Shown: positions 1-41,732 of the stretch, piece by piece | Layout: each line of letters opens with the position of its first letter | How positions within the stretch are numbered: the stretch's first letter is position 1 | Source: Candidatus Gastranaerophilales bacterium | GTDB lineage: Bacteria; Cyanobacteriota; Vampirovibrionia; Gastranaerophilales; Gastranaerophilaceae | DNA length: 41,732 nt | Direction: 5' to 3' | Assembly (NCBI GenBank): GCA_947584965.1 | Contig: CANPWQ010000012.1 | Location: 1-41,732 of the forward strand | Notes under the pieces: model-generated | The model's input: the letters and a program-made list of their open reading frames with translations, nothing else | Told to the model about the DNA's origin: nothing | Database searches by the model: none | Program-made: the position numbers and the translations under genes

Positions 1-345
1 AAATATATTATTATCCCCGGAGTTAATGATAACTTAAATGAAATTGATAAATTTTTTGATTTAATGAAAAAGCTAAATATTGTTGATGTTGCGCTTGATA
101 TTGAAGTAAAGTATGCTCGTGAACATAATAATAAAGATGTTTCAAAACATATCTTCCTGCTTGTTGATTATTTTGAGAAAAAAGCAAAAGAATTAAATAT
201 AAAATTATCAATATACAGTTTTCTTTCTTATGTTATGAAAAACAGAAACATAAAAAAAACAAATTTAATTAATATTAAATTTTTATTTAATTGGTATTTA
301 AAACTCAATAATGATAAAGAAAAAAACCTTATTTATCACAGATAA
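1..345 (+). CDS. Radical SAM protein, C-terminal fragment (group A of the array)
   Basis: The reading frame is open from base 1 and ends in TAA, so the start lies outside the window. It begins with KYIIIPGVNDN followed by an acidic/basic helix. This is the same late-barrel motif (KYI-x3-x-x-ND-x4-E) found in the nine group A radical SAM paralogs between 10.7 and 24.7 kb. The tail of about 114 residues is Lys/Asn-rich. The cluster-binding Cys motif is off the window, so the call rests on this motif and on similarity to the local family. It shows that the paralog family extends at least 10 kb to the left of the main array. Confidence 0.75.
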   Translation, partial: KYIIIPGVNDNLNEIDKFFDLMKKLNIVDVALDIEVKYAREHNNKDVSKHIFLLVDYFEKKAKELNIKLSIYSFLSYVMKNRNIKKTNLINIKFLFNWYLKLNNDKEKNLIYHR

Positions 346-377
346 AAAATTAATACTTGTTAATATTTGTAAGTATG

Positions 378-406
378 TTGACAGAGTTTGAGTTAAAATA
401 TAGAAT
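378..406 (+). promoter_or_regulatory. Sigma70-type promoter
   Basis: TTGACA at 378-383, a 17-nt spacer, then TAGAAT at 401-406. This is a perfect -35 and a 5/6 -10 at ideal spacing. The predicted start is near 413, giving a leader of about 48 nt before the ATG at 461. It probably drives the 461 gene and the sigma factor at 1100. Confidence 0.7.
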
Positions 407-460
407 GTAAAAATTAAATACACTATTATATATATCAGAGAAACAAAATAAATATTATAT

Positions 461-1027
461 ATGCTAAATACATTAATAAAAAATAATAATAAATCAGTTA
501 AAGATTTGGATGCTCTTTTCGAAAATGTTTATCTGCTTCCTCATTGGGAAAAAATTAATCAATTTTCGGTTCAGGAAAAAAAGTGGTTTTCCACAAAAAC
601 TTTTAATCTTGAAATACACAGAAAATTTTCTGCAAGAAACGGGCTTGAAAAATATTTGATAAAAACTAAAAATGACATTAGTTTCGCTTCCATGAATTTA
701 AAAATTTATAAAGATAATGTTTATATTATAGATATAGATTGTCCAGTTTTATCTTTATTTGAGAAGTTAACGAATAAATTACTTCAAATTGCGGCAGAAA
801 AATCATTATATAATACAACCGATAAAGAAGTAAAAATTAATTTATCAATGCCGCTTTTAAAACGCGGTAAAATGAAGCAGATTTTAATTAATTCGGGATT
901 TGAACCTGAAGAAAACCAAAGTAAATATGAAAAAGAAATGTTTGGAGAAACTTACACTTTAAGTGTTGAAAATTCAATATTTTGGCAGAAAAAAATTAAA
1001 CAATCTTCAATTTTAATTAATAAATAA
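461..1027 (+). CDS. Unrecognised protein upstream of a sigma factor gene
   Basis: A 188-residue soluble protein with no signal peptide or membrane segment. I do not recognise a family with confidence. The middle (KDNVYIIDIDCP, then a helix and QIAAEKS) and the end (a helix, INSGFEPEE, KYEKEM) are faintly reminiscent of the second half of a GNAT acetyltransferase fold, where a late strand follows a glycine-containing turn. That is weak. It lies behind a near-consensus promoter, and the next gene, the sigma factor, starts 72 bp after its stop, so the two are probably co-transcribed. No clear Shine-Dalgarno precedes the ATG. Confidence 0.6.
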   Translation: MLNTLIKNNNKSVKDLDALFENVYLLPHWEKINQFSVQEKKWFSTKTFNLEIHRKFSARNGLEKYLIKTKNDISFASMNLKIYKDNVYIIDIDCPVLSLFEKLTNKLLQIAAEKSLYNTTDKEVKINLSMPLLKRGKMKQILINSGFEPEENQSKYEKEMFGETYTLSVENSIFWQKKIKQSSILINK

Positions 1028-1099
1028 TTCATATATATATATGATTTGATATTTGCTTATACTCTATAAAATTGAAATAGGTTATTATATGGCAGAGTT

Positions 1100-1909
1100 A
1101 TGAGCGAAAATAAGGAAAATAATACATATAATAAAATAAAACGGTTATCGGATACGGAGCTTGAAAAACTTTGGGCTGTTTATCTTGCTGATAAATCAAA
1201 CAAAAAGTTTCGTGATTTATTAATTATTCAATATATTTATTTAACAAAATATGTAATAAATCGAGTAAGATTAAGCCTTCCGGCTAATACTCCCGTTGAA
1301 GATATTACAGGATTTGGCGTTGAAGGATTAATAGATGCAATAGAAAAATATTCTCCCGGAAAGGGCGCTCATTTTGAATCTTATGCAATTACAAGAATTC
1401 GCGGTGCGATAATAGATAAAATTCGTTCTCAAGATTGGCTTCCGAGAAGTACAAGAAAAAAAATTAAAGATATTAAACAAGCAGCGGAAACGCTAAAACA
1501 GGAGCTTGGCAGAACCCCTTCTAACGATGAAATCGCAGATTATTTGGGAGTCGATAAAGATAAAATTGTTTCTATTATGTCTGACGATACTTCCATAGGT
1601 TCTCTTTACGAAAAGAAATATACCTCTGATGAAGGCGGTATTGAGCTTATTGATACCATTGAGGACAATAATATTGTTAATCCGCTTGAAAAACTGGAGC
1701 AGCATGATTCAAGAAAAGAACTTCAAAAGGCACTTTCTCAATTGCCCGAACGTGAACGTATGGTTATGGTGCTTTACTATCATGAAAATATGACTCTCAA
1801 AGAAATCGGTGAAAGTATTAATGTTTCAGAATCCAGAGTTTGTCAAATCCACGCTCAAGCTATTATGAAACTTAGAAATATTTTAAATGAGCTTAGGGCG
1901 AGCATTTAG
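1100..1909 (+). CDS. fliA: FliA/WhiG-family alternative sigma factor
   Basis: A 269-residue RNA polymerase sigma factor. Region 2 lies at about residues 40-115 and includes EDITGFGVEGLIDAIEKYSP and FESYAITRIRGAIIDKIR, typical of the FliA/WhiG/SigB class. Region 3 follows (LKQELGRTPSNDEIADYLGV). The C-terminal region 4 has LPERERMVMVLYYHENMTL and a helix-turn-helix ending SESRVCQIHAQAIMKLR. The length and the absence of region 1.1 fit a group 3 sigma factor, which usually directs flagellar or developmental genes. No flagellar gene is in the window, so the symbol is a family assignment, not a proven role. Its last 4 bases overlap the stop of the convergent csaB-like gene. Confidence 0.85.
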   Translation: MSENKENNTYNKIKRLSDTELEKLWAVYLADKSNKKFRDLLIIQYIYLTKYVINRVRLSLPANTPVEDITGFGVEGLIDAIEKYSPGKGAHFESYAITRIRGAIIDKIRSQDWLPRSTRKKIKDIKQAAETLKQELGRTPSNDEIADYLGVDKDKIVSIMSDDTSIGSLYEKKYTSDEGGIELIDTIEDNNIVNPLEKLEQHDSRKELQKALSQLPERERMVMVLYYHENMTLKEIGESINVSESRVCQIHAQAIMKLRNILNELRASI

Positions 1910-2916
1910 CCGAACATTCTTAATTCAAGCTCATTAAAATCATATTCTTCGGTATTTTTTTGCGGTATGTACTTGAATTCGTTAAATTCTTTAAATGTTT
2001 TACCAATATCGTCTTTGCCGTTTATATATTTTAAATTGAATTGTTTTGATATTGTTTCTACTTTTATATCATAATTTATCGGTAAAACTTTTACTCCTGC
2101 TTTTATGGCAATTAAGCAGGCATGATAGCGCATTGCTATTAATTCATCCAATGAACATATATCTTTTATTACTTTATCGTTGGAAGTGTTTTCAATTACT
2201 TTTGCATTAATATTCGGGTTTATTTTATATAATTCTTCTTTAAATCTTTTGCATATTTCAGTATCGAGTTTGTTTTGCAGTGACAGAATTAAAATTTCTT
2301 TATCTTTATAATATGTATTTATATTTTGAGCCAATTTAATAAGAAATTCGTTATCAATCAATCTGCTGTTTCTTAATTGAACACCTGTTTTATTACTTTT
2401 TTCACATACGGGGAGTTTTAAGTTCCATACGGGATCAGCACATATTTTGGCATTTATTCCGTTTTTTTTCAGCAGATTTAAGCTGTTTTCATCACGCAAG
2501 GTTATGTAATCGGCTTTTTTAAGTATTCTCATTGTAATAAACGATAGTGCCTTGTGTTTTATAGGTCCTATGCCCTGGGCAAATATGATTATTCTTTTTT
2601 TGAATATTACCGCCAAAGATAAAATTAACAAATAATATATCAAACTTTTTGCGCTTGTAGAGTCTTGAAGCAGGCTTCCGCCTCCCGATATTAATGTATC
2701 ACAAGATATTATTGCTTTTACAACTTTAAAAACGGAAAAGGAATTTACGCATTTTACCTTTAAGTTTTCGGCTGTTTTTTCGGGTGATGATGAAAACACT
2801 GTGATTTCAGTATCATATTTAAAATTTTTAATATTTTCCGTTAGGATTTTTAATATTGTTTCGTCGCCAAAGTTATCAAATCCGTAATATCCTGATATAC
2901 ATACTCTTTTAGTCAT
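1906..2916 (-). CDS. csaB: CsaB-type polysaccharide pyruvyltransferase
   Basis: A 336-residue protein of the polysaccharide pyruvyl transferase family. These enzymes add a pyruvate ketal from phosphoenolpyruvate to a sugar, in CsaB's case on the secondary wall polymer that anchors S-layer proteins. Visible signatures are the N-terminal GYYGFDNFGDE (about 9-19), SGGGSLLQD, and MRYHACLIAIKAGV near residue 262, which matches the family's MR.HA motif. A good Shine-Dalgarno (AAAGGT) precedes the ATG. It overlaps the PfkB-like gene upstream by 8 bp and is the last gene of a seven-gene leftward operon. Its stop overlaps the sigma factor stop on the other strand. Confidence 0.82.
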   Translation of the reverse strand: MTKRVCISGYYGFDNFGDETILKILTENIKNFKYDTEITVFSSSPEKTAENLKVKCVNSFSVFKVVKAIISCDTLISGGGSLLQDSTSAKSLIYYLLILSLAVIFKKRIIIFAQGIGPIKHKALSFITMRILKKADYITLRDENSLNLLKKNGINAKICADPVWNLKLPVCEKSNKTGVQLRNSRLIDNEFLIKLAQNINTYYKDKEILILSLQNKLDTEICKRFKEELYKINPNINAKVIENTSNDKVIKDICSLDELIAMRYHACLIAIKAGVKVLPINYDIKVETISKQFNLKYINGKDDIGKTFKEFNEFKYIPQKNTEEYDFNELELRMFG

Positions 2917-3856
2917 TTTGACCTTTAAATATCTTATATACTTCTTCGCGATTTGGTATTGATTTTATGGCGCCAATACCTTGAACCTGCAATCCTGCCG
3001 TTATTGTACCCAAATTGGCCGCTTTAAATGCCGACATTCCAGTTGATATTCCATGCAAAAATCCGCCGTTAAAACAATCTCCTGCGCCTGTATCATCGAT
3101 TTTTTCTTCGTTATAAAATTTTATAAATTCCGTTTTTCCGCTGCTTCCTATGTAATAACCTTTTTCTACGTCGGTTTTTACTATTATTGTTGATATTCCT
3201 CTGTCCCATAAATGTTTTATCAGGTTATCAACTGAGGAGGAGTCTAATAATATTTGTGAATCATGTTTTATGTTAAAAAATAATATATCGGTATATTCGG
3301 CTATATCCTCAAATGCTTCTTTTGCTTCTTCCAATGTCCATATTTGTTTTTGATAGTTAGGGTCATAAGCTGTTGTCACGCTGTTTTCTTTTGCAATCTT
3401 AAACGCATATTTTACAGCTTCTCTTGCCGATATTGACAGTGATTGGGTTATTCCTGTCGTATAAATAATTGAAGCACTTTTTATATATTCGGGTGATATG
3501 TCTTCCAGTGATAAATTTGCAGCAGCTGTCTTTCTTCTGTACAGATATAACTGTTTTTCACTGCAATCCTGCCCTAATGCCAGCATATATATTCCGTTTA
3601 TTCCCTGCTGGGGTTTTACGTGCGATATATCAAGCCCTGCTTCCTGCCAGCTTTCAAGCAGATAATCTTTAAAACAGTCCATCCCTATTCTTGAGATGTA
3701 TCCTACTTTTGAGCCCAGTTTTAATGCACTTATCGCTGTTGTTAGTGTGTCTCCGCCGTAATATTTATTCAGGCTTTGCGCATTTGTTAAACTGTATGGT
3801 GTTGATAATTCAATTAAACTTTCACCTATTGTGATTATATCCGGCTTTTCTTCCAT
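2909..3856 (-). CDS. PfkB-family sugar kinase (2-dehydro-3-deoxygluconokinase-like)
   Basis: A 315-residue ribokinase/PfkB-fold kinase. The N-terminus DIITIGESLIEL, the substrate-lid region YYGGDTLTTAISALKLG and the C-terminal anion-hole/catalytic motif DDTGAGDCFNGGF (Asp as catalytic base) are all present. The GGDT and the SRIGMDCFKDYL segments resemble 2-keto-3-deoxygluconate kinases, but PfkB substrates cannot be assigned safely by eye; a ketose or nucleoside is also possible. The start is supported by AAAGGA 4 nt before the ATG. It overlaps csaB by 8 bp, so translation is probably coupled. The pairing suggests an intracellular sugar-processing role. Confidence 0.82.
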   Translation of the reverse strand: MEEKPDIITIGESLIELSTPYSLTNAQSLNKYYGGDTLTTAISALKLGSKVGYISRIGMDCFKDYLLESWQEAGLDISHVKPQQGINGIYMLALGQDCSEKQLYLYRRKTAAANLSLEDISPEYIKSASIIYTTGITQSLSISAREAVKYAFKIAKENSVTTAYDPNYQKQIWTLEEAKEAFEDIAEYTDILFFNIKHDSQILLDSSSVDNLIKHLWDRGISTIIVKTDVEKGYYIGSSGKTEFIKFYNEEKIDDTGAGDCFNGGFLHGISTGMSAFKAANLGTITAGLQVQGIGAIKSIPNREEVYKIFKGQND

Positions 3857-3932
3857 AATCCTTTTATCCTCGGCAACAGAGATATTTCCTTTTCACTTTA
3901 CTTTATCAAAAAAATTACTGATAATCAATTTA

Positions 3933-4727
3933 TTAATTGATTACTCTTAGTTTTGAAATATGATTTTCTTTATTTGTTATTTTTAATTCTTTTATTCTTT
4001 TGGTTATTTCTTTGTAATTTTCTATATTTAAGTTACTTTTTATATATTTTTTATAATATCTTTTTGCCCCCGAATAATTACCCAGCTTTTCATAGCATAT
4101 TCCTATTGCAAGATTTGCCCTGTAATAATCAGGTGCCATTTTTATTACTTCTTTAAATACTTTTGCACAATTAACATAATCTTCTATGTGCATATAAAGG
4201 GTGCCTTTTTGTATGTATGCTCTTAAATATTGCGGGAATACATCATTTATTCGGGCATATATTTTTAATGCCATTTCTTCTTCTTCAATCATTTCATGTA
4301 CTAACGCCAATTGCATTTGTATATCGGGATTATCGGGTTCTAATCTGATTGATGATATTAAATATTTTATTCCGTTTTCAAAGTCGCCGTTTATTATATG
4401 GCACATTGCAAGCTCTTTTTGTATTTTTATATCATCGGGTGCTATTTTTTCAGCCTTTTTTAAACTGTTTATTGCCTTGGTATAACTGTTTAAATTTTTA
4501 TATGCCAGTCCTAAACCTATGTATGATGAAGCATTGTTCCTGTTAATAAAAATTGATTTTAAATATTTTTCTACGGCTTCTTTATATTTATTACCGTTTC
4601 TTAGACGTTCAGCCTGCTTATAGTAGCTGTATGCAGACTTTTTTACCTGCTTGGTTTTAACATGTTCCGTATTTTTATTCGCCTGTATCCCCAATGAAAT
4701 ATACCCCGTTTTATTATTTATCTTCAA
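3933..4727 (-). CDS. TPR repeat protein, 264 aa
   Basis: A scaffold-type protein made of tetratricopeptide repeats. From about residue 33 to 235 there are at least six 34-residue units with the W/L-G-Y-A-F-A-P pattern, for example a unit ending SYIGLGLAYKNLNSY and another ending YRANLAIGICYEKLGNY. There is no signal peptide or membrane span. The N-terminus MKINNKTGYISLGIQ has a short Asn/Gly-rich segment before the repeats. The start codon is TTG; no alternative Met lies nearby. It sits in the leftward operon between the sugar kinase and the thioesterase. Its partner is unknown. Confidence 0.8.
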   Translation of the reverse strand: MKINNKTGYISLGIQANKNTEHVKTKQVKKSAYSYYKQAERLRNGNKYKEAVEKYLKSIFINRNNASSYIGLGLAYKNLNSYTKAINSLKKAEKIAPDDIKIQKELAMCHIINGDFENGIKYLISSIRLEPDNPDIQMQLALVHEMIEEEEMALKIYARINDVFPQYLRAYIQKGTLYMHIEDYVNCAKVFKEVIKMAPDYYRANLAIGICYEKLGNYSGAKRYYKKYIKSNLNIENYKEITKRIKELKITNKENHISKLRVIN

Positions 4728-4804
4728 TTCTAGAAAATATTATAATTTCGGGATATAGTCTTTAGATTAAACTTTATTGACCTTTAGTTCAATATTCTTT
4801 TATG

Positions 4805-5227
4805 TTATTGATTTTCTGTTTTTACTGCCGATAAAAAAGCATTTAATATATTATCGGGCATTCTTCGATACATTTTTCCGCTTTCGCTGTTTATTGCAAC
4901 TATTGTTGTTTGGGCTGTTACTCTAAGAGTATTGCTCGATTTTTCATATACCTTATGTTCAAAAGTTACGCTTAACGGTTTCACTTCCGCAATGTGAGTT
5001 TTTATTATTATTCTTTCGTTCATTTTTGCTGAAGATTTATATCTTATATTCATTTCTACTACGGGAAAAAGTATGTTATTTTTTTCAAGCGCATCCAGCT
5101 TTAACCCCAATTTTTCAACAATTTCAACCCTTGCCGCTTCAAACCATTTTGTATATGCTCCATGCCAGACAACTCCGTATGAATCCGTATCTGCGTATAA
5201 TATACGAATTTCCTGTGTGTATTCCAA
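4805..5227 (-). CDS. Hotdog-fold acyl-CoA thioesterase (YbgC/4HBT family)
   Basis: A 140-residue single-domain protein. The N-terminal segment IRILYADTDSYGVVWHGAYTKWFEAAR holds the YbgC/4-hydroxybenzoyl-CoA thioesterase signature, with the catalytic Asp in ADTDSYGVVWH. The second half fits the hotdog sheet (IIIKTHIAEV, VTFEHKVYE). Members hydrolyse acyl-CoA thioesters in the cytoplasm. YbgC itself is associated with the Tol-Pal locus in Proteobacteria, which is absent here. The start is TTG, supported by GAGGA 5-6 nt upstream. It lies 15 bp after the stop of the large TPR gene, so it is almost certainly in the same operon. Confidence 0.85.
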   Translation of the reverse strand: MEYTQEIRILYADTDSYGVVWHGAYTKWFEAARVEIVEKLGLKLDALEKNNILFPVVEMNIRYKSSAKMNERIIIKTHIAEVKPLSVTFEHKVYEKSSNTLRVTAQTTIVAINSESGKMYRRMPDNILNAFLSAVKTENQ

Positions 5228-5242
5228 TTTTATCCTCTTTCT

Positions 5243-6841
5243 TTATGTAAATAAATCCTGTATTTTTTCTTGAATATCGGCAGGGTCTAATTCCTGAGTA
5301 TAAGTGTTTATGTCTAAAGCTATTTGATATAACTTTGCCGCTTCCACTTTATCTCCTTTTAATGCTATCGAACGTGCAAGGTTATAATGCGCCAGTGCGT
5401 AATTAGGATTATACTTTTTTGCCGCTTCAAATAATTCTATGGCTTTTTGTACTCTGCCTAAATCATCCAAATATATAACTCCAAGATTGTTATAGGCTAT
5501 ATCATAAGTATTATCATATTTAATTGCTTTTTCATACTCTTTTATAGCTTCTTCCAAATCACCTTTGCCCCAGTATAAATAACCTAAATTACAATGTAAT
5601 CGCGGATTGTTTGGGGATGTTTCCAATGCCTTTTTGTATATTATTAAAGCATTATCGTATGCACCTTTTTCAAAAAATACATTACCTAAATTTAAGTAAA
5701 TGTCGATATCTTCAGGATTTAAGTTAAATGCCTGCTGATATGATGAAATTGCAGCATCTAAATTTTGGATGTTTTCTTGAAATATAAATCCTAATGTTTG
5801 TGCTACAACACTTGTCCATTTTGGATTTGGATTTAATGTTAATGCTGTTTGGTAATGGTTTATTGCTTCATCTGTTTCTCCGCATAAATATAAATATTGT
5901 GCCAGACGGCAGTGAAAATCAGCCGAATACGGCTTTAGTTCTATCATTTTTTTACAGATTTCTATTGCATTTTCAAAATCTCTTACTTCTTCATATAATT
6001 GGCACAGATAATAATATGCTCGGATATTCAATGAATCAAGCCATATTGCCATTTTGTATTCACAGATTGCATCTTCATACCGTTTTAATTCATAATATAT
6101 ACAACCTAAATTTATATATAATTCTACATACCCGGGAGCTTTATCCAATGTTTTTCTAAATAAATCAACTACTTCTTGAGTACAACCTTTTGTAAATACA
6201 ATAATTGATATTTTTAAGAGTATCGGTATAAATTTTAAGTATGATAATTCTCTTAAAACAGATTTCATTGCGTATTTATCAAACGGCAAAGTAATAAATG
6301 ATGCCAGTAATTTTGTTATTTTTTGATACCAATTTGCTTTATTTGATAATGACAATATACTATATACTAAATAATAAGCTCTTGAAGATTGAAGCGGAGA
6401 TATTTTTACTGCTCTTTCCGCCTGTTCTTTTGCTTCTATTAAATCACCTTTTTTCATTGCAATTTCAGCAAGCATGAAGTGGGCTTCCGATAGTTTGGAA
6501 TCATGCTCCAAGGCTAATTTAAAGTAATTTAATGCTTTATCAAGTTCTCGTTTATAGTAAAATGCCATTCCGATTTTATAATAAATTTCTGCCGAATTAA
6601 CATCACTTTCCAGTGCTCTTTGGTATTCTGTTATTGCTTCATCTGCATATTGCTGAGCTTGATATATGTCTAAATGCTTTTCCATATATAAATCGCCGAG
6701 TTTTATATGTAAATTGGCATTATTTTCGTCACTGTTTATCGCACCGCGGCACATATCTATTGCTTTTTGGATTTCACCTTTTTTGCGGAATCTGTCTATT
6801 TCTTTATTTAATTTTTTATTTTCAGTTGTTGTTTTATTCAT
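5243..6841 (-). CDS. Large TPR repeat protein, 532 aa
   Basis: Tetratricopeptide repeats fill most of the 532 residues. One block runs from about 15 to 150 (ANLHIKLGDLYMEK, AEIYYKIGMAFYYKRELDKAL, AHFMLAEIAMKKGDL). A second runs from about 230 to 525 (VELYINLGCIYYELKRYEDAI, IYLNLGNVFFEKGAYDNAL, PRLHCNLGYLYWGKGDLEEAI). Between them, at about 170-225, is a hydrophobic stretch without a clear repeat pattern (KFIPILLKISIIVF). No signal peptide is visible. TPR proteins act as protein-protein scaffolds. The operon partners (M16 peptidases upstream, thioesterase downstream) suggest an envelope or secretion-related role, which is only an inference. Confidence 0.85.
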   Translation of the reverse strand: MNKTTTENKKLNKEIDRFRKKGEIQKAIDMCRGAINSDENNANLHIKLGDLYMEKHLDIYQAQQYADEAITEYQRALESDVNSAEIYYKIGMAFYYKRELDKALNYFKLALEHDSKLSEAHFMLAEIAMKKGDLIEAKEQAERAVKISPLQSSRAYYLVYSILSLSNKANWYQKITKLLASFITLPFDKYAMKSVLRELSYLKFIPILLKISIIVFTKGCTQEVVDLFRKTLDKAPGYVELYINLGCIYYELKRYEDAICEYKMAIWLDSLNIRAYYYLCQLYEEVRDFENAIEICKKMIELKPYSADFHCRLAQYLYLCGETDEAINHYQTALTLNPNPKWTSVVAQTLGFIFQENIQNLDAAISSYQQAFNLNPEDIDIYLNLGNVFFEKGAYDNALIIYKKALETSPNNPRLHCNLGYLYWGKGDLEEAIKEYEKAIKYDNTYDIAYNNLGVIYLDDLGRVQKAIELFEAAKKYNPNYALAHYNLARSIALKGDKVEAAKLYQIALDINTYTQELDPADIQEKIQDLFT

Positions 6842-6876
6842 ATTCCTATATTGATATTACCATATTATTCCGTCTT

Positions 6877-8118
6877 TTAACATATAATTCCTGCTTCCGT
6901 TAAATGTTTCTTCGGGGCAAGTACGCTTATTACTGCAGGTTTTGAGAAATATTTTTTGGCAGTTTCCTTAATTTCTTCTTTTGTTACTTTTTTTATCTTT
7001 TCTATTAATTCATCCTCAAAATTATATCCGATTCCGAGAAATTCATAATATCCTTTTAACACGGATTCAAGCATATTCGTTTCCTGATAAAATTGTCTTT
7101 TACCTATTGCATTATTCTTTGCATTTTCCAGCTCTTCATCGCTTACATATTCTGTCATTATTTTAGTTATTTCTTTATCAAATCCCGATATTGAGGTTTT
7201 GATATTTTTAGGTTCGGTTCCTATATATACAAAGAAATGTCCGCCTAACGCGCATGGCTCATATACACTTCTTACAGTATATGCCAGTCCTTGTTTCTCT
7301 CTTAATTCTAAAAACAATCTTGAAGACAGCCCCGACGACCCCAGTATTGTATTTAACAATATAATTGACGGGTATTCTTCACTATATATTGACGGGAATA
7401 ACCACCCTTGAAATATTTGAGCTTGATTTGCGTCTTCTTTTTCAACTATTGATAAAGTTTGATTTTCTATTGGGGTTATCTTCTTTCTTTCATCTTGTGA
7501 ATGTACACTTTTTAAATTGCTTAAATACTTGTTCAGTAATTCTTTTACGGCAGTTTCTTCAACATCACCTATAACACATATATTTTTTCGGGAATTATTT
7601 TTTATCTCATTGTATGCGGTTATTATTTCTTCTTTTGTAATTGTATTAATTTCATTTATTATTTCCTGTCTTCCCGTACCGTAGGAATGATTTTTAAATA
7701 TATTTCTATAATAGTTATCTTGAGCATTAACTTTTGCGGAATCTAAGTCAGCCAAAAACTCGCCTTTTATTTTTTCTGCTTCTTTTTGATATTCTTCAAA
7801 TGTTGAATTTTCTATGATATCTTCAAAAATTTCAAGTGCTTTTTCTATATCTTCATTTAAACATTGGAGTTTTACTCTTATATAATCCGCTTTCTTTTCA
7901 ATACATAAGTCAATTGCATTTTCATCAAGATAATTTGCAATTTGTTCTGATGTTCTTGTCTGCGTTCCCTGATACATCAATTGTGTCATTATGTAATAAA
8001 GTCCTGATTTTTTTTCATCTTTATTTAGTCCCATATACATTGCAAGCGCAATGCGCGGAGTATTTTTATTCCGTTTTATGAGTGCTTCTATTCCGTTTTT
8101 TAATGTATATTTTTCCAT
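6877..8118 (-). CDS. M16 peptidase, non-catalytic subunit
   Basis: A 413-residue member of the M16 (pitrilysin/mitochondrial processing peptidase) family. The N-terminal domain aligns with the catalytic partner encoded just upstream, but the zinc motif HxxEH is replaced by YYIMTQLMYQG, so this subunit cannot bind the metal. The second domain keeps the family's RLFLELREKQGLAYTVRSVYEP region. This is the classic heterodimer arrangement (alpha/beta, or Sphingomonas-type pairs), in which one subunit supplies zinc and the other the R/Y substrate-binding pair. AAGG precedes the ATG, and the start is 11 bp after the catalytic gene's stop. No signal peptide is visible. Confidence 0.88.
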   Translation of the reverse strand: MEKYTLKNGIEALIKRNKNTPRIALAMYMGLNKDEKKSGLYYIMTQLMYQGTQTRTSEQIANYLDENAIDLCIEKKADYIRVKLQCLNEDIEKALEIFEDIIENSTFEEYQKEAEKIKGEFLADLDSAKVNAQDNYYRNIFKNHSYGTGRQEIINEINTITKEEIITAYNEIKNNSRKNICVIGDVEETAVKELLNKYLSNLKSVHSQDERKKITPIENQTLSIVEKEDANQAQIFQGWLFPSIYSEEYPSIILLNTILGSSGLSSRLFLELREKQGLAYTVRSVYEPCALGGHFFVYIGTEPKNIKTSISGFDKEITKIMTEYVSDEELENAKNNAIGKRQFYQETNMLESVLKGYYEFLGIGYNFEDELIEKIKKVTKEEIKETAKKYFSKPAVISVLAPKKHLTEAGIIC

Positions 8119-8129
8119 GATTAACCTTT

Positions 8130-9476
8130 TTATTTCTTATATTCTTCGGGCATTAATACTGCAATTACAGCGTGATTTATATCAATATATTCTTTTGCTG
8201 TTTTTTTAATATCGTCAGATGTTATTTCATCTGTTATTTTTATATAGTCTTCTACATATTCAAGTTTATCGCATACCGTCATATAAAATCCTATATTTTC
8301 CCCGATGTCGGAAACGGTTTCCGAATTTTCCGCAAACCCTGCTTTTAATTTCTTTTTGGCTTTTTTTAATTCGTCTTCGCTTATTCCTTCAGTATACAAT
8401 TTTATTATTTGAGTTTTTATCTGTTCAATTGCTTCTTCTTTTTTTTCGGGTTTAAAGTTTGCGTCTATAAATATGTTTCCGCCGTCTCTAAAATGATAAT
8501 AATCGCTTGAAACTATATTAAATATCGGATTTTTTGGCTTTTCTATTAATTCCTGATAAAGTCTTGAACTTTGACCTTGGCCTAATAACAGACATATCAT
8601 TTCAAGTATGGTTGATGTTTTGATATCACAGGCTTTTGGTCCTAAATATCCGAACATTAAAAATCCCGTATTTATTTTTGAGTATGCTTCCACTATTTTT
8701 GTTGTGTTGGTAGGTTTGTCAATTTCATAAATTCTTTTTGGCGCATTAGCACGTCCTTTAAAATCAAATTCACTGCAAATTAACGCTAAAACTTCACTCG
8801 GCTCTACATCTCCTACTATTATTGTTGTTATGTTGTTTGGAGTATAGTGAGTTTTATAATAATTAAGCACGGTTTCCCTTGATACTTGAGATATTATTTG
8901 CTCGTTTCCGATTACGTCGCGTCTGTATGGATGTGAAGTATATAAATTTTTATTTAACAGATTGTATACTTGAGTCCATGGTTGATCTTTACGCATACGG
9001 ATTTCTTCTATTACAACATGTCTTTCTCTTTTTGTAGTTATATGCGGGTCATTTATATCAAACGGCGCACCGATTTCATTATCCGGTATAACAGGGTCAA
9101 GCATCATATCCGCATGTAAATTAAGCGTATCTTTAAAATTTTTGTCACTGCTTCCTTTTGGTATTGTTACGTAATAAAAAGTATAATCTTTCCATGTCGC
9201 AGCGTTTACTATCGCCCCGCGGCTTTCAAGTGTTCTGTCAAATTCTCCCGCTTTATGAGTGCTTGTTCCTTTAAACATTAAATGTTCAAGGAAATGAGAT
9301 ATACCGTTATTTTCATCATCTTCGTTAATTGAACCTGTTTTTACCCAGCTGCTGATGTTTATTAGTCCGCCTTTTTTATACGCAAATACTATTTTATGCC
9401 CGTTTTCCCGCTCATATATTTCAACGGGTTTTTCTAAATAAGGATATTCTATTATTTTCTTTTTTATATTTTTCAT
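8130..9476 (-). CDS. M16 zinc metallopeptidase, catalytic subunit
   Basis: An M16 peptidase of 448 residues from the chosen start. The inverted zinc motif HFLEHLMFKG lies at about 61-70 (His61, Glu64, His65). The third ligand Glu is in ERHVVIEEIRM at about 157-158, after a small insertion (APFDINDP). An upstream in-frame ATG would give 469 aa beginning at 9539. The internal ATG at 9476 is preferred because AGAGGT lies 4 nt in front of it and because homology begins there. It is the first gene of the leftward operon and forms a pair with the inactive subunit. No secretion signal is seen, so it may act in the cytoplasm. Confidence 0.9.
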   Translation of the reverse strand: MKNIKKKIIEYPYLEKPVEIYERENGHKIVFAYKKGGLINISSWVKTGSINEDDENNGISHFLEHLMFKGTSTHKAGEFDRTLESRGAIVNAATWKDYTFYYVTIPKGSSDKNFKDTLNLHADMMLDPVIPDNEIGAPFDINDPHITTKRERHVVIEEIRMRKDQPWTQVYNLLNKNLYTSHPYRRDVIGNEQIISQVSRETVLNYYKTHYTPNNITTIIVGDVEPSEVLALICSEFDFKGRANAPKRIYEIDKPTNTTKIVEAYSKINTGFLMFGYLGPKACDIKTSTILEMICLLLGQGQSSRLYQELIEKPKNPIFNIVSSDYYHFRDGGNIFIDANFKPEKKEEAIEQIKTQIIKLYTEGISEDELKKAKKKLKAGFAENSETVSDIGENIGFYMTVCDKLEYVEDYIKITDEITSDDIKKTAKEYIDINHAVIAVLMPEEYKK

Positions 9477-9502
9477 ATTTACCTCTATTATTTTATTAAT
9501 TG

Positions 9503-9519
9503 TATCAGATTTTCTGATA
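9503..9519. promoter_or_regulatory. 17-bp perfect palindrome in the M16 operon leader
   Basis: TATCAGATTTTCTGATA is a perfect inverted repeat (7-bp arms, 3-nt centre) located 26 bp upstream of the M16 start codon. On the minus strand its downstream arm runs into TGATACAAT, which could be an extended -10 element. Placed like this it looks like a repressor operator, or a small hairpin in the leader. No regulator in the window can be matched to it. Confidence 0.35.
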
Positions 9520-9596
9520 TTTACATAATTTAATGGCAAGTTTTTTTTTTACCGTTTTTTATTTTATTGAATTTACATTAAGTAAAGGATTTTTTA

Positions 9597-10007
9597 ATGA
9601 ATATATCTTCGGTATCTTTCGGCTCTTTAATGTGCTTTACGCTTAACGATGGTAAACCTAAAGCACCTGTGCCGGTATTTTTAAAAACAGCATTTAAAAA
9701 TAATCCTTCTTTAAAAAAATATAATTTACAAGTTGATGAGTATAAGGGTGAACCTATTGATGGTACTGTTTATAATGCCGCTTCCGATTTCTGTTTTAAA
9801 CTGGATGATATGTATAAAGGGCGGCTTCCTAAAGGATGCAAGAATGTTATTTTAACTCAGGCTGATTTTTACGTTGCTCCGAATAAAACTGAAAAAAGAT
9901 TTTTTCTGACCGCAGCTACTTATACTGATGAAGATAAAATTCAGAAAGTATTATCAAAAGGGAATACTTTGTATGTTTCCAAGTTTAACGGCGGTAAACT
10001 GTTTTAA
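9597..10007 (+). CDS. Small protein with N-terminal SVSFG motif
   Basis: A 136-residue protein of unknown function. It begins MNISSVSFGSLMCFTLNDGK. The rest is a mixed alpha/beta soluble sequence with no transmembrane segment. It contains PVPVFLKTAFKNNPSLKKYNL and, near the end, KGNTLYVSKFNGGKLF. AAAGGA lies 7 nt upstream of the ATG. Short proteins opening with a [VI]xFG element recur, to my recollection, in gut Melainabacteria, but the meaning of this N-terminus is not known to me. It is a single gene, divergent from the M16 operon and convergent with the LipM-like gene, whose stop overlaps its own by 4 bp. Confidence 0.65.
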   Translation: MNISSVSFGSLMCFTLNDGKPKAPVPVFLKTAFKNNPSLKKYNLQVDEYKGEPIDGTVYNAASDFCFKLDDMYKGRLPKGCKNVILTQADFYVAPNKTEKRFFLTAATYTDEDKIQKVLSKGNTLYVSKFNGGKLF

Positions 10008-10672
10008 AAAGATTGTTTAAATCCCTTTGCTACCGCTTCAGCTGCTTGCTCAACGGTTATTCTTTCGTCAATTTCTTTTATGCAGGTTATTGTTTGCGGA
10101 TTAACTTTTTCATTAAATATTTTTTCAAGCAGTTCTTTATTATAAGAAAATAATATTGACCCGTGTTGAAGTATATACCCTTGAGTCCTGTATTGAGCGG
10201 AACCTATCAGCTTTTTGCCCTTATAATTCAAGTCGGCACCTGTTGATAATGACATACAGTAATCATAAGAAGTTTTAACTTTATTCCCGCCGCCTATTGT
10301 TAATTCAATATTAAGATTTTTAAACCCTAATGTTAGGGCGCTCGAGATTTCTTTATACGATTTTATTACGCTTTCCCCGTTTTTAAGCATGGCAGCAGGA
10401 CATATAAAAGCGTATGTTAATTCATCATCATGAAATAGTCCCCTGCCTCCTGTCGGGCGTTTTACTATATCAATTCCGGTTTGTATGCAGTATTGTTTAT
10501 TTATATGTTCTTCACTTTGATTTCTGCCTATGGAAACACATTTTGGCTTCCAGCCGTATAATCGTAATACTGCTGATTTATTTTGACCTTTTATTGCATC
10601 TTCCAACAATTTGCGGTCAATTTCCATATTCTCTATGCCGGAATATTCTTTATATTTTATTATTTTAATCAT
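10004..10672 (-). CDS. lipM: LipM-like octanoyltransferase / lipoate ligase family protein
   Basis: A 222-residue member of the biotin/lipoate protein ligase (BPL_LplA_LipB) superfamily. It has the RPTGGRGLFHDDELTYAF motif near residue 72 and the block KLIGSAQYRTQGYILQHGSI near 155, which is closest to LipM (octanoyl-ACP:GcvH transferase). The Cys in YDYCMSLSTGADL aligns with the catalytic Cys of LipM, supporting acyl transfer rather than ATP-dependent ligation. It is shorter than typical LipM (about 280 aa). A lipoate ligase is the alternative. No Shine-Dalgarno is visible. It is transcribed alone, away from the first radical SAM gene. Confidence 0.75.
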   Translation of the reverse strand: MIKIIKYKEYSGIENMEIDRKLLEDAIKGQNKSAVLRLYGWKPKCVSIGRNQSEEHINKQYCIQTGIDIVKRPTGGRGLFHDDELTYAFICPAAMLKNGESVIKSYKEISSALTLGFKNLNIELTIGGGNKVKTSYDYCMSLSTGADLNYKGKKLIGSAQYRTQGYILQHGSILFSYNKELLEKIFNEKVNPQTITCIKEIDERITVEQAAEAVAKGFKQSF

Positions 10673-10713
10673 ATTTATATTTTATTATATAAAATTTATA
10701 AGGCATAACAGTT

Positions 10714-10742
10714 TTGCAATAGAAAATAAATGATGTTAACAT
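10714..10742 (+). promoter_or_regulatory. Promoter for the first radical SAM gene (near-leaderless)
   Basis: TTGCAA (10714-10719), a 17-nt spacer, TAACAT (10737-10742), then 9 nt to the ATG at 10752. Transcription should start 0-3 nt before the start codon. There is no Shine-Dalgarno. It belongs to the leaderless pattern seen at several array genes. Confidence 0.5.
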
Positions 10743-10751
10743 TTAAGTATT

Positions 10752-11828
10752 ATGTATAAAAGTTGTCATTTAATACAACATGGTTTATGTTTTTTTAATG
10801 ATAATCTGGCAGCGTGCTGTTTTTCGCCCGTTGATCAGATAGATGGTCAGCTTCCTCCTTTAATTTACGAAAAATATTGGGGCGAAATTATACCGGTGGA
10901 TGAACTTTTTAAACGCATGGATAAATATGCCGATGTTTTTAAAAACGGTGGTTGCCCGAGAGAATGCAAAAATTGCTATAAAATAGAAGAAAAAGACTGG
11001 GATAATAAACGTTATATTGACCAGATTACCATTACTCATTTTTCTATGTGTAATGCCGATTGTATTTATTGCACAAATAATCACGAGTTGTGGGAAAGAA
11101 CCTCTAATACTTACAGTATTGTTCCTGTTTTAAAATATTTTCAAGAACAGGGAATAATAAAAAAAGGCTGTGAGCTGCATATAGGCGGCGGTGAGTTTAC
11201 AATTTACCGTGAATGCGATGAACTGTTAGAACTTTTTGCAATTAATAATTATGCAAGAGTTTTTGTTCCGACTAACGCAATAAAGTATTCTCATAACCTA
11301 TTTAGGGCTATGGATGAAGCTAATACATATATTATTGTTTCACTTGATAGCGGAAGCCGAAATACATACAAAAAAATTAAACGTGTTGACGCTTTTGACC
11401 GTGTTATGGACAACTTAAAAAAATATGCTGCAACCGAAAAATCTCGTGAAGCTATAAGGCTTAAATATATTATTGTTCCTACTTATAATGATAATATCGG
11501 CGAATTTAAAAAATTCCTTAAAATAGCAAAAAAACTCGGGGTTAGAAATCTTATCATTGACATAGACGCAAGATATTCACGTATAAATAATTATAAAATT
11601 GATGATTATTTTGTTAATTTGGCAAAAAGAATGAATGATATTGCCATTAAACAGAATTTTACAACGGAGTTTTATTCGTTCTTCTTCCAAAATACCAACA
11701 ATAAAGAATTTAAGAAGGATAATTTTATAACCCGATTTATAAAATCAATTAAATTCAAGTACTTTGATAAAGAATTAAAAGAATTATATATACATCATCG
11801 CTACGGCGCAAAAAGGTTTAAGTATTAA
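10752..11828 (+). CDS. Radical SAM protein, array copy 1 (group A1)
   Basis: A 358-residue radical SAM enzyme of unknown substrate. The [4Fe-4S]-SAM motif is CNADCIYC at 100-107, and the SAM-contacting motif is GGGEFT at 145-150. In front of the core is a Cys-rich module (C5, C13, C22, C23, then CPRECKNC at 68-75) that looks like a SPASM/Twitch-type auxiliary cluster site placed at the N-terminus. Late motifs are SLDSGSRNTYKKIKRVDAFD and KYIIVPTYNDN. A hydrophilic tail follows. The start has no Shine-Dalgarno and is probably read from a near-leaderless transcript. No RiPP precursor lies beside it. Sugar-modifying radical SAM enzymes of the BtrN/AprD4 kind are one comparison. Confidence 0.85.
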   Translation: MYKSCHLIQHGLCFFNDNLAACCFSPVDQIDGQLPPLIYEKYWGEIIPVDELFKRMDKYADVFKNGGCPRECKNCYKIEEKDWDNKRYIDQITITHFSMCNADCIYCTNNHELWERTSNTYSIVPVLKYFQEQGIIKKGCELHIGGGEFTIYRECDELLELFAINNYARVFVPTNAIKYSHNLFRAMDEANTYIIVSLDSGSRNTYKKIKRVDAFDRVMDNLKKYAATEKSREAIRLKYIIVPTYNDNIGEFKKFLKIAKKLGVRNLIIDIDARYSRINNYKIDDYFVNLAKRMNDIAIKQNFTTEFYSFFFQNTNNKEFKKDNFITRFIKSIKFKYFDKELKELYIHHRYGAKRFKY

Positions 11829-11917
11829 TTCAGATTATTTTTTTATTTCACTGTTATTCTATTCGCAACACATAAATATCATTATTTATACTTTTCAAAA
11901 ATTTTTTAACATACTAT

Positions 11918-11946
11918 TTGTAATTAATAAAGAAACATCGTATTAT
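11918..11946 (+). promoter_or_regulatory. Leaderless promoter of radical SAM copy 2
   Basis: TTGTAA (11918-11923), 17-nt spacer, TATTAT (11941-11946), then exactly 6 nt to the ATG at 11953. This places the expected transcription start on the A of the start codon. No Shine-Dalgarno is present. Confidence 0.6.
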
Positions 11947-11952
11947 AAAAAT

Positions 11953-12969
11953 ATGAAAATATGTAATAATTTAAATACTTCAATATGCTTTAATTATAAA
12001 GAAATAGGAATAACTTGGTGTACCTTAACCAACGCAAATAACGGCTTAGGCTGGCCTAAAATTCCTGATGAAGTGTTTGACGGAAAACAAATTGATTGGG
12101 ATAAATTTTTTGATTTTAGAGCAAGAGAAATTGAGTCGATAAAAAATTCTACTGCGCGTAAAGAATGTGTAAATTGTCAGCAAATTGAAGATAAGGATTT
12201 TGTTGACGACAGAAAAATTCATTATATCCTGCTATCGCCTTGGCAGGTTTGTAATTCCGATTGTATATATTGCCTCGGACATGCTCAGCCGAGAGATAAA
12301 AAATCTTCAGGCTATGATGAATTTTATAAAGAATATGTTGAACCTTATGATATGCTTGAAATAATTAAGGATATGATTAAAAATGACGTTCTTGCTTCCG
12401 ATTGTGAAGTAGATTTTGCAGGCGGAGAACCTACTTTATATCCTAAGTTTGACGATATTATTAACTTTTTAGTTGATAACAATTATAAAAATATTATTAT
12501 TCATACAAATAATATTCAGTACTCTAAGGCAATCGAGCGAGGTATAAAAGAAAACGCCATAAGTCTTATGATTTCAATTGATGCAGGTACTAAAAAATGC
12601 CATGAACAGGTGAAACGTGTTAAATCTTATGATAAAGTTTGGCATAATTTTAAAAAATATTCCAAATCAAAAAAGAAAGATTATTCTAAAAGGCTCTGTA
12701 CAAAATATGTAATTGTTCCGGGGGTGAATGATACAAAAAAAGAACTTGAAGAATTTATTAAACAATCTTGCAAAAACGGAGCCACACAGGTTGCTTTAAA
12801 TGTATATAATCAGCTTTTAAATGAAATGAATTATGAAGATAATCTGCTTCATCACCTTGTTGAATTGGCTGATTTTTGGGTGCAAAAAGCTAAAGAAAAT
12901 AAACTTTCTTATATGTTTTTCCCAAATATTGAATTTGTTTATCAAAAATTAAATTTAAATTTGCCTTAA
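11953..12969 (+). CDS. Radical SAM protein, array copy 2 (group A1)
   Basis: A 338-residue radical SAM enzyme. CNSDCIYC lies at 100-107 and FAGGEPT at about 155-161. The N-terminal Cys module is C4, C12, C23 and CVNC at 72-75, one Cys fewer than copy 1. The barrel motifs ISIDAGTKKCHEQVKRVKSYD and KYVIVPGVNDT are kept; the former has a Cys-His in place of the usual Thr-Tyr. It carries its own promoter rather than following copy 1 closely (124-bp gap). Its last 4 bases overlap the stop of the convergent copy 3. Substrate unknown. Confidence 0.85.
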   Translation: MKICNNLNTSICFNYKEIGITWCTLTNANNGLGWPKIPDEVFDGKQIDWDKFFDFRAREIESIKNSTARKECVNCQQIEDKDFVDDRKIHYILLSPWQVCNSDCIYCLGHAQPRDKKSSGYDEFYKEYVEPYDMLEIIKDMIKNDVLASDCEVDFAGGEPTLYPKFDDIINFLVDNNYKNIIIHTNNIQYSKAIERGIKENAISLMISIDAGTKKCHEQVKRVKSYDKVWHNFKKYSKSKKKDYSKRLCTKYVIVPGVNDTKKELEEFIKQSCKNGATQVALNVYNQLLNEMNYEDNLLHHLVELADFWVQKAKENKLSYMFFPNIEFVYQKLNLNLP

Positions 12970-13958
12970 CTAATTAATTTTAAAGCATATTTGTTGATTA
13001 TATATTCTGTTTTATCCCATGTTAACAATTTTATTCCCTTTTCTTCACATAATTTTTTCATGTGAAGATATAAACTCCCATAGTGAGCAGGCAAAGGAGT
13101 TTCATCTAAATTTGTAAACATAACATATTTGTTATCTATCATAAATTCAATATTGCTTATTCCGATATCAGACATTAAGTTTACAAATTTTGTTATTTCT
13201 TCCTGATTATCATTTATATGTTCTATAACAATGTATTTAACTATAATTCTATTCGGGAATTTACTCTTTGCATATTTTCTTAAATTCTCAACCGAATCTT
13301 TAAATTTATCAACTCTTTTTAATTTGTAATAAATTTCCGCTGTTGCGCAGTCAAGAGAGGTTGTATATGTAGTAAGGTTTTTATCTAAAAGCTCTTTTAC
13401 AATCGGCTGGTAGATTATATTATTTGAAAGGATGTAAAATTCTTTGAGTCCGTTTTTTAAAAATTCTTTTACCATAGGTTTAAATTCTTTCAAAACGGAT
13501 ATATCTCCGCCTTGTATACTGACAAATAAATTATCCCTATCAAGTAAATCCTGTTTATATAACGCTTTTACCAGAGGAACAATATCATAGTAATCACTTT
13601 TTCTTACTTTAGTATCAATTTTACCTTTTGAATGAAACATCCTTGCGCAATATATACATCCGCAATTGCAGTGGGTCCAGTGGCTTATATTTATTGTATT
13701 AAACTTCGGTAAAATTATATCCGTTGATTTTCGCTCGCGCAGAAAAAAACATCCTTTGCAAGGTGATTTTTCAATATCTTCTTCGTTTAAGAGTTTGAAC
13801 GCATCGGTTTTTACTGCCCGAAAAGAATCCCAATCTATTTTTTCTCCGCGGTAGTTATCATAATATATCGGACCTATCTGACCTGTACAGCAAGACATAA
13901 TTCTGTCATGGAAACAAGATAAAACATTATTTAATTCATCACAAAAGTACTGCTTCAT
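12966..13958 (-). CDS. Radical SAM protein, array copy 3 (group A2)
   Basis: A 330-residue radical SAM enzyme. The cluster motif is CNCGCIYC (97-104), with an extra Cys inside the usual CxxxCxxC loop. The SAM motif is GGDIS instead of GGEPT (about 150-154). The N-terminal module has C6, C15, CC at 23-24 followed by TGQIGP, and CKGC at 67-70. These three traits are shared with the copies at 22654 and 23669 and define a subgroup. KYIVIEHINDN marks the late barrel. AGGA precedes the ATG. It lies 10 bp downstream of copy 4 on the same strand, so the two are probably co-transcribed. Confidence 0.85.
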   Translation of the reverse strand: MKQYFCDELNNVLSCFHDRIMSCCTGQIGPIYYDNYRGEKIDWDSFRAVKTDAFKLLNEEDIEKSPCKGCFFLRERKSTDIILPKFNTINISHWTHCNCGCIYCARMFHSKGKIDTKVRKSDYYDIVPLVKALYKQDLLDRDNLFVSIQGGDISVLKEFKPMVKEFLKNGLKEFYILSNNIIYQPIVKELLDKNLTTYTTSLDCATAEIYYKLKRVDKFKDSVENLRKYAKSKFPNRIIVKYIVIEHINDNQEEITKFVNLMSDIGISNIEFMIDNKYVMFTNLDETPLPAHYGSLYLHMKKLCEEKGIKLLTWDKTEYIINKYALKLIS

Positions 13959-13968
13959 TTTTTCCTGT

Positions 13969-14979
13969 CTATAAATTTAAAACCAAGGCTCTGTCATAAA
14001 ATTCAAATGCAATTTTTTCCTGCTCGCAGCGGCTTCTTATATACCGTAATAAATCTTTTACATACTCCGGTACTTCACCATTTTGACGAACAAACCATTT
14101 TTCTTCTACATCCGCTATTAAATATTTGACTTCTAATTTGTTTATACAAAGGTCAAGCCATTTGTCTATTTCTTCTTTTGTATCATTTACGTTAGGAATA
14201 ATTATATATTTAACCCCTAAAGATTTCGGATGATACTTCGCTGCTGATTTTGCGTATGCTTTTATGTTTTTACAAACATCATTAAATTTATCAACTTTTT
14301 TTACTTTTTTAAATATTTCTCTGGTGCCTGCGTCAAGGGATATTACTATATGAATATATACATCTTCTGTTTGTAGTACTTTTGCAGCCATTTTGCTGTA
14401 TTTTATTCCGTTTGTGTAAAGAGCAAATTGCTTATTTCCGTATTGAGCAAAAAGTTTTATTATATCATCAAACTTCTTTAATATTACCGGTTCTCCCATT
14501 GCAAATGATATATGAGCTCCGGGCGCTTTTTCCAAATTATATATTTTTTTGTTTAACATTTCTTTGAATAACGGAAATATATCATAAGGCTTGTAGGTTC
14601 TGTGCTCCAGAATTTCTTGATAGGAAAAACAGTATATACAATTCGCATTGCATTCGTTTGAATGCCCTATCCATATCATATCAATGTAATTATCAAGGTC
14701 TGATAAAAATTGTTCTTCGGAATTTTCATCAAATTCTTCTATCCAATGACAGCCTTGGCAAAATGGCGGGATATCTCCATTTCGCATGTTTTTTACAAGC
14801 GTATTTTTTATTTCAAATACTTTATCCCAATCTGCTTTATCTTTTGGTCCTGCGTAGGGGATTATGTAATTATTGTTTCTTTCTTTTGGTGAATGTATAG
14901 AAAGATGGCAATGTCTAAAACAATCATAATGTATATATAAGCCGTGTGCTAAATATCTGCACCTGTACATCTTTCCCAT
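13969..14979 (-). CDS. Radical SAM protein, array copy 4 (group A1)
   Basis: A 336-residue radical SAM enzyme. CNANCIYC lies at 110-117; the SAM motif is changed to FAMGEPV (about 159-165), with the first Gly replaced by Met. The N-terminal Cys module is C7, C20, C24 and CQGC at 74-77. Late motifs are ISLDAGTREIFKKVKKVDKF and KYIIIPNVNDT. An in-frame GTG at 14988 abuts AGAGGT directly and cannot use it. The ATG at 14979 sits 9 nt downstream of AGAGGT and is chosen. First gene of the leftward copy 4-copy 3 pair. Confidence 0.85.
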   Translation of the reverse strand: MGKMYRCRYLAHGLYIHYDCFRHCHLSIHSPKERNNNYIIPYAGPKDKADWDKVFEIKNTLVKNMRNGDIPPFCQGCHWIEEFDENSEEQFLSDLDNYIDMIWIGHSNECNANCIYCFSYQEILEHRTYKPYDIFPLFKEMLNKKIYNLEKAPGAHISFAMGEPVILKKFDDIIKLFAQYGNKQFALYTNGIKYSKMAAKVLQTEDVYIHIVISLDAGTREIFKKVKKVDKFNDVCKNIKAYAKSAAKYHPKSLGVKYIIIPNVNDTKEEIDKWLDLCINKLEVKYLIADVEEKWFVRQNGEVPEYVKDLLRYIRSRCEQEKIAFEFYDRALVLNL

Positions 14980-15032
14980 AATATCCACACCTCTTAAATT
15001 AATTATATCATAACTAAATATTTTACAAGATT

Positions 15033-15060
15033 TTGAAGTATTTTAATAAAGTGATAATAT
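15033..15060 (+). promoter_or_regulatory. Leaderless promoter of radical SAM copy 5
   Basis: TTGAAG (15033-15038), 16-nt spacer, TAATAT (15055-15060), then exactly 6 nt to the ATG at 15067. No Shine-Dalgarno is present. It faces the copy 4 start in an 87-bp divergent gap. Confidence 0.55.
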
Positions 15061-15066
15061 TTATTT

Positions 15067-16452
15067 ATGAAATATAAAAGTTGCCGATTATTAGAACATG
15101 GAATTTATATTTATTTAGACCCCGGAACACAGCAACTGTGCGCAGGACACTGCTGTAATAGCGACCATTTGGAATTTAATGACAGGTTATATATTTACCC
15201 TGATTTAAAAAAGGAAAATTTAAATTGGGACTACGTTTTCTCCGAGAAACGAAAATTAAGAGAAAATGCAAAAAAAGGAATTTATCCTGTTCAATGTGAG
15301 GGCTGTTTTGAGCTGCAAGAGCGCAATTGGGATGATGAGGATTACATTAATCATTTAACGGCAGCGCATATAATGAAATGCAATTCACGCTGTATATACT
15401 GTCCGACGGGAAGAATAGAAGAATGGCATAATAGAGAACAGGATGTTGACTTAAAACCTTTTGTGGAAGAATTATTAAGTAAAAATTTGTTGAAATTTAA
15501 CGGTTCGCTTAGATTTGTTGGCGGCGAACCTACTTTAATGAAAGAGTTTGATTGGCTCGTTGATTTATTTTCTGCTCATAATGTGCCTGAAATATATGTT
15601 CCGACTTCAGGGATAAGGTTATCTAAAAGTCTTTGTAATGTTTTAGAAAAAGTTGAAAGTGCCGCAATTGTTGCAAGTATTGACTCGGGTTGTGCCGATA
15701 CATTTGAAAAGATAAAAGGTACAAAGTTTTATGACCTCGTTATGAAAAATATGAAAACATATCTAAATCATGCCCGCTTAAAAAACTTTGTAATATTAAA
15801 ATATATTCTTCTTACAGGCTATAATGACAGTGCAAAAGAAATTGATATGTGGCTTAAAAACTGTGCGGATATGGGTATTGTTGAAGTTCAGTTTGATAGT
15901 GAACATTCCGTTTCATCTTCTGAAAATTGCGAAAATAAAAAATATATAAATCGTACAATAAAAATGCTGAAATACGCTGAGCTAATAGCAAAAAAATATA
16001 ATATAAAAATTACTTCATTTTTAGCTTTTATGAATAGAGCCAAAAATATATATGAAAAACAATTAGATTTTTATAATAAAAATAAAGACACATTTATTGA
16101 CTTAACCGCCCCACATATTGATTTTAACAAATACTATAAAGACCTTTATATCAATATTGATAAAGATTTTAACCATCTTGAGGATATAGATAAACTTATT
16201 CAAGATGACAGATTTTCACCTTTGCGCAGAGCATTTTTAACTTCCGATTATAAAGAGATAACAAAATCGCCGAATTTTAAAAAGGCAGTTATTACACTAC
16301 TAAGACTTGGATTTGATCTTACTTTTGAAACAAAAATATATAATAAAATCATAAAAGAAATACTGAAAACAAGTAATTCCGAAATAAAAATAAAAGGATT
16401 TCATTTTCCTTGGATTATTGATAAAAATGAAATTTTAGGTAAACTGATGTAA
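15067..16452 (+). CDS. Radical SAM protein, array copy 5, with long C-terminal extension
   Basis: At 461 residues this is the longest paralog. The core matches group A1: N-terminal Cys at 6, 25, 29, 30 and CEGC at 77-80; CNSRCIYC at 105-112; VGGEPT at about 151-156; KYILLTGYNDS. After the barrel ends, near residue 330, it has about 120 extra residues absent from the other copies. These are Lys/Asp-rich and mostly helical in character (for example YIDLTAPH-like and LSD/FKKAVITLLRLGFDL stretches), with no Cys and no domain I recognise. The stop at 16452 directly abuts the stop of the convergent copy 6. Confidence 0.85.
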   Translation: MKYKSCRLLEHGIYIYLDPGTQQLCAGHCCNSDHLEFNDRLYIYPDLKKENLNWDYVFSEKRKLRENAKKGIYPVQCEGCFELQERNWDDEDYINHLTAAHIMKCNSRCIYCPTGRIEEWHNREQDVDLKPFVEELLSKNLLKFNGSLRFVGGEPTLMKEFDWLVDLFSAHNVPEIYVPTSGIRLSKSLCNVLEKVESAAIVASIDSGCADTFEKIKGTKFYDLVMKNMKTYLNHARLKNFVILKYILLTGYNDSAKEIDMWLKNCADMGIVEVQFDSEHSVSSSENCENKKYINRTIKMLKYAELIAKKYNIKITSFLAFMNRAKNIYEKQLDFYNKNKDTFIDLTAPHIDFNKYYKDLYINIDKDFNHLEDIDKLIQDDRFSPLRRAFLTSDYKEITKSPNFKKAVITLLRLGFDLTFETKIYNKIIKEILKTSNSEIKIKGFHFPWIIDKNEILGKLM

Positions 16453-17481
16453 CTATTTTTTATTTCCGAAAATAAAATGCAATTCAGAAAGCAGTCTTGT
16501 CATAGGTGATACTTTTCGGCAATTGTAAACCTTATTTTCAATAATAGCATCAGCCCAAGGCTCTAATTGAAGCTCAAAACCAAGTTTTTTTGCCTGCTGT
16601 TCAAAATATGAATACGCTTTAATAACGGATGATTCTATTACTTGATTTTTTGTTGTATCCATTTTGCTTTCATGGTGGTTAACTGCTCTTGCAACAGTTT
16701 TCACTCCTGCAGTTTTGCAGATTTCAAAAAATTTATCTATTTCTTTTTTATTATCGTTTACGTTCGGGAAAATAATATATTTTAACTTTACCCTGTTTGA
16801 TTTATCTGCACTTTCAGAAATATATTTTTTTATTGTTTCAATTACTTCATCGAATTTATCGACTCTTTTAATTCGTTTATAAGTTTCACGGCAGCCGCAA
16901 TCAAGCGAGATACAAATGGTATTGTGATTATCTGCCTTTAACATTTCGCTTATAACAGGCTCATATTTTATTCCGTTCGTTAAAACTTCCATGCGGCAAT
17001 TTTGCGATAAAAGAAGTTTAACAATGGCGGGAAATTCCTCAAGCATAGTCGGTTCTCCGCCCATAAAAGCTATAAAAGAATCTTGATTTAATCTGCCTTG
17101 ATTTATTAATTTCTCGATAATTGGCAGAGAATCATAATCATCACTCTTTTTTACTCCGTCATGGAAGTCTGAACCTACGGAACAGTAAAAACAAGCCGCG
17201 TTGCAATGCTTCCAATTAAATACGGTTATTTTAAATATTTTACCGTCAAACTCTTTCCAATCCTGCTCTTTAAGTTCAGGACATAACTTGCAGCGCTCGG
17301 GGATTATTCCCTGTTTCATTTCTGCAATAATTTTTAATCTGCGCGCTTCATTTTTTTCAAATGCATTTTCTTCACTGTAATGTATATATTCAGGTCCTTC
17401 CCATACTTCATTACAGTATTTAAACCCGTTAAATCCTAAATCTATACTTCCTAATATATGGTTACAGCATTTATATTGCAT
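16453..17481 (-). CDS. Radical SAM protein, array copy 6 (group A1)
   Basis: A 342-residue radical SAM enzyme. CNAACFYC lies at 93-100 and FMGGEPT follows about 40 residues later. N-terminal Cys residues are C5, C6, C23 and CKLC at 64-67; the spacing differs from copy 1 (a CC pair at the very N-terminus). Motifs ISLDCGCRETYKRIKRVDKFD and KYIIFPNVNDN are present. GGGAG precedes the ATG. It is divergent from copy 7 across 70 bp and ends against copy 5. Substrate unknown. Confidence 0.85.
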   Translation of the reverse strand: MQYKCCNHILGSIDLGFNGFKYCNEVWEGPEYIHYSEENAFEKNEARRLKIIAEMKQGIIPERCKLCPELKEQDWKEFDGKIFKITVFNWKHCNAACFYCSVGSDFHDGVKKSDDYDSLPIIEKLINQGRLNQDSFIAFMGGEPTMLEEFPAIVKLLLSQNCRMEVLTNGIKYEPVISEMLKADNHNTICISLDCGCRETYKRIKRVDKFDEVIETIKKYISESADKSNRVKLKYIIFPNVNDNKKEIDKFFEICKTAGVKTVARAVNHHESKMDTTKNQVIESSVIKAYSYFEQQAKKLGFELQLEPWADAIIENKVYNCRKVSPMTRLLSELHFIFGNKK

Positions 17482-17551
17482 TTTTTACTCCCGTTATTTA
17501 CATTATACCAAAATCAAGTATTTTATTATATATTTTTATTTAGAGGTATTT

Positions 17552-18556
17552 ATGAGCGAAAATTATGCAATTTGCACATTTCCTTTTAACGCCGCACAAA
17601 TAAGCATGCAAGGTGAGGTATTCGTCTGCTGTCCTCCGTGGTGTAATAATTATTCTTTCGGTAATATTTATGAACAATCTTTTGATGAAATATGGAATGG
17701 GGATAAAGCAAAGGAATTTCGCAGACAGTTTATTAATAATGATTATAAATATTGTAAACTTGATTTATGCGTTAAAGATTGCGCTCAAAAAATAATTCCT
17801 TCAGAAACTGTTGAAAAACCAAAAACTTTTATATTCTGCTATGATACGATATGCAATGTAAAATGTATCTTTTGCCGCAGCTGTCATCAAAATCAGGATT
17901 TATCATACTTTGATGAAAATATGGATGAGATAATCTCAAATATGCTTGAAAATGCCGAAAATGTTGTATTGTCAGGAGTTGGAGAGGCTCTGTTCAGTCC
18001 GCATTCAAGAAAACTTATAAAACGAATTTCCGAGATGTTTCCTAATATTAAATTTTCGCTTATTTCTAATGGGATTTTATGTGATGAAAAAAATTTAAAA
18101 GAACTCGGGATAATTGATAAATTGCTCTCAATAACTGTTTCACTCCATGCCGTAAAGAAATCAACTTATGACAAACTTGTTAAAAACGGTGATTTTAACA
18201 AAGTTATGGAAAATTTAAAATTTCTGTCCCAACTAAAACAAACAGGAAAACTTGACAGATTTATATTGAATTTTGTTGTAACTGCTTATAATTACCGAGA
18301 AATGAGCGATTACATAAAAATGGCTGAAAAACTCGGCGCCTCTGTCGGCTTTTTGGAACTTTTAAAACTTGAAACAAATGAAGATGTATATGAAGAACTT
18401 AATATATTTAACGAAAATCATCTTAAATATAATGATTTCGTAAAAGTTATGAAAAACCCTATATTCCGCTCGGGTAAATGTACAATTAATGATACAATGC
18501 TTAATTTAAAACCTGTTAATTTTATTAAATCTTTAAAAAACAGATTTTTAAAATAA
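17552..18556 (+). CDS. Radical SAM protein, array copy 7 (group B, N-terminal SPASM)
   Basis: A 334-residue protein. It starts with a recognisable SPASM-type half: CTFPF at 8-12, G..FVCCPPWC at 21-31, YSFGNIYEQSFDEIWNGDKA (about 34-53), then C68, C73, C77. The radical SAM core follows, with CNVKCIFC at 101-108 and SGVGEALFS as the SAM-contact region. In most radical SAM/SPASM proteins this SPASM module is C-terminal, so the order is inverted. The late motif is NFVVTAYNYREM in place of the group A KYI...ND motif. AGAGGT precedes the ATG. It leads a rightward operon of four genes (copy 7, copy 8, copy 9, SGNH-like). Confidence 0.85.
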   Translation: MSENYAICTFPFNAAQISMQGEVFVCCPPWCNNYSFGNIYEQSFDEIWNGDKAKEFRRQFINNDYKYCKLDLCVKDCAQKIIPSETVEKPKTFIFCYDTICNVKCIFCRSCHQNQDLSYFDENMDEIISNMLENAENVVLSGVGEALFSPHSRKLIKRISEMFPNIKFSLISNGILCDEKNLKELGIIDKLLSITVSLHAVKKSTYDKLVKNGDFNKVMENLKFLSQLKQTGKLDRFILNFVVTAYNYREMSDYIKMAEKLGASVGFLELLKLETNEDVYEELNIFNENHLKYNDFVKVMKNPIFRSGKCTINDTMLNLKPVNFIKSLKNRFLK

Positions 18557-18599
18557 GTTTATAATATAATATTTTTATAAGATTTTACGAGGGAAAAAA

Positions 18600-19583
18600 A
18601 TGGCATATTTATCATGTGAATTTGTTGAAAACGGAATGTGTTTTATATATGACGCTGCTGTTTTATGCTCATATTCAATGTGCATGAAATTTGAAGCAAT
18701 AAAAATAATAGAAAATTATAAAGGTGAATTATTTGATTGGGATAAAATAAGGCAAATTAAGCAGGAATACCGTGACAGATTTGCTAAAAATGATATACCG
18801 CCTATTTGCCAGGGCTGTCCCAGTTTAAAAGTTAAAGACTGGGCAGGGGATATGCAATTAAAGTATATTCTTATTAATCACTGGGAAAACTGTCCGCTCG
18901 ATTGTATATATTGCCATACTCATGAACGTAAAAAAGAACTTAATAAAATGAAACCGTGGAAAATCCTCCCTGTTTTAAAAGACGCGCTTAAAAATAACAT
19001 GTTAAGTTATGAAGGGAATGTTAATATTACAGGCGGAGAGCCTACGGTATTAAAAGAATTTCCCGATTTAATGAAATTTTTCTTGGAAAAAACCAATATT
19101 TTCATTATGACAAATACGGCTGCTATTGATTATTCAAAGTGGATTAGAAAAGCTATCGAACTTAGACGTTCTGCGCCTACAATATCACTGGACGCAGGAA
19201 CAAGGGAAACTTATAAGAAAATTAAAAATGTTGATTGTTTTGATAAAGTTATAAAAAATATTAAAAAATATCAAAAGGGCTTAGACCCTATCAGAAACAG
19301 TTTAATCGGATTAAAATATATTTTTATCCCCGGGTATAATGATACTTTGGAAGAAGTTCAAAGCTGGCTTAAAATAGTGGAAGATTTAGGTATAACAAAT
19401 CTTCAATTAGAACTAGAACATCACTGGTATGAAAAAAATAAATACTGCCCCGATAATGTTAAGGAATATATTGAACTGGTGGTTCAATATGTTCATAAAC
19501 ACAAATGCAACTTATCATACAGAGAAATTCTTACAACTTGCGGGTATACAGAAGTTATAAGATATATAGATAACGGCAGGTAA
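18600..19583 (+). CDS. Radical SAM protein, array copy 8 (group A1)
   Basis: A 327-residue radical SAM enzyme. The cluster motif is CPLDCIYC (98-105), with Pro in place of the usual Asn, and the SAM motif is ITGGEPT. N-terminal Cys residues are C6, C14, C23, C28 and CQGC at 70-73. Motifs ISLDAGTRETYKKIKNVDCFD and KYIFIPGYNDT are kept. GAGGGA is placed 6 nt before the ATG. It lies 43 bp after copy 7, and only 1 bp separates it from copy 9, so a group A and a group B protein are made together, perhaps as sequential enzymes. Confidence 0.85.
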   Translation: MAYLSCEFVENGMCFIYDAAVLCSYSMCMKFEAIKIIENYKGELFDWDKIRQIKQEYRDRFAKNDIPPICQGCPSLKVKDWAGDMQLKYILINHWENCPLDCIYCHTHERKKELNKMKPWKILPVLKDALKNNMLSYEGNVNITGGEPTVLKEFPDLMKFFLEKTNIFIMTNTAAIDYSKWIRKAIELRRSAPTISLDAGTRETYKKIKNVDCFDKVIKNIKKYQKGLDPIRNSLIGLKYIFIPGYNDTLEEVQSWLKIVEDLGITNLQLELEHHWYEKNKYCPDNVKEYIELVVQYVHKHKCNLSYREILTTCGYTEVIRYIDNGR

Positions 19584-19584
19584 T

Positions 19585-20622
19585 ATGACCCGGAAGCACA
19601 TATATTGTCCAAACCCTTATATCTTAGCTGAAATAATGCCGTTTGGGAACGTATATCCTTGCAGTTGCGGCTGGATTAAAGGATATTCTTTCGGTAATAT
19701 TTTTGAAGAGTCTTTTGATGAAATTTGGAACGGGGATAGGGCAAAAGAATTCAGACAAAAACTTTATGATAATGATTTTTCGCTTTGCCCGGGATGTCAA
19801 AATCTAGAAATCCTGCAAGATATTCAAGACGATAAGCCTAAACTTATTTCAGAGCCACCTGAACGTATATTGCTTGGTTTGGATGAGTTTTGTGATGTTA
19901 AATGTATTTTTTGCAGAGCGGAAAATTATAAAATTAATCCTAATCTCATTCCTAAGGATAAAGAAGATAAACTGCTTGAAATACTAACTCCGTGGCTGAA
20001 AAATGCTAAGTATGTCAAGACAAATGCGGTCGGAGAAGTCTTTGCAAGTAAAATTTCAAGAGATTTAATTAAAGATATTGCGATTAATTTCCCTGATATA
20101 AAGTTTGAAATAATAACAAACGGGATAAAATGCACCAAAGAAAATATCGAGCAATTAAATCTTACAAACAGAATTTCAATGATGACGGTATCTCTGCATG
20201 CTTTCAAAGAAGAAACATATAATAAAATAGTTAAAGGCGGAAATTATAAAAAAGTTATTGAAAATCTTCATTATCTGGCAGAACTTAAAAAATCCGGACA
20301 AATAGAAAGATTTGAGCTTCATTATACTGTTACAAGCATAAACTATAAAGAAATGCCTGATATGATAAGGTTTGCACGTATGCTTGGCGCAAAAATCAGA
20401 TTTTTAGGTCTTGACTGCTCAAGGGACTTAGAAGAACTTTATAAAAAAATTAATATTCAAAATAAAGAACATCCGTTATATAATGATTTAGTCAAAATTG
20501 TTCATTCAAAAGAATTTCTGGAGTCAAAAGATATTGTTATTCAAGGCTGGGAGTATTTTACGGGACTGGAAAAAATTTCAATTTTTAATAAACTTTTAAA
20601 CAAATATAAGAAAGGGTTATAA
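19585..20622 (+). CDS. Radical SAM protein, array copy 9 (group B, N-terminal SPASM)
   Basis: A 345-residue radical SAM protein with the SPASM-like half first: C8, CSC at 26-28, YSFGNIFEESFDEIWNGDRA (34-53), C68, C71. The core follows, with CDVKCIFC at 103-110 and NAVGEVFAS as the SAM-contact region. The late motif is HYTVTSINYKEM. Its SPASM Cys set is smaller than in copy 7 (CSC versus CC...C, and CxxC rather than C4C3C), so the auxiliary cluster may differ. The ATG follows the copy 8 stop by 1 bp, with AGGT inside the copy 8 tail, indicating translational coupling. Confidence 0.85.
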   Translation: MTRKHIYCPNPYILAEIMPFGNVYPCSCGWIKGYSFGNIFEESFDEIWNGDRAKEFRQKLYDNDFSLCPGCQNLEILQDIQDDKPKLISEPPERILLGLDEFCDVKCIFCRAENYKINPNLIPKDKEDKLLEILTPWLKNAKYVKTNAVGEVFASKISRDLIKDIAINFPDIKFEIITNGIKCTKENIEQLNLTNRISMMTVSLHAFKEETYNKIVKGGNYKKVIENLHYLAELKKSGQIERFELHYTVTSINYKEMPDMIRFARMLGAKIRFLGLDCSRDLEELYKKINIQNKEHPLYNDLVKIVHSKEFLESKDIVIQGWEYFTGLEKISIFNKLLNKYKKGL

Positions 20623-20624
20623 CG

Positions 20625-21551
20625 ATGAAAGAAAAAATTTTGAAAATTTTTAAAATAACTGTAATTATTATTGCAATTTTGTTAATAATAAATTATGGAA
20701 TATTCTTATATGGGGTATTTAAAAATCCTTTAAAGTTCTCCTCGGTTTCAGCATTAAAAAGAAAAAATTTTTCTGTGGAAAACTTAATGAATGAAGATTA
20801 TAGAGAACCGTCCGGATTAAATTATAAAAATAAAAAATCAATAATCGTTTTTGGTTGCGGATATGCTGAAGGTGTTGATTTAAATGATGATCAAACATTT
20901 GAAAAAAAATTATCTGATTATTTAAAAGTTCCGGTCTATAACAGGGGATTTGGTGCCGGGTTTATTCAACATGCTATTTTGCAGGTCCAAAGCGGAAAAA
21001 TTGATGATATTATTAAAAACAGTTCTACGGCAATATATATTATAGCTAATAAGAAAGATTTTATAAGATTAAAAACATATCCGAGTAATTTATTTGATCC
21101 ACAATTTGTATATTCAAAAGAACTTTATCCTGTATTTAAAGACAAAGATGATGATTTAGTTTTAATTAATTCTAAATTCCCTTCAGTTTCGGGAAATATA
21201 TTTAGCCGATTAATTACTAAAGTTTTCTATAAGAACTTTTATGAAAAAATTTATTCGGATTTAGAAGAATTGACAATTATACATTTAGAAAAATTAAATG
21301 AAGAATTGAAAAAACTCAATCCTAACATTAAATTAGTTGTATTAATGTATTGTGAATCAGGTGATATGAAACAATTCAATAAGGCATTAAAAAAAGGTGG
21401 AATTACCGTTTTATATGTAACAGAATTGACTGAATTACCTATGAATGAATTATTATCTGATGAATACCAAACTAAACAGTATAAGCATCCGAATGAAAAG
21501 GTTTGGAATCTTTTAACACCTGCTATTGCTAAAGAATTAAAGAAATTATAA
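20625..21551 (+). CDS. Membrane-anchored SGNH-hydrolase-like protein lacking the usual Ser
   Basis: A 308-residue protein with one N-terminal membrane segment (about 9-31, IIIAILLIINYGIFLYG) and an outside domain. KSIIVFGCGYAEGVDLNDDQTF (72-92) matches block I of SGNH/GDSL-like proteins. There the motif is normally G[CDG]SxxxG, so the nucleophile position holds Gly here. Near the C-terminus, HPNEKVWNLL (from about 288) resembles block V with its His, but the Asp two residues before the His pair is absent. It may therefore be a binding or degenerate member rather than an esterase. It starts 2 bp after copy 9 and ends the operon before a strong terminator. Confidence 0.65.
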   Translation: MKEKILKIFKITVIIIAILLIINYGIFLYGVFKNPLKFSSVSALKRKNFSVENLMNEDYREPSGLNYKNKKSIIVFGCGYAEGVDLNDDQTFEKKLSDYLKVPVYNRGFGAGFIQHAILQVQSGKIDDIIKNSSTAIYIIANKKDFIRLKTYPSNLFDPQFVYSKELYPVFKDKDDDLVLINSKFPSVSGNIFSRLITKVFYKNFYEKIYSDLEELTIIHLEKLNEELKKLNPNIKLVVLMYCESGDMKQFNKALKKGGITVLYVTELTELPMNELLSDEYQTKQYKHPNEKVWNLLTPAIAKELKKL

Positions 21552-21570
21552 AAATAGTCTAAAAATATTC

Positions 21571-21616
21571 TATCGGCACATTTATAAATATATGTGCCGA
21601 TATTTTATATTTTTTG
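21571..21616 (+). terminator. Intrinsic terminator after the copy 7-8-9-SGNH operon
   Basis: An 11-bp perfect stem, TATCGGCACAT (21571-21581) with ATGTGCCGATA (21592-21602) around a 10-nt loop, followed by a T-rich tract (TTTTATATTTTTT). It lies 20 bp after the SGNH-like stop. Its T tract runs into the -35 of the next leaderless promoter. Confidence 0.8.
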
Positions 21617-21642
21617 CCAATTAATTAGTATTATAATACAAT
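21614..21642 (+). promoter_or_regulatory. Leaderless promoter of radical SAM copy 10
   Basis: TTGCCA (21614-21619), 17-nt spacer, TACAAT (21637-21642), then exactly 6 nt to the ATG at 21649. No Shine-Dalgarno is present. The spacing is identical to the copy 2 promoter. Confidence 0.6.
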
Positions 21643-21648
21643 TTAATT

Positions 21649-22668
21649 ATGAGTAAAATATGCGCACATCCTTTTAAAAGTATTCAAGTACAAAATACAG
21701 GTGAAATATATTGTTGCTGCTGCTATTGGACTGATTTTTATTCATTCGGAAATATTTTTGAACAGACATTTGATGAGATTTGGAATGGAGAAAAAGCAAG
21801 AGAATTTCGCAAACAGTTTATTGAAAATAATTATAAATACTGTAAATTAAATGTTTGTGATCCTGCATATTCTGATATTACACCTCAATACGAAGCACCG
21901 TATCCGAAACGTATTGAATTCAGTTATGACAGGCACTGTAATGTACGCTGTATATTCTGCCGAAAAGAAAAAAATAAAGAAGAAGAAGAATTTAACAGGC
22001 AGAAAGAAAAAAGAATTGAAGATAATTTTGACAAGATATTTACGCCTGTTATTGAAAAAGCTGAACTTGTGGAACTTAATTCCGCAGGAGAACTTTTTGC
22101 AAGCAGGCATTCAATTGAAATATTAAAAAAAATTATTAAAATTAATCCCGATATTAAGTTTGGTGTTATATCTAACGGAATATTATTTACTAAAGAAACA
22201 ACTCAAAAACTCGGACTTGAAGAGAGGTTAGATTATGCAATAATTTCAGTTCACGCTGCAAGCGAGAAAACATACAATAAACTTGTTGAAAGGGGCAATT
22301 TCAAAGCGGTTATCGAAAATGTTAAATATTTATCCGAATTAAAAAAACAAGGGAAAATAAAAAGTCTGCAGCTTAATTTTGTTGTTACTTCTTTAAATTA
22401 TAAAGAAATGAAAGATTTTGTTAAATTTGCAATTGATATGGACGGAACCGCATTTTTTATTAACTATCACAGGCAAATTGACTCTGATGAACTTGAAAAT
22501 AACTTAGATATTACACGGGAACAACACCCTAAGCATAATGAACTGGTTAAAATTCTTTCTGATCCGATTTTCAATAGTGAGCATTGTTTTGTTAATGATT
22601 ATCTTAAAAATTTAAAGCCTGTTAAATTTCCCTTATTTCAGACAATAAAAAATTTACTTAAAAAATGA
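21649..22668 (+). CDS. Radical SAM protein, array copy 10 (group B, N-terminal SPASM)
   Basis: A 339-residue radical SAM protein. The SPASM-like half has C5, a run of four Cys at 22-25, FYSFGNIFEQTFDEIWNGEK (about 30-49), C65 and C70. The core has CNVRCIFC at 97-104 and NSAGELFAS. The late motif is NFVVTSLNYKEM. The CCCC run is unusual even in this family. A Lys/Glu-rich insert follows the cluster motif (about 105-125). Its last 15 bases overlap the 3' end of the convergent copy 11. The stop codon is TGA. Confidence 0.85.
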   Translation: MSKICAHPFKSIQVQNTGEIYCCCCYWTDFYSFGNIFEQTFDEIWNGEKAREFRKQFIENNYKYCKLNVCDPAYSDITPQYEAPYPKRIEFSYDRHCNVRCIFCRKEKNKEEEEFNRQKEKRIEDNFDKIFTPVIEKAELVELNSAGELFASRHSIEILKKIIKINPDIKFGVISNGILFTKETTQKLGLEERLDYAIISVHAASEKTYNKLVERGNFKAVIENVKYLSELKKQGKIKSLQLNFVVTSLNYKEMKDFVKFAIDMDGTAFFINYHRQIDSDELENNLDITREQHPKHNELVKILSDPIFNSEHCFVNDYLKNLKPVKFPLFQTIKNLLKK

Positions 22669-23646
22669 GCCTTTATCTAAAATCTCTTTAACGTATTCCC
22701 AGATATTTGCTTCAATGTTGTATTGTGCGCATTTTTCTTTATAAAACTTAAATAAATCGTAATAATAATCAGGGATTTTAAATTCTCCCTCAGAAACAAA
22801 TTCGCTGTCGCATTGGTCTATCATTAATTCGGAGTTTGTAATACCGATTTCGTGCATAAGTTCAATATATTTTGTTAATTCTTCCTTGTTATCATTAACT
22901 CCGCGGACAAGTATATATTTTAATCTTAACAGAATTGGCAGTTTTACGTATTTTTTTAAGTTTTCTACAACATCATCAAATTTATCAACGGTTTTAATTT
23001 TTTTAAATGTTTCACGGCATCCTGAATCTATTGAAATATTTACATCGACAAATGTTTTGCTTGCAATTTCCGCAATTTTAGGAAGATATTTTATACCGTT
23101 GGTTGCTATTTCAACTCTTTTAACTCCGTTTTTCATAAAAATATCTACAAGCGGTTCAAACTCATCTAAAACAGATACATTCCCGCCCTGAAAATGGACA
23201 TCAAGCTCTTTTTTATCAATAATATCCTGCCTGTAACATTCTTCTATTATAGGTAATAAATCATAATAGTCGCTTTTTTTTGATTTTAATACTATTTTTC
23301 TTTGTGATAAATACTGTTCACAGCAATATATACAGGAGCAGTCGCATTGTTTAAAGTGTTTTACTATTATTAAATTAGCTTTAGGCAGTTTGCTAAATCT
23401 GCTGATTAATAACGGTTTGGGATTTTCCTGCTCATGAAGGTCAAAGCAATCTTGGCATTCAGCGGGGATTTTACCCTCATCAAGCATTCTTATAAGAGAA
23501 TTTCTTTTTTTTATAATATCTTTTACATGCTTTGGAGAGGGAATATCAATAGATGGACCTGTTCTTGTTGCACAGCAGTAAAAGACTTTAAGTGCGTCAA
23601 AATTTAAAGTTTCATTTAATCTTTTGCAATAGTACCTTTTTTTCAT
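22654..23646 (-). CDS. Radical SAM protein, array copy 11 (group A2)
   Basis: A 330-residue radical SAM enzyme from the chosen start. CDCSCIYC lies at 101-108, with the extra internal Cys of group A2. The SAM motif is FQGGNVS. The N-terminal module is C7, CC at 24-25 followed by ATRTGP, and CQDC at 64-67. KYILVRGVNDN is the late motif. An open frame continues upstream to 23826 but would run antisense through copy 12; the ATG at 23646 starts with the family's MKKRYYC opening and sits 6 nt from a TATAAT box. Its 3' end overlaps copy 10 by 15 bp. Confidence 0.85.
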   Translation of the reverse strand: MKKRYYCKRLNETLNFDALKVFYCCATRTGPSIDIPSPKHVKDIIKKRNSLIRMLDEGKIPAECQDCFDLHEQENPKPLLISRFSKLPKANLIIVKHFKQCDCSCIYCCEQYLSQRKIVLKSKKSDYYDLLPIIEECYRQDIIDKKELDVHFQGGNVSVLDEFEPLVDIFMKNGVKRVEIATNGIKYLPKIAEIASKTFVDVNISIDSGCRETFKKIKTVDKFDDVVENLKKYVKLPILLRLKYILVRGVNDNKEELTKYIELMHEIGITNSELMIDQCDSEFVSEGEFKIPDYYYDLFKFYKEKCAQYNIEANIWEYVKEILDKGSFFK

Positions 23647-23652
23647 AACTTC

Positions 23653-23662
23653 ATTATATAAT
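23653..23662. promoter_or_regulatory. Self-complementary bidirectional -10 box
   Basis: ATTATATAAT is a 10-bp palindrome that reads TATAAT on each strand. It is flanked by exactly 6 nt on both sides, then by the ATG of copy 12 (23669) and the ATG of copy 11 (23646). The whole divergent gap is 22 bp (6+10+6). Either orientation predicts a transcript starting at the start codon. The -35 positions fall inside the opposing genes and are weak (ACCTTT, and TTAAAA on the minus strand). Confidence 0.65.
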
Positions 23663-23668
23663 AATTTT

Positions 23669-24664
23669 ATGAATATTTTAAATCTTTTTAAATCTAAAAA
23701 ATCATATATGTGCCCGTTATTGAATAATAATTTGCACTTTACCTCAAGAAATACCTTAGAACCATGTTGTAGTGCAAATATAGGTCCTGCTTTAGTCAGT
23801 AATTTATCAGAAAAAGACTCAATCAAAGAATTTATAAAAGCAAAAAAACACTATATTGAAATGTTTAAATCCGGTAAAATTCCTGCTGCGTGCAAGGATT
23901 GTGTGCATATTGCCGAATATAAAAAGCAAAGTGATTTTAGAATTAATAAAATTACGCTTAACCATTATACTCAGTGTAACTGCGCTTGTATATACTGCAC
24001 GCAGGGAAACAGGTCTTTTGAAAAAATTAAGGAAGATGAAAATAAACCTGTTTTATATGATGTTTTAAAATTTATTAATGAGCTTTATGATAATAATTTA
24101 ATTGACCGTGAAAAGTTATATATTGATTTCCAAGGCGGAAATATATCCTGCCTTAAAAATCATCAGGAGATTATTGATACTTTTTTAAATCGCGGGGTAG
24201 GTACTATATACATTCCGACAAATAATATTGTCTATATGCCTGTAATAGAAAAACTTTTAGCTTCAAAAAAAGGAGAACTTTGCACCGCACTTGATTCAGG
24301 CTGCAGTGAAACATACTTAAAAATTAAGCAGGTTGATAAATTTGATAAATCAGTAGAAAATTTAAAAAAATATATTGAAAAAGCCGGCGCAGACTCTATC
24401 ATAATTAAATATATTATTGTGAACGGATTTAATGATAATATGGAAGAAATCGTTAAATTTATGAATTTAATGCTTGAAATTGGAATTAAAATCATTGTTG
24501 TTGATATTGATTATCGAGATATTATTGATAAATCATATACAATCCCCAAACATTATTATGATATTGTTAACTATGTAAAAAAGACCTGCATTGAACATAA
24601 TATGGATTTTGGCATGCCGCCTTATACCCAAAGAGTTCTTGAACGCGGATTTTCAATAAAGTAG
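23669..24664 (+). CDS. Radical SAM protein, array copy 12 (group A2)
   Basis: A 331-residue radical SAM enzyme. CNCACIYC lies at 103-110, with the extra Cys; the SAM motif is FQGGNIS. N-terminal Cys residues are C15, CC at 33-34 followed by SANIGP, and CKDC at 75-78. The late motif is KYIIVNGFNDN. Compared with copy 11 it has about ten extra N-terminal residues (NLFKSKKSY). It is divergent from copy 11, its close relative by motif, suggesting duplication with inversion. There is no Shine-Dalgarno; the TATAAT box is 6 nt from the ATG. The stop is 41 bp from the convergent copy 13 stop. Confidence 0.85.
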   Translation: MNILNLFKSKKSYMCPLLNNNLHFTSRNTLEPCCSANIGPALVSNLSEKDSIKEFIKAKKHYIEMFKSGKIPAACKDCVHIAEYKKQSDFRINKITLNHYTQCNCACIYCTQGNRSFEKIKEDENKPVLYDVLKFINELYDNNLIDREKLYIDFQGGNISCLKNHQEIIDTFLNRGVGTIYIPTNNIVYMPVIEKLLASKKGELCTALDSGCSETYLKIKQVDKFDKSVENLKKYIEKAGADSIIIKYIIVNGFNDNMEEIVKFMNLMLEIGIKIIVVDIDYRDIIDKSYTIPKHYYDIVNYVKKTCIEHNMDFGMPPYTQRVLERGFSIK

Positions 24665-24705
24665 CTATTAGTATGTTTCGTGGTTAAATATTTGCATATA
24701 GTTCT

Positions 24706-25785
24706 TTAAAAATTTTTATTAAATGTTATTTTCTTTTTAAAATACTTCAAATAGTTAATCAATATTTTGTATTTTGGTATTGGTTTTAAGTTTTTAAATA
24801 TATTTGGTATTCTTATACCATTTTCCGAATAACGCTTTATGCAATCATTCATTATTCTTACAAAGTCATTATAGTGACGGTGATATGGCTGAAAAACCAT
24901 ATATTCTTCACAATTTTTATTCATTTTAATTGAATTATTTTTTTTCCTGTATTCCCATATTAACGGAAAAACATCATTTTTGCGGGCAAATTCAATGAAA
25001 TCCGGTATCTCTTTATAGTTAAGTGAGTTAACTACAAAAATTAAAGATACAATCGGAACAATTCCTTTCTTTTTTAATTCAAATATATATTGAAGATTTT
25101 TCATTACAATATCATAATTTGATCCTCGCATTATTTTTTCAAAGGTTGTTTTTTTAAGGGCGTGTATTGATATGTGAATACAAGCAATTCTATTTTCAAT
25201 TCCAAGCGATTTGACAAAAGTTTCATTAAATAGTAAAGCGTTAGTAAGTAAATCAAATTTTAAGTTTGGACATTCTTTGGCAGCTTTTTTTATTATCGAT
25301 TGAGAATGTTTGGAATAGGTTACTTCGCCAACCGTAGTTATAGCGAGTATTTCGGCAGATTTTAATGCCGGAATTAAAATTGTATCTATTAGTTTATTCC
25401 ATTTTTCTTCATTTTCAAATTTTTCTTTATAATCTCTGCAAAATAAGCATTTTATGTTACAAGAGTTATCATAAGAAAATCTTAATGCCTTGGGATAGGC
25501 AGGACGGGGTGATAAATTTATTTTTCCATATTTAAAATCTTTATAACAAATATCATTATTACACAATGAATAATCATTATTTAGTAATTTTTGTCTTAAC
25601 TCAATGGCTTTATCTGAATACCATATTTCATCAAATGAGCTTACTTCAAATATATTTCCTATGTAATAATCTTCTTTAAAATAGTCAGGACAACAAGTAT
25701 AAACTCTTCCGTCGGAATATATTTCACATTCACAAAATGGTTTCTGACAGATAGAAAAATCATTTTCTTTTGCTATATTTTCCAT
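24706..25785 (-). CDS. Radical SAM protein, array copy 13 (group B, N-terminal SPASM)
   Basis: A 359-residue radical SAM protein. The SPASM-like half has C13, C18, C20, CC at 31-32, YYIGNIFEVSSFDEIWYSDK (about 40-59), C75 and C80. The core follows, with CNIKCLFC at 109-116 and TTVGEVTYS. The late motif is IFVVNSLNYKEI. The C-terminal 40 residues are Lys/Phe-rich. It follows the ketopantoate-reductase-like gene by 40 bp on the same strand and is probably the last gene of that transcript. All four group B copies share the IGNI/FGNI...FDEIW signature. Confidence 0.85.
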   Translation of the reverse strand: MENIAKENDFSICQKPFCECEIYSDGRVYTCCPDYFKEDYYIGNIFEVSSFDEIWYSDKAIELRQKLLNNDYSLCNNDICYKDFKYGKINLSPRPAYPKALRFSYDNSCNIKCLFCRDYKEKFENEEKWNKLIDTILIPALKSAEILAITTVGEVTYSKHSQSIIKKAAKECPNLKFDLLTNALLFNETFVKSLGIENRIACIHISIHALKKTTFEKIMRGSNYDIVMKNLQYIFELKKKGIVPIVSLIFVVNSLNYKEIPDFIEFARKNDVFPLIWEYRKKNNSIKMNKNCEEYMVFQPYHRHYNDFVRIMNDCIKRYSENGIRIPNIFKNLKPIPKYKILINYLKYFKKKITFNKNF

Positions 25786-25825
25786 AATTTACTTCTATTG
25801 AAATCATATAATAAAAATTATATTG

Positions 25826-26797
25826 CTATGATAGAAATTTATCAAGATTATTGTATTTTTGGAATTTTTCAGCAATCATAAAATAAGTAGGAAGTTCAAC
25901 TTTATATTCTTTGGCAAGTTCAATTACAATGAAAAACAAAAATTCAATCTCTGATTTTTTGCCTATTTTCATATAATTTAAAATAGAAGAATAAACATTT
26001 GCGTCATCACGTTCTTTATATATTTCAAAGTTAGAATAATATTCTTCAAGAAAACAATCTCGTACGTATATTTTCATAGCCTTAGCCAGTATTAAAAGCT
26101 CACTGCAAAGTTTTTTAAATGTTTCTTCTTTTTCTCCGGTTATCTGATGAGCATTTATATCATAATAAATACAACAGGCTTCAAAAGGTGAACGTGTGAT
26201 AAGCCGTTCAAAAGCCAGTGTAGAAAATTGCTTTTGGGGTATTAAATGAGTATCCATACCTGTTTGAGTAAAGTCATCTTTTATTTGATTAAGGATTGAA
26301 ATATCAATGGTATTGCGAGGCGTAAATTGAAACTCAACGTATTCACGCTGTTGCAGGTACTCAACATCTTCTCGGTTGTACCATCTACATTTGCCTACAA
26401 ATACAGAATCAAGTAATTGCGAATTTTTAAGTTTTTTACTTAAGGCATACCCTATACCAAATCCGTTAGCGATAGAGGTGACAACTGTTTTTTTGTGTGA
26501 AACCCGTTCAATAAAAGGAATTACCGATAAAATATCCGGTGTTCTGATACATAATATTATAACATCAGCTTTTTTTTTATACTGTTCTTGAGTTTGTATT
26601 TTTACTTTATATCTTTTGTCTCCTTTTACATTTGATATAAGCCTAATTCCGCCTTTTTCCTTTGCTGTTTTGATTACAGAGTCATATTTGGAAATAAGTG
26701 TAACATCTTTTCCGGCAGAGTGCAAAAAACAAGAAAAAGTTGCTCCTGTTGCGCCTGCCCCAATTATTAAATATTTTAATTTCTTTTTAAATAACAT
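25826..26797 (-). CDS. Ketopantoate-reductase-like (PanE/ApbA family) oxidoreductase
   Basis: A 323-residue protein of the ApbA/PanE family. The N-terminal Rossmann fold has the dinucleotide motif GAGATGATF at about 13-21. ADVIILCIRTPDI and SIANGFG follow, and a helical C-terminal domain contains the conserved AFERLITRSPFEA-type segment in which ketopantoate reductases carry their catalytic Lys/Asn. The family reduces 2-oxo acids with NADPH, but here the genes around it are radical SAM and TPR genes rather than pantothenate genes, so its substrate may be another ketone. It starts 3 bp after the TPR gene's stop without its own Shine-Dalgarno, implying translational coupling. Confidence 0.75.
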   Translation of the reverse strand: MLFKKKLKYLIIGAGATGATFSCFLHSAGKDVTLISKYDSVIKTAKEKGGIRLISNVKGDKRYKVKIQTQEQYKKKADVIILCIRTPDILSVIPFIERVSHKKTVVTSIANGFGIGYALSKKLKNSQLLDSVFVGKCRWYNREDVEYLQQREYVEFQFTPRNTIDISILNQIKDDFTQTGMDTHLIPQKQFSTLAFERLITRSPFEACCIYYDINAHQITGEKEETFKKLCSELLILAKAMKIYVRDCFLEEYYSNFEIYKERDDANVYSSILNYMKIGKKSEIEFLFFIVIELAKEYKVELPTYFMIAEKFQKYNNLDKFLS

Positions 26798-26800
26798 ATT

Positions 26801-27556
26801 CTATTGCTTAAGTATATTCTTTATATTTTCGGAAACAATTTTATCCTGATTATTAAGATTTAGTGATAATGCCTTATCTATATCAATCTGAGCTAAATTC
26901 TTAATGTTTTTATTTAAATATATACCGCTGCGCATAATATAATAATGACCGCACTCGGGTTCCAGTTTAATTGCTTCGTTTATTGTTTTTATTGCGTCAT
27001 CAAATCTGCCCATTTTGGTTAATATATCGGTTTTTACATCATAATTTGCAGCATTATTTATATCCTTAATTAAGAATCGGTTTATAATTTCGATTGCTTT
27101 TATCGGACTATTTATTTTTAAATACATATTTGCATAATCATCTAAATGACCTCTGTCATAAGGGGGATAATTAAAAACTTTTAAAACTTCTACATAATCA
27201 TCGTCCGATAAAACTCCTTTTAATAGGGAATAAGCCTTTTCGTTGTCGGTTTCACTGTCTTTGTCATATAATAATTCTTTAATTTCGGCACGTTCTATAT
27301 AAAAAATAAAGTTATCGGATTTTATTTCAATAGCTTTATTTATATTATTCATAGCTTTTTTCAAATCATTTAAAATTTTATATATTATTGATATGTAAAA
27401 ATAATATAATGCAGTTTTCTCATCATTTTTTGATAACTTTGACATCGCCTTTTTATATAAATTCAGGGACTTTTTATAATTCATATCTATAAAAGATATT
27501 AGTGCTTCATTTTCTAATTCTTCAGCTGTTTTGTTTTTAAATATAGAAAAAAACAT
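26801..27556 (-). CDS. TPR repeat protein, 251 aa
   Basis: A soluble protein with about five degenerate tetratricopeptide units, including KTALYYFYISIIYKILNDLKK, FIFYIERAEIKELL, and two clear units near the end (VKTDILTKMGRFDDAIKTI and YYIMRSGIYLNKNIKN). The N-terminus FFSIFKNKTAEELENEA is a short amphipathic helix. AAGGAG lies 11 nt upstream of the ATG. It is followed after 3 bp by the ketopantoate-reductase-like gene and preceded by the broken B12 radical SAM gene (26-bp gap), so all may form one leftward operon. Function unknown beyond scaffolding. Confidence 0.78.
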   Translation of the reverse strand: MFFSIFKNKTAEELENEALISFIDMNYKKSLNLYKKAMSKLSKNDEKTALYYFYISIIYKILNDLKKAMNNINKAIEIKSDNFIFYIERAEIKELLYDKDSETDNEKAYSLLKGVLSDDDYVEVLKVFNYPPYDRGHLDDYANMYLKINSPIKAIEIINRFLIKDINNAANYDVKTDILTKMGRFDDAIKTINEAIKLEPECGHYYIMRSGIYLNKNIKNLAQIDIDKALSLNLNNQDKIVSENIKNILKQ

Positions 27557-27582
27557 GATAATATATCTCCTTTTTTATTATT

Positions 27583-28979
27583 TTACCACAATTTAAATAA
27601 ATGATAATTTATCATACTTTTTAAAATATATTTTGTTTGAGATACGGGAATATCATTTAATAAATTCCAAAGCCTGCGCGGACGGAAATAAAAAGACCAG
27701 TATGCCTTTTGAATTGTTCGTAATATTTTTTCTTCCGTTAAATTATCAGGTATCCAGTCAGGTTTTGAGATAAATGAATGTGAATAATCAGTTTGACAGG
27801 TTTTGTGCATTTTTTTATATAAATCTGACCCGGGCAGTATTCTTAATGCAAAAAATCCGGCTCTGTCCAATTTACTGTGTACTGCATAGTCTACCGTCTT
27901 TTTCATTGTTTCTTGTGTTTCCCCGGGAAGTCCGAAAATAAAGTTACCCTGTGTTATCATGCCGGCTTCATGGGCTAAATTTATTGACATATCAATTTGT
28001 TCAATTGTTTCGCCTTTTCGAACATTTTTTAATATTTGATTATCTGCTGATTCAATACCGAAATCTATTAAGTAGCACCCTGATTTTTTCATCAGTTTTA
28101 AAACTTCTTTATCCACTTTATCTGCTCTAACTCCGTTTGGAGTTGACCAGTTAATTTTTATGTTGTTCTCAAGCAGTGCATTACATAATTCAATAATATA
28201 ATCACGTTTTAGCGTTAAATTATCATCGGTAAATTGGAGTTCTTTAATCCCGAGTTCTTTTATTTGGAATTTAACCTCCTCAATTACGTTAGCTACGCTT
28301 CTTTGTCTTATTCCTTTATAGAAGTTATTAGATGAGCAGAAAGTACATCTTGATGGACACCCTCTTGAAGTCATTACAATGCCTATTGGGTTACCGCGTG
28401 CAATAACTGCATGAGGTGAATGCGGGTATGATGCAGGCGGCAGCGCTTGCCAATCAGGCATTGGAATAGTGTCTAAATCCATTACGGTTTCTGCTTTTAA
28501 AATTGGATTTCCGTCTGCCAGGGTATTATCATCTTTTAAATCTTCAAGTGTGTAAACACCTTGTATATTCCTATAATTAAGATTGTTATCCAAAACCTTT
28601 CTTATGGGAATTTCGCCTTCTCCTGCCACGACAAAATCAGCTTTTGAGTCTTTTAATGTGCTGTATGGCATAAAAGTCGGATGAACCCCGCCTAAATGTA
28701 CAATGTAATTTTTCTCTTTTATAGCTTTTATTTTTCGTGACAGCCCGCAGGCATGATTATAAAATGCAGTTAAACAGTGTATCCGATTATATCAGGATTT
28801 TCTTTTTTAACAATTTCAATAATTTTTTCATCGCTTAATTGATCACGTAAAGCATCAATGATTACTACTTTAGCGCTGCAATATTTTTTTACGTATGCGG
28901 ATAAATATAAAATACCAAGAGGAGGGGCAAGTGCGTAGGTATCAAAATTAGGAATTATATATAATAGCTTTATATTCAG
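27583..28979 (-). pseudogene. B12-binding radical SAM protein, broken by one frameshift
   Basis: The 27583-28671 frame codes for an intact radical SAM core (CPSRCTFC; LQFTDDNL; GLPGETQETM), like B12-dependent (BchE/P-methylase-type) enzymes, but it starts mid-protein. Reading further upstream in another frame gives the missing cobalamin-binding half (IPNFDTYALAPPLGILYLSAY ... IIDALRDQLSDE ... DIIGYTV). This ends in a stop where the next frame continues LTAFYNHACGLSRK ... VHLGGVHPTF. One extra T in the short T run at 28772-28774 would join the halves. The upstream frame begins at a CTG (28979) preceded by GAGGGGAG; the true start codon is uncertain. It could be genuine decay or a sequencing indel. 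Confidence 0.75.
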
Positions 28980-29028
28980 AATTTTACTCCCCTCTCATTA
29001 TTTATGTTTTTTATTATATAATAAAATT

Positions 29029-29460
29029 ATGATAAAAGAGATTTGTTACAAAAATAAGTAAGTTGCTTTGATAATAAAAAACGGATATGCCGTCAACGGG
29101 GTGAATTTCGTTACAAATTCTGATTCAGCGCAGCAGGTTGGGTTTGTGTCTCATCCTAAAAATACTGAAATAAAGGCACATGTTCATAATGTAATTGAGC
29201 GTAAAGTGTATTCAACTCAAGAAGTGTTGATTATTAAAAAAGGCAGACTCCGCTTAGATTTGTATTCACAGGAAAAAGAATATATAGAAAGCGTTATTAT
29301 CTCATCTGGTGACGTTGTTATTCTTCCTTTTGGCGGGCATGGATTAAAATGTTTGGAAGATGTGGAAATGATAGAGGTAAAACAGGGACCTTATTTAGGT
29401 GAAAATGATAAAGAAAGATTTGCTTCCGTTAATGAAGAAAAGGTTGTAATAAATGAGTGA
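29029..29460 (+). pseudogene. Small cupin protein with an in-frame stop at codon 11
   Basis: The ATG at 29029 opens a frame reading MIKEICYKNK, then TAA at 29059-29061, then continues in the same frame as VALIIKNGYAVNGV and the cupin-like body (HVHNVIERKVYSTQEVLIIKKG ... GDVVILPFGGHGLK) to TGA at 29460. A single G-to-T change (GAA to TAA) explains the break; a TTG at 29068 might still restart translation. Such small cupins often sit beside aminotransferases in surface-sugar loci. Its stop overlaps the aminotransferase start by 8 bp, so they formed an operon. If the TTG is used, the product is 130 aa. Confidence 0.65.
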
Positions 29461-30572
29461 ATTTATCCCTGTATTTGAACCGTTGCTCGACTGAAACGAA
29501 AAGAAATATTTAAACGAATGTATAGATAAGGGCTGGCTAGGATCAAACGGACCTTTTGTAAAACAACTGGAACGGGATTTTTCGGAATACTGCAGTCAAA
29601 AATACGGCAGTACAGTTACAAACGGTACTGCGGCACTTGAGGTTGCGCTTCAGGCAATGAAAGATGAATTTAGCTGGAGTGATAATGATGAAATAATTGT
29701 GCCGTCTTTTAATATTATTTCTTCTGCGCAGGCTTGTATTTATAATAAACTTAAACCTGTTTTTGTTGATTGCGAGAATGAAACTTGGAATATTGATGTT
29801 AATAAAATTGAGCAGGTTATTACACCTAAAACCCGCGGAATTATTGTTGTTCATATTTATGGGCTTCCATCTGATACGGATAAAATTTTAGATTTAGCGA
29901 AAAAATATAATTTAAAAATAATAGAAGATGCAGCGCAGGCTCACGGTATGACATATAACGGAAAAATGCGGGAGTTTCAGTGATATAAGTACATTTTCAT
30001 TTTATACCAATAAACATGTAGCTTCGGGTGAGGGCGGGATTGTTCTTTCCCTCGGATAAAAATTTAATTGATAAAGTTAATTACTATAAGAATTTATGTT
30101 TTACAAAGGACAGATTTGTTCATAATCACCTCGGGCATAATTTAAGAATGTCTAATTTGCAGGCGGCAGTTGCTTGTGCTCAGTTAGAAAAAATAGAAAA
30201 AACGATAGCAATAAAAAACATATAGTCGGACTTTATCAGGAATTACTTAAAAATATTCCCGCAAAACTTCCCAAGACCAAAATGCCTTATGCTGATAATC
30301 ATTATTGGATCTTTGGATTAGTTCTTAATGATGATATTAAATTTAATGCCAAAGTCGCAATGGAAAAATTGGCTCAAGCTAATATAGAAACCCGCCCGTT
30401 TTTTTATCCGCTCCATTTGTAAAGAGCTATCTTAAATTTAGGGAGTAAAGATGATATTTCAAGATCAATTAGTGAAAAAATATATGAAAAAGGTTTTTAT
30501 ATCCCAACAGGCTTGACTCTTACGGATGAAAAAATTGAATATATATCAAATCAAATTAAAGTCCTGTTTTAA
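29453..30572 (+). pseudogene. DegT/DnrJ/EryC1 sugar aminotransferase, five lesions
   Basis: The pieces assemble into a nearly full-length PLP-dependent nucleotide-sugar aminotransferase: EFIPVFEPLLD, NGTAALEVALQAM, DEIIVPSFNIISSAQA, KIIEDAAQAHGMTYNGK, FSFYTNKHVASGEGG (the PLP-binding Lys is in TNKH), LGHNLRMSNLQAAVACAQL, RPFFYPLHL, and a C-terminal helix. Breaks are TGA at 29492 (codon 14), a frameshift near 29966, an extra C near 30050, a lost A near 30215, and TAA at 30420 where CAA or similar is expected. These enzymes make amino sugars for surface glycans. As read, the gene cannot make a full enzyme. Its tail overlaps the convergent glycosyltransferase gene. Confidence 0.85.
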
Positions 30573-31252
30573 TTTTTATAATATTAAAAAAGGCTTCAAA
30601 TAATATATCTGCGTTGAATTTGGAAGCACCTTTTTTCCGTACCTTAAAATAAATAGGGAATTCTGCTGTTTTTAAACCGCTTTTTACCGCTTTATATTTT
30701 ATCCCAGCGCTAAATATAAATCCTCTTACTTTTATGCTGTCGAGGTTAATTTTATCTAAGGCTGATTTTGTATAAGTGTTAAACCCTTCTGTCCAGTCAA
30801 TGAACTTGCGTCCTAAAATAAGTCTTGCACAGATGTTCCCGCCCACTGACGTTAAATTGCGGAACCATTGTTTTTCATCAGTGCCGCCGCCTTTCATATA
30901 TCTTGAGCCTGATGCTACGTCAATTTATTTATTAGCTCAATCGCATCTTTTATGTATTTGGGATTATGTGAAAAATCAGCGTCGCAGGTGGTAAATAATT
31001 CAAACCCGTTATTTATCCCCACTTAAATCCGTTTAAGTATGCTTTAGCAAGTCCGCCTTTTTTTTCTTGAACAAGCAAATATAAGTTTTTATACTCCGCT
31101 TGCATGGATTTTACTATTTCTGCGGTATTATCGGGTGAAGAATCATCCACAACAAGAATGCTTATATTTTCATACAAATTAAATATTGTCCGTACGATTT
31201 TTTGAATATTATCGTATTCATTGTACGTAGGAATTACAACTAAGTGCTTCAT
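30556..31252 (-). pseudogene. GT2 glycosyltransferase (dolichyl-phosphate-mannose-synthase-like), two frameshifts
   Basis: The start at 31252 gives VVIPTYNEYDNI, LVVDDSSPDNT and KGGLAKAYLNGFKWG. A lost G in the run at 31017-31020 then moves the frame to NNGFELFTTCDADFSHNPKYI. A second slip near 30921-30927 moves it to DVASGSRYMKGGGTD ... GNICARLILGRKFIDWTEGF to the stop at 30556. Put together this is a complete GT-A fold polyprenol-phosphate mannosyltransferase-type enzyme of about 230 aa without membrane segments. The DAD motif is the metal/nucleotide site. Both slips are in short homopolymers. It is the first gene after alaS on the minus strand. Confidence 0.82.
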
Positions 31253-31260
31253 ACTATTAT

Positions 31261-33876
31261 TTAAACCGATTTTTTTATTTCTGTTTCTATTTCCGTTAGG
31301 GCATTTCTAAGATTGTTTTTATCCGAGCCGGCACCTTGGGCAAAGTTAGGACGACCTCCGCCTTTTCCTCCCGTTAATTGTGCAAGTTTTGATACAATCT
31401 GCCCTGCATTTACGCCTTTTTTTACAAAGCTGTCAGAAACTTTTACTATGTACGTAATTTTGTTTTCGTCAACAGAAGCAAGAACGATAATACTTTCGCC
31501 AAGTTTTGACGATAATATTTCACTGCCGAGCTTAACAAGATTAGCAGGAAATGCCTCAATTTCTGATATAAATAATTTTCCGCCCGATACATCTTGCGCT
31601 TTTGATACAAAAGATTGGAATTTTGTTTTTGCTTGAGCGGCTTTAAGATTTTCAATTTCCGTTTGATAATTTTTATTATCAACGGCAAGTTTCATAATTT
31701 TTTCGCCCAGTTCATCATAATGGACTTTAAATGAATGCGCCATTTTATCGACAATTTCAGCTTTTCGGCTTAATATTTTTAATGCTGCATTACCGCAAAC
31801 AGCTTCTATTCTTCTTGTACCTGCTGCAACGGCAGATTCTGAAATTATTTTTACAAGTCTTATTTTCCCTGTTGAAGCGCAGTGAGTTCCTCCGCATAAT
31901 TCTGCCGATACATCGCCGAATTTTACTACTCTTACGTCATCATCGTATTTCTCGCCGAATAACGCCATTGCACCCGATTTTTTTGCCATTTCAATATTCA
32001 TAATTTGTGTGGTTTGGGGTAAATCTTGTGCAATCCAATTATTTACAATGTCTTCAACTTCTTGAACTTCCTCTTTTGTCATTGCACGGGGGAATGTGAA
32101 GTCAAAACGTGTTCTGTTTTCTTCAACAAAAGAACCTGCCTGATGTACTTCTTCTCCGAGTACTTTTCTTAATGCAGCCTGTATTAAGTGAGCGTTTGAG
32201 TGGTGAATTGTAATTTCTTTTCTGCGTGCTTCATCTACGCTTGATGTTACTTCATCACCTGTTGTTGCTTCACCGTTAATCATTTGAACACGGTGAACAA
32301 ACAATTTATTAACCTTAAATGTATTTAAAACTTCGGCTTTAAAATCTTTGCCCTCTATAATACCCGTATCACCTACTTGACCGCCCGATTCCGCGTAAAA
32401 CGGAGTTCTATCCAGCATTATGTCTATAAAGTCGCCTGCCTCTATTATTGCAATAATTTTTCCTTGCGCTGTCAATGTGTCATATCCCAAAAACTCTGTT
32501 GACCCGAATTTATTTTCAACATCAACATATATAAGGTCATCAGTCAGACTGATTTTGTGTGCTGCGGCTTTTGCTTTTTCTTTTTGCTTCTTCATTTCTT
32601 CATTAAAACCGTCTGTATCAACTTGAACGCCCTTTTCCGCCGCAATTTCAACGGTTAACTCCAATGGAAATCCAAATGTATCATAAAGTTTAAAAGCATT
32701 TTCGCCGTCTATAATTTTATTACTCTGCATTAGTTCTTCAAGGAGTTTGTAGCCTCTGTCAAGTGTAATTTTAAATCTTTCTTCTTCCTGTTTAATTATG
32801 GATTTTATTTTATCCGCATTCTTTAATAAATCCGGATATGTTTCTTTATATTGATTTATAACAGTATCAACAATTTCGCTTAAAAACGGAAGTTCAAGTC
32901 CTAAAAGTTTGCCGTGGCGCAAAGCCCGCCTTAATATCATTCTTAACACGTAACTCCTGCCCTCGTTACCGGGGATTACTCCGTCATTTATCATAAATGT
33001 AACACATCTTGCATGGTCGGTTATTATACGAAGCGAGATATCTGTTTTGTGATTTTGTTTATATGGTACTTTTGCCATATCCGATACTTTTTGAAGTATA
33101 GGAAAGAGTAAATCCGTTTCAAATGTTGATTCTTTACCTTGTACAACCATTGCAATACGCTCTAAGCCCATGCCCGTATCAACATTTTTCTTTTCAAGAG
33201 GCGAGAAGTTGCCCTCTTCATCTTGAAATAACTCTGTAAATACAAGGTTCCATATTTCAACCCACCTGTCACATTCGCAGGTAGCAATAGAACAGTTATC
33301 TGAACACTTTAAATGTTCACCCAAATCGTAGTGAATTTCACTGCAAGGTCCGCAAGAGCCTGTTGCGCCGGGAGGTCCCCAGAAGTTGTCTTTCTTTCCT
33401 TTTCTGATAACTCTTTCAGGCGCAATACCCACATCTTTTGTCCAAATATCATAAGCCTCATCATCAGATTCATATATTGTTATCCAGAGTCTTGCGGTGT
33501 CTAATTTCAAATAATTTGTAACAAAATCCCATGCCCACGGTATAACCTCTTTTTTATAGTAGTCACCGAATGCAAAATTTCCTAACATTTCAAAAAACGT
33601 ATGATGCCTTGGGGTTCTGCCTACATTTTCAATATCGGAGTCTTTGCCGCCCGCTCTTGCGCATTTCTGGCATGATACAGCTCTTGGCGGATTAAACGGC
33701 GGTTTCTCAAGTCCTAAATAATACGGTAAAAATTGAAGCATTCCCGCTGTTGTTAATAATACCGTCGGATTGTCGGGTACTAAACTTGAACTTGCTACTT
33801 CCGTTGATTGATGTTTATCTCTAAAAAATTCTATAAATGCTTTTCTTATTTCATTTCCGCTAAGAGGTTTTGTCAT
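31261..33876 (-). CDS. alaS: Alanine-tRNA ligase
   Basis: At 871 residues this is a full-length AlaRS, which charges tRNA-Ala and edits mischarged serine or glycine. The N-terminal class II core has SSSLVPDNPTVLLTTAGM, FFEMLGNFAFGDY, the Cys/His-containing segment GSCGPCSEIHYDLG and the motif 3 stretch EGRSYVLRMILRRALRHG. The editing domain has HHSNAHLIQAAL (around 555-565) and CGGTHCASTGKIRL (around 664), which together form the zinc site. The C-terminal C-Ala domain ends GGKGGGRPNFAQGAG. AGGGA precedes the ATG. It ends 8 bp before the broken glycosyltransferase gene. Confidence 0.97.
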   Translation of the reverse strand: MTKPLSGNEIRKAFIEFFRDKHQSTEVASSSLVPDNPTVLLTTAGMLQFLPYYLGLEKPPFNPPRAVSCQKCARAGGKDSDIENVGRTPRHHTFFEMLGNFAFGDYYKKEVIPWAWDFVTNYLKLDTARLWITIYESDDEAYDIWTKDVGIAPERVIRKGKKDNFWGPPGATGSCGPCSEIHYDLGEHLKCSDNCSIATCECDRWVEIWNLVFTELFQDEEGNFSPLEKKNVDTGMGLERIAMVVQGKESTFETDLLFPILQKVSDMAKVPYKQNHKTDISLRIITDHARCVTFMINDGVIPGNEGRSYVLRMILRRALRHGKLLGLELPFLSEIVDTVINQYKETYPDLLKNADKIKSIIKQEEERFKITLDRGYKLLEELMQSNKIIDGENAFKLYDTFGFPLELTVEIAAEKGVQVDTDGFNEEMKKQKEKAKAAAHKISLTDDLIYVDVENKFGSTEFLGYDTLTAQGKIIAIIEAGDFIDIMLDRTPFYAESGGQVGDTGIIEGKDFKAEVLNTFKVNKLFVHRVQMINGEATTGDEVTSSVDEARRKEITIHHSNAHLIQAALRKVLGEEVHQAGSFVEENRTRFDFTFPRAMTKEEVQEVEDIVNNWIAQDLPQTTQIMNIEMAKKSGAMALFGEKYDDDVRVVKFGDVSAELCGGTHCASTGKIRLVKIISESAVAAGTRRIEAVCGNAALKILSRKAEIVDKMAHSFKVHYDELGEKIMKLAVDNKNYQTEIENLKAAQAKTKFQSFVSKAQDVSGGKLFISEIEAFPANLVKLGSEILSSKLGESIIVLASVDENKITYIVKVSDSFVKKGVNAGQIVSKLAQLTGGKGGGRPNFAQGAGSDKNNLRNALTEIETEIKKSV

Positions 33877-33921
33877 TCTTTATTCCCTTTTTATTACTCT
33901 TCGCGGATTATTTTACAACAA

Positions 33922-33951
33922 AAAAAATGCTTACAAAAGTAAGCATTTTTT
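33922..33951 (-). terminator. Bidirectional-looking intrinsic terminator
   Basis: A perfect 13-bp stem, AAAAAATGCTTAC (33922-33934) with GTAAGCATTTTTT (33939-33951) around an AAAA loop. On the minus strand it follows the RHH gene stop by 58 bp and runs into a T tract, so it ends that transcript before alaS begins. It is symmetrical enough to work from either side. Confidence 0.8.
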
Positions 33952-34009
33952 CTTTTCCCGACACCTTTCCCAAAACCATAGTTCGCTCTTAATTATCGTC
34001 TTTTTATAT

Positions 34010-34198
34010 TTATTCAAGCAGAGTTTCAAGAATGCTTGCATTTTTAATCGCAAGAGCATTTTCTTTAACTCTTTGTTTATGAATATATGTTCTTAATGCT
34101 TCTCGTATCAATTCACTGCGTGTTCTGTTTTCATCTTCTGCAACTTCATCAATTTTATTTAAAAATTCTTCAGGCATTGAAATTAATACTCTGGCCAT
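34010..34198 (-). CDS. Ribbon-helix-helix (CopG/MetJ-Arc type) DNA-binding protein
   Basis: A 62-residue protein. MARVLISMPEEFLNKIDEVAE gives the RHH beta strand and first helix, and NRTRSELIREALRTYIHKQ the second helix with the SRSELIREA signature. The short tail (ENALAIKNASILETLLE) is probably a dimer or partner-binding helix. Such proteins repress promoters and are often antitoxins, but no toxin-like gene lies beside it, so it is an orphan regulator. GAGGA lies 7 nt before the ATG. It is transcribed alone between two terminators. Confidence 0.85.
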   Translation of the reverse strand: MARVLISMPEEFLNKIDEVAEDENRTRSELIREALRTYIHKQRVKENALAIKNASILETLLE

Positions 34199-34290
34199 TA
34201 TTATTTCCTCTCGTTTATTTGATTACTGATTACATTTATATAAAAACTTTTTTTAAATAAAAATTGCATAATTTGTATATAAAAAAATAA

Positions 34291-34314
34291 AAAACGTTAA
34301 AATGACAACGTTTT
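34291..34314 (-). terminator. Intrinsic terminator after the exported HExxH protein
   Basis: AAAACGTT (34291-34298) pairs with AACGTTTT (34307-34314) around an 8-nt loop. On the minus strand it is followed by TTTTTTATTTTTTT. It lies 23 bp beyond the stop of the HExxH protein gene at 34337. Confidence 0.65.
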
Positions 34315-34336
34315 ACATGTTTACATTTGTTTACAA

Positions 34337-35062
34337 TTACAAATCTTCATCTTCAAACCCGGGGGAGCGCGTGGGCAGGAGCTTGTATCCCGGGTTGGAA
34401 AATACTGCTCTTTTTATATATTTGTTTGTATAATCACCTTTTTCAAACAGCTTTTTTAACATGTTTTCTCTTGTTACTAAACTTGACGGGCTGTTTAATA
34501 CCGAGGGATTTTTTTCTGCCAGCTTCATCCATACGGAAGCCTCTAATGTCCATGCATAAGTTTCTTCATTAAGCGAGGACAAAGTGTCTTGGTGCAATGC
34601 TTCATGGGATAATAAAGCGGCAATAGCTTCAGGCGGTGCATTGCGGTGCTTTTCATTTATATAAATGTATAATCTGTTTTTCTTTTCGTTTTTCCAGCCT
34701 AATGCTTCAAAAGTGGCATATTTTTGGTCAATTTCGGCAAGATTTCTAAACTCTATATGAACGGGCTTTTCTGTTAAATTATTTCCCATTAATGCATTGT
34801 AGGAATACTTTGCAATATTTAATCCTTTCATCATTTCCATTGCCTGCATAACGGCACCGTCTTTTGTTACTTTTTTGTATTCTCTTGCGTAAGCGTCAGT
34901 GTCAAATTCGGGCTTGTTTACGCTTTGCGATTTTTCTGCGGTTGTGGTTTTATTTAACTTTAATTCATCTATTCCCGCAGGTGCAGTATCTCTTGCATAA
35001 CAAATTGAGCCCTGCATTATTATTGCCGAAACAATCAATAAAAAAATCTTCTCTCTTTTCAT
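34337..35062 (-). CDS. Exported HExxH-motif putative metallopeptidase
   Basis: A 241-residue protein from the chosen ATG, where AAGGA lies 4 nt upstream; an upstream in-frame start at 35086 is less likely. The N-terminus KREKIFLLIVSAIIMQGSICYA is a signal peptide with a probable cleavage after CYA. The mature part has AALLSHEALHQDTLSSLNEETYAWTLEA: the HEALH is a zinc HExxH motif and the Glu pair 11-12 residues later could supply the third ligand, as in gluzincin-like peptidases. The family is not one I can name. It is transcribed alone. Secreted protease is an inference; the motif is what is seen. Confidence 0.65.
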   Translation of the reverse strand: MKREKIFLLIVSAIIMQGSICYARDTAPAGIDELKLNKTTTAEKSQSVNKPEFDTDAYAREYKKVTKDGAVMQAMEMMKGLNIAKYSYNALMGNNLTEKPVHIEFRNLAEIDQKYATFEALGWKNEKKNRLYIYINEKHRNAPPEAIAALLSHEALHQDTLSSLNEETYAWTLEASVWMKLAEKNPSVLNSPSSLVTRENMLKKLFEKGDYTNKYIKRAVFSNPGYKLLPTRSPGFEDEDL

Positions 35063-35329
35063 ATATTCCTTACCTGTCTTAATCATATACTTTATTATTA
35101 CCTATTTAGTATTTAAGGACAATTTTTTCTGTTTCAACTTAAAAAAATTGCATTTTAATTCCTTGCTATATCTGCCTTTTAAAGTATATGTAAATTTACG
35201 TAAAGTTTTTTTGTATATAAAACTATACATAAATAATTAATTTGTTTGAAATCATGCTCAATTTAATATATTCTTTTCATGTGAATTACGGGTATGTGAT
35301 TTATACATTGAGAGGCGGGATATTTAGTT

Positions 35330-36430
35330 ATGGAACAGCTTTTAAATGATAGTATGTATACAGTTGATTTAGGAAATATTGACAGCGCGGCTGAAATTAT
35401 TTTTCAATTAAGCACAATTCTTGATAATCCCGAGGTTAGAAATAAAAAGATTTGCTTAAAACTTGGCAATGTTGATTTAAATCAGGCTCAATTATTAAGT
35501 ATTAAGTCATTGATAGGCGGGATAAACTCAATACTTTCGAGTGTTGATACAAAATCCGTTGAAACAGAAAGAGTTGCATTATCTTTGGGTATTATTGTTT
35601 CAAATGTTTCTGCGGAAAATACTACCGAGGTTACACCTGCTCAGCCGTATAAAACTGCTGATGAATATATAGAACAAATAAATAATGAAAATAGCGAAAA
35701 TACGGTTGAAGTTGCTGAAGTAAATCAGGAACAAACGGAAGTTCAAGTTGAAAATAATATAGAAAATAATGAAGAAAACTTGCAAGAAGAACAATATCCG
35801 CAAGAAACTCAAAATATTCGGCAAGAGGCTCAACAGCAAGAAGAAACTCAAGTTATAGAGGAAAATAATTCAGAAGAAACAGCTCAAGAAGAACACTCAA
35901 AAGAAGAGCAGAAAAATGAAGAAATGCGTGACGAGCTTGATGTTATATTCGGTTCAAATCCCGTAGAATCAAGTATCTTTAATATGGAAACCCCACAAAA
36001 TTTATATGAAGAAAATCATGAAATGGATGATATAGTTGTTCCGGAGCAAGAATTTACAAAAGAGGATATAGAGCTTGAATCATTCCCGACAAAATATATC
36101 AAACAAACAATAAGATCCGGGCAGGTAATAAATTATGAGGGTAATATAGTAATAATAGGTGATTGCCACCCGGGGTGCGAAATAACGGCGTTTGGCGATA
36201 TTACGGTTTGGGGAGTTCTAAGCGGTATAGCCCATGCCGGCTCGGGAGGCAACCAAAAGGCACGTGTCAGAGCATTAAAGATGAATGCAATTCAATTAAG
36301 AATAGCAAATTGTTATTCAAGGCGGCCTGATTCACTTAATACGGTGTATATAGAAAAAACAAATTCTTACACACCGGAAGAAGCAAGAATTATAAATAAT
36401 GAAATAGTAGTATTTAAGATAAACGATTAA
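35330..36430 (+). CDS. minC: Septum-site determining protein MinC with long acidic linker
   Basis: A 366-residue MinC, which inhibits FtsZ polymerisation away from midcell. The C-terminal beta-helix domain (about 255-345) is clear: IRSGQVINYEGNIVIIGDCHPGCEITAFGDITVWGVLSGIAHAG, then ARVRALKMNAIQLRIANCYSR. The N-terminal 100 residues form a weaker MinC_N-like domain (LGNIDSAAEIIFQLSTIL). Between them is an unusually long linker (about 110-240) rich in Glu, Gln and Asn. Typical MinC is about 230 aa, so the linker accounts for most of the excess. GAGGCGGG precedes the ATG at a long spacing. First gene of minCDE. Confidence 0.93.
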   Translation: MEQLLNDSMYTVDLGNIDSAAEIIFQLSTILDNPEVRNKKICLKLGNVDLNQAQLLSIKSLIGGINSILSSVDTKSVETERVALSLGIIVSNVSAENTTEVTPAQPYKTADEYIEQINNENSENTVEVAEVNQEQTEVQVENNIENNEENLQEEQYPQETQNIRQEAQQQEETQVIEENNSEETAQEEHSKEEQKNEEMRDELDVIFGSNPVESSIFNMETPQNLYEENHEMDDIVVPEQEFTKEDIELESFPTKYIKQTIRSGQVINYEGNIVIIGDCHPGCEITAFGDITVWGVLSGIAHAGSGGNQKARVRALKMNAIQLRIANCYSRRPDSLNTVYIEKTNSYTPEEARIINNEIVVFKIND

Positions 36431-36442
36431 GGAGCGGATTAG

Positions 36443-37264
36443 ATGGCAGGGAGAGTTATAGTTATAACATCCGGAAAAGGCGGGGTGGGCAAAACCACAA
36501 CCAGCGCAAATATAGGAACTGCACTTGCAAAAAACGGGCATAGTGTTGTTCTTGTAGATACGGATATAGGTTTAAGAAATTTAGACCTTTTGCTCGGGCT
36601 TGAAAACAGAATAGTATATACTCTTGTTGATGTGGTTGAAGAACGTTGTAAATTAAAACAAGCATTGGTTAAGGATAAGAAAAATCCTAATTTATGTTTG
36701 CTTGCAGCTGCGCAAACAAGAGATAAATCATCTGTCAGCGCGGAACAGCTGAAAAAAATTACGGATAAACTTAAAAAAGATTATGATTATGTTCTTGTTG
36801 ACTGTCCTGCGGGGATAGAACAGGGATTTCAAACCGCGATTGCAGGTGCTTCTGAAGCAATTGTTGTTACGACTCCCGAAATGTCGGCAGTTCGCGATGC
36901 TGATAGAATAATAGGACTATTAGAGGCAGCAGAGGGGATTGAAAGTTATAAACTTTTAATAAACCGTGTCAGACCGAATATGATTAAAACAAATGATATG
37001 ATGAGTGTTGAAGATGTTGAAAATATCTTATCTTGCGGGAAAATAGGCGTTATTCCCGAAGATACCGGCATTATTACTTCAACAAACAGAGGCGAGCCGA
37101 TTGTTAATAACGAAAAATCACTTGCAGGCAGAGCTTATATTAATGTTGCAAGAAGAATTAACGGAGAGGATGTTCCTTTCTTGGATATAGATGAACCTAA
37201 AAACTTTGTCGGGAAATTAAAAAAATTCCTTTCAAATATAGGCAAACAAGGAAAGGAGCAATAA
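36443..37264 (+). CDS. minD: Septum-site determining ATPase MinD
   Basis: A 273-residue ParA-type ATPase. The deviant Walker A motif SGKGGVGKTTTSANIG is at about 10-25, VLVDTDIGLRNLDLLLGLE forms the switch I region, and VLVDCPAGIEQGF the Walker B/switch II region. The C-terminus KNFVGKLKKFLSNIGKQG is the amphipathic membrane-targeting helix. It drives MinC to the membrane and oscillates or gradients with MinE. It starts 12 bp after minC with GGAGCGG upstream, and its stop is immediately followed by the minE ATG. Confidence 0.97.
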   Translation: MAGRVIVITSGKGGVGKTTTSANIGTALAKNGHSVVLVDTDIGLRNLDLLLGLENRIVYTLVDVVEERCKLKQALVKDKKNPNLCLLAAAQTRDKSSVSAEQLKKITDKLKKDYDYVLVDCPAGIEQGFQTAIAGASEAIVVTTPEMSAVRDADRIIGLLEAAEGIESYKLLINRVRPNMIKTNDMMSVEDVENILSCGKIGVIPEDTGIITSTNRGEPIVNNEKSLAGRAYINVARRINGEDVPFLDIDEPKNFVGKLKKFLSNIGKQGKEQ

Positions 37265-37777
37265 ATGAAAACACTTTTTTCCGATATTTATAATAAAATC
37301 AGAGAACTATTTCAACTTGAGAAATCTGAAAATACAAGTGAAACAGCTACAAACAGACTTCAAGTTATATTAATGCACGACAGAACAAAACTTGACCCGT
37401 TAATAATGAACAAAATGAGGGAAGAACTTATTGATGTTTTTTCAAAATATGTGGTTATTGACAAAGAGGAGCTTGAAATCGGATTAAAAAATGAGGGTGA
37501 TGCAGTTGCGCTTATGTTAAATATACCGATTGTAAGGGCTAAAACCGAAGAAGAACTTGAAGAAATAAGGAAAAAACTTCAGCAGGAAGAAGAAAAAGTA
37601 TCAGATGACGACAATATTAAAGAATCAGAATCAGAAGAGGATGAAAATACCGATGAACCTGAAACAATTGATGCTGAAGATGTAATTGTAGAAGAAGAAA
37701 ACATACAAATTGTTGAGGAAAAATCTTCTGAGCAAATAGTAGAAGAAAATAATATTAATGAAGAAGATGAAAAATAG
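37265..37777 (+). CDS. minE: Cell division topological factor MinE with acidic C-terminal tail
   Basis: A 170-residue MinE, roughly twice the usual length of about 90. The N-terminal helix and anti-MinCD segment (ATNRLQVILMHDR, about 28-40) and the topological domain (LIMNKMREELIDVFSKYVVID...LEIGLKNEGDAVALMLNIPI) occupy residues 1-95. The remaining 75 residues are almost entirely Glu/Asp/Asn/Ser with no fold visible. MinE stimulates MinD ATPase. The AAGGAG Shine-Dalgarno lies in the minD tail. The operon ends in a strong terminator shared with a convergent small gene. Confidence 0.93.
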   Translation: MKTLFSDIYNKIRELFQLEKSENTSETATNRLQVILMHDRTKLDPLIMNKMREELIDVFSKYVVIDKEELEIGLKNEGDAVALMLNIPIVRAKTEEELEEIRKKLQQEEEKVSDDDNIKESESEEDENTDEPETIDAEDVIVEEENIQIVEEKSSEQIVEENNINEEDEK

Positions 37778-37796
37778 GTAATTATTTTTTGATTAT

Positions 37797-37826
37797 AAAA
37801 AAGAGCATTATGTAATGCTCTTTTTT
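37797..37826. terminator. Shared bidirectional terminator (minE / small membrane peptide)
   Basis: AAAAAAGAGCATTA (37797-37810) and TAATGCTCTTTTTT (37813-37826) form a perfect stem around TG. T tracts occur on both strands, so it can end minCDE on the plus strand and the 28-codon gene on the minus strand, whose stop codon overlaps the stem. Confidence 0.85.
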
Positions 37827-37911
37827 ATATGGCTAATGCCATTCTTACGTCGCCAATAATTGCAATAATAACAAGTACCGTTACAAATATATACCAGATA
37901 ATATCTTTCAT
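37825..37911 (-). CDS. 28-residue single-span membrane peptide
   Basis: A short open frame, ATG at 37911 to TAA at 37825, 28 codons. The peptide starts MKDIIWYIFVTVLVIIAIIG, a clean hydrophobic helix of about 16 residues, and ends DVRMALAI. Its support is a very strong Shine-Dalgarno, AGGAGTG, 5 nt before the ATG, and a terminator directly at its stop. The charge pattern (Lys-Asp before the helix, Asp-Arg after) does not define orientation clearly. It is convergent with minE. No homolog is known to me; single-span peptides of this kind are often regulators of membrane complexes, but that is speculation here. Confidence 0.6.
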   Translation of the reverse strand: MKDIIWYIFVTVLVIIAIIGDVRMALAI

Positions 37912-38028
37912 AAATACACTCCTAAAATAATAGTATCTTTTTTTTATATTAAAGTAAATAATAAAATAATTCCAATCATTCTCAATAAGGCTACATACAA
38001 ATCCAATTTTATATTTAACAATATAAAT

Positions 38029-38250
38029 ATGAGTATTGATATTGAAAAATTAAAGAAATTTGGCAGAAATATAGCTAAATATAGAAAAATGAAGCATTAT
38101 ACACAAAATCAGCTGGCTGATAAACTTGATATATCGAGAGAGCACTTGGCAAAAATTGAAACTGCAAAAAGGGGAGTAAGCATTAACCTGTTATTTAATA
38201 TAAGTGAAGTGTTAAATATTCCCGAGAAAAAGTTTTTTGATTTTGAATAA
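38029..38250 (+). CDS. XRE/Cro-type helix-turn-helix regulator
   Basis: A 73-residue protein that is almost entirely one HTH_3 domain: IGRN-like helix 1 (KFGRNIAKYRKMKHYTQNQL), the turn ADKLDISREHLAKIETAKRG as helices 2-3, then INLLFNISEVLNIPEKKFF. The QxxLAxxLxISxxxLxxIE pattern is classic. It binds DNA as a dimer; the target is unknown. It stands alone, with no antitoxin or toxin partner. No Shine-Dalgarno is evident; the region before the ATG is very AT-rich. Confidence 0.9.
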   Translation: MSIDIEKLKKFGRNIAKYRKMKHYTQNQLADKLDISREHLAKIETAKRGVSINLLFNISEVLNIPEKKFFDFE

Positions 38251-38313
38251 AAACTTAAATGCTTGATTTTTTAGTTTTAGCGTTTAATAATTTAAGTGTA
38301 AAGTGAGTTTGCT

Positions 38314-38342
38314 TTGCAACAAAATTAAGATTGCGAAATACT
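38314..38342 (+). promoter_or_regulatory. Probable promoter of the initiator tRNA
   Basis: TTGCAA (38314-38319), 17-nt spacer, AATACT (38337-38342). The predicted start is about 17 nt before the tRNA 5' end at 38366. The hexamers are 4-5/6 matches, so this is a moderate call. Confidence 0.45.
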
Positions 38343-38365
38343 TTGCAGAAAAAGTTATTAAGTAT

Positions 38366-38442
<77 letters not shown>

Positions 38443-38450
38443 TTTTAAAA

Positions 38451-38470
38451 GACCCTTGAGGGTCTTTTTA
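38451..38470 (+). terminator. Terminator after tRNA-fMet
   Basis: GACCC (38451-38455), loop TTGA, GGGTC (38460-38464), followed by TTTTT. An A run precedes the stem and can extend it. It lies 8 nt after the CCA end. Confidence 0.8.
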
Positions 38471-38561
38471 TTATATTTTTATACATTTTATTACTCAAAA
38501 GAATTTACTCATAGCCCGCTTATTGAATAACAACTATAAGCAATTTATATAAAAATTTTTA

Positions 38562-38583
38562 TTTTGTTAACTTGTTAACAAAA
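38562..38583. promoter_or_regulatory. Upstream AdcR/ZitR-like operator (O1)
   Basis: A 22-bp perfect inverted repeat with a 2-nt centre, core TTAACTTGTTAA at 38567-38578. It matches the zinc-regulator AdcR/ZitR consensus TTAACYRGTTAA in all but one central base. Its centre lies about 62 bp upstream of the predicted transcription start, a position more typical of an activator site than of a repressor. Confidence 0.75.
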
Positions 38584-38596
38584 ATTCATTTTAGGA

Positions 38597-38627
38597 TTGA
38601 CAACGCTTGAAAAATGGTAAATAATAT
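38597..38627 (+). promoter_or_regulatory. Promoter of the marR-HMA-ATPase operon
   Basis: TTGACA (38597-38602), a 19-nt spacer, TAATAT (38622-38627). The perfect -35 with a long spacer suggests a promoter that may need help or DNA twisting to open, as with MerR-type promoters. The start is predicted near 38634, inside operator O2. Confidence 0.6.
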
Positions 38628-38645
38628 TGTTAACTGGTTAACAAT
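38626..38645. promoter_or_regulatory. Downstream AdcR/ZitR-like operator (O2)
   Basis: A 20-bp perfect inverted repeat with core TTAACTGGTTAA (38630-38641), a full match to TTAACYRGTTAA. It covers the end of the -10 and the predicted start site, where a bound regulator would block transcription. Its centre is 63 bp from that of O1, six helical turns, so both sites lie on the same DNA face. Confidence 0.8.
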
Positions 38646-38656
38646 TTGAGGCGATA

Positions 38657-39127
38657 ATGCAAAAAAATATATTAAATACATTATTTAGTTTGTATGATAT
38701 TACAAACCAGCTGGATATGTTGTATAAAGACGAATTTGGCGATATTTTAGCCGATTATTCTTATACTGAAATGCACTGTATTGACTGTATAGGAAAAATT
38801 GATAATCCAAATGTCACAAAAATTGCTCAATATTTGAACTTAACAAAAGCAGGAATTAGTAAGATTATAAAAAAACTTATAACAAAAAAAGCTGTTTACA
38901 TATATAAAAATCCCGACAACAGGAAAGAAACGTATTATAAACTCACTAAAATCGGGCAGGAAGTCTTTGATAAGCATTTAAGAATGCACGAAACTTGGTG
39001 TGAAAAGGATAAATTCTTTTTTAATCAATTTAATAAAAAAGAATTAGAAATAACTTATGAAATTTTAAATAAATATACAATAACCTTACAAAAAAGGTTA
39101 AACGATATAAAGGAGAATTTAAAATGA
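38657..39127 (+). CDS. MarR-family regulator, AdcR/ZitR-like zinc sensor
   Basis: A 156-residue winged-helix MarR protein: ILADYSYTEMHCIDCIGKI as the dimer-side helices, VTKIAQYLNLTKAGISKIIKKL as the recognition helix-turn-helix, and a wing with NPDNRKETYYKLTKIG. H40, H107 and H111 have almost the same spacing as the regulatory zinc ligands of AdcR (H42, H108, H112), and C41, C44 and C115 lie close by. With two TTAACNNGTTAA sites upstream this points to a zinc-responsive regulator. GAGG precedes the ATG. Its TGA overlaps the next ATG (ATGA), so the HMA protein is translationally coupled. Confidence 0.8.
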   Translation: MQKNILNTLFSLYDITNQLDMLYKDEFGDILADYSYTEMHCIDCIGKIDNPNVTKIAQYLNLTKAGISKIIKKLITKKAVYIYKNPDNRKETYYKLTKIGQEVFDKHLRMHETWCEKDKFFFNQFNKKELEITYEILNKYTITLQKRLNDIKENLK

Positions 39128-39342
39128 AAAAATCATACAAAATAGAAGTTGATTGTGCAAATTGTGCGAACTTAATGGAAGAAGCCGCAAAAAAGACAAA
39201 CGGAGTCAAAAATGCGGTTGTTAATTTTATGACTCAAAAAATGGATGTTGAATTTATTGATGGTGTTGATATCAATGCGGTTATGCGTGATGTTTTAAAA
39301 AATTGCAAAAAAGTTGAAGATGACTGCGAAATATATATTTAG
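39124..39342 (+). CDS. Heavy-metal-associated (HMA) domain metallochaperone
   Basis: A 72-residue single HMA (ferredoxin-like) domain. YKIEVDCANCANLMEEAA has the CxxC metal site (DCANC) in the first loop, and the strands NAVVNFMTQKMDVEFI follow the family pattern. The DCANCA form and Glu nearby are typical of zinc/cadmium/lead rather than copper domains. It probably hands metal to the ATPase encoded next, which lacks its own N-terminal HMA domain. AAGGAG sits in the MarR tail. A terminal DDC motif may add a ligand. The stop is 10 nt before the ATPase ATG. Confidence 0.88.
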   Translation: MKKSYKIEVDCANCANLMEEAAKKTNGVKNAVVNFMTQKMDVEFIDGVDINAVMRDVLKNCKKVEDDCEIYI

Positions 39343-39352
39343 CGTGCCGATT

Positions 39353-41242
39353 ATGAATAAAAAACAAAAGAAAATGTTAATAAGGATAATTATAGCAGGC
39401 ATTTTGCTTATCGGTTTTCATTTTATACCGATGACAGGCGTGCTTAGATTTACTGCGTACATGATACCTTATTTTATAATCGGGCATGATATTATCAAAA
39501 AAGCAGTCAAAGGTATTATAAACCGCAAACCCTTTGATGAGTCTTTGTTAATGGCTGTCGCAACGCTTGGAGCAATTGCGCTTGCTTTATATAATGAAGC
39601 TCACGCTCAAGCCGGCGATTATGTAGAAGCAATAGCTGTTATGCTGTTTTATCAAATCGGAGAGTTTTTTCAGAGTGTTGCCGTTGCAAAAAGCCGAAAA
39701 AATATATCGGAATTAATGGATATCAGACCTGATTATGCCAATATTGAAAAAGACGGCAGGCTTGAAAAAGTTAATCCCGAGGAAGTTAATATCGGTGATG
39801 TAATTATAATATCGGCAGGTGAAAAAGTGCCGTTAGACGGAGTTATTGTTGAGGGGAGTTCTGCTTTGAATACTTCCGCGCTAACGGGCGAGAGTGTTCC
39901 TAAAAATGTTGAGTCGGGCGATGAAATTATTTCTGGCTCAATTAATTTAACGGGGCTGTTAAAAGTAAGAGTAACTAAAAAATTCGGTGAATCAACCGTA
40001 TCTAAAATCTTGGAACTGGTTGAAAATGCAAGTTCAAAAAAATCAAAATCGGAAGATTTTATATCAAAATTTGCGAGGATTTATACTCCTGTTGTTGTTA
40101 TTTCAGCGATAATTCTTGCGGTATTTCCGCCATTATTGCGAATATTAATATTGCATTTGCCTGCCATGTGGAATATATGGGTGTATAGAGCCTTAACATT
40201 CCTTGTAATCAGTTGTCCTTGTGCTTTAGTTGTCAGCATTCCGCTGTCGTTCTTTGCAGGGATTGGCGGTGCGTCAAGAGCGGGTATTTTAATTAAAGGC
40301 TCAAATTATCTGGAAACTCTTTCTAAGGTTAAAACTGTTGTCTTTGATAAAACTGGGACTTTAACAAAAGGTGTTTTTGAGGTTAATGCAATTCATCATA
40401 ATAAAATTGAAGAAAATAAATTAATAGAATACGCTGCACTTGCAGAGAGTGCAAGTTCTCATCCTATCGCAGTCAGCCTTAAACGTGCTTATAATAAAGA
40501 TGTTGATATATCAAGAGTTAAAAATATTCAGGAAATAAGCGGAAACGGGGTAATTGCAAATATTGATGATATTGAAGTTATTGCGGGAAATGAAAAATTA
40601 ATGGATAAATTTAATATAGATTATATTAAATGCCATTCCGCAGGAACAATAATTCATATTGCCATAAATAAAAGCTATATGGGGCATATTGTTATATCTG
40701 ATGTAATAAAACCCGAGTCGGAAGAAGCAATAAAATCACTTAAAAAAATAGGTATTAAAAAAATTGTAATGTTAACGGGAGATTTAAAAAAATCAGCTCA
40801 AGCAGTTGCGGAAAAACTTAAAACCGATGAATTTTATGCGGAACTTTTACCGAATGAAAAATTGGAAAAAGTTGAAGAATTAATTGACGGCAAAAATATG
40901 TTGGCATTTGCAGGCGACGGAATAAATGACGCGCCCGTTTTATCAAGAGCAGATATAGGTATTGCAATGGGAGCGATAGGCTCTGACGCAGCCATTGAAG
41001 CAGCAGATGTGGTTTTAATGGATGATAATCCGCTAAAAATCGCAACGGCAATTAAAATTTCAAAGAATTGTTTAAAAATCGTGAAAGAAAATATATGGTT
41101 TGCCCTTGGGGTAAAATTTATCTGCCTGATTTTAGGTGCAATAGGTATTGCAAATATGTGGCTTGCAGTCTTTGCCGATGTCGGGGTTATGATATTATGT
41201 ATTTTAAATTCCTTTAGGGCATTATTAATTTCTAATAATTAA
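39353..41242 (+). CDS. P1B-type heavy-metal (Zn/Cd/Pb) exporting ATPase
   Basis: A P-type ATPase of 629 residues from the ATG at 39353; a TTG/ATG pair at 39314-39320 inside the HMA gene could add 11-13 residues but has no homology. Eight-helix P1B topology is visible: paired N-terminal spans, actuator loop TGES (LTGESVPKN), SCPCALVVS ion-binding helix, phosphorylation motif DKTGTLTKG, SSHPIAV nucleotide-site motif, and GDGINDAPVL. CPC with no long His-rich stretch fits the ZntA/CadA subclass. It pumps divalent metals out of the cytoplasm. The exact ion is not readable from sequence. Confidence 0.92.
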   Translation: MNKKQKKMLIRIIIAGILLIGFHFIPMTGVLRFTAYMIPYFIIGHDIIKKAVKGIINRKPFDESLLMAVATLGAIALALYNEAHAQAGDYVEAIAVMLFYQIGEFFQSVAVAKSRKNISELMDIRPDYANIEKDGRLEKVNPEEVNIGDVIIISAGEKVPLDGVIVEGSSALNTSALTGESVPKNVESGDEIISGSINLTGLLKVRVTKKFGESTVSKILELVENASSKKSKSEDFISKFARIYTPVVVISAIILAVFPPLLRILILHLPAMWNIWVYRALTFLVISCPCALVVSIPLSFFAGIGGASRAGILIKGSNYLETLSKVKTVVFDKTGTLTKGVFEVNAIHHNKIEENKLIEYAALAESASSHPIAVSLKRAYNKDVDISRVKNIQEISGNGVIANIDDIEVIAGNEKLMDKFNIDYIKCHSAGTIIHIAINKSYMGHIVISDVIKPESEEAIKSLKKIGIKKIVMLTGDLKKSAQAVAEKLKTDEFYAELLPNEKLEKVEELIDGKNMLAFAGDGINDAPVLSRADIGIAMGAIGSDAAIEAADVVLMDDNPLKIATAIKISKNCLKIVKENIWFALGVKFICLILGAIGIANMWLAVFADVGVMILCILNSFRALLISNN

Positions 41243-41264
41243 TAATCTGTTTAAAAATAAGTAA

Positions 41265-41294
41265 TTATCAAAAATTAAAATGATAATGTATAAT
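41265..41294 (+). promoter_or_regulatory. Promoter of rarA
   Basis: TTATCA (41265-41270), 18-nt spacer, consensus TATAAT (41289-41294), predicted start near 41301. The GGAGAG Shine-Dalgarno follows at once and the ATG is at 41314, so the leader is only about 13 nt. Confidence 0.6.
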
Positions 41295-41313
41295 AATGTT
41301 ATTGGAGAGCAAA

Positions 41314-41732
41314 ATGGCGCAGAAAACATTATTTGAAAATATAAAAAATCAGCCTTTGGCGTCAAGATTGCGCCCTGAATCTTTAGATGAATTTGCGGGG
41401 CAGACTCATCTTTTAGGCGAGGGCAAAGTGCTTAGGCGCTTAATTGAGAACGACAATGTTTCATCAATGATTTTTTGGGGACCTCCGGGGGTGGGTAAAA
41501 CTACTCTTGCAAGTATTATTGCAAAAAAGACTCATTCCGTGTTTATAGATTTTTCGGCGGTAACAAGCGGAATAAAAGAAATTAAAACCGTAATGCAGGA
41601 AGCTGAAGAAAACAGAACTCTTGGCGGAAAAACCATTGTATTTGTGGATGAAATTCATCGGTTTAACAAGGCTCAGCAAGACGCTTTTCTGCCCTTTGTT
41701 GAAAAGGGAAGTATTATTTTAATCGGCGCAAC
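41314..41732 (+). CDS. rarA: Replication-associated recombination protein A (RarA/MgsA), N-terminal part
   Basis: The first 139 residues of an AAA+ ATPase; the rest is beyond the window. PLASRLRPESLDEFAGQTHLLGEGKVLRRLIE is the RarA signature, MIFWGPPGVGKTTLASIIA the Walker A site, and TIVFVDEIHRFNKAQQDAFLPFVE the Walker B/sensor region, with the HRFNK seen across RarA/MgsA/WRNIP1. It acts at stalled replication forks together with single-strand binding protein. GGAGAG lies 3-4 nt upstream of the ATG. Confidence 0.93.
   Translation, partial: MAQKTLFENIKNQPLASRLRPESLDEFAGQTHLLGEGKVLRRLIENDNVSSMIFWGPPGVGKTTLASIIAKKTHSVFIDFSAVTSGIKEIKTVMQEAEENRTLGGKTIVFVDEIHRFNKAQQDAFLPFVEKGSIILIGA

Follow-up and report, generated by a model that had tools for sequence, protein, structure and literature searches.

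Radical SAM enzymes that act on sugars are known, among them BtrN of butirosin, which carries a twitch domain, BlsE and DesII, and the sugar diversity of bacterial glycans is usually attributed to nucleotide-sugar enzymes. Three-component extracytoplasmic glycosylation, as set out in PMC11127046, consists of a polyprenyl-phosphate-sugar synthase, a MATE flippase and a GT-C glycosyltransferase, and the same paper gives a precedent for epimerases that act on the lipid-linked sugar, together with a lipid-linked donor, a MATE flippase and a GT-C. Here we analyse an array of radical SAM genes that stands apart from both. Among the matches listed in a search of titles and abstract beginnings of the openly licensed PMC literature, no description of such an array, or of a family with this module order, was found.

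Organization of the array

The window, meaning the whole stretch of DNA that was analysed (41,732 nucleotides), is an entire contig (C12 of 74) of a genome with 62 Radical_SAM matches in 1.73 Mb. The gut Vampirovibrionia host proposed in an earlier note on this DNA agrees with the named relatives, which are Gastranaerophilales MAGs. The same note had reported thirteen intact radical SAM genes, and ORF calls and Pfam recover all of them at positions 10752-25785: 13 of 13 proteins exceed the gathering score of 29.5 bits for Radical_SAM (PF04055) and 13 of 13 carry the CxxxCxxC motif, invariant in the nine proteins of family A and the four of family B. The features are:

1..345, + strand: 3' end of an additional family A radical SAM gene, truncated at the contig edge (A1 profile match at 1-255, model positions 236-322)
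10752..11828, + strand: A1, family A radical SAM (PF04055 61.6 bits; AlphaFold model pLDDT 78.8, radical SAM fold)
11953..12969, + strand: A2, family A radical SAM (PF04055 60.2 bits)
12966..13958, - strand: A3, family A radical SAM, QGGD replaces GGE (PF04055 51.4 bits)
13969..14988, - strand: A4, family A radical SAM (PF04055 57 bits)
15067..16452, + strand: A5L, family A radical SAM with a C-terminal extension of ~130 aa, also present in orthologs (PF04055 41.8 bits)
16453..17481, - strand: A6, family A radical SAM (PF04055 66.6 bits)
17552..18556, + strand: B1, family B radical SAM, N-terminal SPASM (PF13186 54.2 bits, residues 8-69; PF04055 44.8 bits)
18600..19583, + strand: A7, family A radical SAM (PF04055 63.1 bits; dN/dS 0.020, lowest of the array)
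19585..20622, + strand: B2, family B radical SAM, N-terminal SPASM (PF13186 54.6, PF04055 42.4 bits)
20625..21551, + strand: SGNH-like protein, one predicted TM, GCG replaces GCS (family profile and motif; no Pfam match)
21649..22668, + strand: B3, family B radical SAM, N-terminal SPASM (PF13186 49.6, PF04055 47.1 bits)
22654..23646, - strand: A8, family A radical SAM, QGGN replaces GGE (PF04055 43.3 bits; ATG start at 23646)
23669..24664, + strand: A9, family A radical SAM, QGGN replaces GGE (PF04055 38.4 bits)
24706..25785, - strand: B4, family B radical SAM, N-terminal SPASM (PF04055 46.2, PF13186 43.4 bits)
25826..26797, - strand: ApbA/PanE-type ketoreductase (PF02558 70.1 bits)
26801..27556, - strand: TPR protein (profile search)
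27583..28671, - strand: radical SAM protein related to B12-dependent enzymes (PF04055 96.2 bits)
29068..29460, + strand: presumably a small cupin-like protein (position; weak Pfam match only, ARD, 17.2 bits, under the cut-off)

The called TTG start of A8 (22654-23826) is probably wrong, as the ATG at 23646 abolishes the overlap with the gene at 23669. Spacing within the array is at most 124 bp, with slight overlap at two gene pairs, and therefore leaves no room for a precursor peptide gene; none lies between the 13 genes, in agreement with the view that this is not an ordinary RiPP locus.

Promoter-like sites number 120 against 100.8 +/- 9.9 in shuffled sequence (~2 s.d. above) and terminator-like sites 11 against 6.9 +/- 2.7 (~1.5 s.d. 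above); neither count was used. Invertible or recombining cassettes were considered and rejected: among the repeats listed, which comprise 20 of the 28 families of direct repeats and 25 of the 52 inverted repeats, the longest lie within the coding regions of the paralogs themselves, and nothing suggests an invertible promoter. A phage origin was likewise rejected, since one family A protein searched by tblastn against 50,697 phage records gave no match; PHROGs matches of the five proteins scanned were generic.

Two families with a predicted N-terminal auxiliary module

Where at least three sequence groups had been proposed, we found two, and these are mutually homologous over almost their full length (hhalign probability 97.3, E 2.3e-11). 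In both, hhalign places a putative auxiliary iron-sulfur module, twitch/SPASM-like, N-terminal to the radical SAM core. PF13186 detects this N-terminal module in 4 of 4 family B proteins above 21.5 bits and in 0 of 9 family A proteins at E 0.001; the C..C..CxxC pattern of family A, kept at each site by 142-144 of 146 relatives, aligns with the family B module. Among relatives collected at E <= 1e-25, CxxxCxxC is kept in 146/146 of family A and 39/39 of family B. Judged from these motifs, the proteins of both families retain every predicted radical SAM cluster ligand and most predicted ligands of the N-terminal auxiliary cluster. Family A has, in addition, invariant cysteines that are specific to individual paralogs.

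Comparison with characterised enzymes gave a mixed picture. The N-terminal module of family B hits BtrN in the C-terminal portion of that enzyme (E 4.6e-10), and a family A profile searched against PDB sequences finds anSME first and tetraether-lipid synthase second. The top matches of the A1 model to PDB structures include Mmp10, PFL-AE, SuiB and SkfB, with protein and RNA enzymes ranked above sugar enzymes; the fold match thus did not favour sugar enzymes and was set aside as evidence for function. For B1 and B2 the highest-scoring NCBIfam models describe putative metalloenzyme maturases (B1: TIGR04311 82.2 bits, TIGR04317 77.1 bits). Weak matches to NF033640, a twitch domain-containing radical SAM family, were obtained for B1, B2, B4 and A2 (40-59 bits, best 59.0; 8 of the 13 radical SAM proteins scanned).

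Conservation and distribution

For 12 of the 13 array genes orthologs are present in related genomes, with the order largely preserved (11 other genomes). This order recurs in other assemblies, so that an artefact joining separate loci, which the earlier note had named as a possible refutation, finds no support. In the tree each of the nine A paralogs forms its own ortholog clade with support 100/100; the nine are ancient and each is separately maintained, so the paralogs are indeed not recent duplicates. The proposed selection on the genes was also recovered: dN/dS of 12 array radical SAM genes against G015 lies between 0.020 and 0.114, which means strong purifying selection. An ortholog of B4 was found in neither the G015 nor the G003 array stretch. 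The radical SAM set is mostly one-to-one between genomes, whereas the GT-C-like, GDP-mannose-4,6-dehydratase-like (GMD) and SGNH genes interleaved with it are variable; the suggested diversity between strains thus holds for the interleaved genes and largely fails for the radical SAM set.

Family A is a genus-level expansion. It is present in 36 of 41 genomes of the genus with 5-43 copies each, and elsewhere in the phylum one or two distant matches were found in 6 of 145 other genomes. Two members of the genus that have no family A contain 20 and 21 Radical_SAM matches versus the 62 of the window's genome, which speaks against unrelated housekeeping enzymes. Many species of the genus hold ~25-45 radical SAM paralogs per ~2 Mb genome. 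A membrane protein family of ~520 aa has the distribution of family A, with members in precisely those 36 of the 41 genomes and in none of the 145 others of the phylum, and the B12-type radical SAM gene of the kind at 27583..28671 in 18 of the 41, but in none of the five without family A.

Neighbouring genes

A carbohydrate context had been read from the neighbouring genes. It holds overall, but is weak within the window itself and is drawn mainly from the sister arrays. There, a GMD-like gene is interleaved with the radical SAM genes in 7 of 11 genomes (one scanned: TIGR01472 392 bits, cut-off 415), and genes for the ~520 aa GT-C-like membrane proteins are interleaved in 8 of 11. An acidic DD motif after TM1 is a criterion for GT-C enzymes. 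Of the 18 members of this family found, 7 were examined, and all 7 have a DD following TM1 and 10-13 TM by a rough hydropathy count; the family has no meaningful match in Pfam, NCBIfam or PDB sequences. GT-C glycosyltransferases have 7-13 TM helices according to PMC11127046.

GT2 and aminotransferase genes also accompany the radical SAM set in some genomes, and beside one sister array a GT2 gene lies close to the cupin gene. The cupin-like gene adjoins the B12-type radical SAM gene in sister arrays as well, and the latter adjoins the array in several sister genomes. Homologs of the ApbA/PanE-type ketoreductase sit among further radical SAM genes in G006, G001 and G015, as does a weaker TPR match in G006 and G001. 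Elsewhere in the window's genome a MATE gene overlaps an A gene. In G014, seven larger radical SAM paralogs are arrayed beside a family A gene (one scanned, with a weak B12-binding match), and in two genomes P/T-rich repeat proteins lie beside an orthologous dispersed A cluster.

For the protein at 20625-21551 the label of a plain SGNH hydrolase is not supported. It resembles SGNH proteins by its motif alone, and neither Pfam nor NCBIfam gives a match. SGNH hydrolases carry the catalytic Ser in block I. Because this protein has GCG where many relatives (e.g., L094, L090, L043) have GCS, it probably has no nucleophile. Of the 19 loci that hold a B1 ortholog, 4 encode it as a fusion with an SGNH-like membrane domain.

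Possible function of the array

We put it at somewhat short of an even chance that the array forms the principal cluster in a genus-specific set of radical SAM enzymes that tailor sugars for a glycan of the cell surface. Each enzyme would hold one [4Fe-4S] cluster in its core and one in the N-terminal module, and each paralog would abstract hydrogen at one C-H of a sugar, leading to epimerisation, dehydrogenation or deoxygenation. The likeliest substrate may be a lipid-linked sugar or oligosaccharide on the cytoplasmic side; the modified donor would then be flipped and serve the GT-C-like membrane proteins, and SGNH-like proteins may add or remove acyl groups. A fixed radical SAM set could provide a constant palette of odd sugars, and differences between species would come from the interleaved genes that vary (GT-C-like, GMD and SGNH).

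Several other explanations have to be weighed against this glycan-tailoring reading. One long pathway, in which each paralog of the radical SAM set contributes one step to a single complex product (a metabolite, lipid or cofactor) and the glycan genes are mere neighbours, would fit the mostly one-to-one set of 12 genes with its largely kept order, the paralog-specific cysteines, the tetraether-lipid synthase match and the G014 array. We nevertheless regard it as unlikely, as 5-43 family A copies per genome would be odd for one pathway, the glycan genes are interleaved rather than just flanking, and B1 orthologs are found fused to the SGNH-like membrane domain. Similarly improbable is the modification of peptides or proteins, with ribosomal substrates encoded elsewhere, e.g., the P/T-rich proteins beside one dispersed A cluster. 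The leading place of protein and RNA enzymes in the fold list adds slightly to the weight of this explanation and takes slightly from that of the glycan-tailoring reading. In its favour, Mmp10, PFL-AE, SuiB and SkfB have proteins or peptides as substrates, the best PDB sequence match is anSME, P/T-rich repeat proteins adjoin the orthologous A cluster in two genomes, and the SPASM/twitch literature is, in the titles and abstract beginnings among the matches listed, largely on maturases of peptides (SkfB and PqqE, for instance). Against it stand the tight spacing of the array genes and the P/T-rich tails, which are equally compatible with O-glycosylation. One guessed substrate motif, an N-terminal xFxG-type pattern, was also rejected: it turns up in 5 of 218 ORFs drawn from 237 kb of the window's genome and, for two genomes lacking family A, in 1/106 and 1/73 ORFs of the stretches examined, and the N-terminal region does not have it more often than residues 91-150.

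The maturase matches of B1 and B2 could indicate that the many paralogs mature or activate metalloenzymes or glycyl-radical enzymes. However, B1 scores far under the cut-offs of 400 and 380 bits and a reading of the window's proteins brought up no client enzyme next to the array, so that we hold this to be very improbable. Hardly credible is an anti-phage nucleotide chemistry of the viperin type: PADLOC pVip models match 8 of 9 radical SAM proteins scanned with 27-59 bits, but these matches are confined to the core domain, the N-terminal auxiliary module is additional, and the NF038283 cut-off of 180 bits is missed, with a maximum of 47.5 among the matches listed for eight array radical SAM proteins.

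Returning to sugar tailoring, a wider and rather doubtful version would be a genus-wide system, in which each paralog is fixed on one position or sugar and uses radical chemistry to introduce inversions, deoxygenations or oxidations at C-H positions of lipid-linked sugars. A co-evolved, genus-restricted GT-C-like family would then transfer these sugars onto surface polymers or onto P/T-rich proteins. If so, sugar diversity would arise after activation and via radicals, instead of by nucleotide-sugar enzymes. The host genus comprises uncultured non-photosynthetic gut cyanobacteria, and the array points to an undescribed route to unusual surface sugars. If radical SAM enzymes conserved in such numbers are indeed tied to glycan genes, these bacteria would reach rare sugars by another kind of chemistry. 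They would also provide roughly a dozen conserved but divergent enzymes whose substrates can be tested singly, and the neighbourhood makes the purpose of radical SAM enzymes with an N-terminal twitch module testable.

Comparison with known systems

Like three-component glycosylation as given in PMC11127046, the system has a polytopic GT-C-like family, a MATE gene elsewhere in the genome and a GT2 gene by a sister array; a complete synthase/MATE/GT-C trio was not seen at one place in the window. It differs in that many radical SAM enzymes would do the tailoring here, and other epimerases there. With NF033640 the array proteins share the predicted order of an N-terminal twitch-like module followed by the radical SAM core, but their scores lie below the 170-bit cut-off, so by that test they are not members. 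The auxiliary module, putative in family A, is N-terminal in the array families and C-terminal in BtrN. Finally, BtrN, BlsE and DesII are each a single enzyme in an antibiotic context, whereas here dozens of paralogs are found in a glycan-type context.

Conservation and age of the radical SAM array

The array comprises nine radical SAM (rSAM) genes of family A (A1-A4, A5L, A6-A9) and four of family B (B1-B4, with an N-terminal SPASM module). The features discussed here are:

1906-2916: CsaB-type pyruvyl transferase gene (255.7 bits, NCBIfam cut-off 213.1)
9597-10007: gene of a protein with an N-terminal F-G or F-x-G motif
10752-25785: array of 13 rSAM genes
20625-21551 (+): SGNH-like gene inside the array
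25826-27556: ApbA and TPR genes
27583-28671 (-): B12-type rSAM gene

The corresponding arrays of 11 sister genomes were compared using 12 of the rSAM genes (all except B4) as reference core and best matches of at least 48% identity as orthologs, in hand-chosen stretches of which some end at contig ends. By this measure all 12 core genes are found in G015 and G003, 11 in G002, G020 and G019, 10 in G006, G001 and G030 and seven in G023 and G017, while in G014 11 of the 12 are spread over two contigs. Gene order and relative orientation are mostly retained, with the array split into two blocks in G030 and G014 and the positions of A8 and B3 swapped in G023 and G017. The array is conserved and no artefact, as the same order in sister genomes rules against separate loci having been joined during assembly, one of the refutations named beforehand.

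In a tree of 59 rows the nine A genes form nine separate clades, each with 100/100 support and a long stem, which bears out the view that the paralogs are not recent duplicates; a bigger quick tree (145 rows) agrees on these clades. They are mostly single copy per species, with two copies in the A3 clade for G002 and in the A7 clade for G014. dN/dS was 0.020-0.114 against G015 for the 12 rSAM genes and 0.020-0.095 against G003 for the 11 with finite dS.

The survey of cysteines drew on proteins gathered at E <= 1e-25, 146 of family A and 39 of family B. As had been noticed for the window, CxxxCxxC and a Cys-rich N-terminal module are kept, the former in 146/146 and 39/39. Each of four N-terminal cysteines is present in 142-144 of the 146 A proteins; family B, whose N-terminal module matches the C-terminal one of BtrN, has three in 39/39 and the fourth at its column in 29/39. 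Individual ortholog groups also have invariant cysteines of their own, which for most groups are not the same.

Family A is expanded at genus level

Family A is an expansion at genus level. It is present in 36 of 41 genus genomes, with 5-43 copies each, where the top counts may be underestimates since the best 54 candidates at most were scored per genome. Most of the named relatives bear the label Candidatus Gastranaerophilales MAG, and one that of Candidatus Avigastranaerophilus faecigallinarum. Outside the genus, 23 genomes of the order and class gave one weak match, and six of 145 other phylum genomes one or two distant matches each. Family B occurs in 34 of the 41.

In the genome of the window, family A gave 26 matches at E <= 1e-30, of which 25 span almost the whole model, and there is additionally the fragment at the window's start. 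Nine genes lie in the array, and the remainder are dispersed amid housekeeping genes, either singly or with at most four together. Two of these small groups also occupy conserved sites, because their neighbours in G014 are the same.

Lone family-A genes were seen in one case each overlapping a MATE gene (L050:1665-4023) and adjoining an EamA gene (L047:9186-11035), on the same strand. In two genomes, P/T-rich repeat proteins are encoded beside an orthologous dispersed cluster of family-A genes (L043:5075-7729 and L116:324-3296), one protein with 11 GPT triplets and one with long PTT repeats; these are possible O-glycan acceptors. A second kind of rSAM array is found in G014 (L115:5380-17592), where seven head-to-tail rSAM genes (513-540 aa) precede a co-oriented family-A gene; of the seven, the single one scanned gave a weak B12-binding match (28.6 bits vs cut-off 32.1).

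Neighbouring genes

A lipoate ligase gene borders the window array on one side and the ApbA, TPR and B12-type rSAM genes on the other. In G006, G001 and G015, ApbA homologs occur amid additional rSAM genes, as do TPR matches in G006 and G001; the window pair may be a remnant of such a second rSAM array. The open frame of the B12-type rSAM gene is 402 codons long vs 453-518 in 17 of 18 other matches (299 in the remaining one), and its N-terminal part looks shortened. The CsaB-type polysaccharide pyruvyl transferase gene is the one in the window recognised by its predicted product as plainly surface-polymer related. The F-G or F-x-G motif follows a short N-terminal stretch in several proteins, including that of 9597-10007 and L047:11037-11990; a simple pattern gave no enrichment, and the motif is also present in a genome without family A.

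In sister arrays a protein like GDP-mannose 4,6-dehydratase (GMD; one scanned, Pfam 380.9 bits, TIGR01472 392 bits vs cut-off 415) lies between the same rSAM genes in seven of 11 genomes and polytopic, GT-C-like proteins of ~520 aa in eight. Some hold or adjoin genes identified by scan as GT2 (two), DegT aminotransferase (one) and another rSAM type (one). The polytopic family has ~10-13 predicted TM segments, with DD after TM1 in 7/7 examined, and occurs in precisely the 36 genomes with family A, with none among 145 other phylum genomes (best 10 candidates at most scored per genome). The window's genome has four members on other contigs, two of which flank an SGNH-like gene.

SGNH-like genes occur in six of 11 sister arrays, and a B1-SGNH-like fusion in four of 19 named loci with a B1 ortholog (one truncated by a contig end). 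Some copies carry GCS and others GCG/GCA; in several the motif is missing. In the window the SGNH-like gene, with dN/dS 0.385 against G015, is evolving more rapidly than the adjacent rSAM genes.

Putative function

The core cluster of rSAM enzymes cleaves SAM, and the resulting radical abstracts H at a C-H bond; where an auxiliary cluster is present, it can hold the substrate in place or accept an electron, as in BtrN. Our tentative reading, held at just under even chances, is that the array enzymes tailor sugars for a surface glycan. A sugar would be modified at one position by each paralog, with many paralogs working in parallel on lipid-linked intermediates, which GT-C-like enzymes would then use outside the cytoplasm. 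Since the rSAM set is constant and the GT-C-like, GMD and SGNH genes are variable, the gene content suggests constant building blocks in species-specific polymers.

Several points weigh strongly against glycan tailoring and keep it tentative: the window array and three sister arrays lack GT-C-like and GMD genes, family-A copies are scattered, and the GT-C assignment of the polytopic family is putative; the co-occurrence of this family with family A could also reflect one loss or gain. Protein and RNA enzymes moreover lead the sequence and fold matches, a further strong objection. Two serious rivals, each clearly less probable than glycan tailoring and about equal to each other, are that the rSAM set builds a metabolite in a multi-step pathway and that the enzymes modify a protein or peptide.

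The array enzymes are of a known kind, in which an N-terminal auxiliary module precedes the radical SAM core, and their scores do not reach the cut-off of the closest named family. Among the openly licensed papers listed, no title or abstract opening described an array in which about twelve old, conserved paralogs belong to a larger set of dozens confined to one genus and are linked to a GT-C-like family with the same restriction. A frame for glycan tailoring by the array is provided by published three-component systems, which combine a lipid-linked donor, a MATE flippase and a GT-C enzyme, with an epimerase in some of them expected to act on the lipid-linked sugar (PMC11127046).
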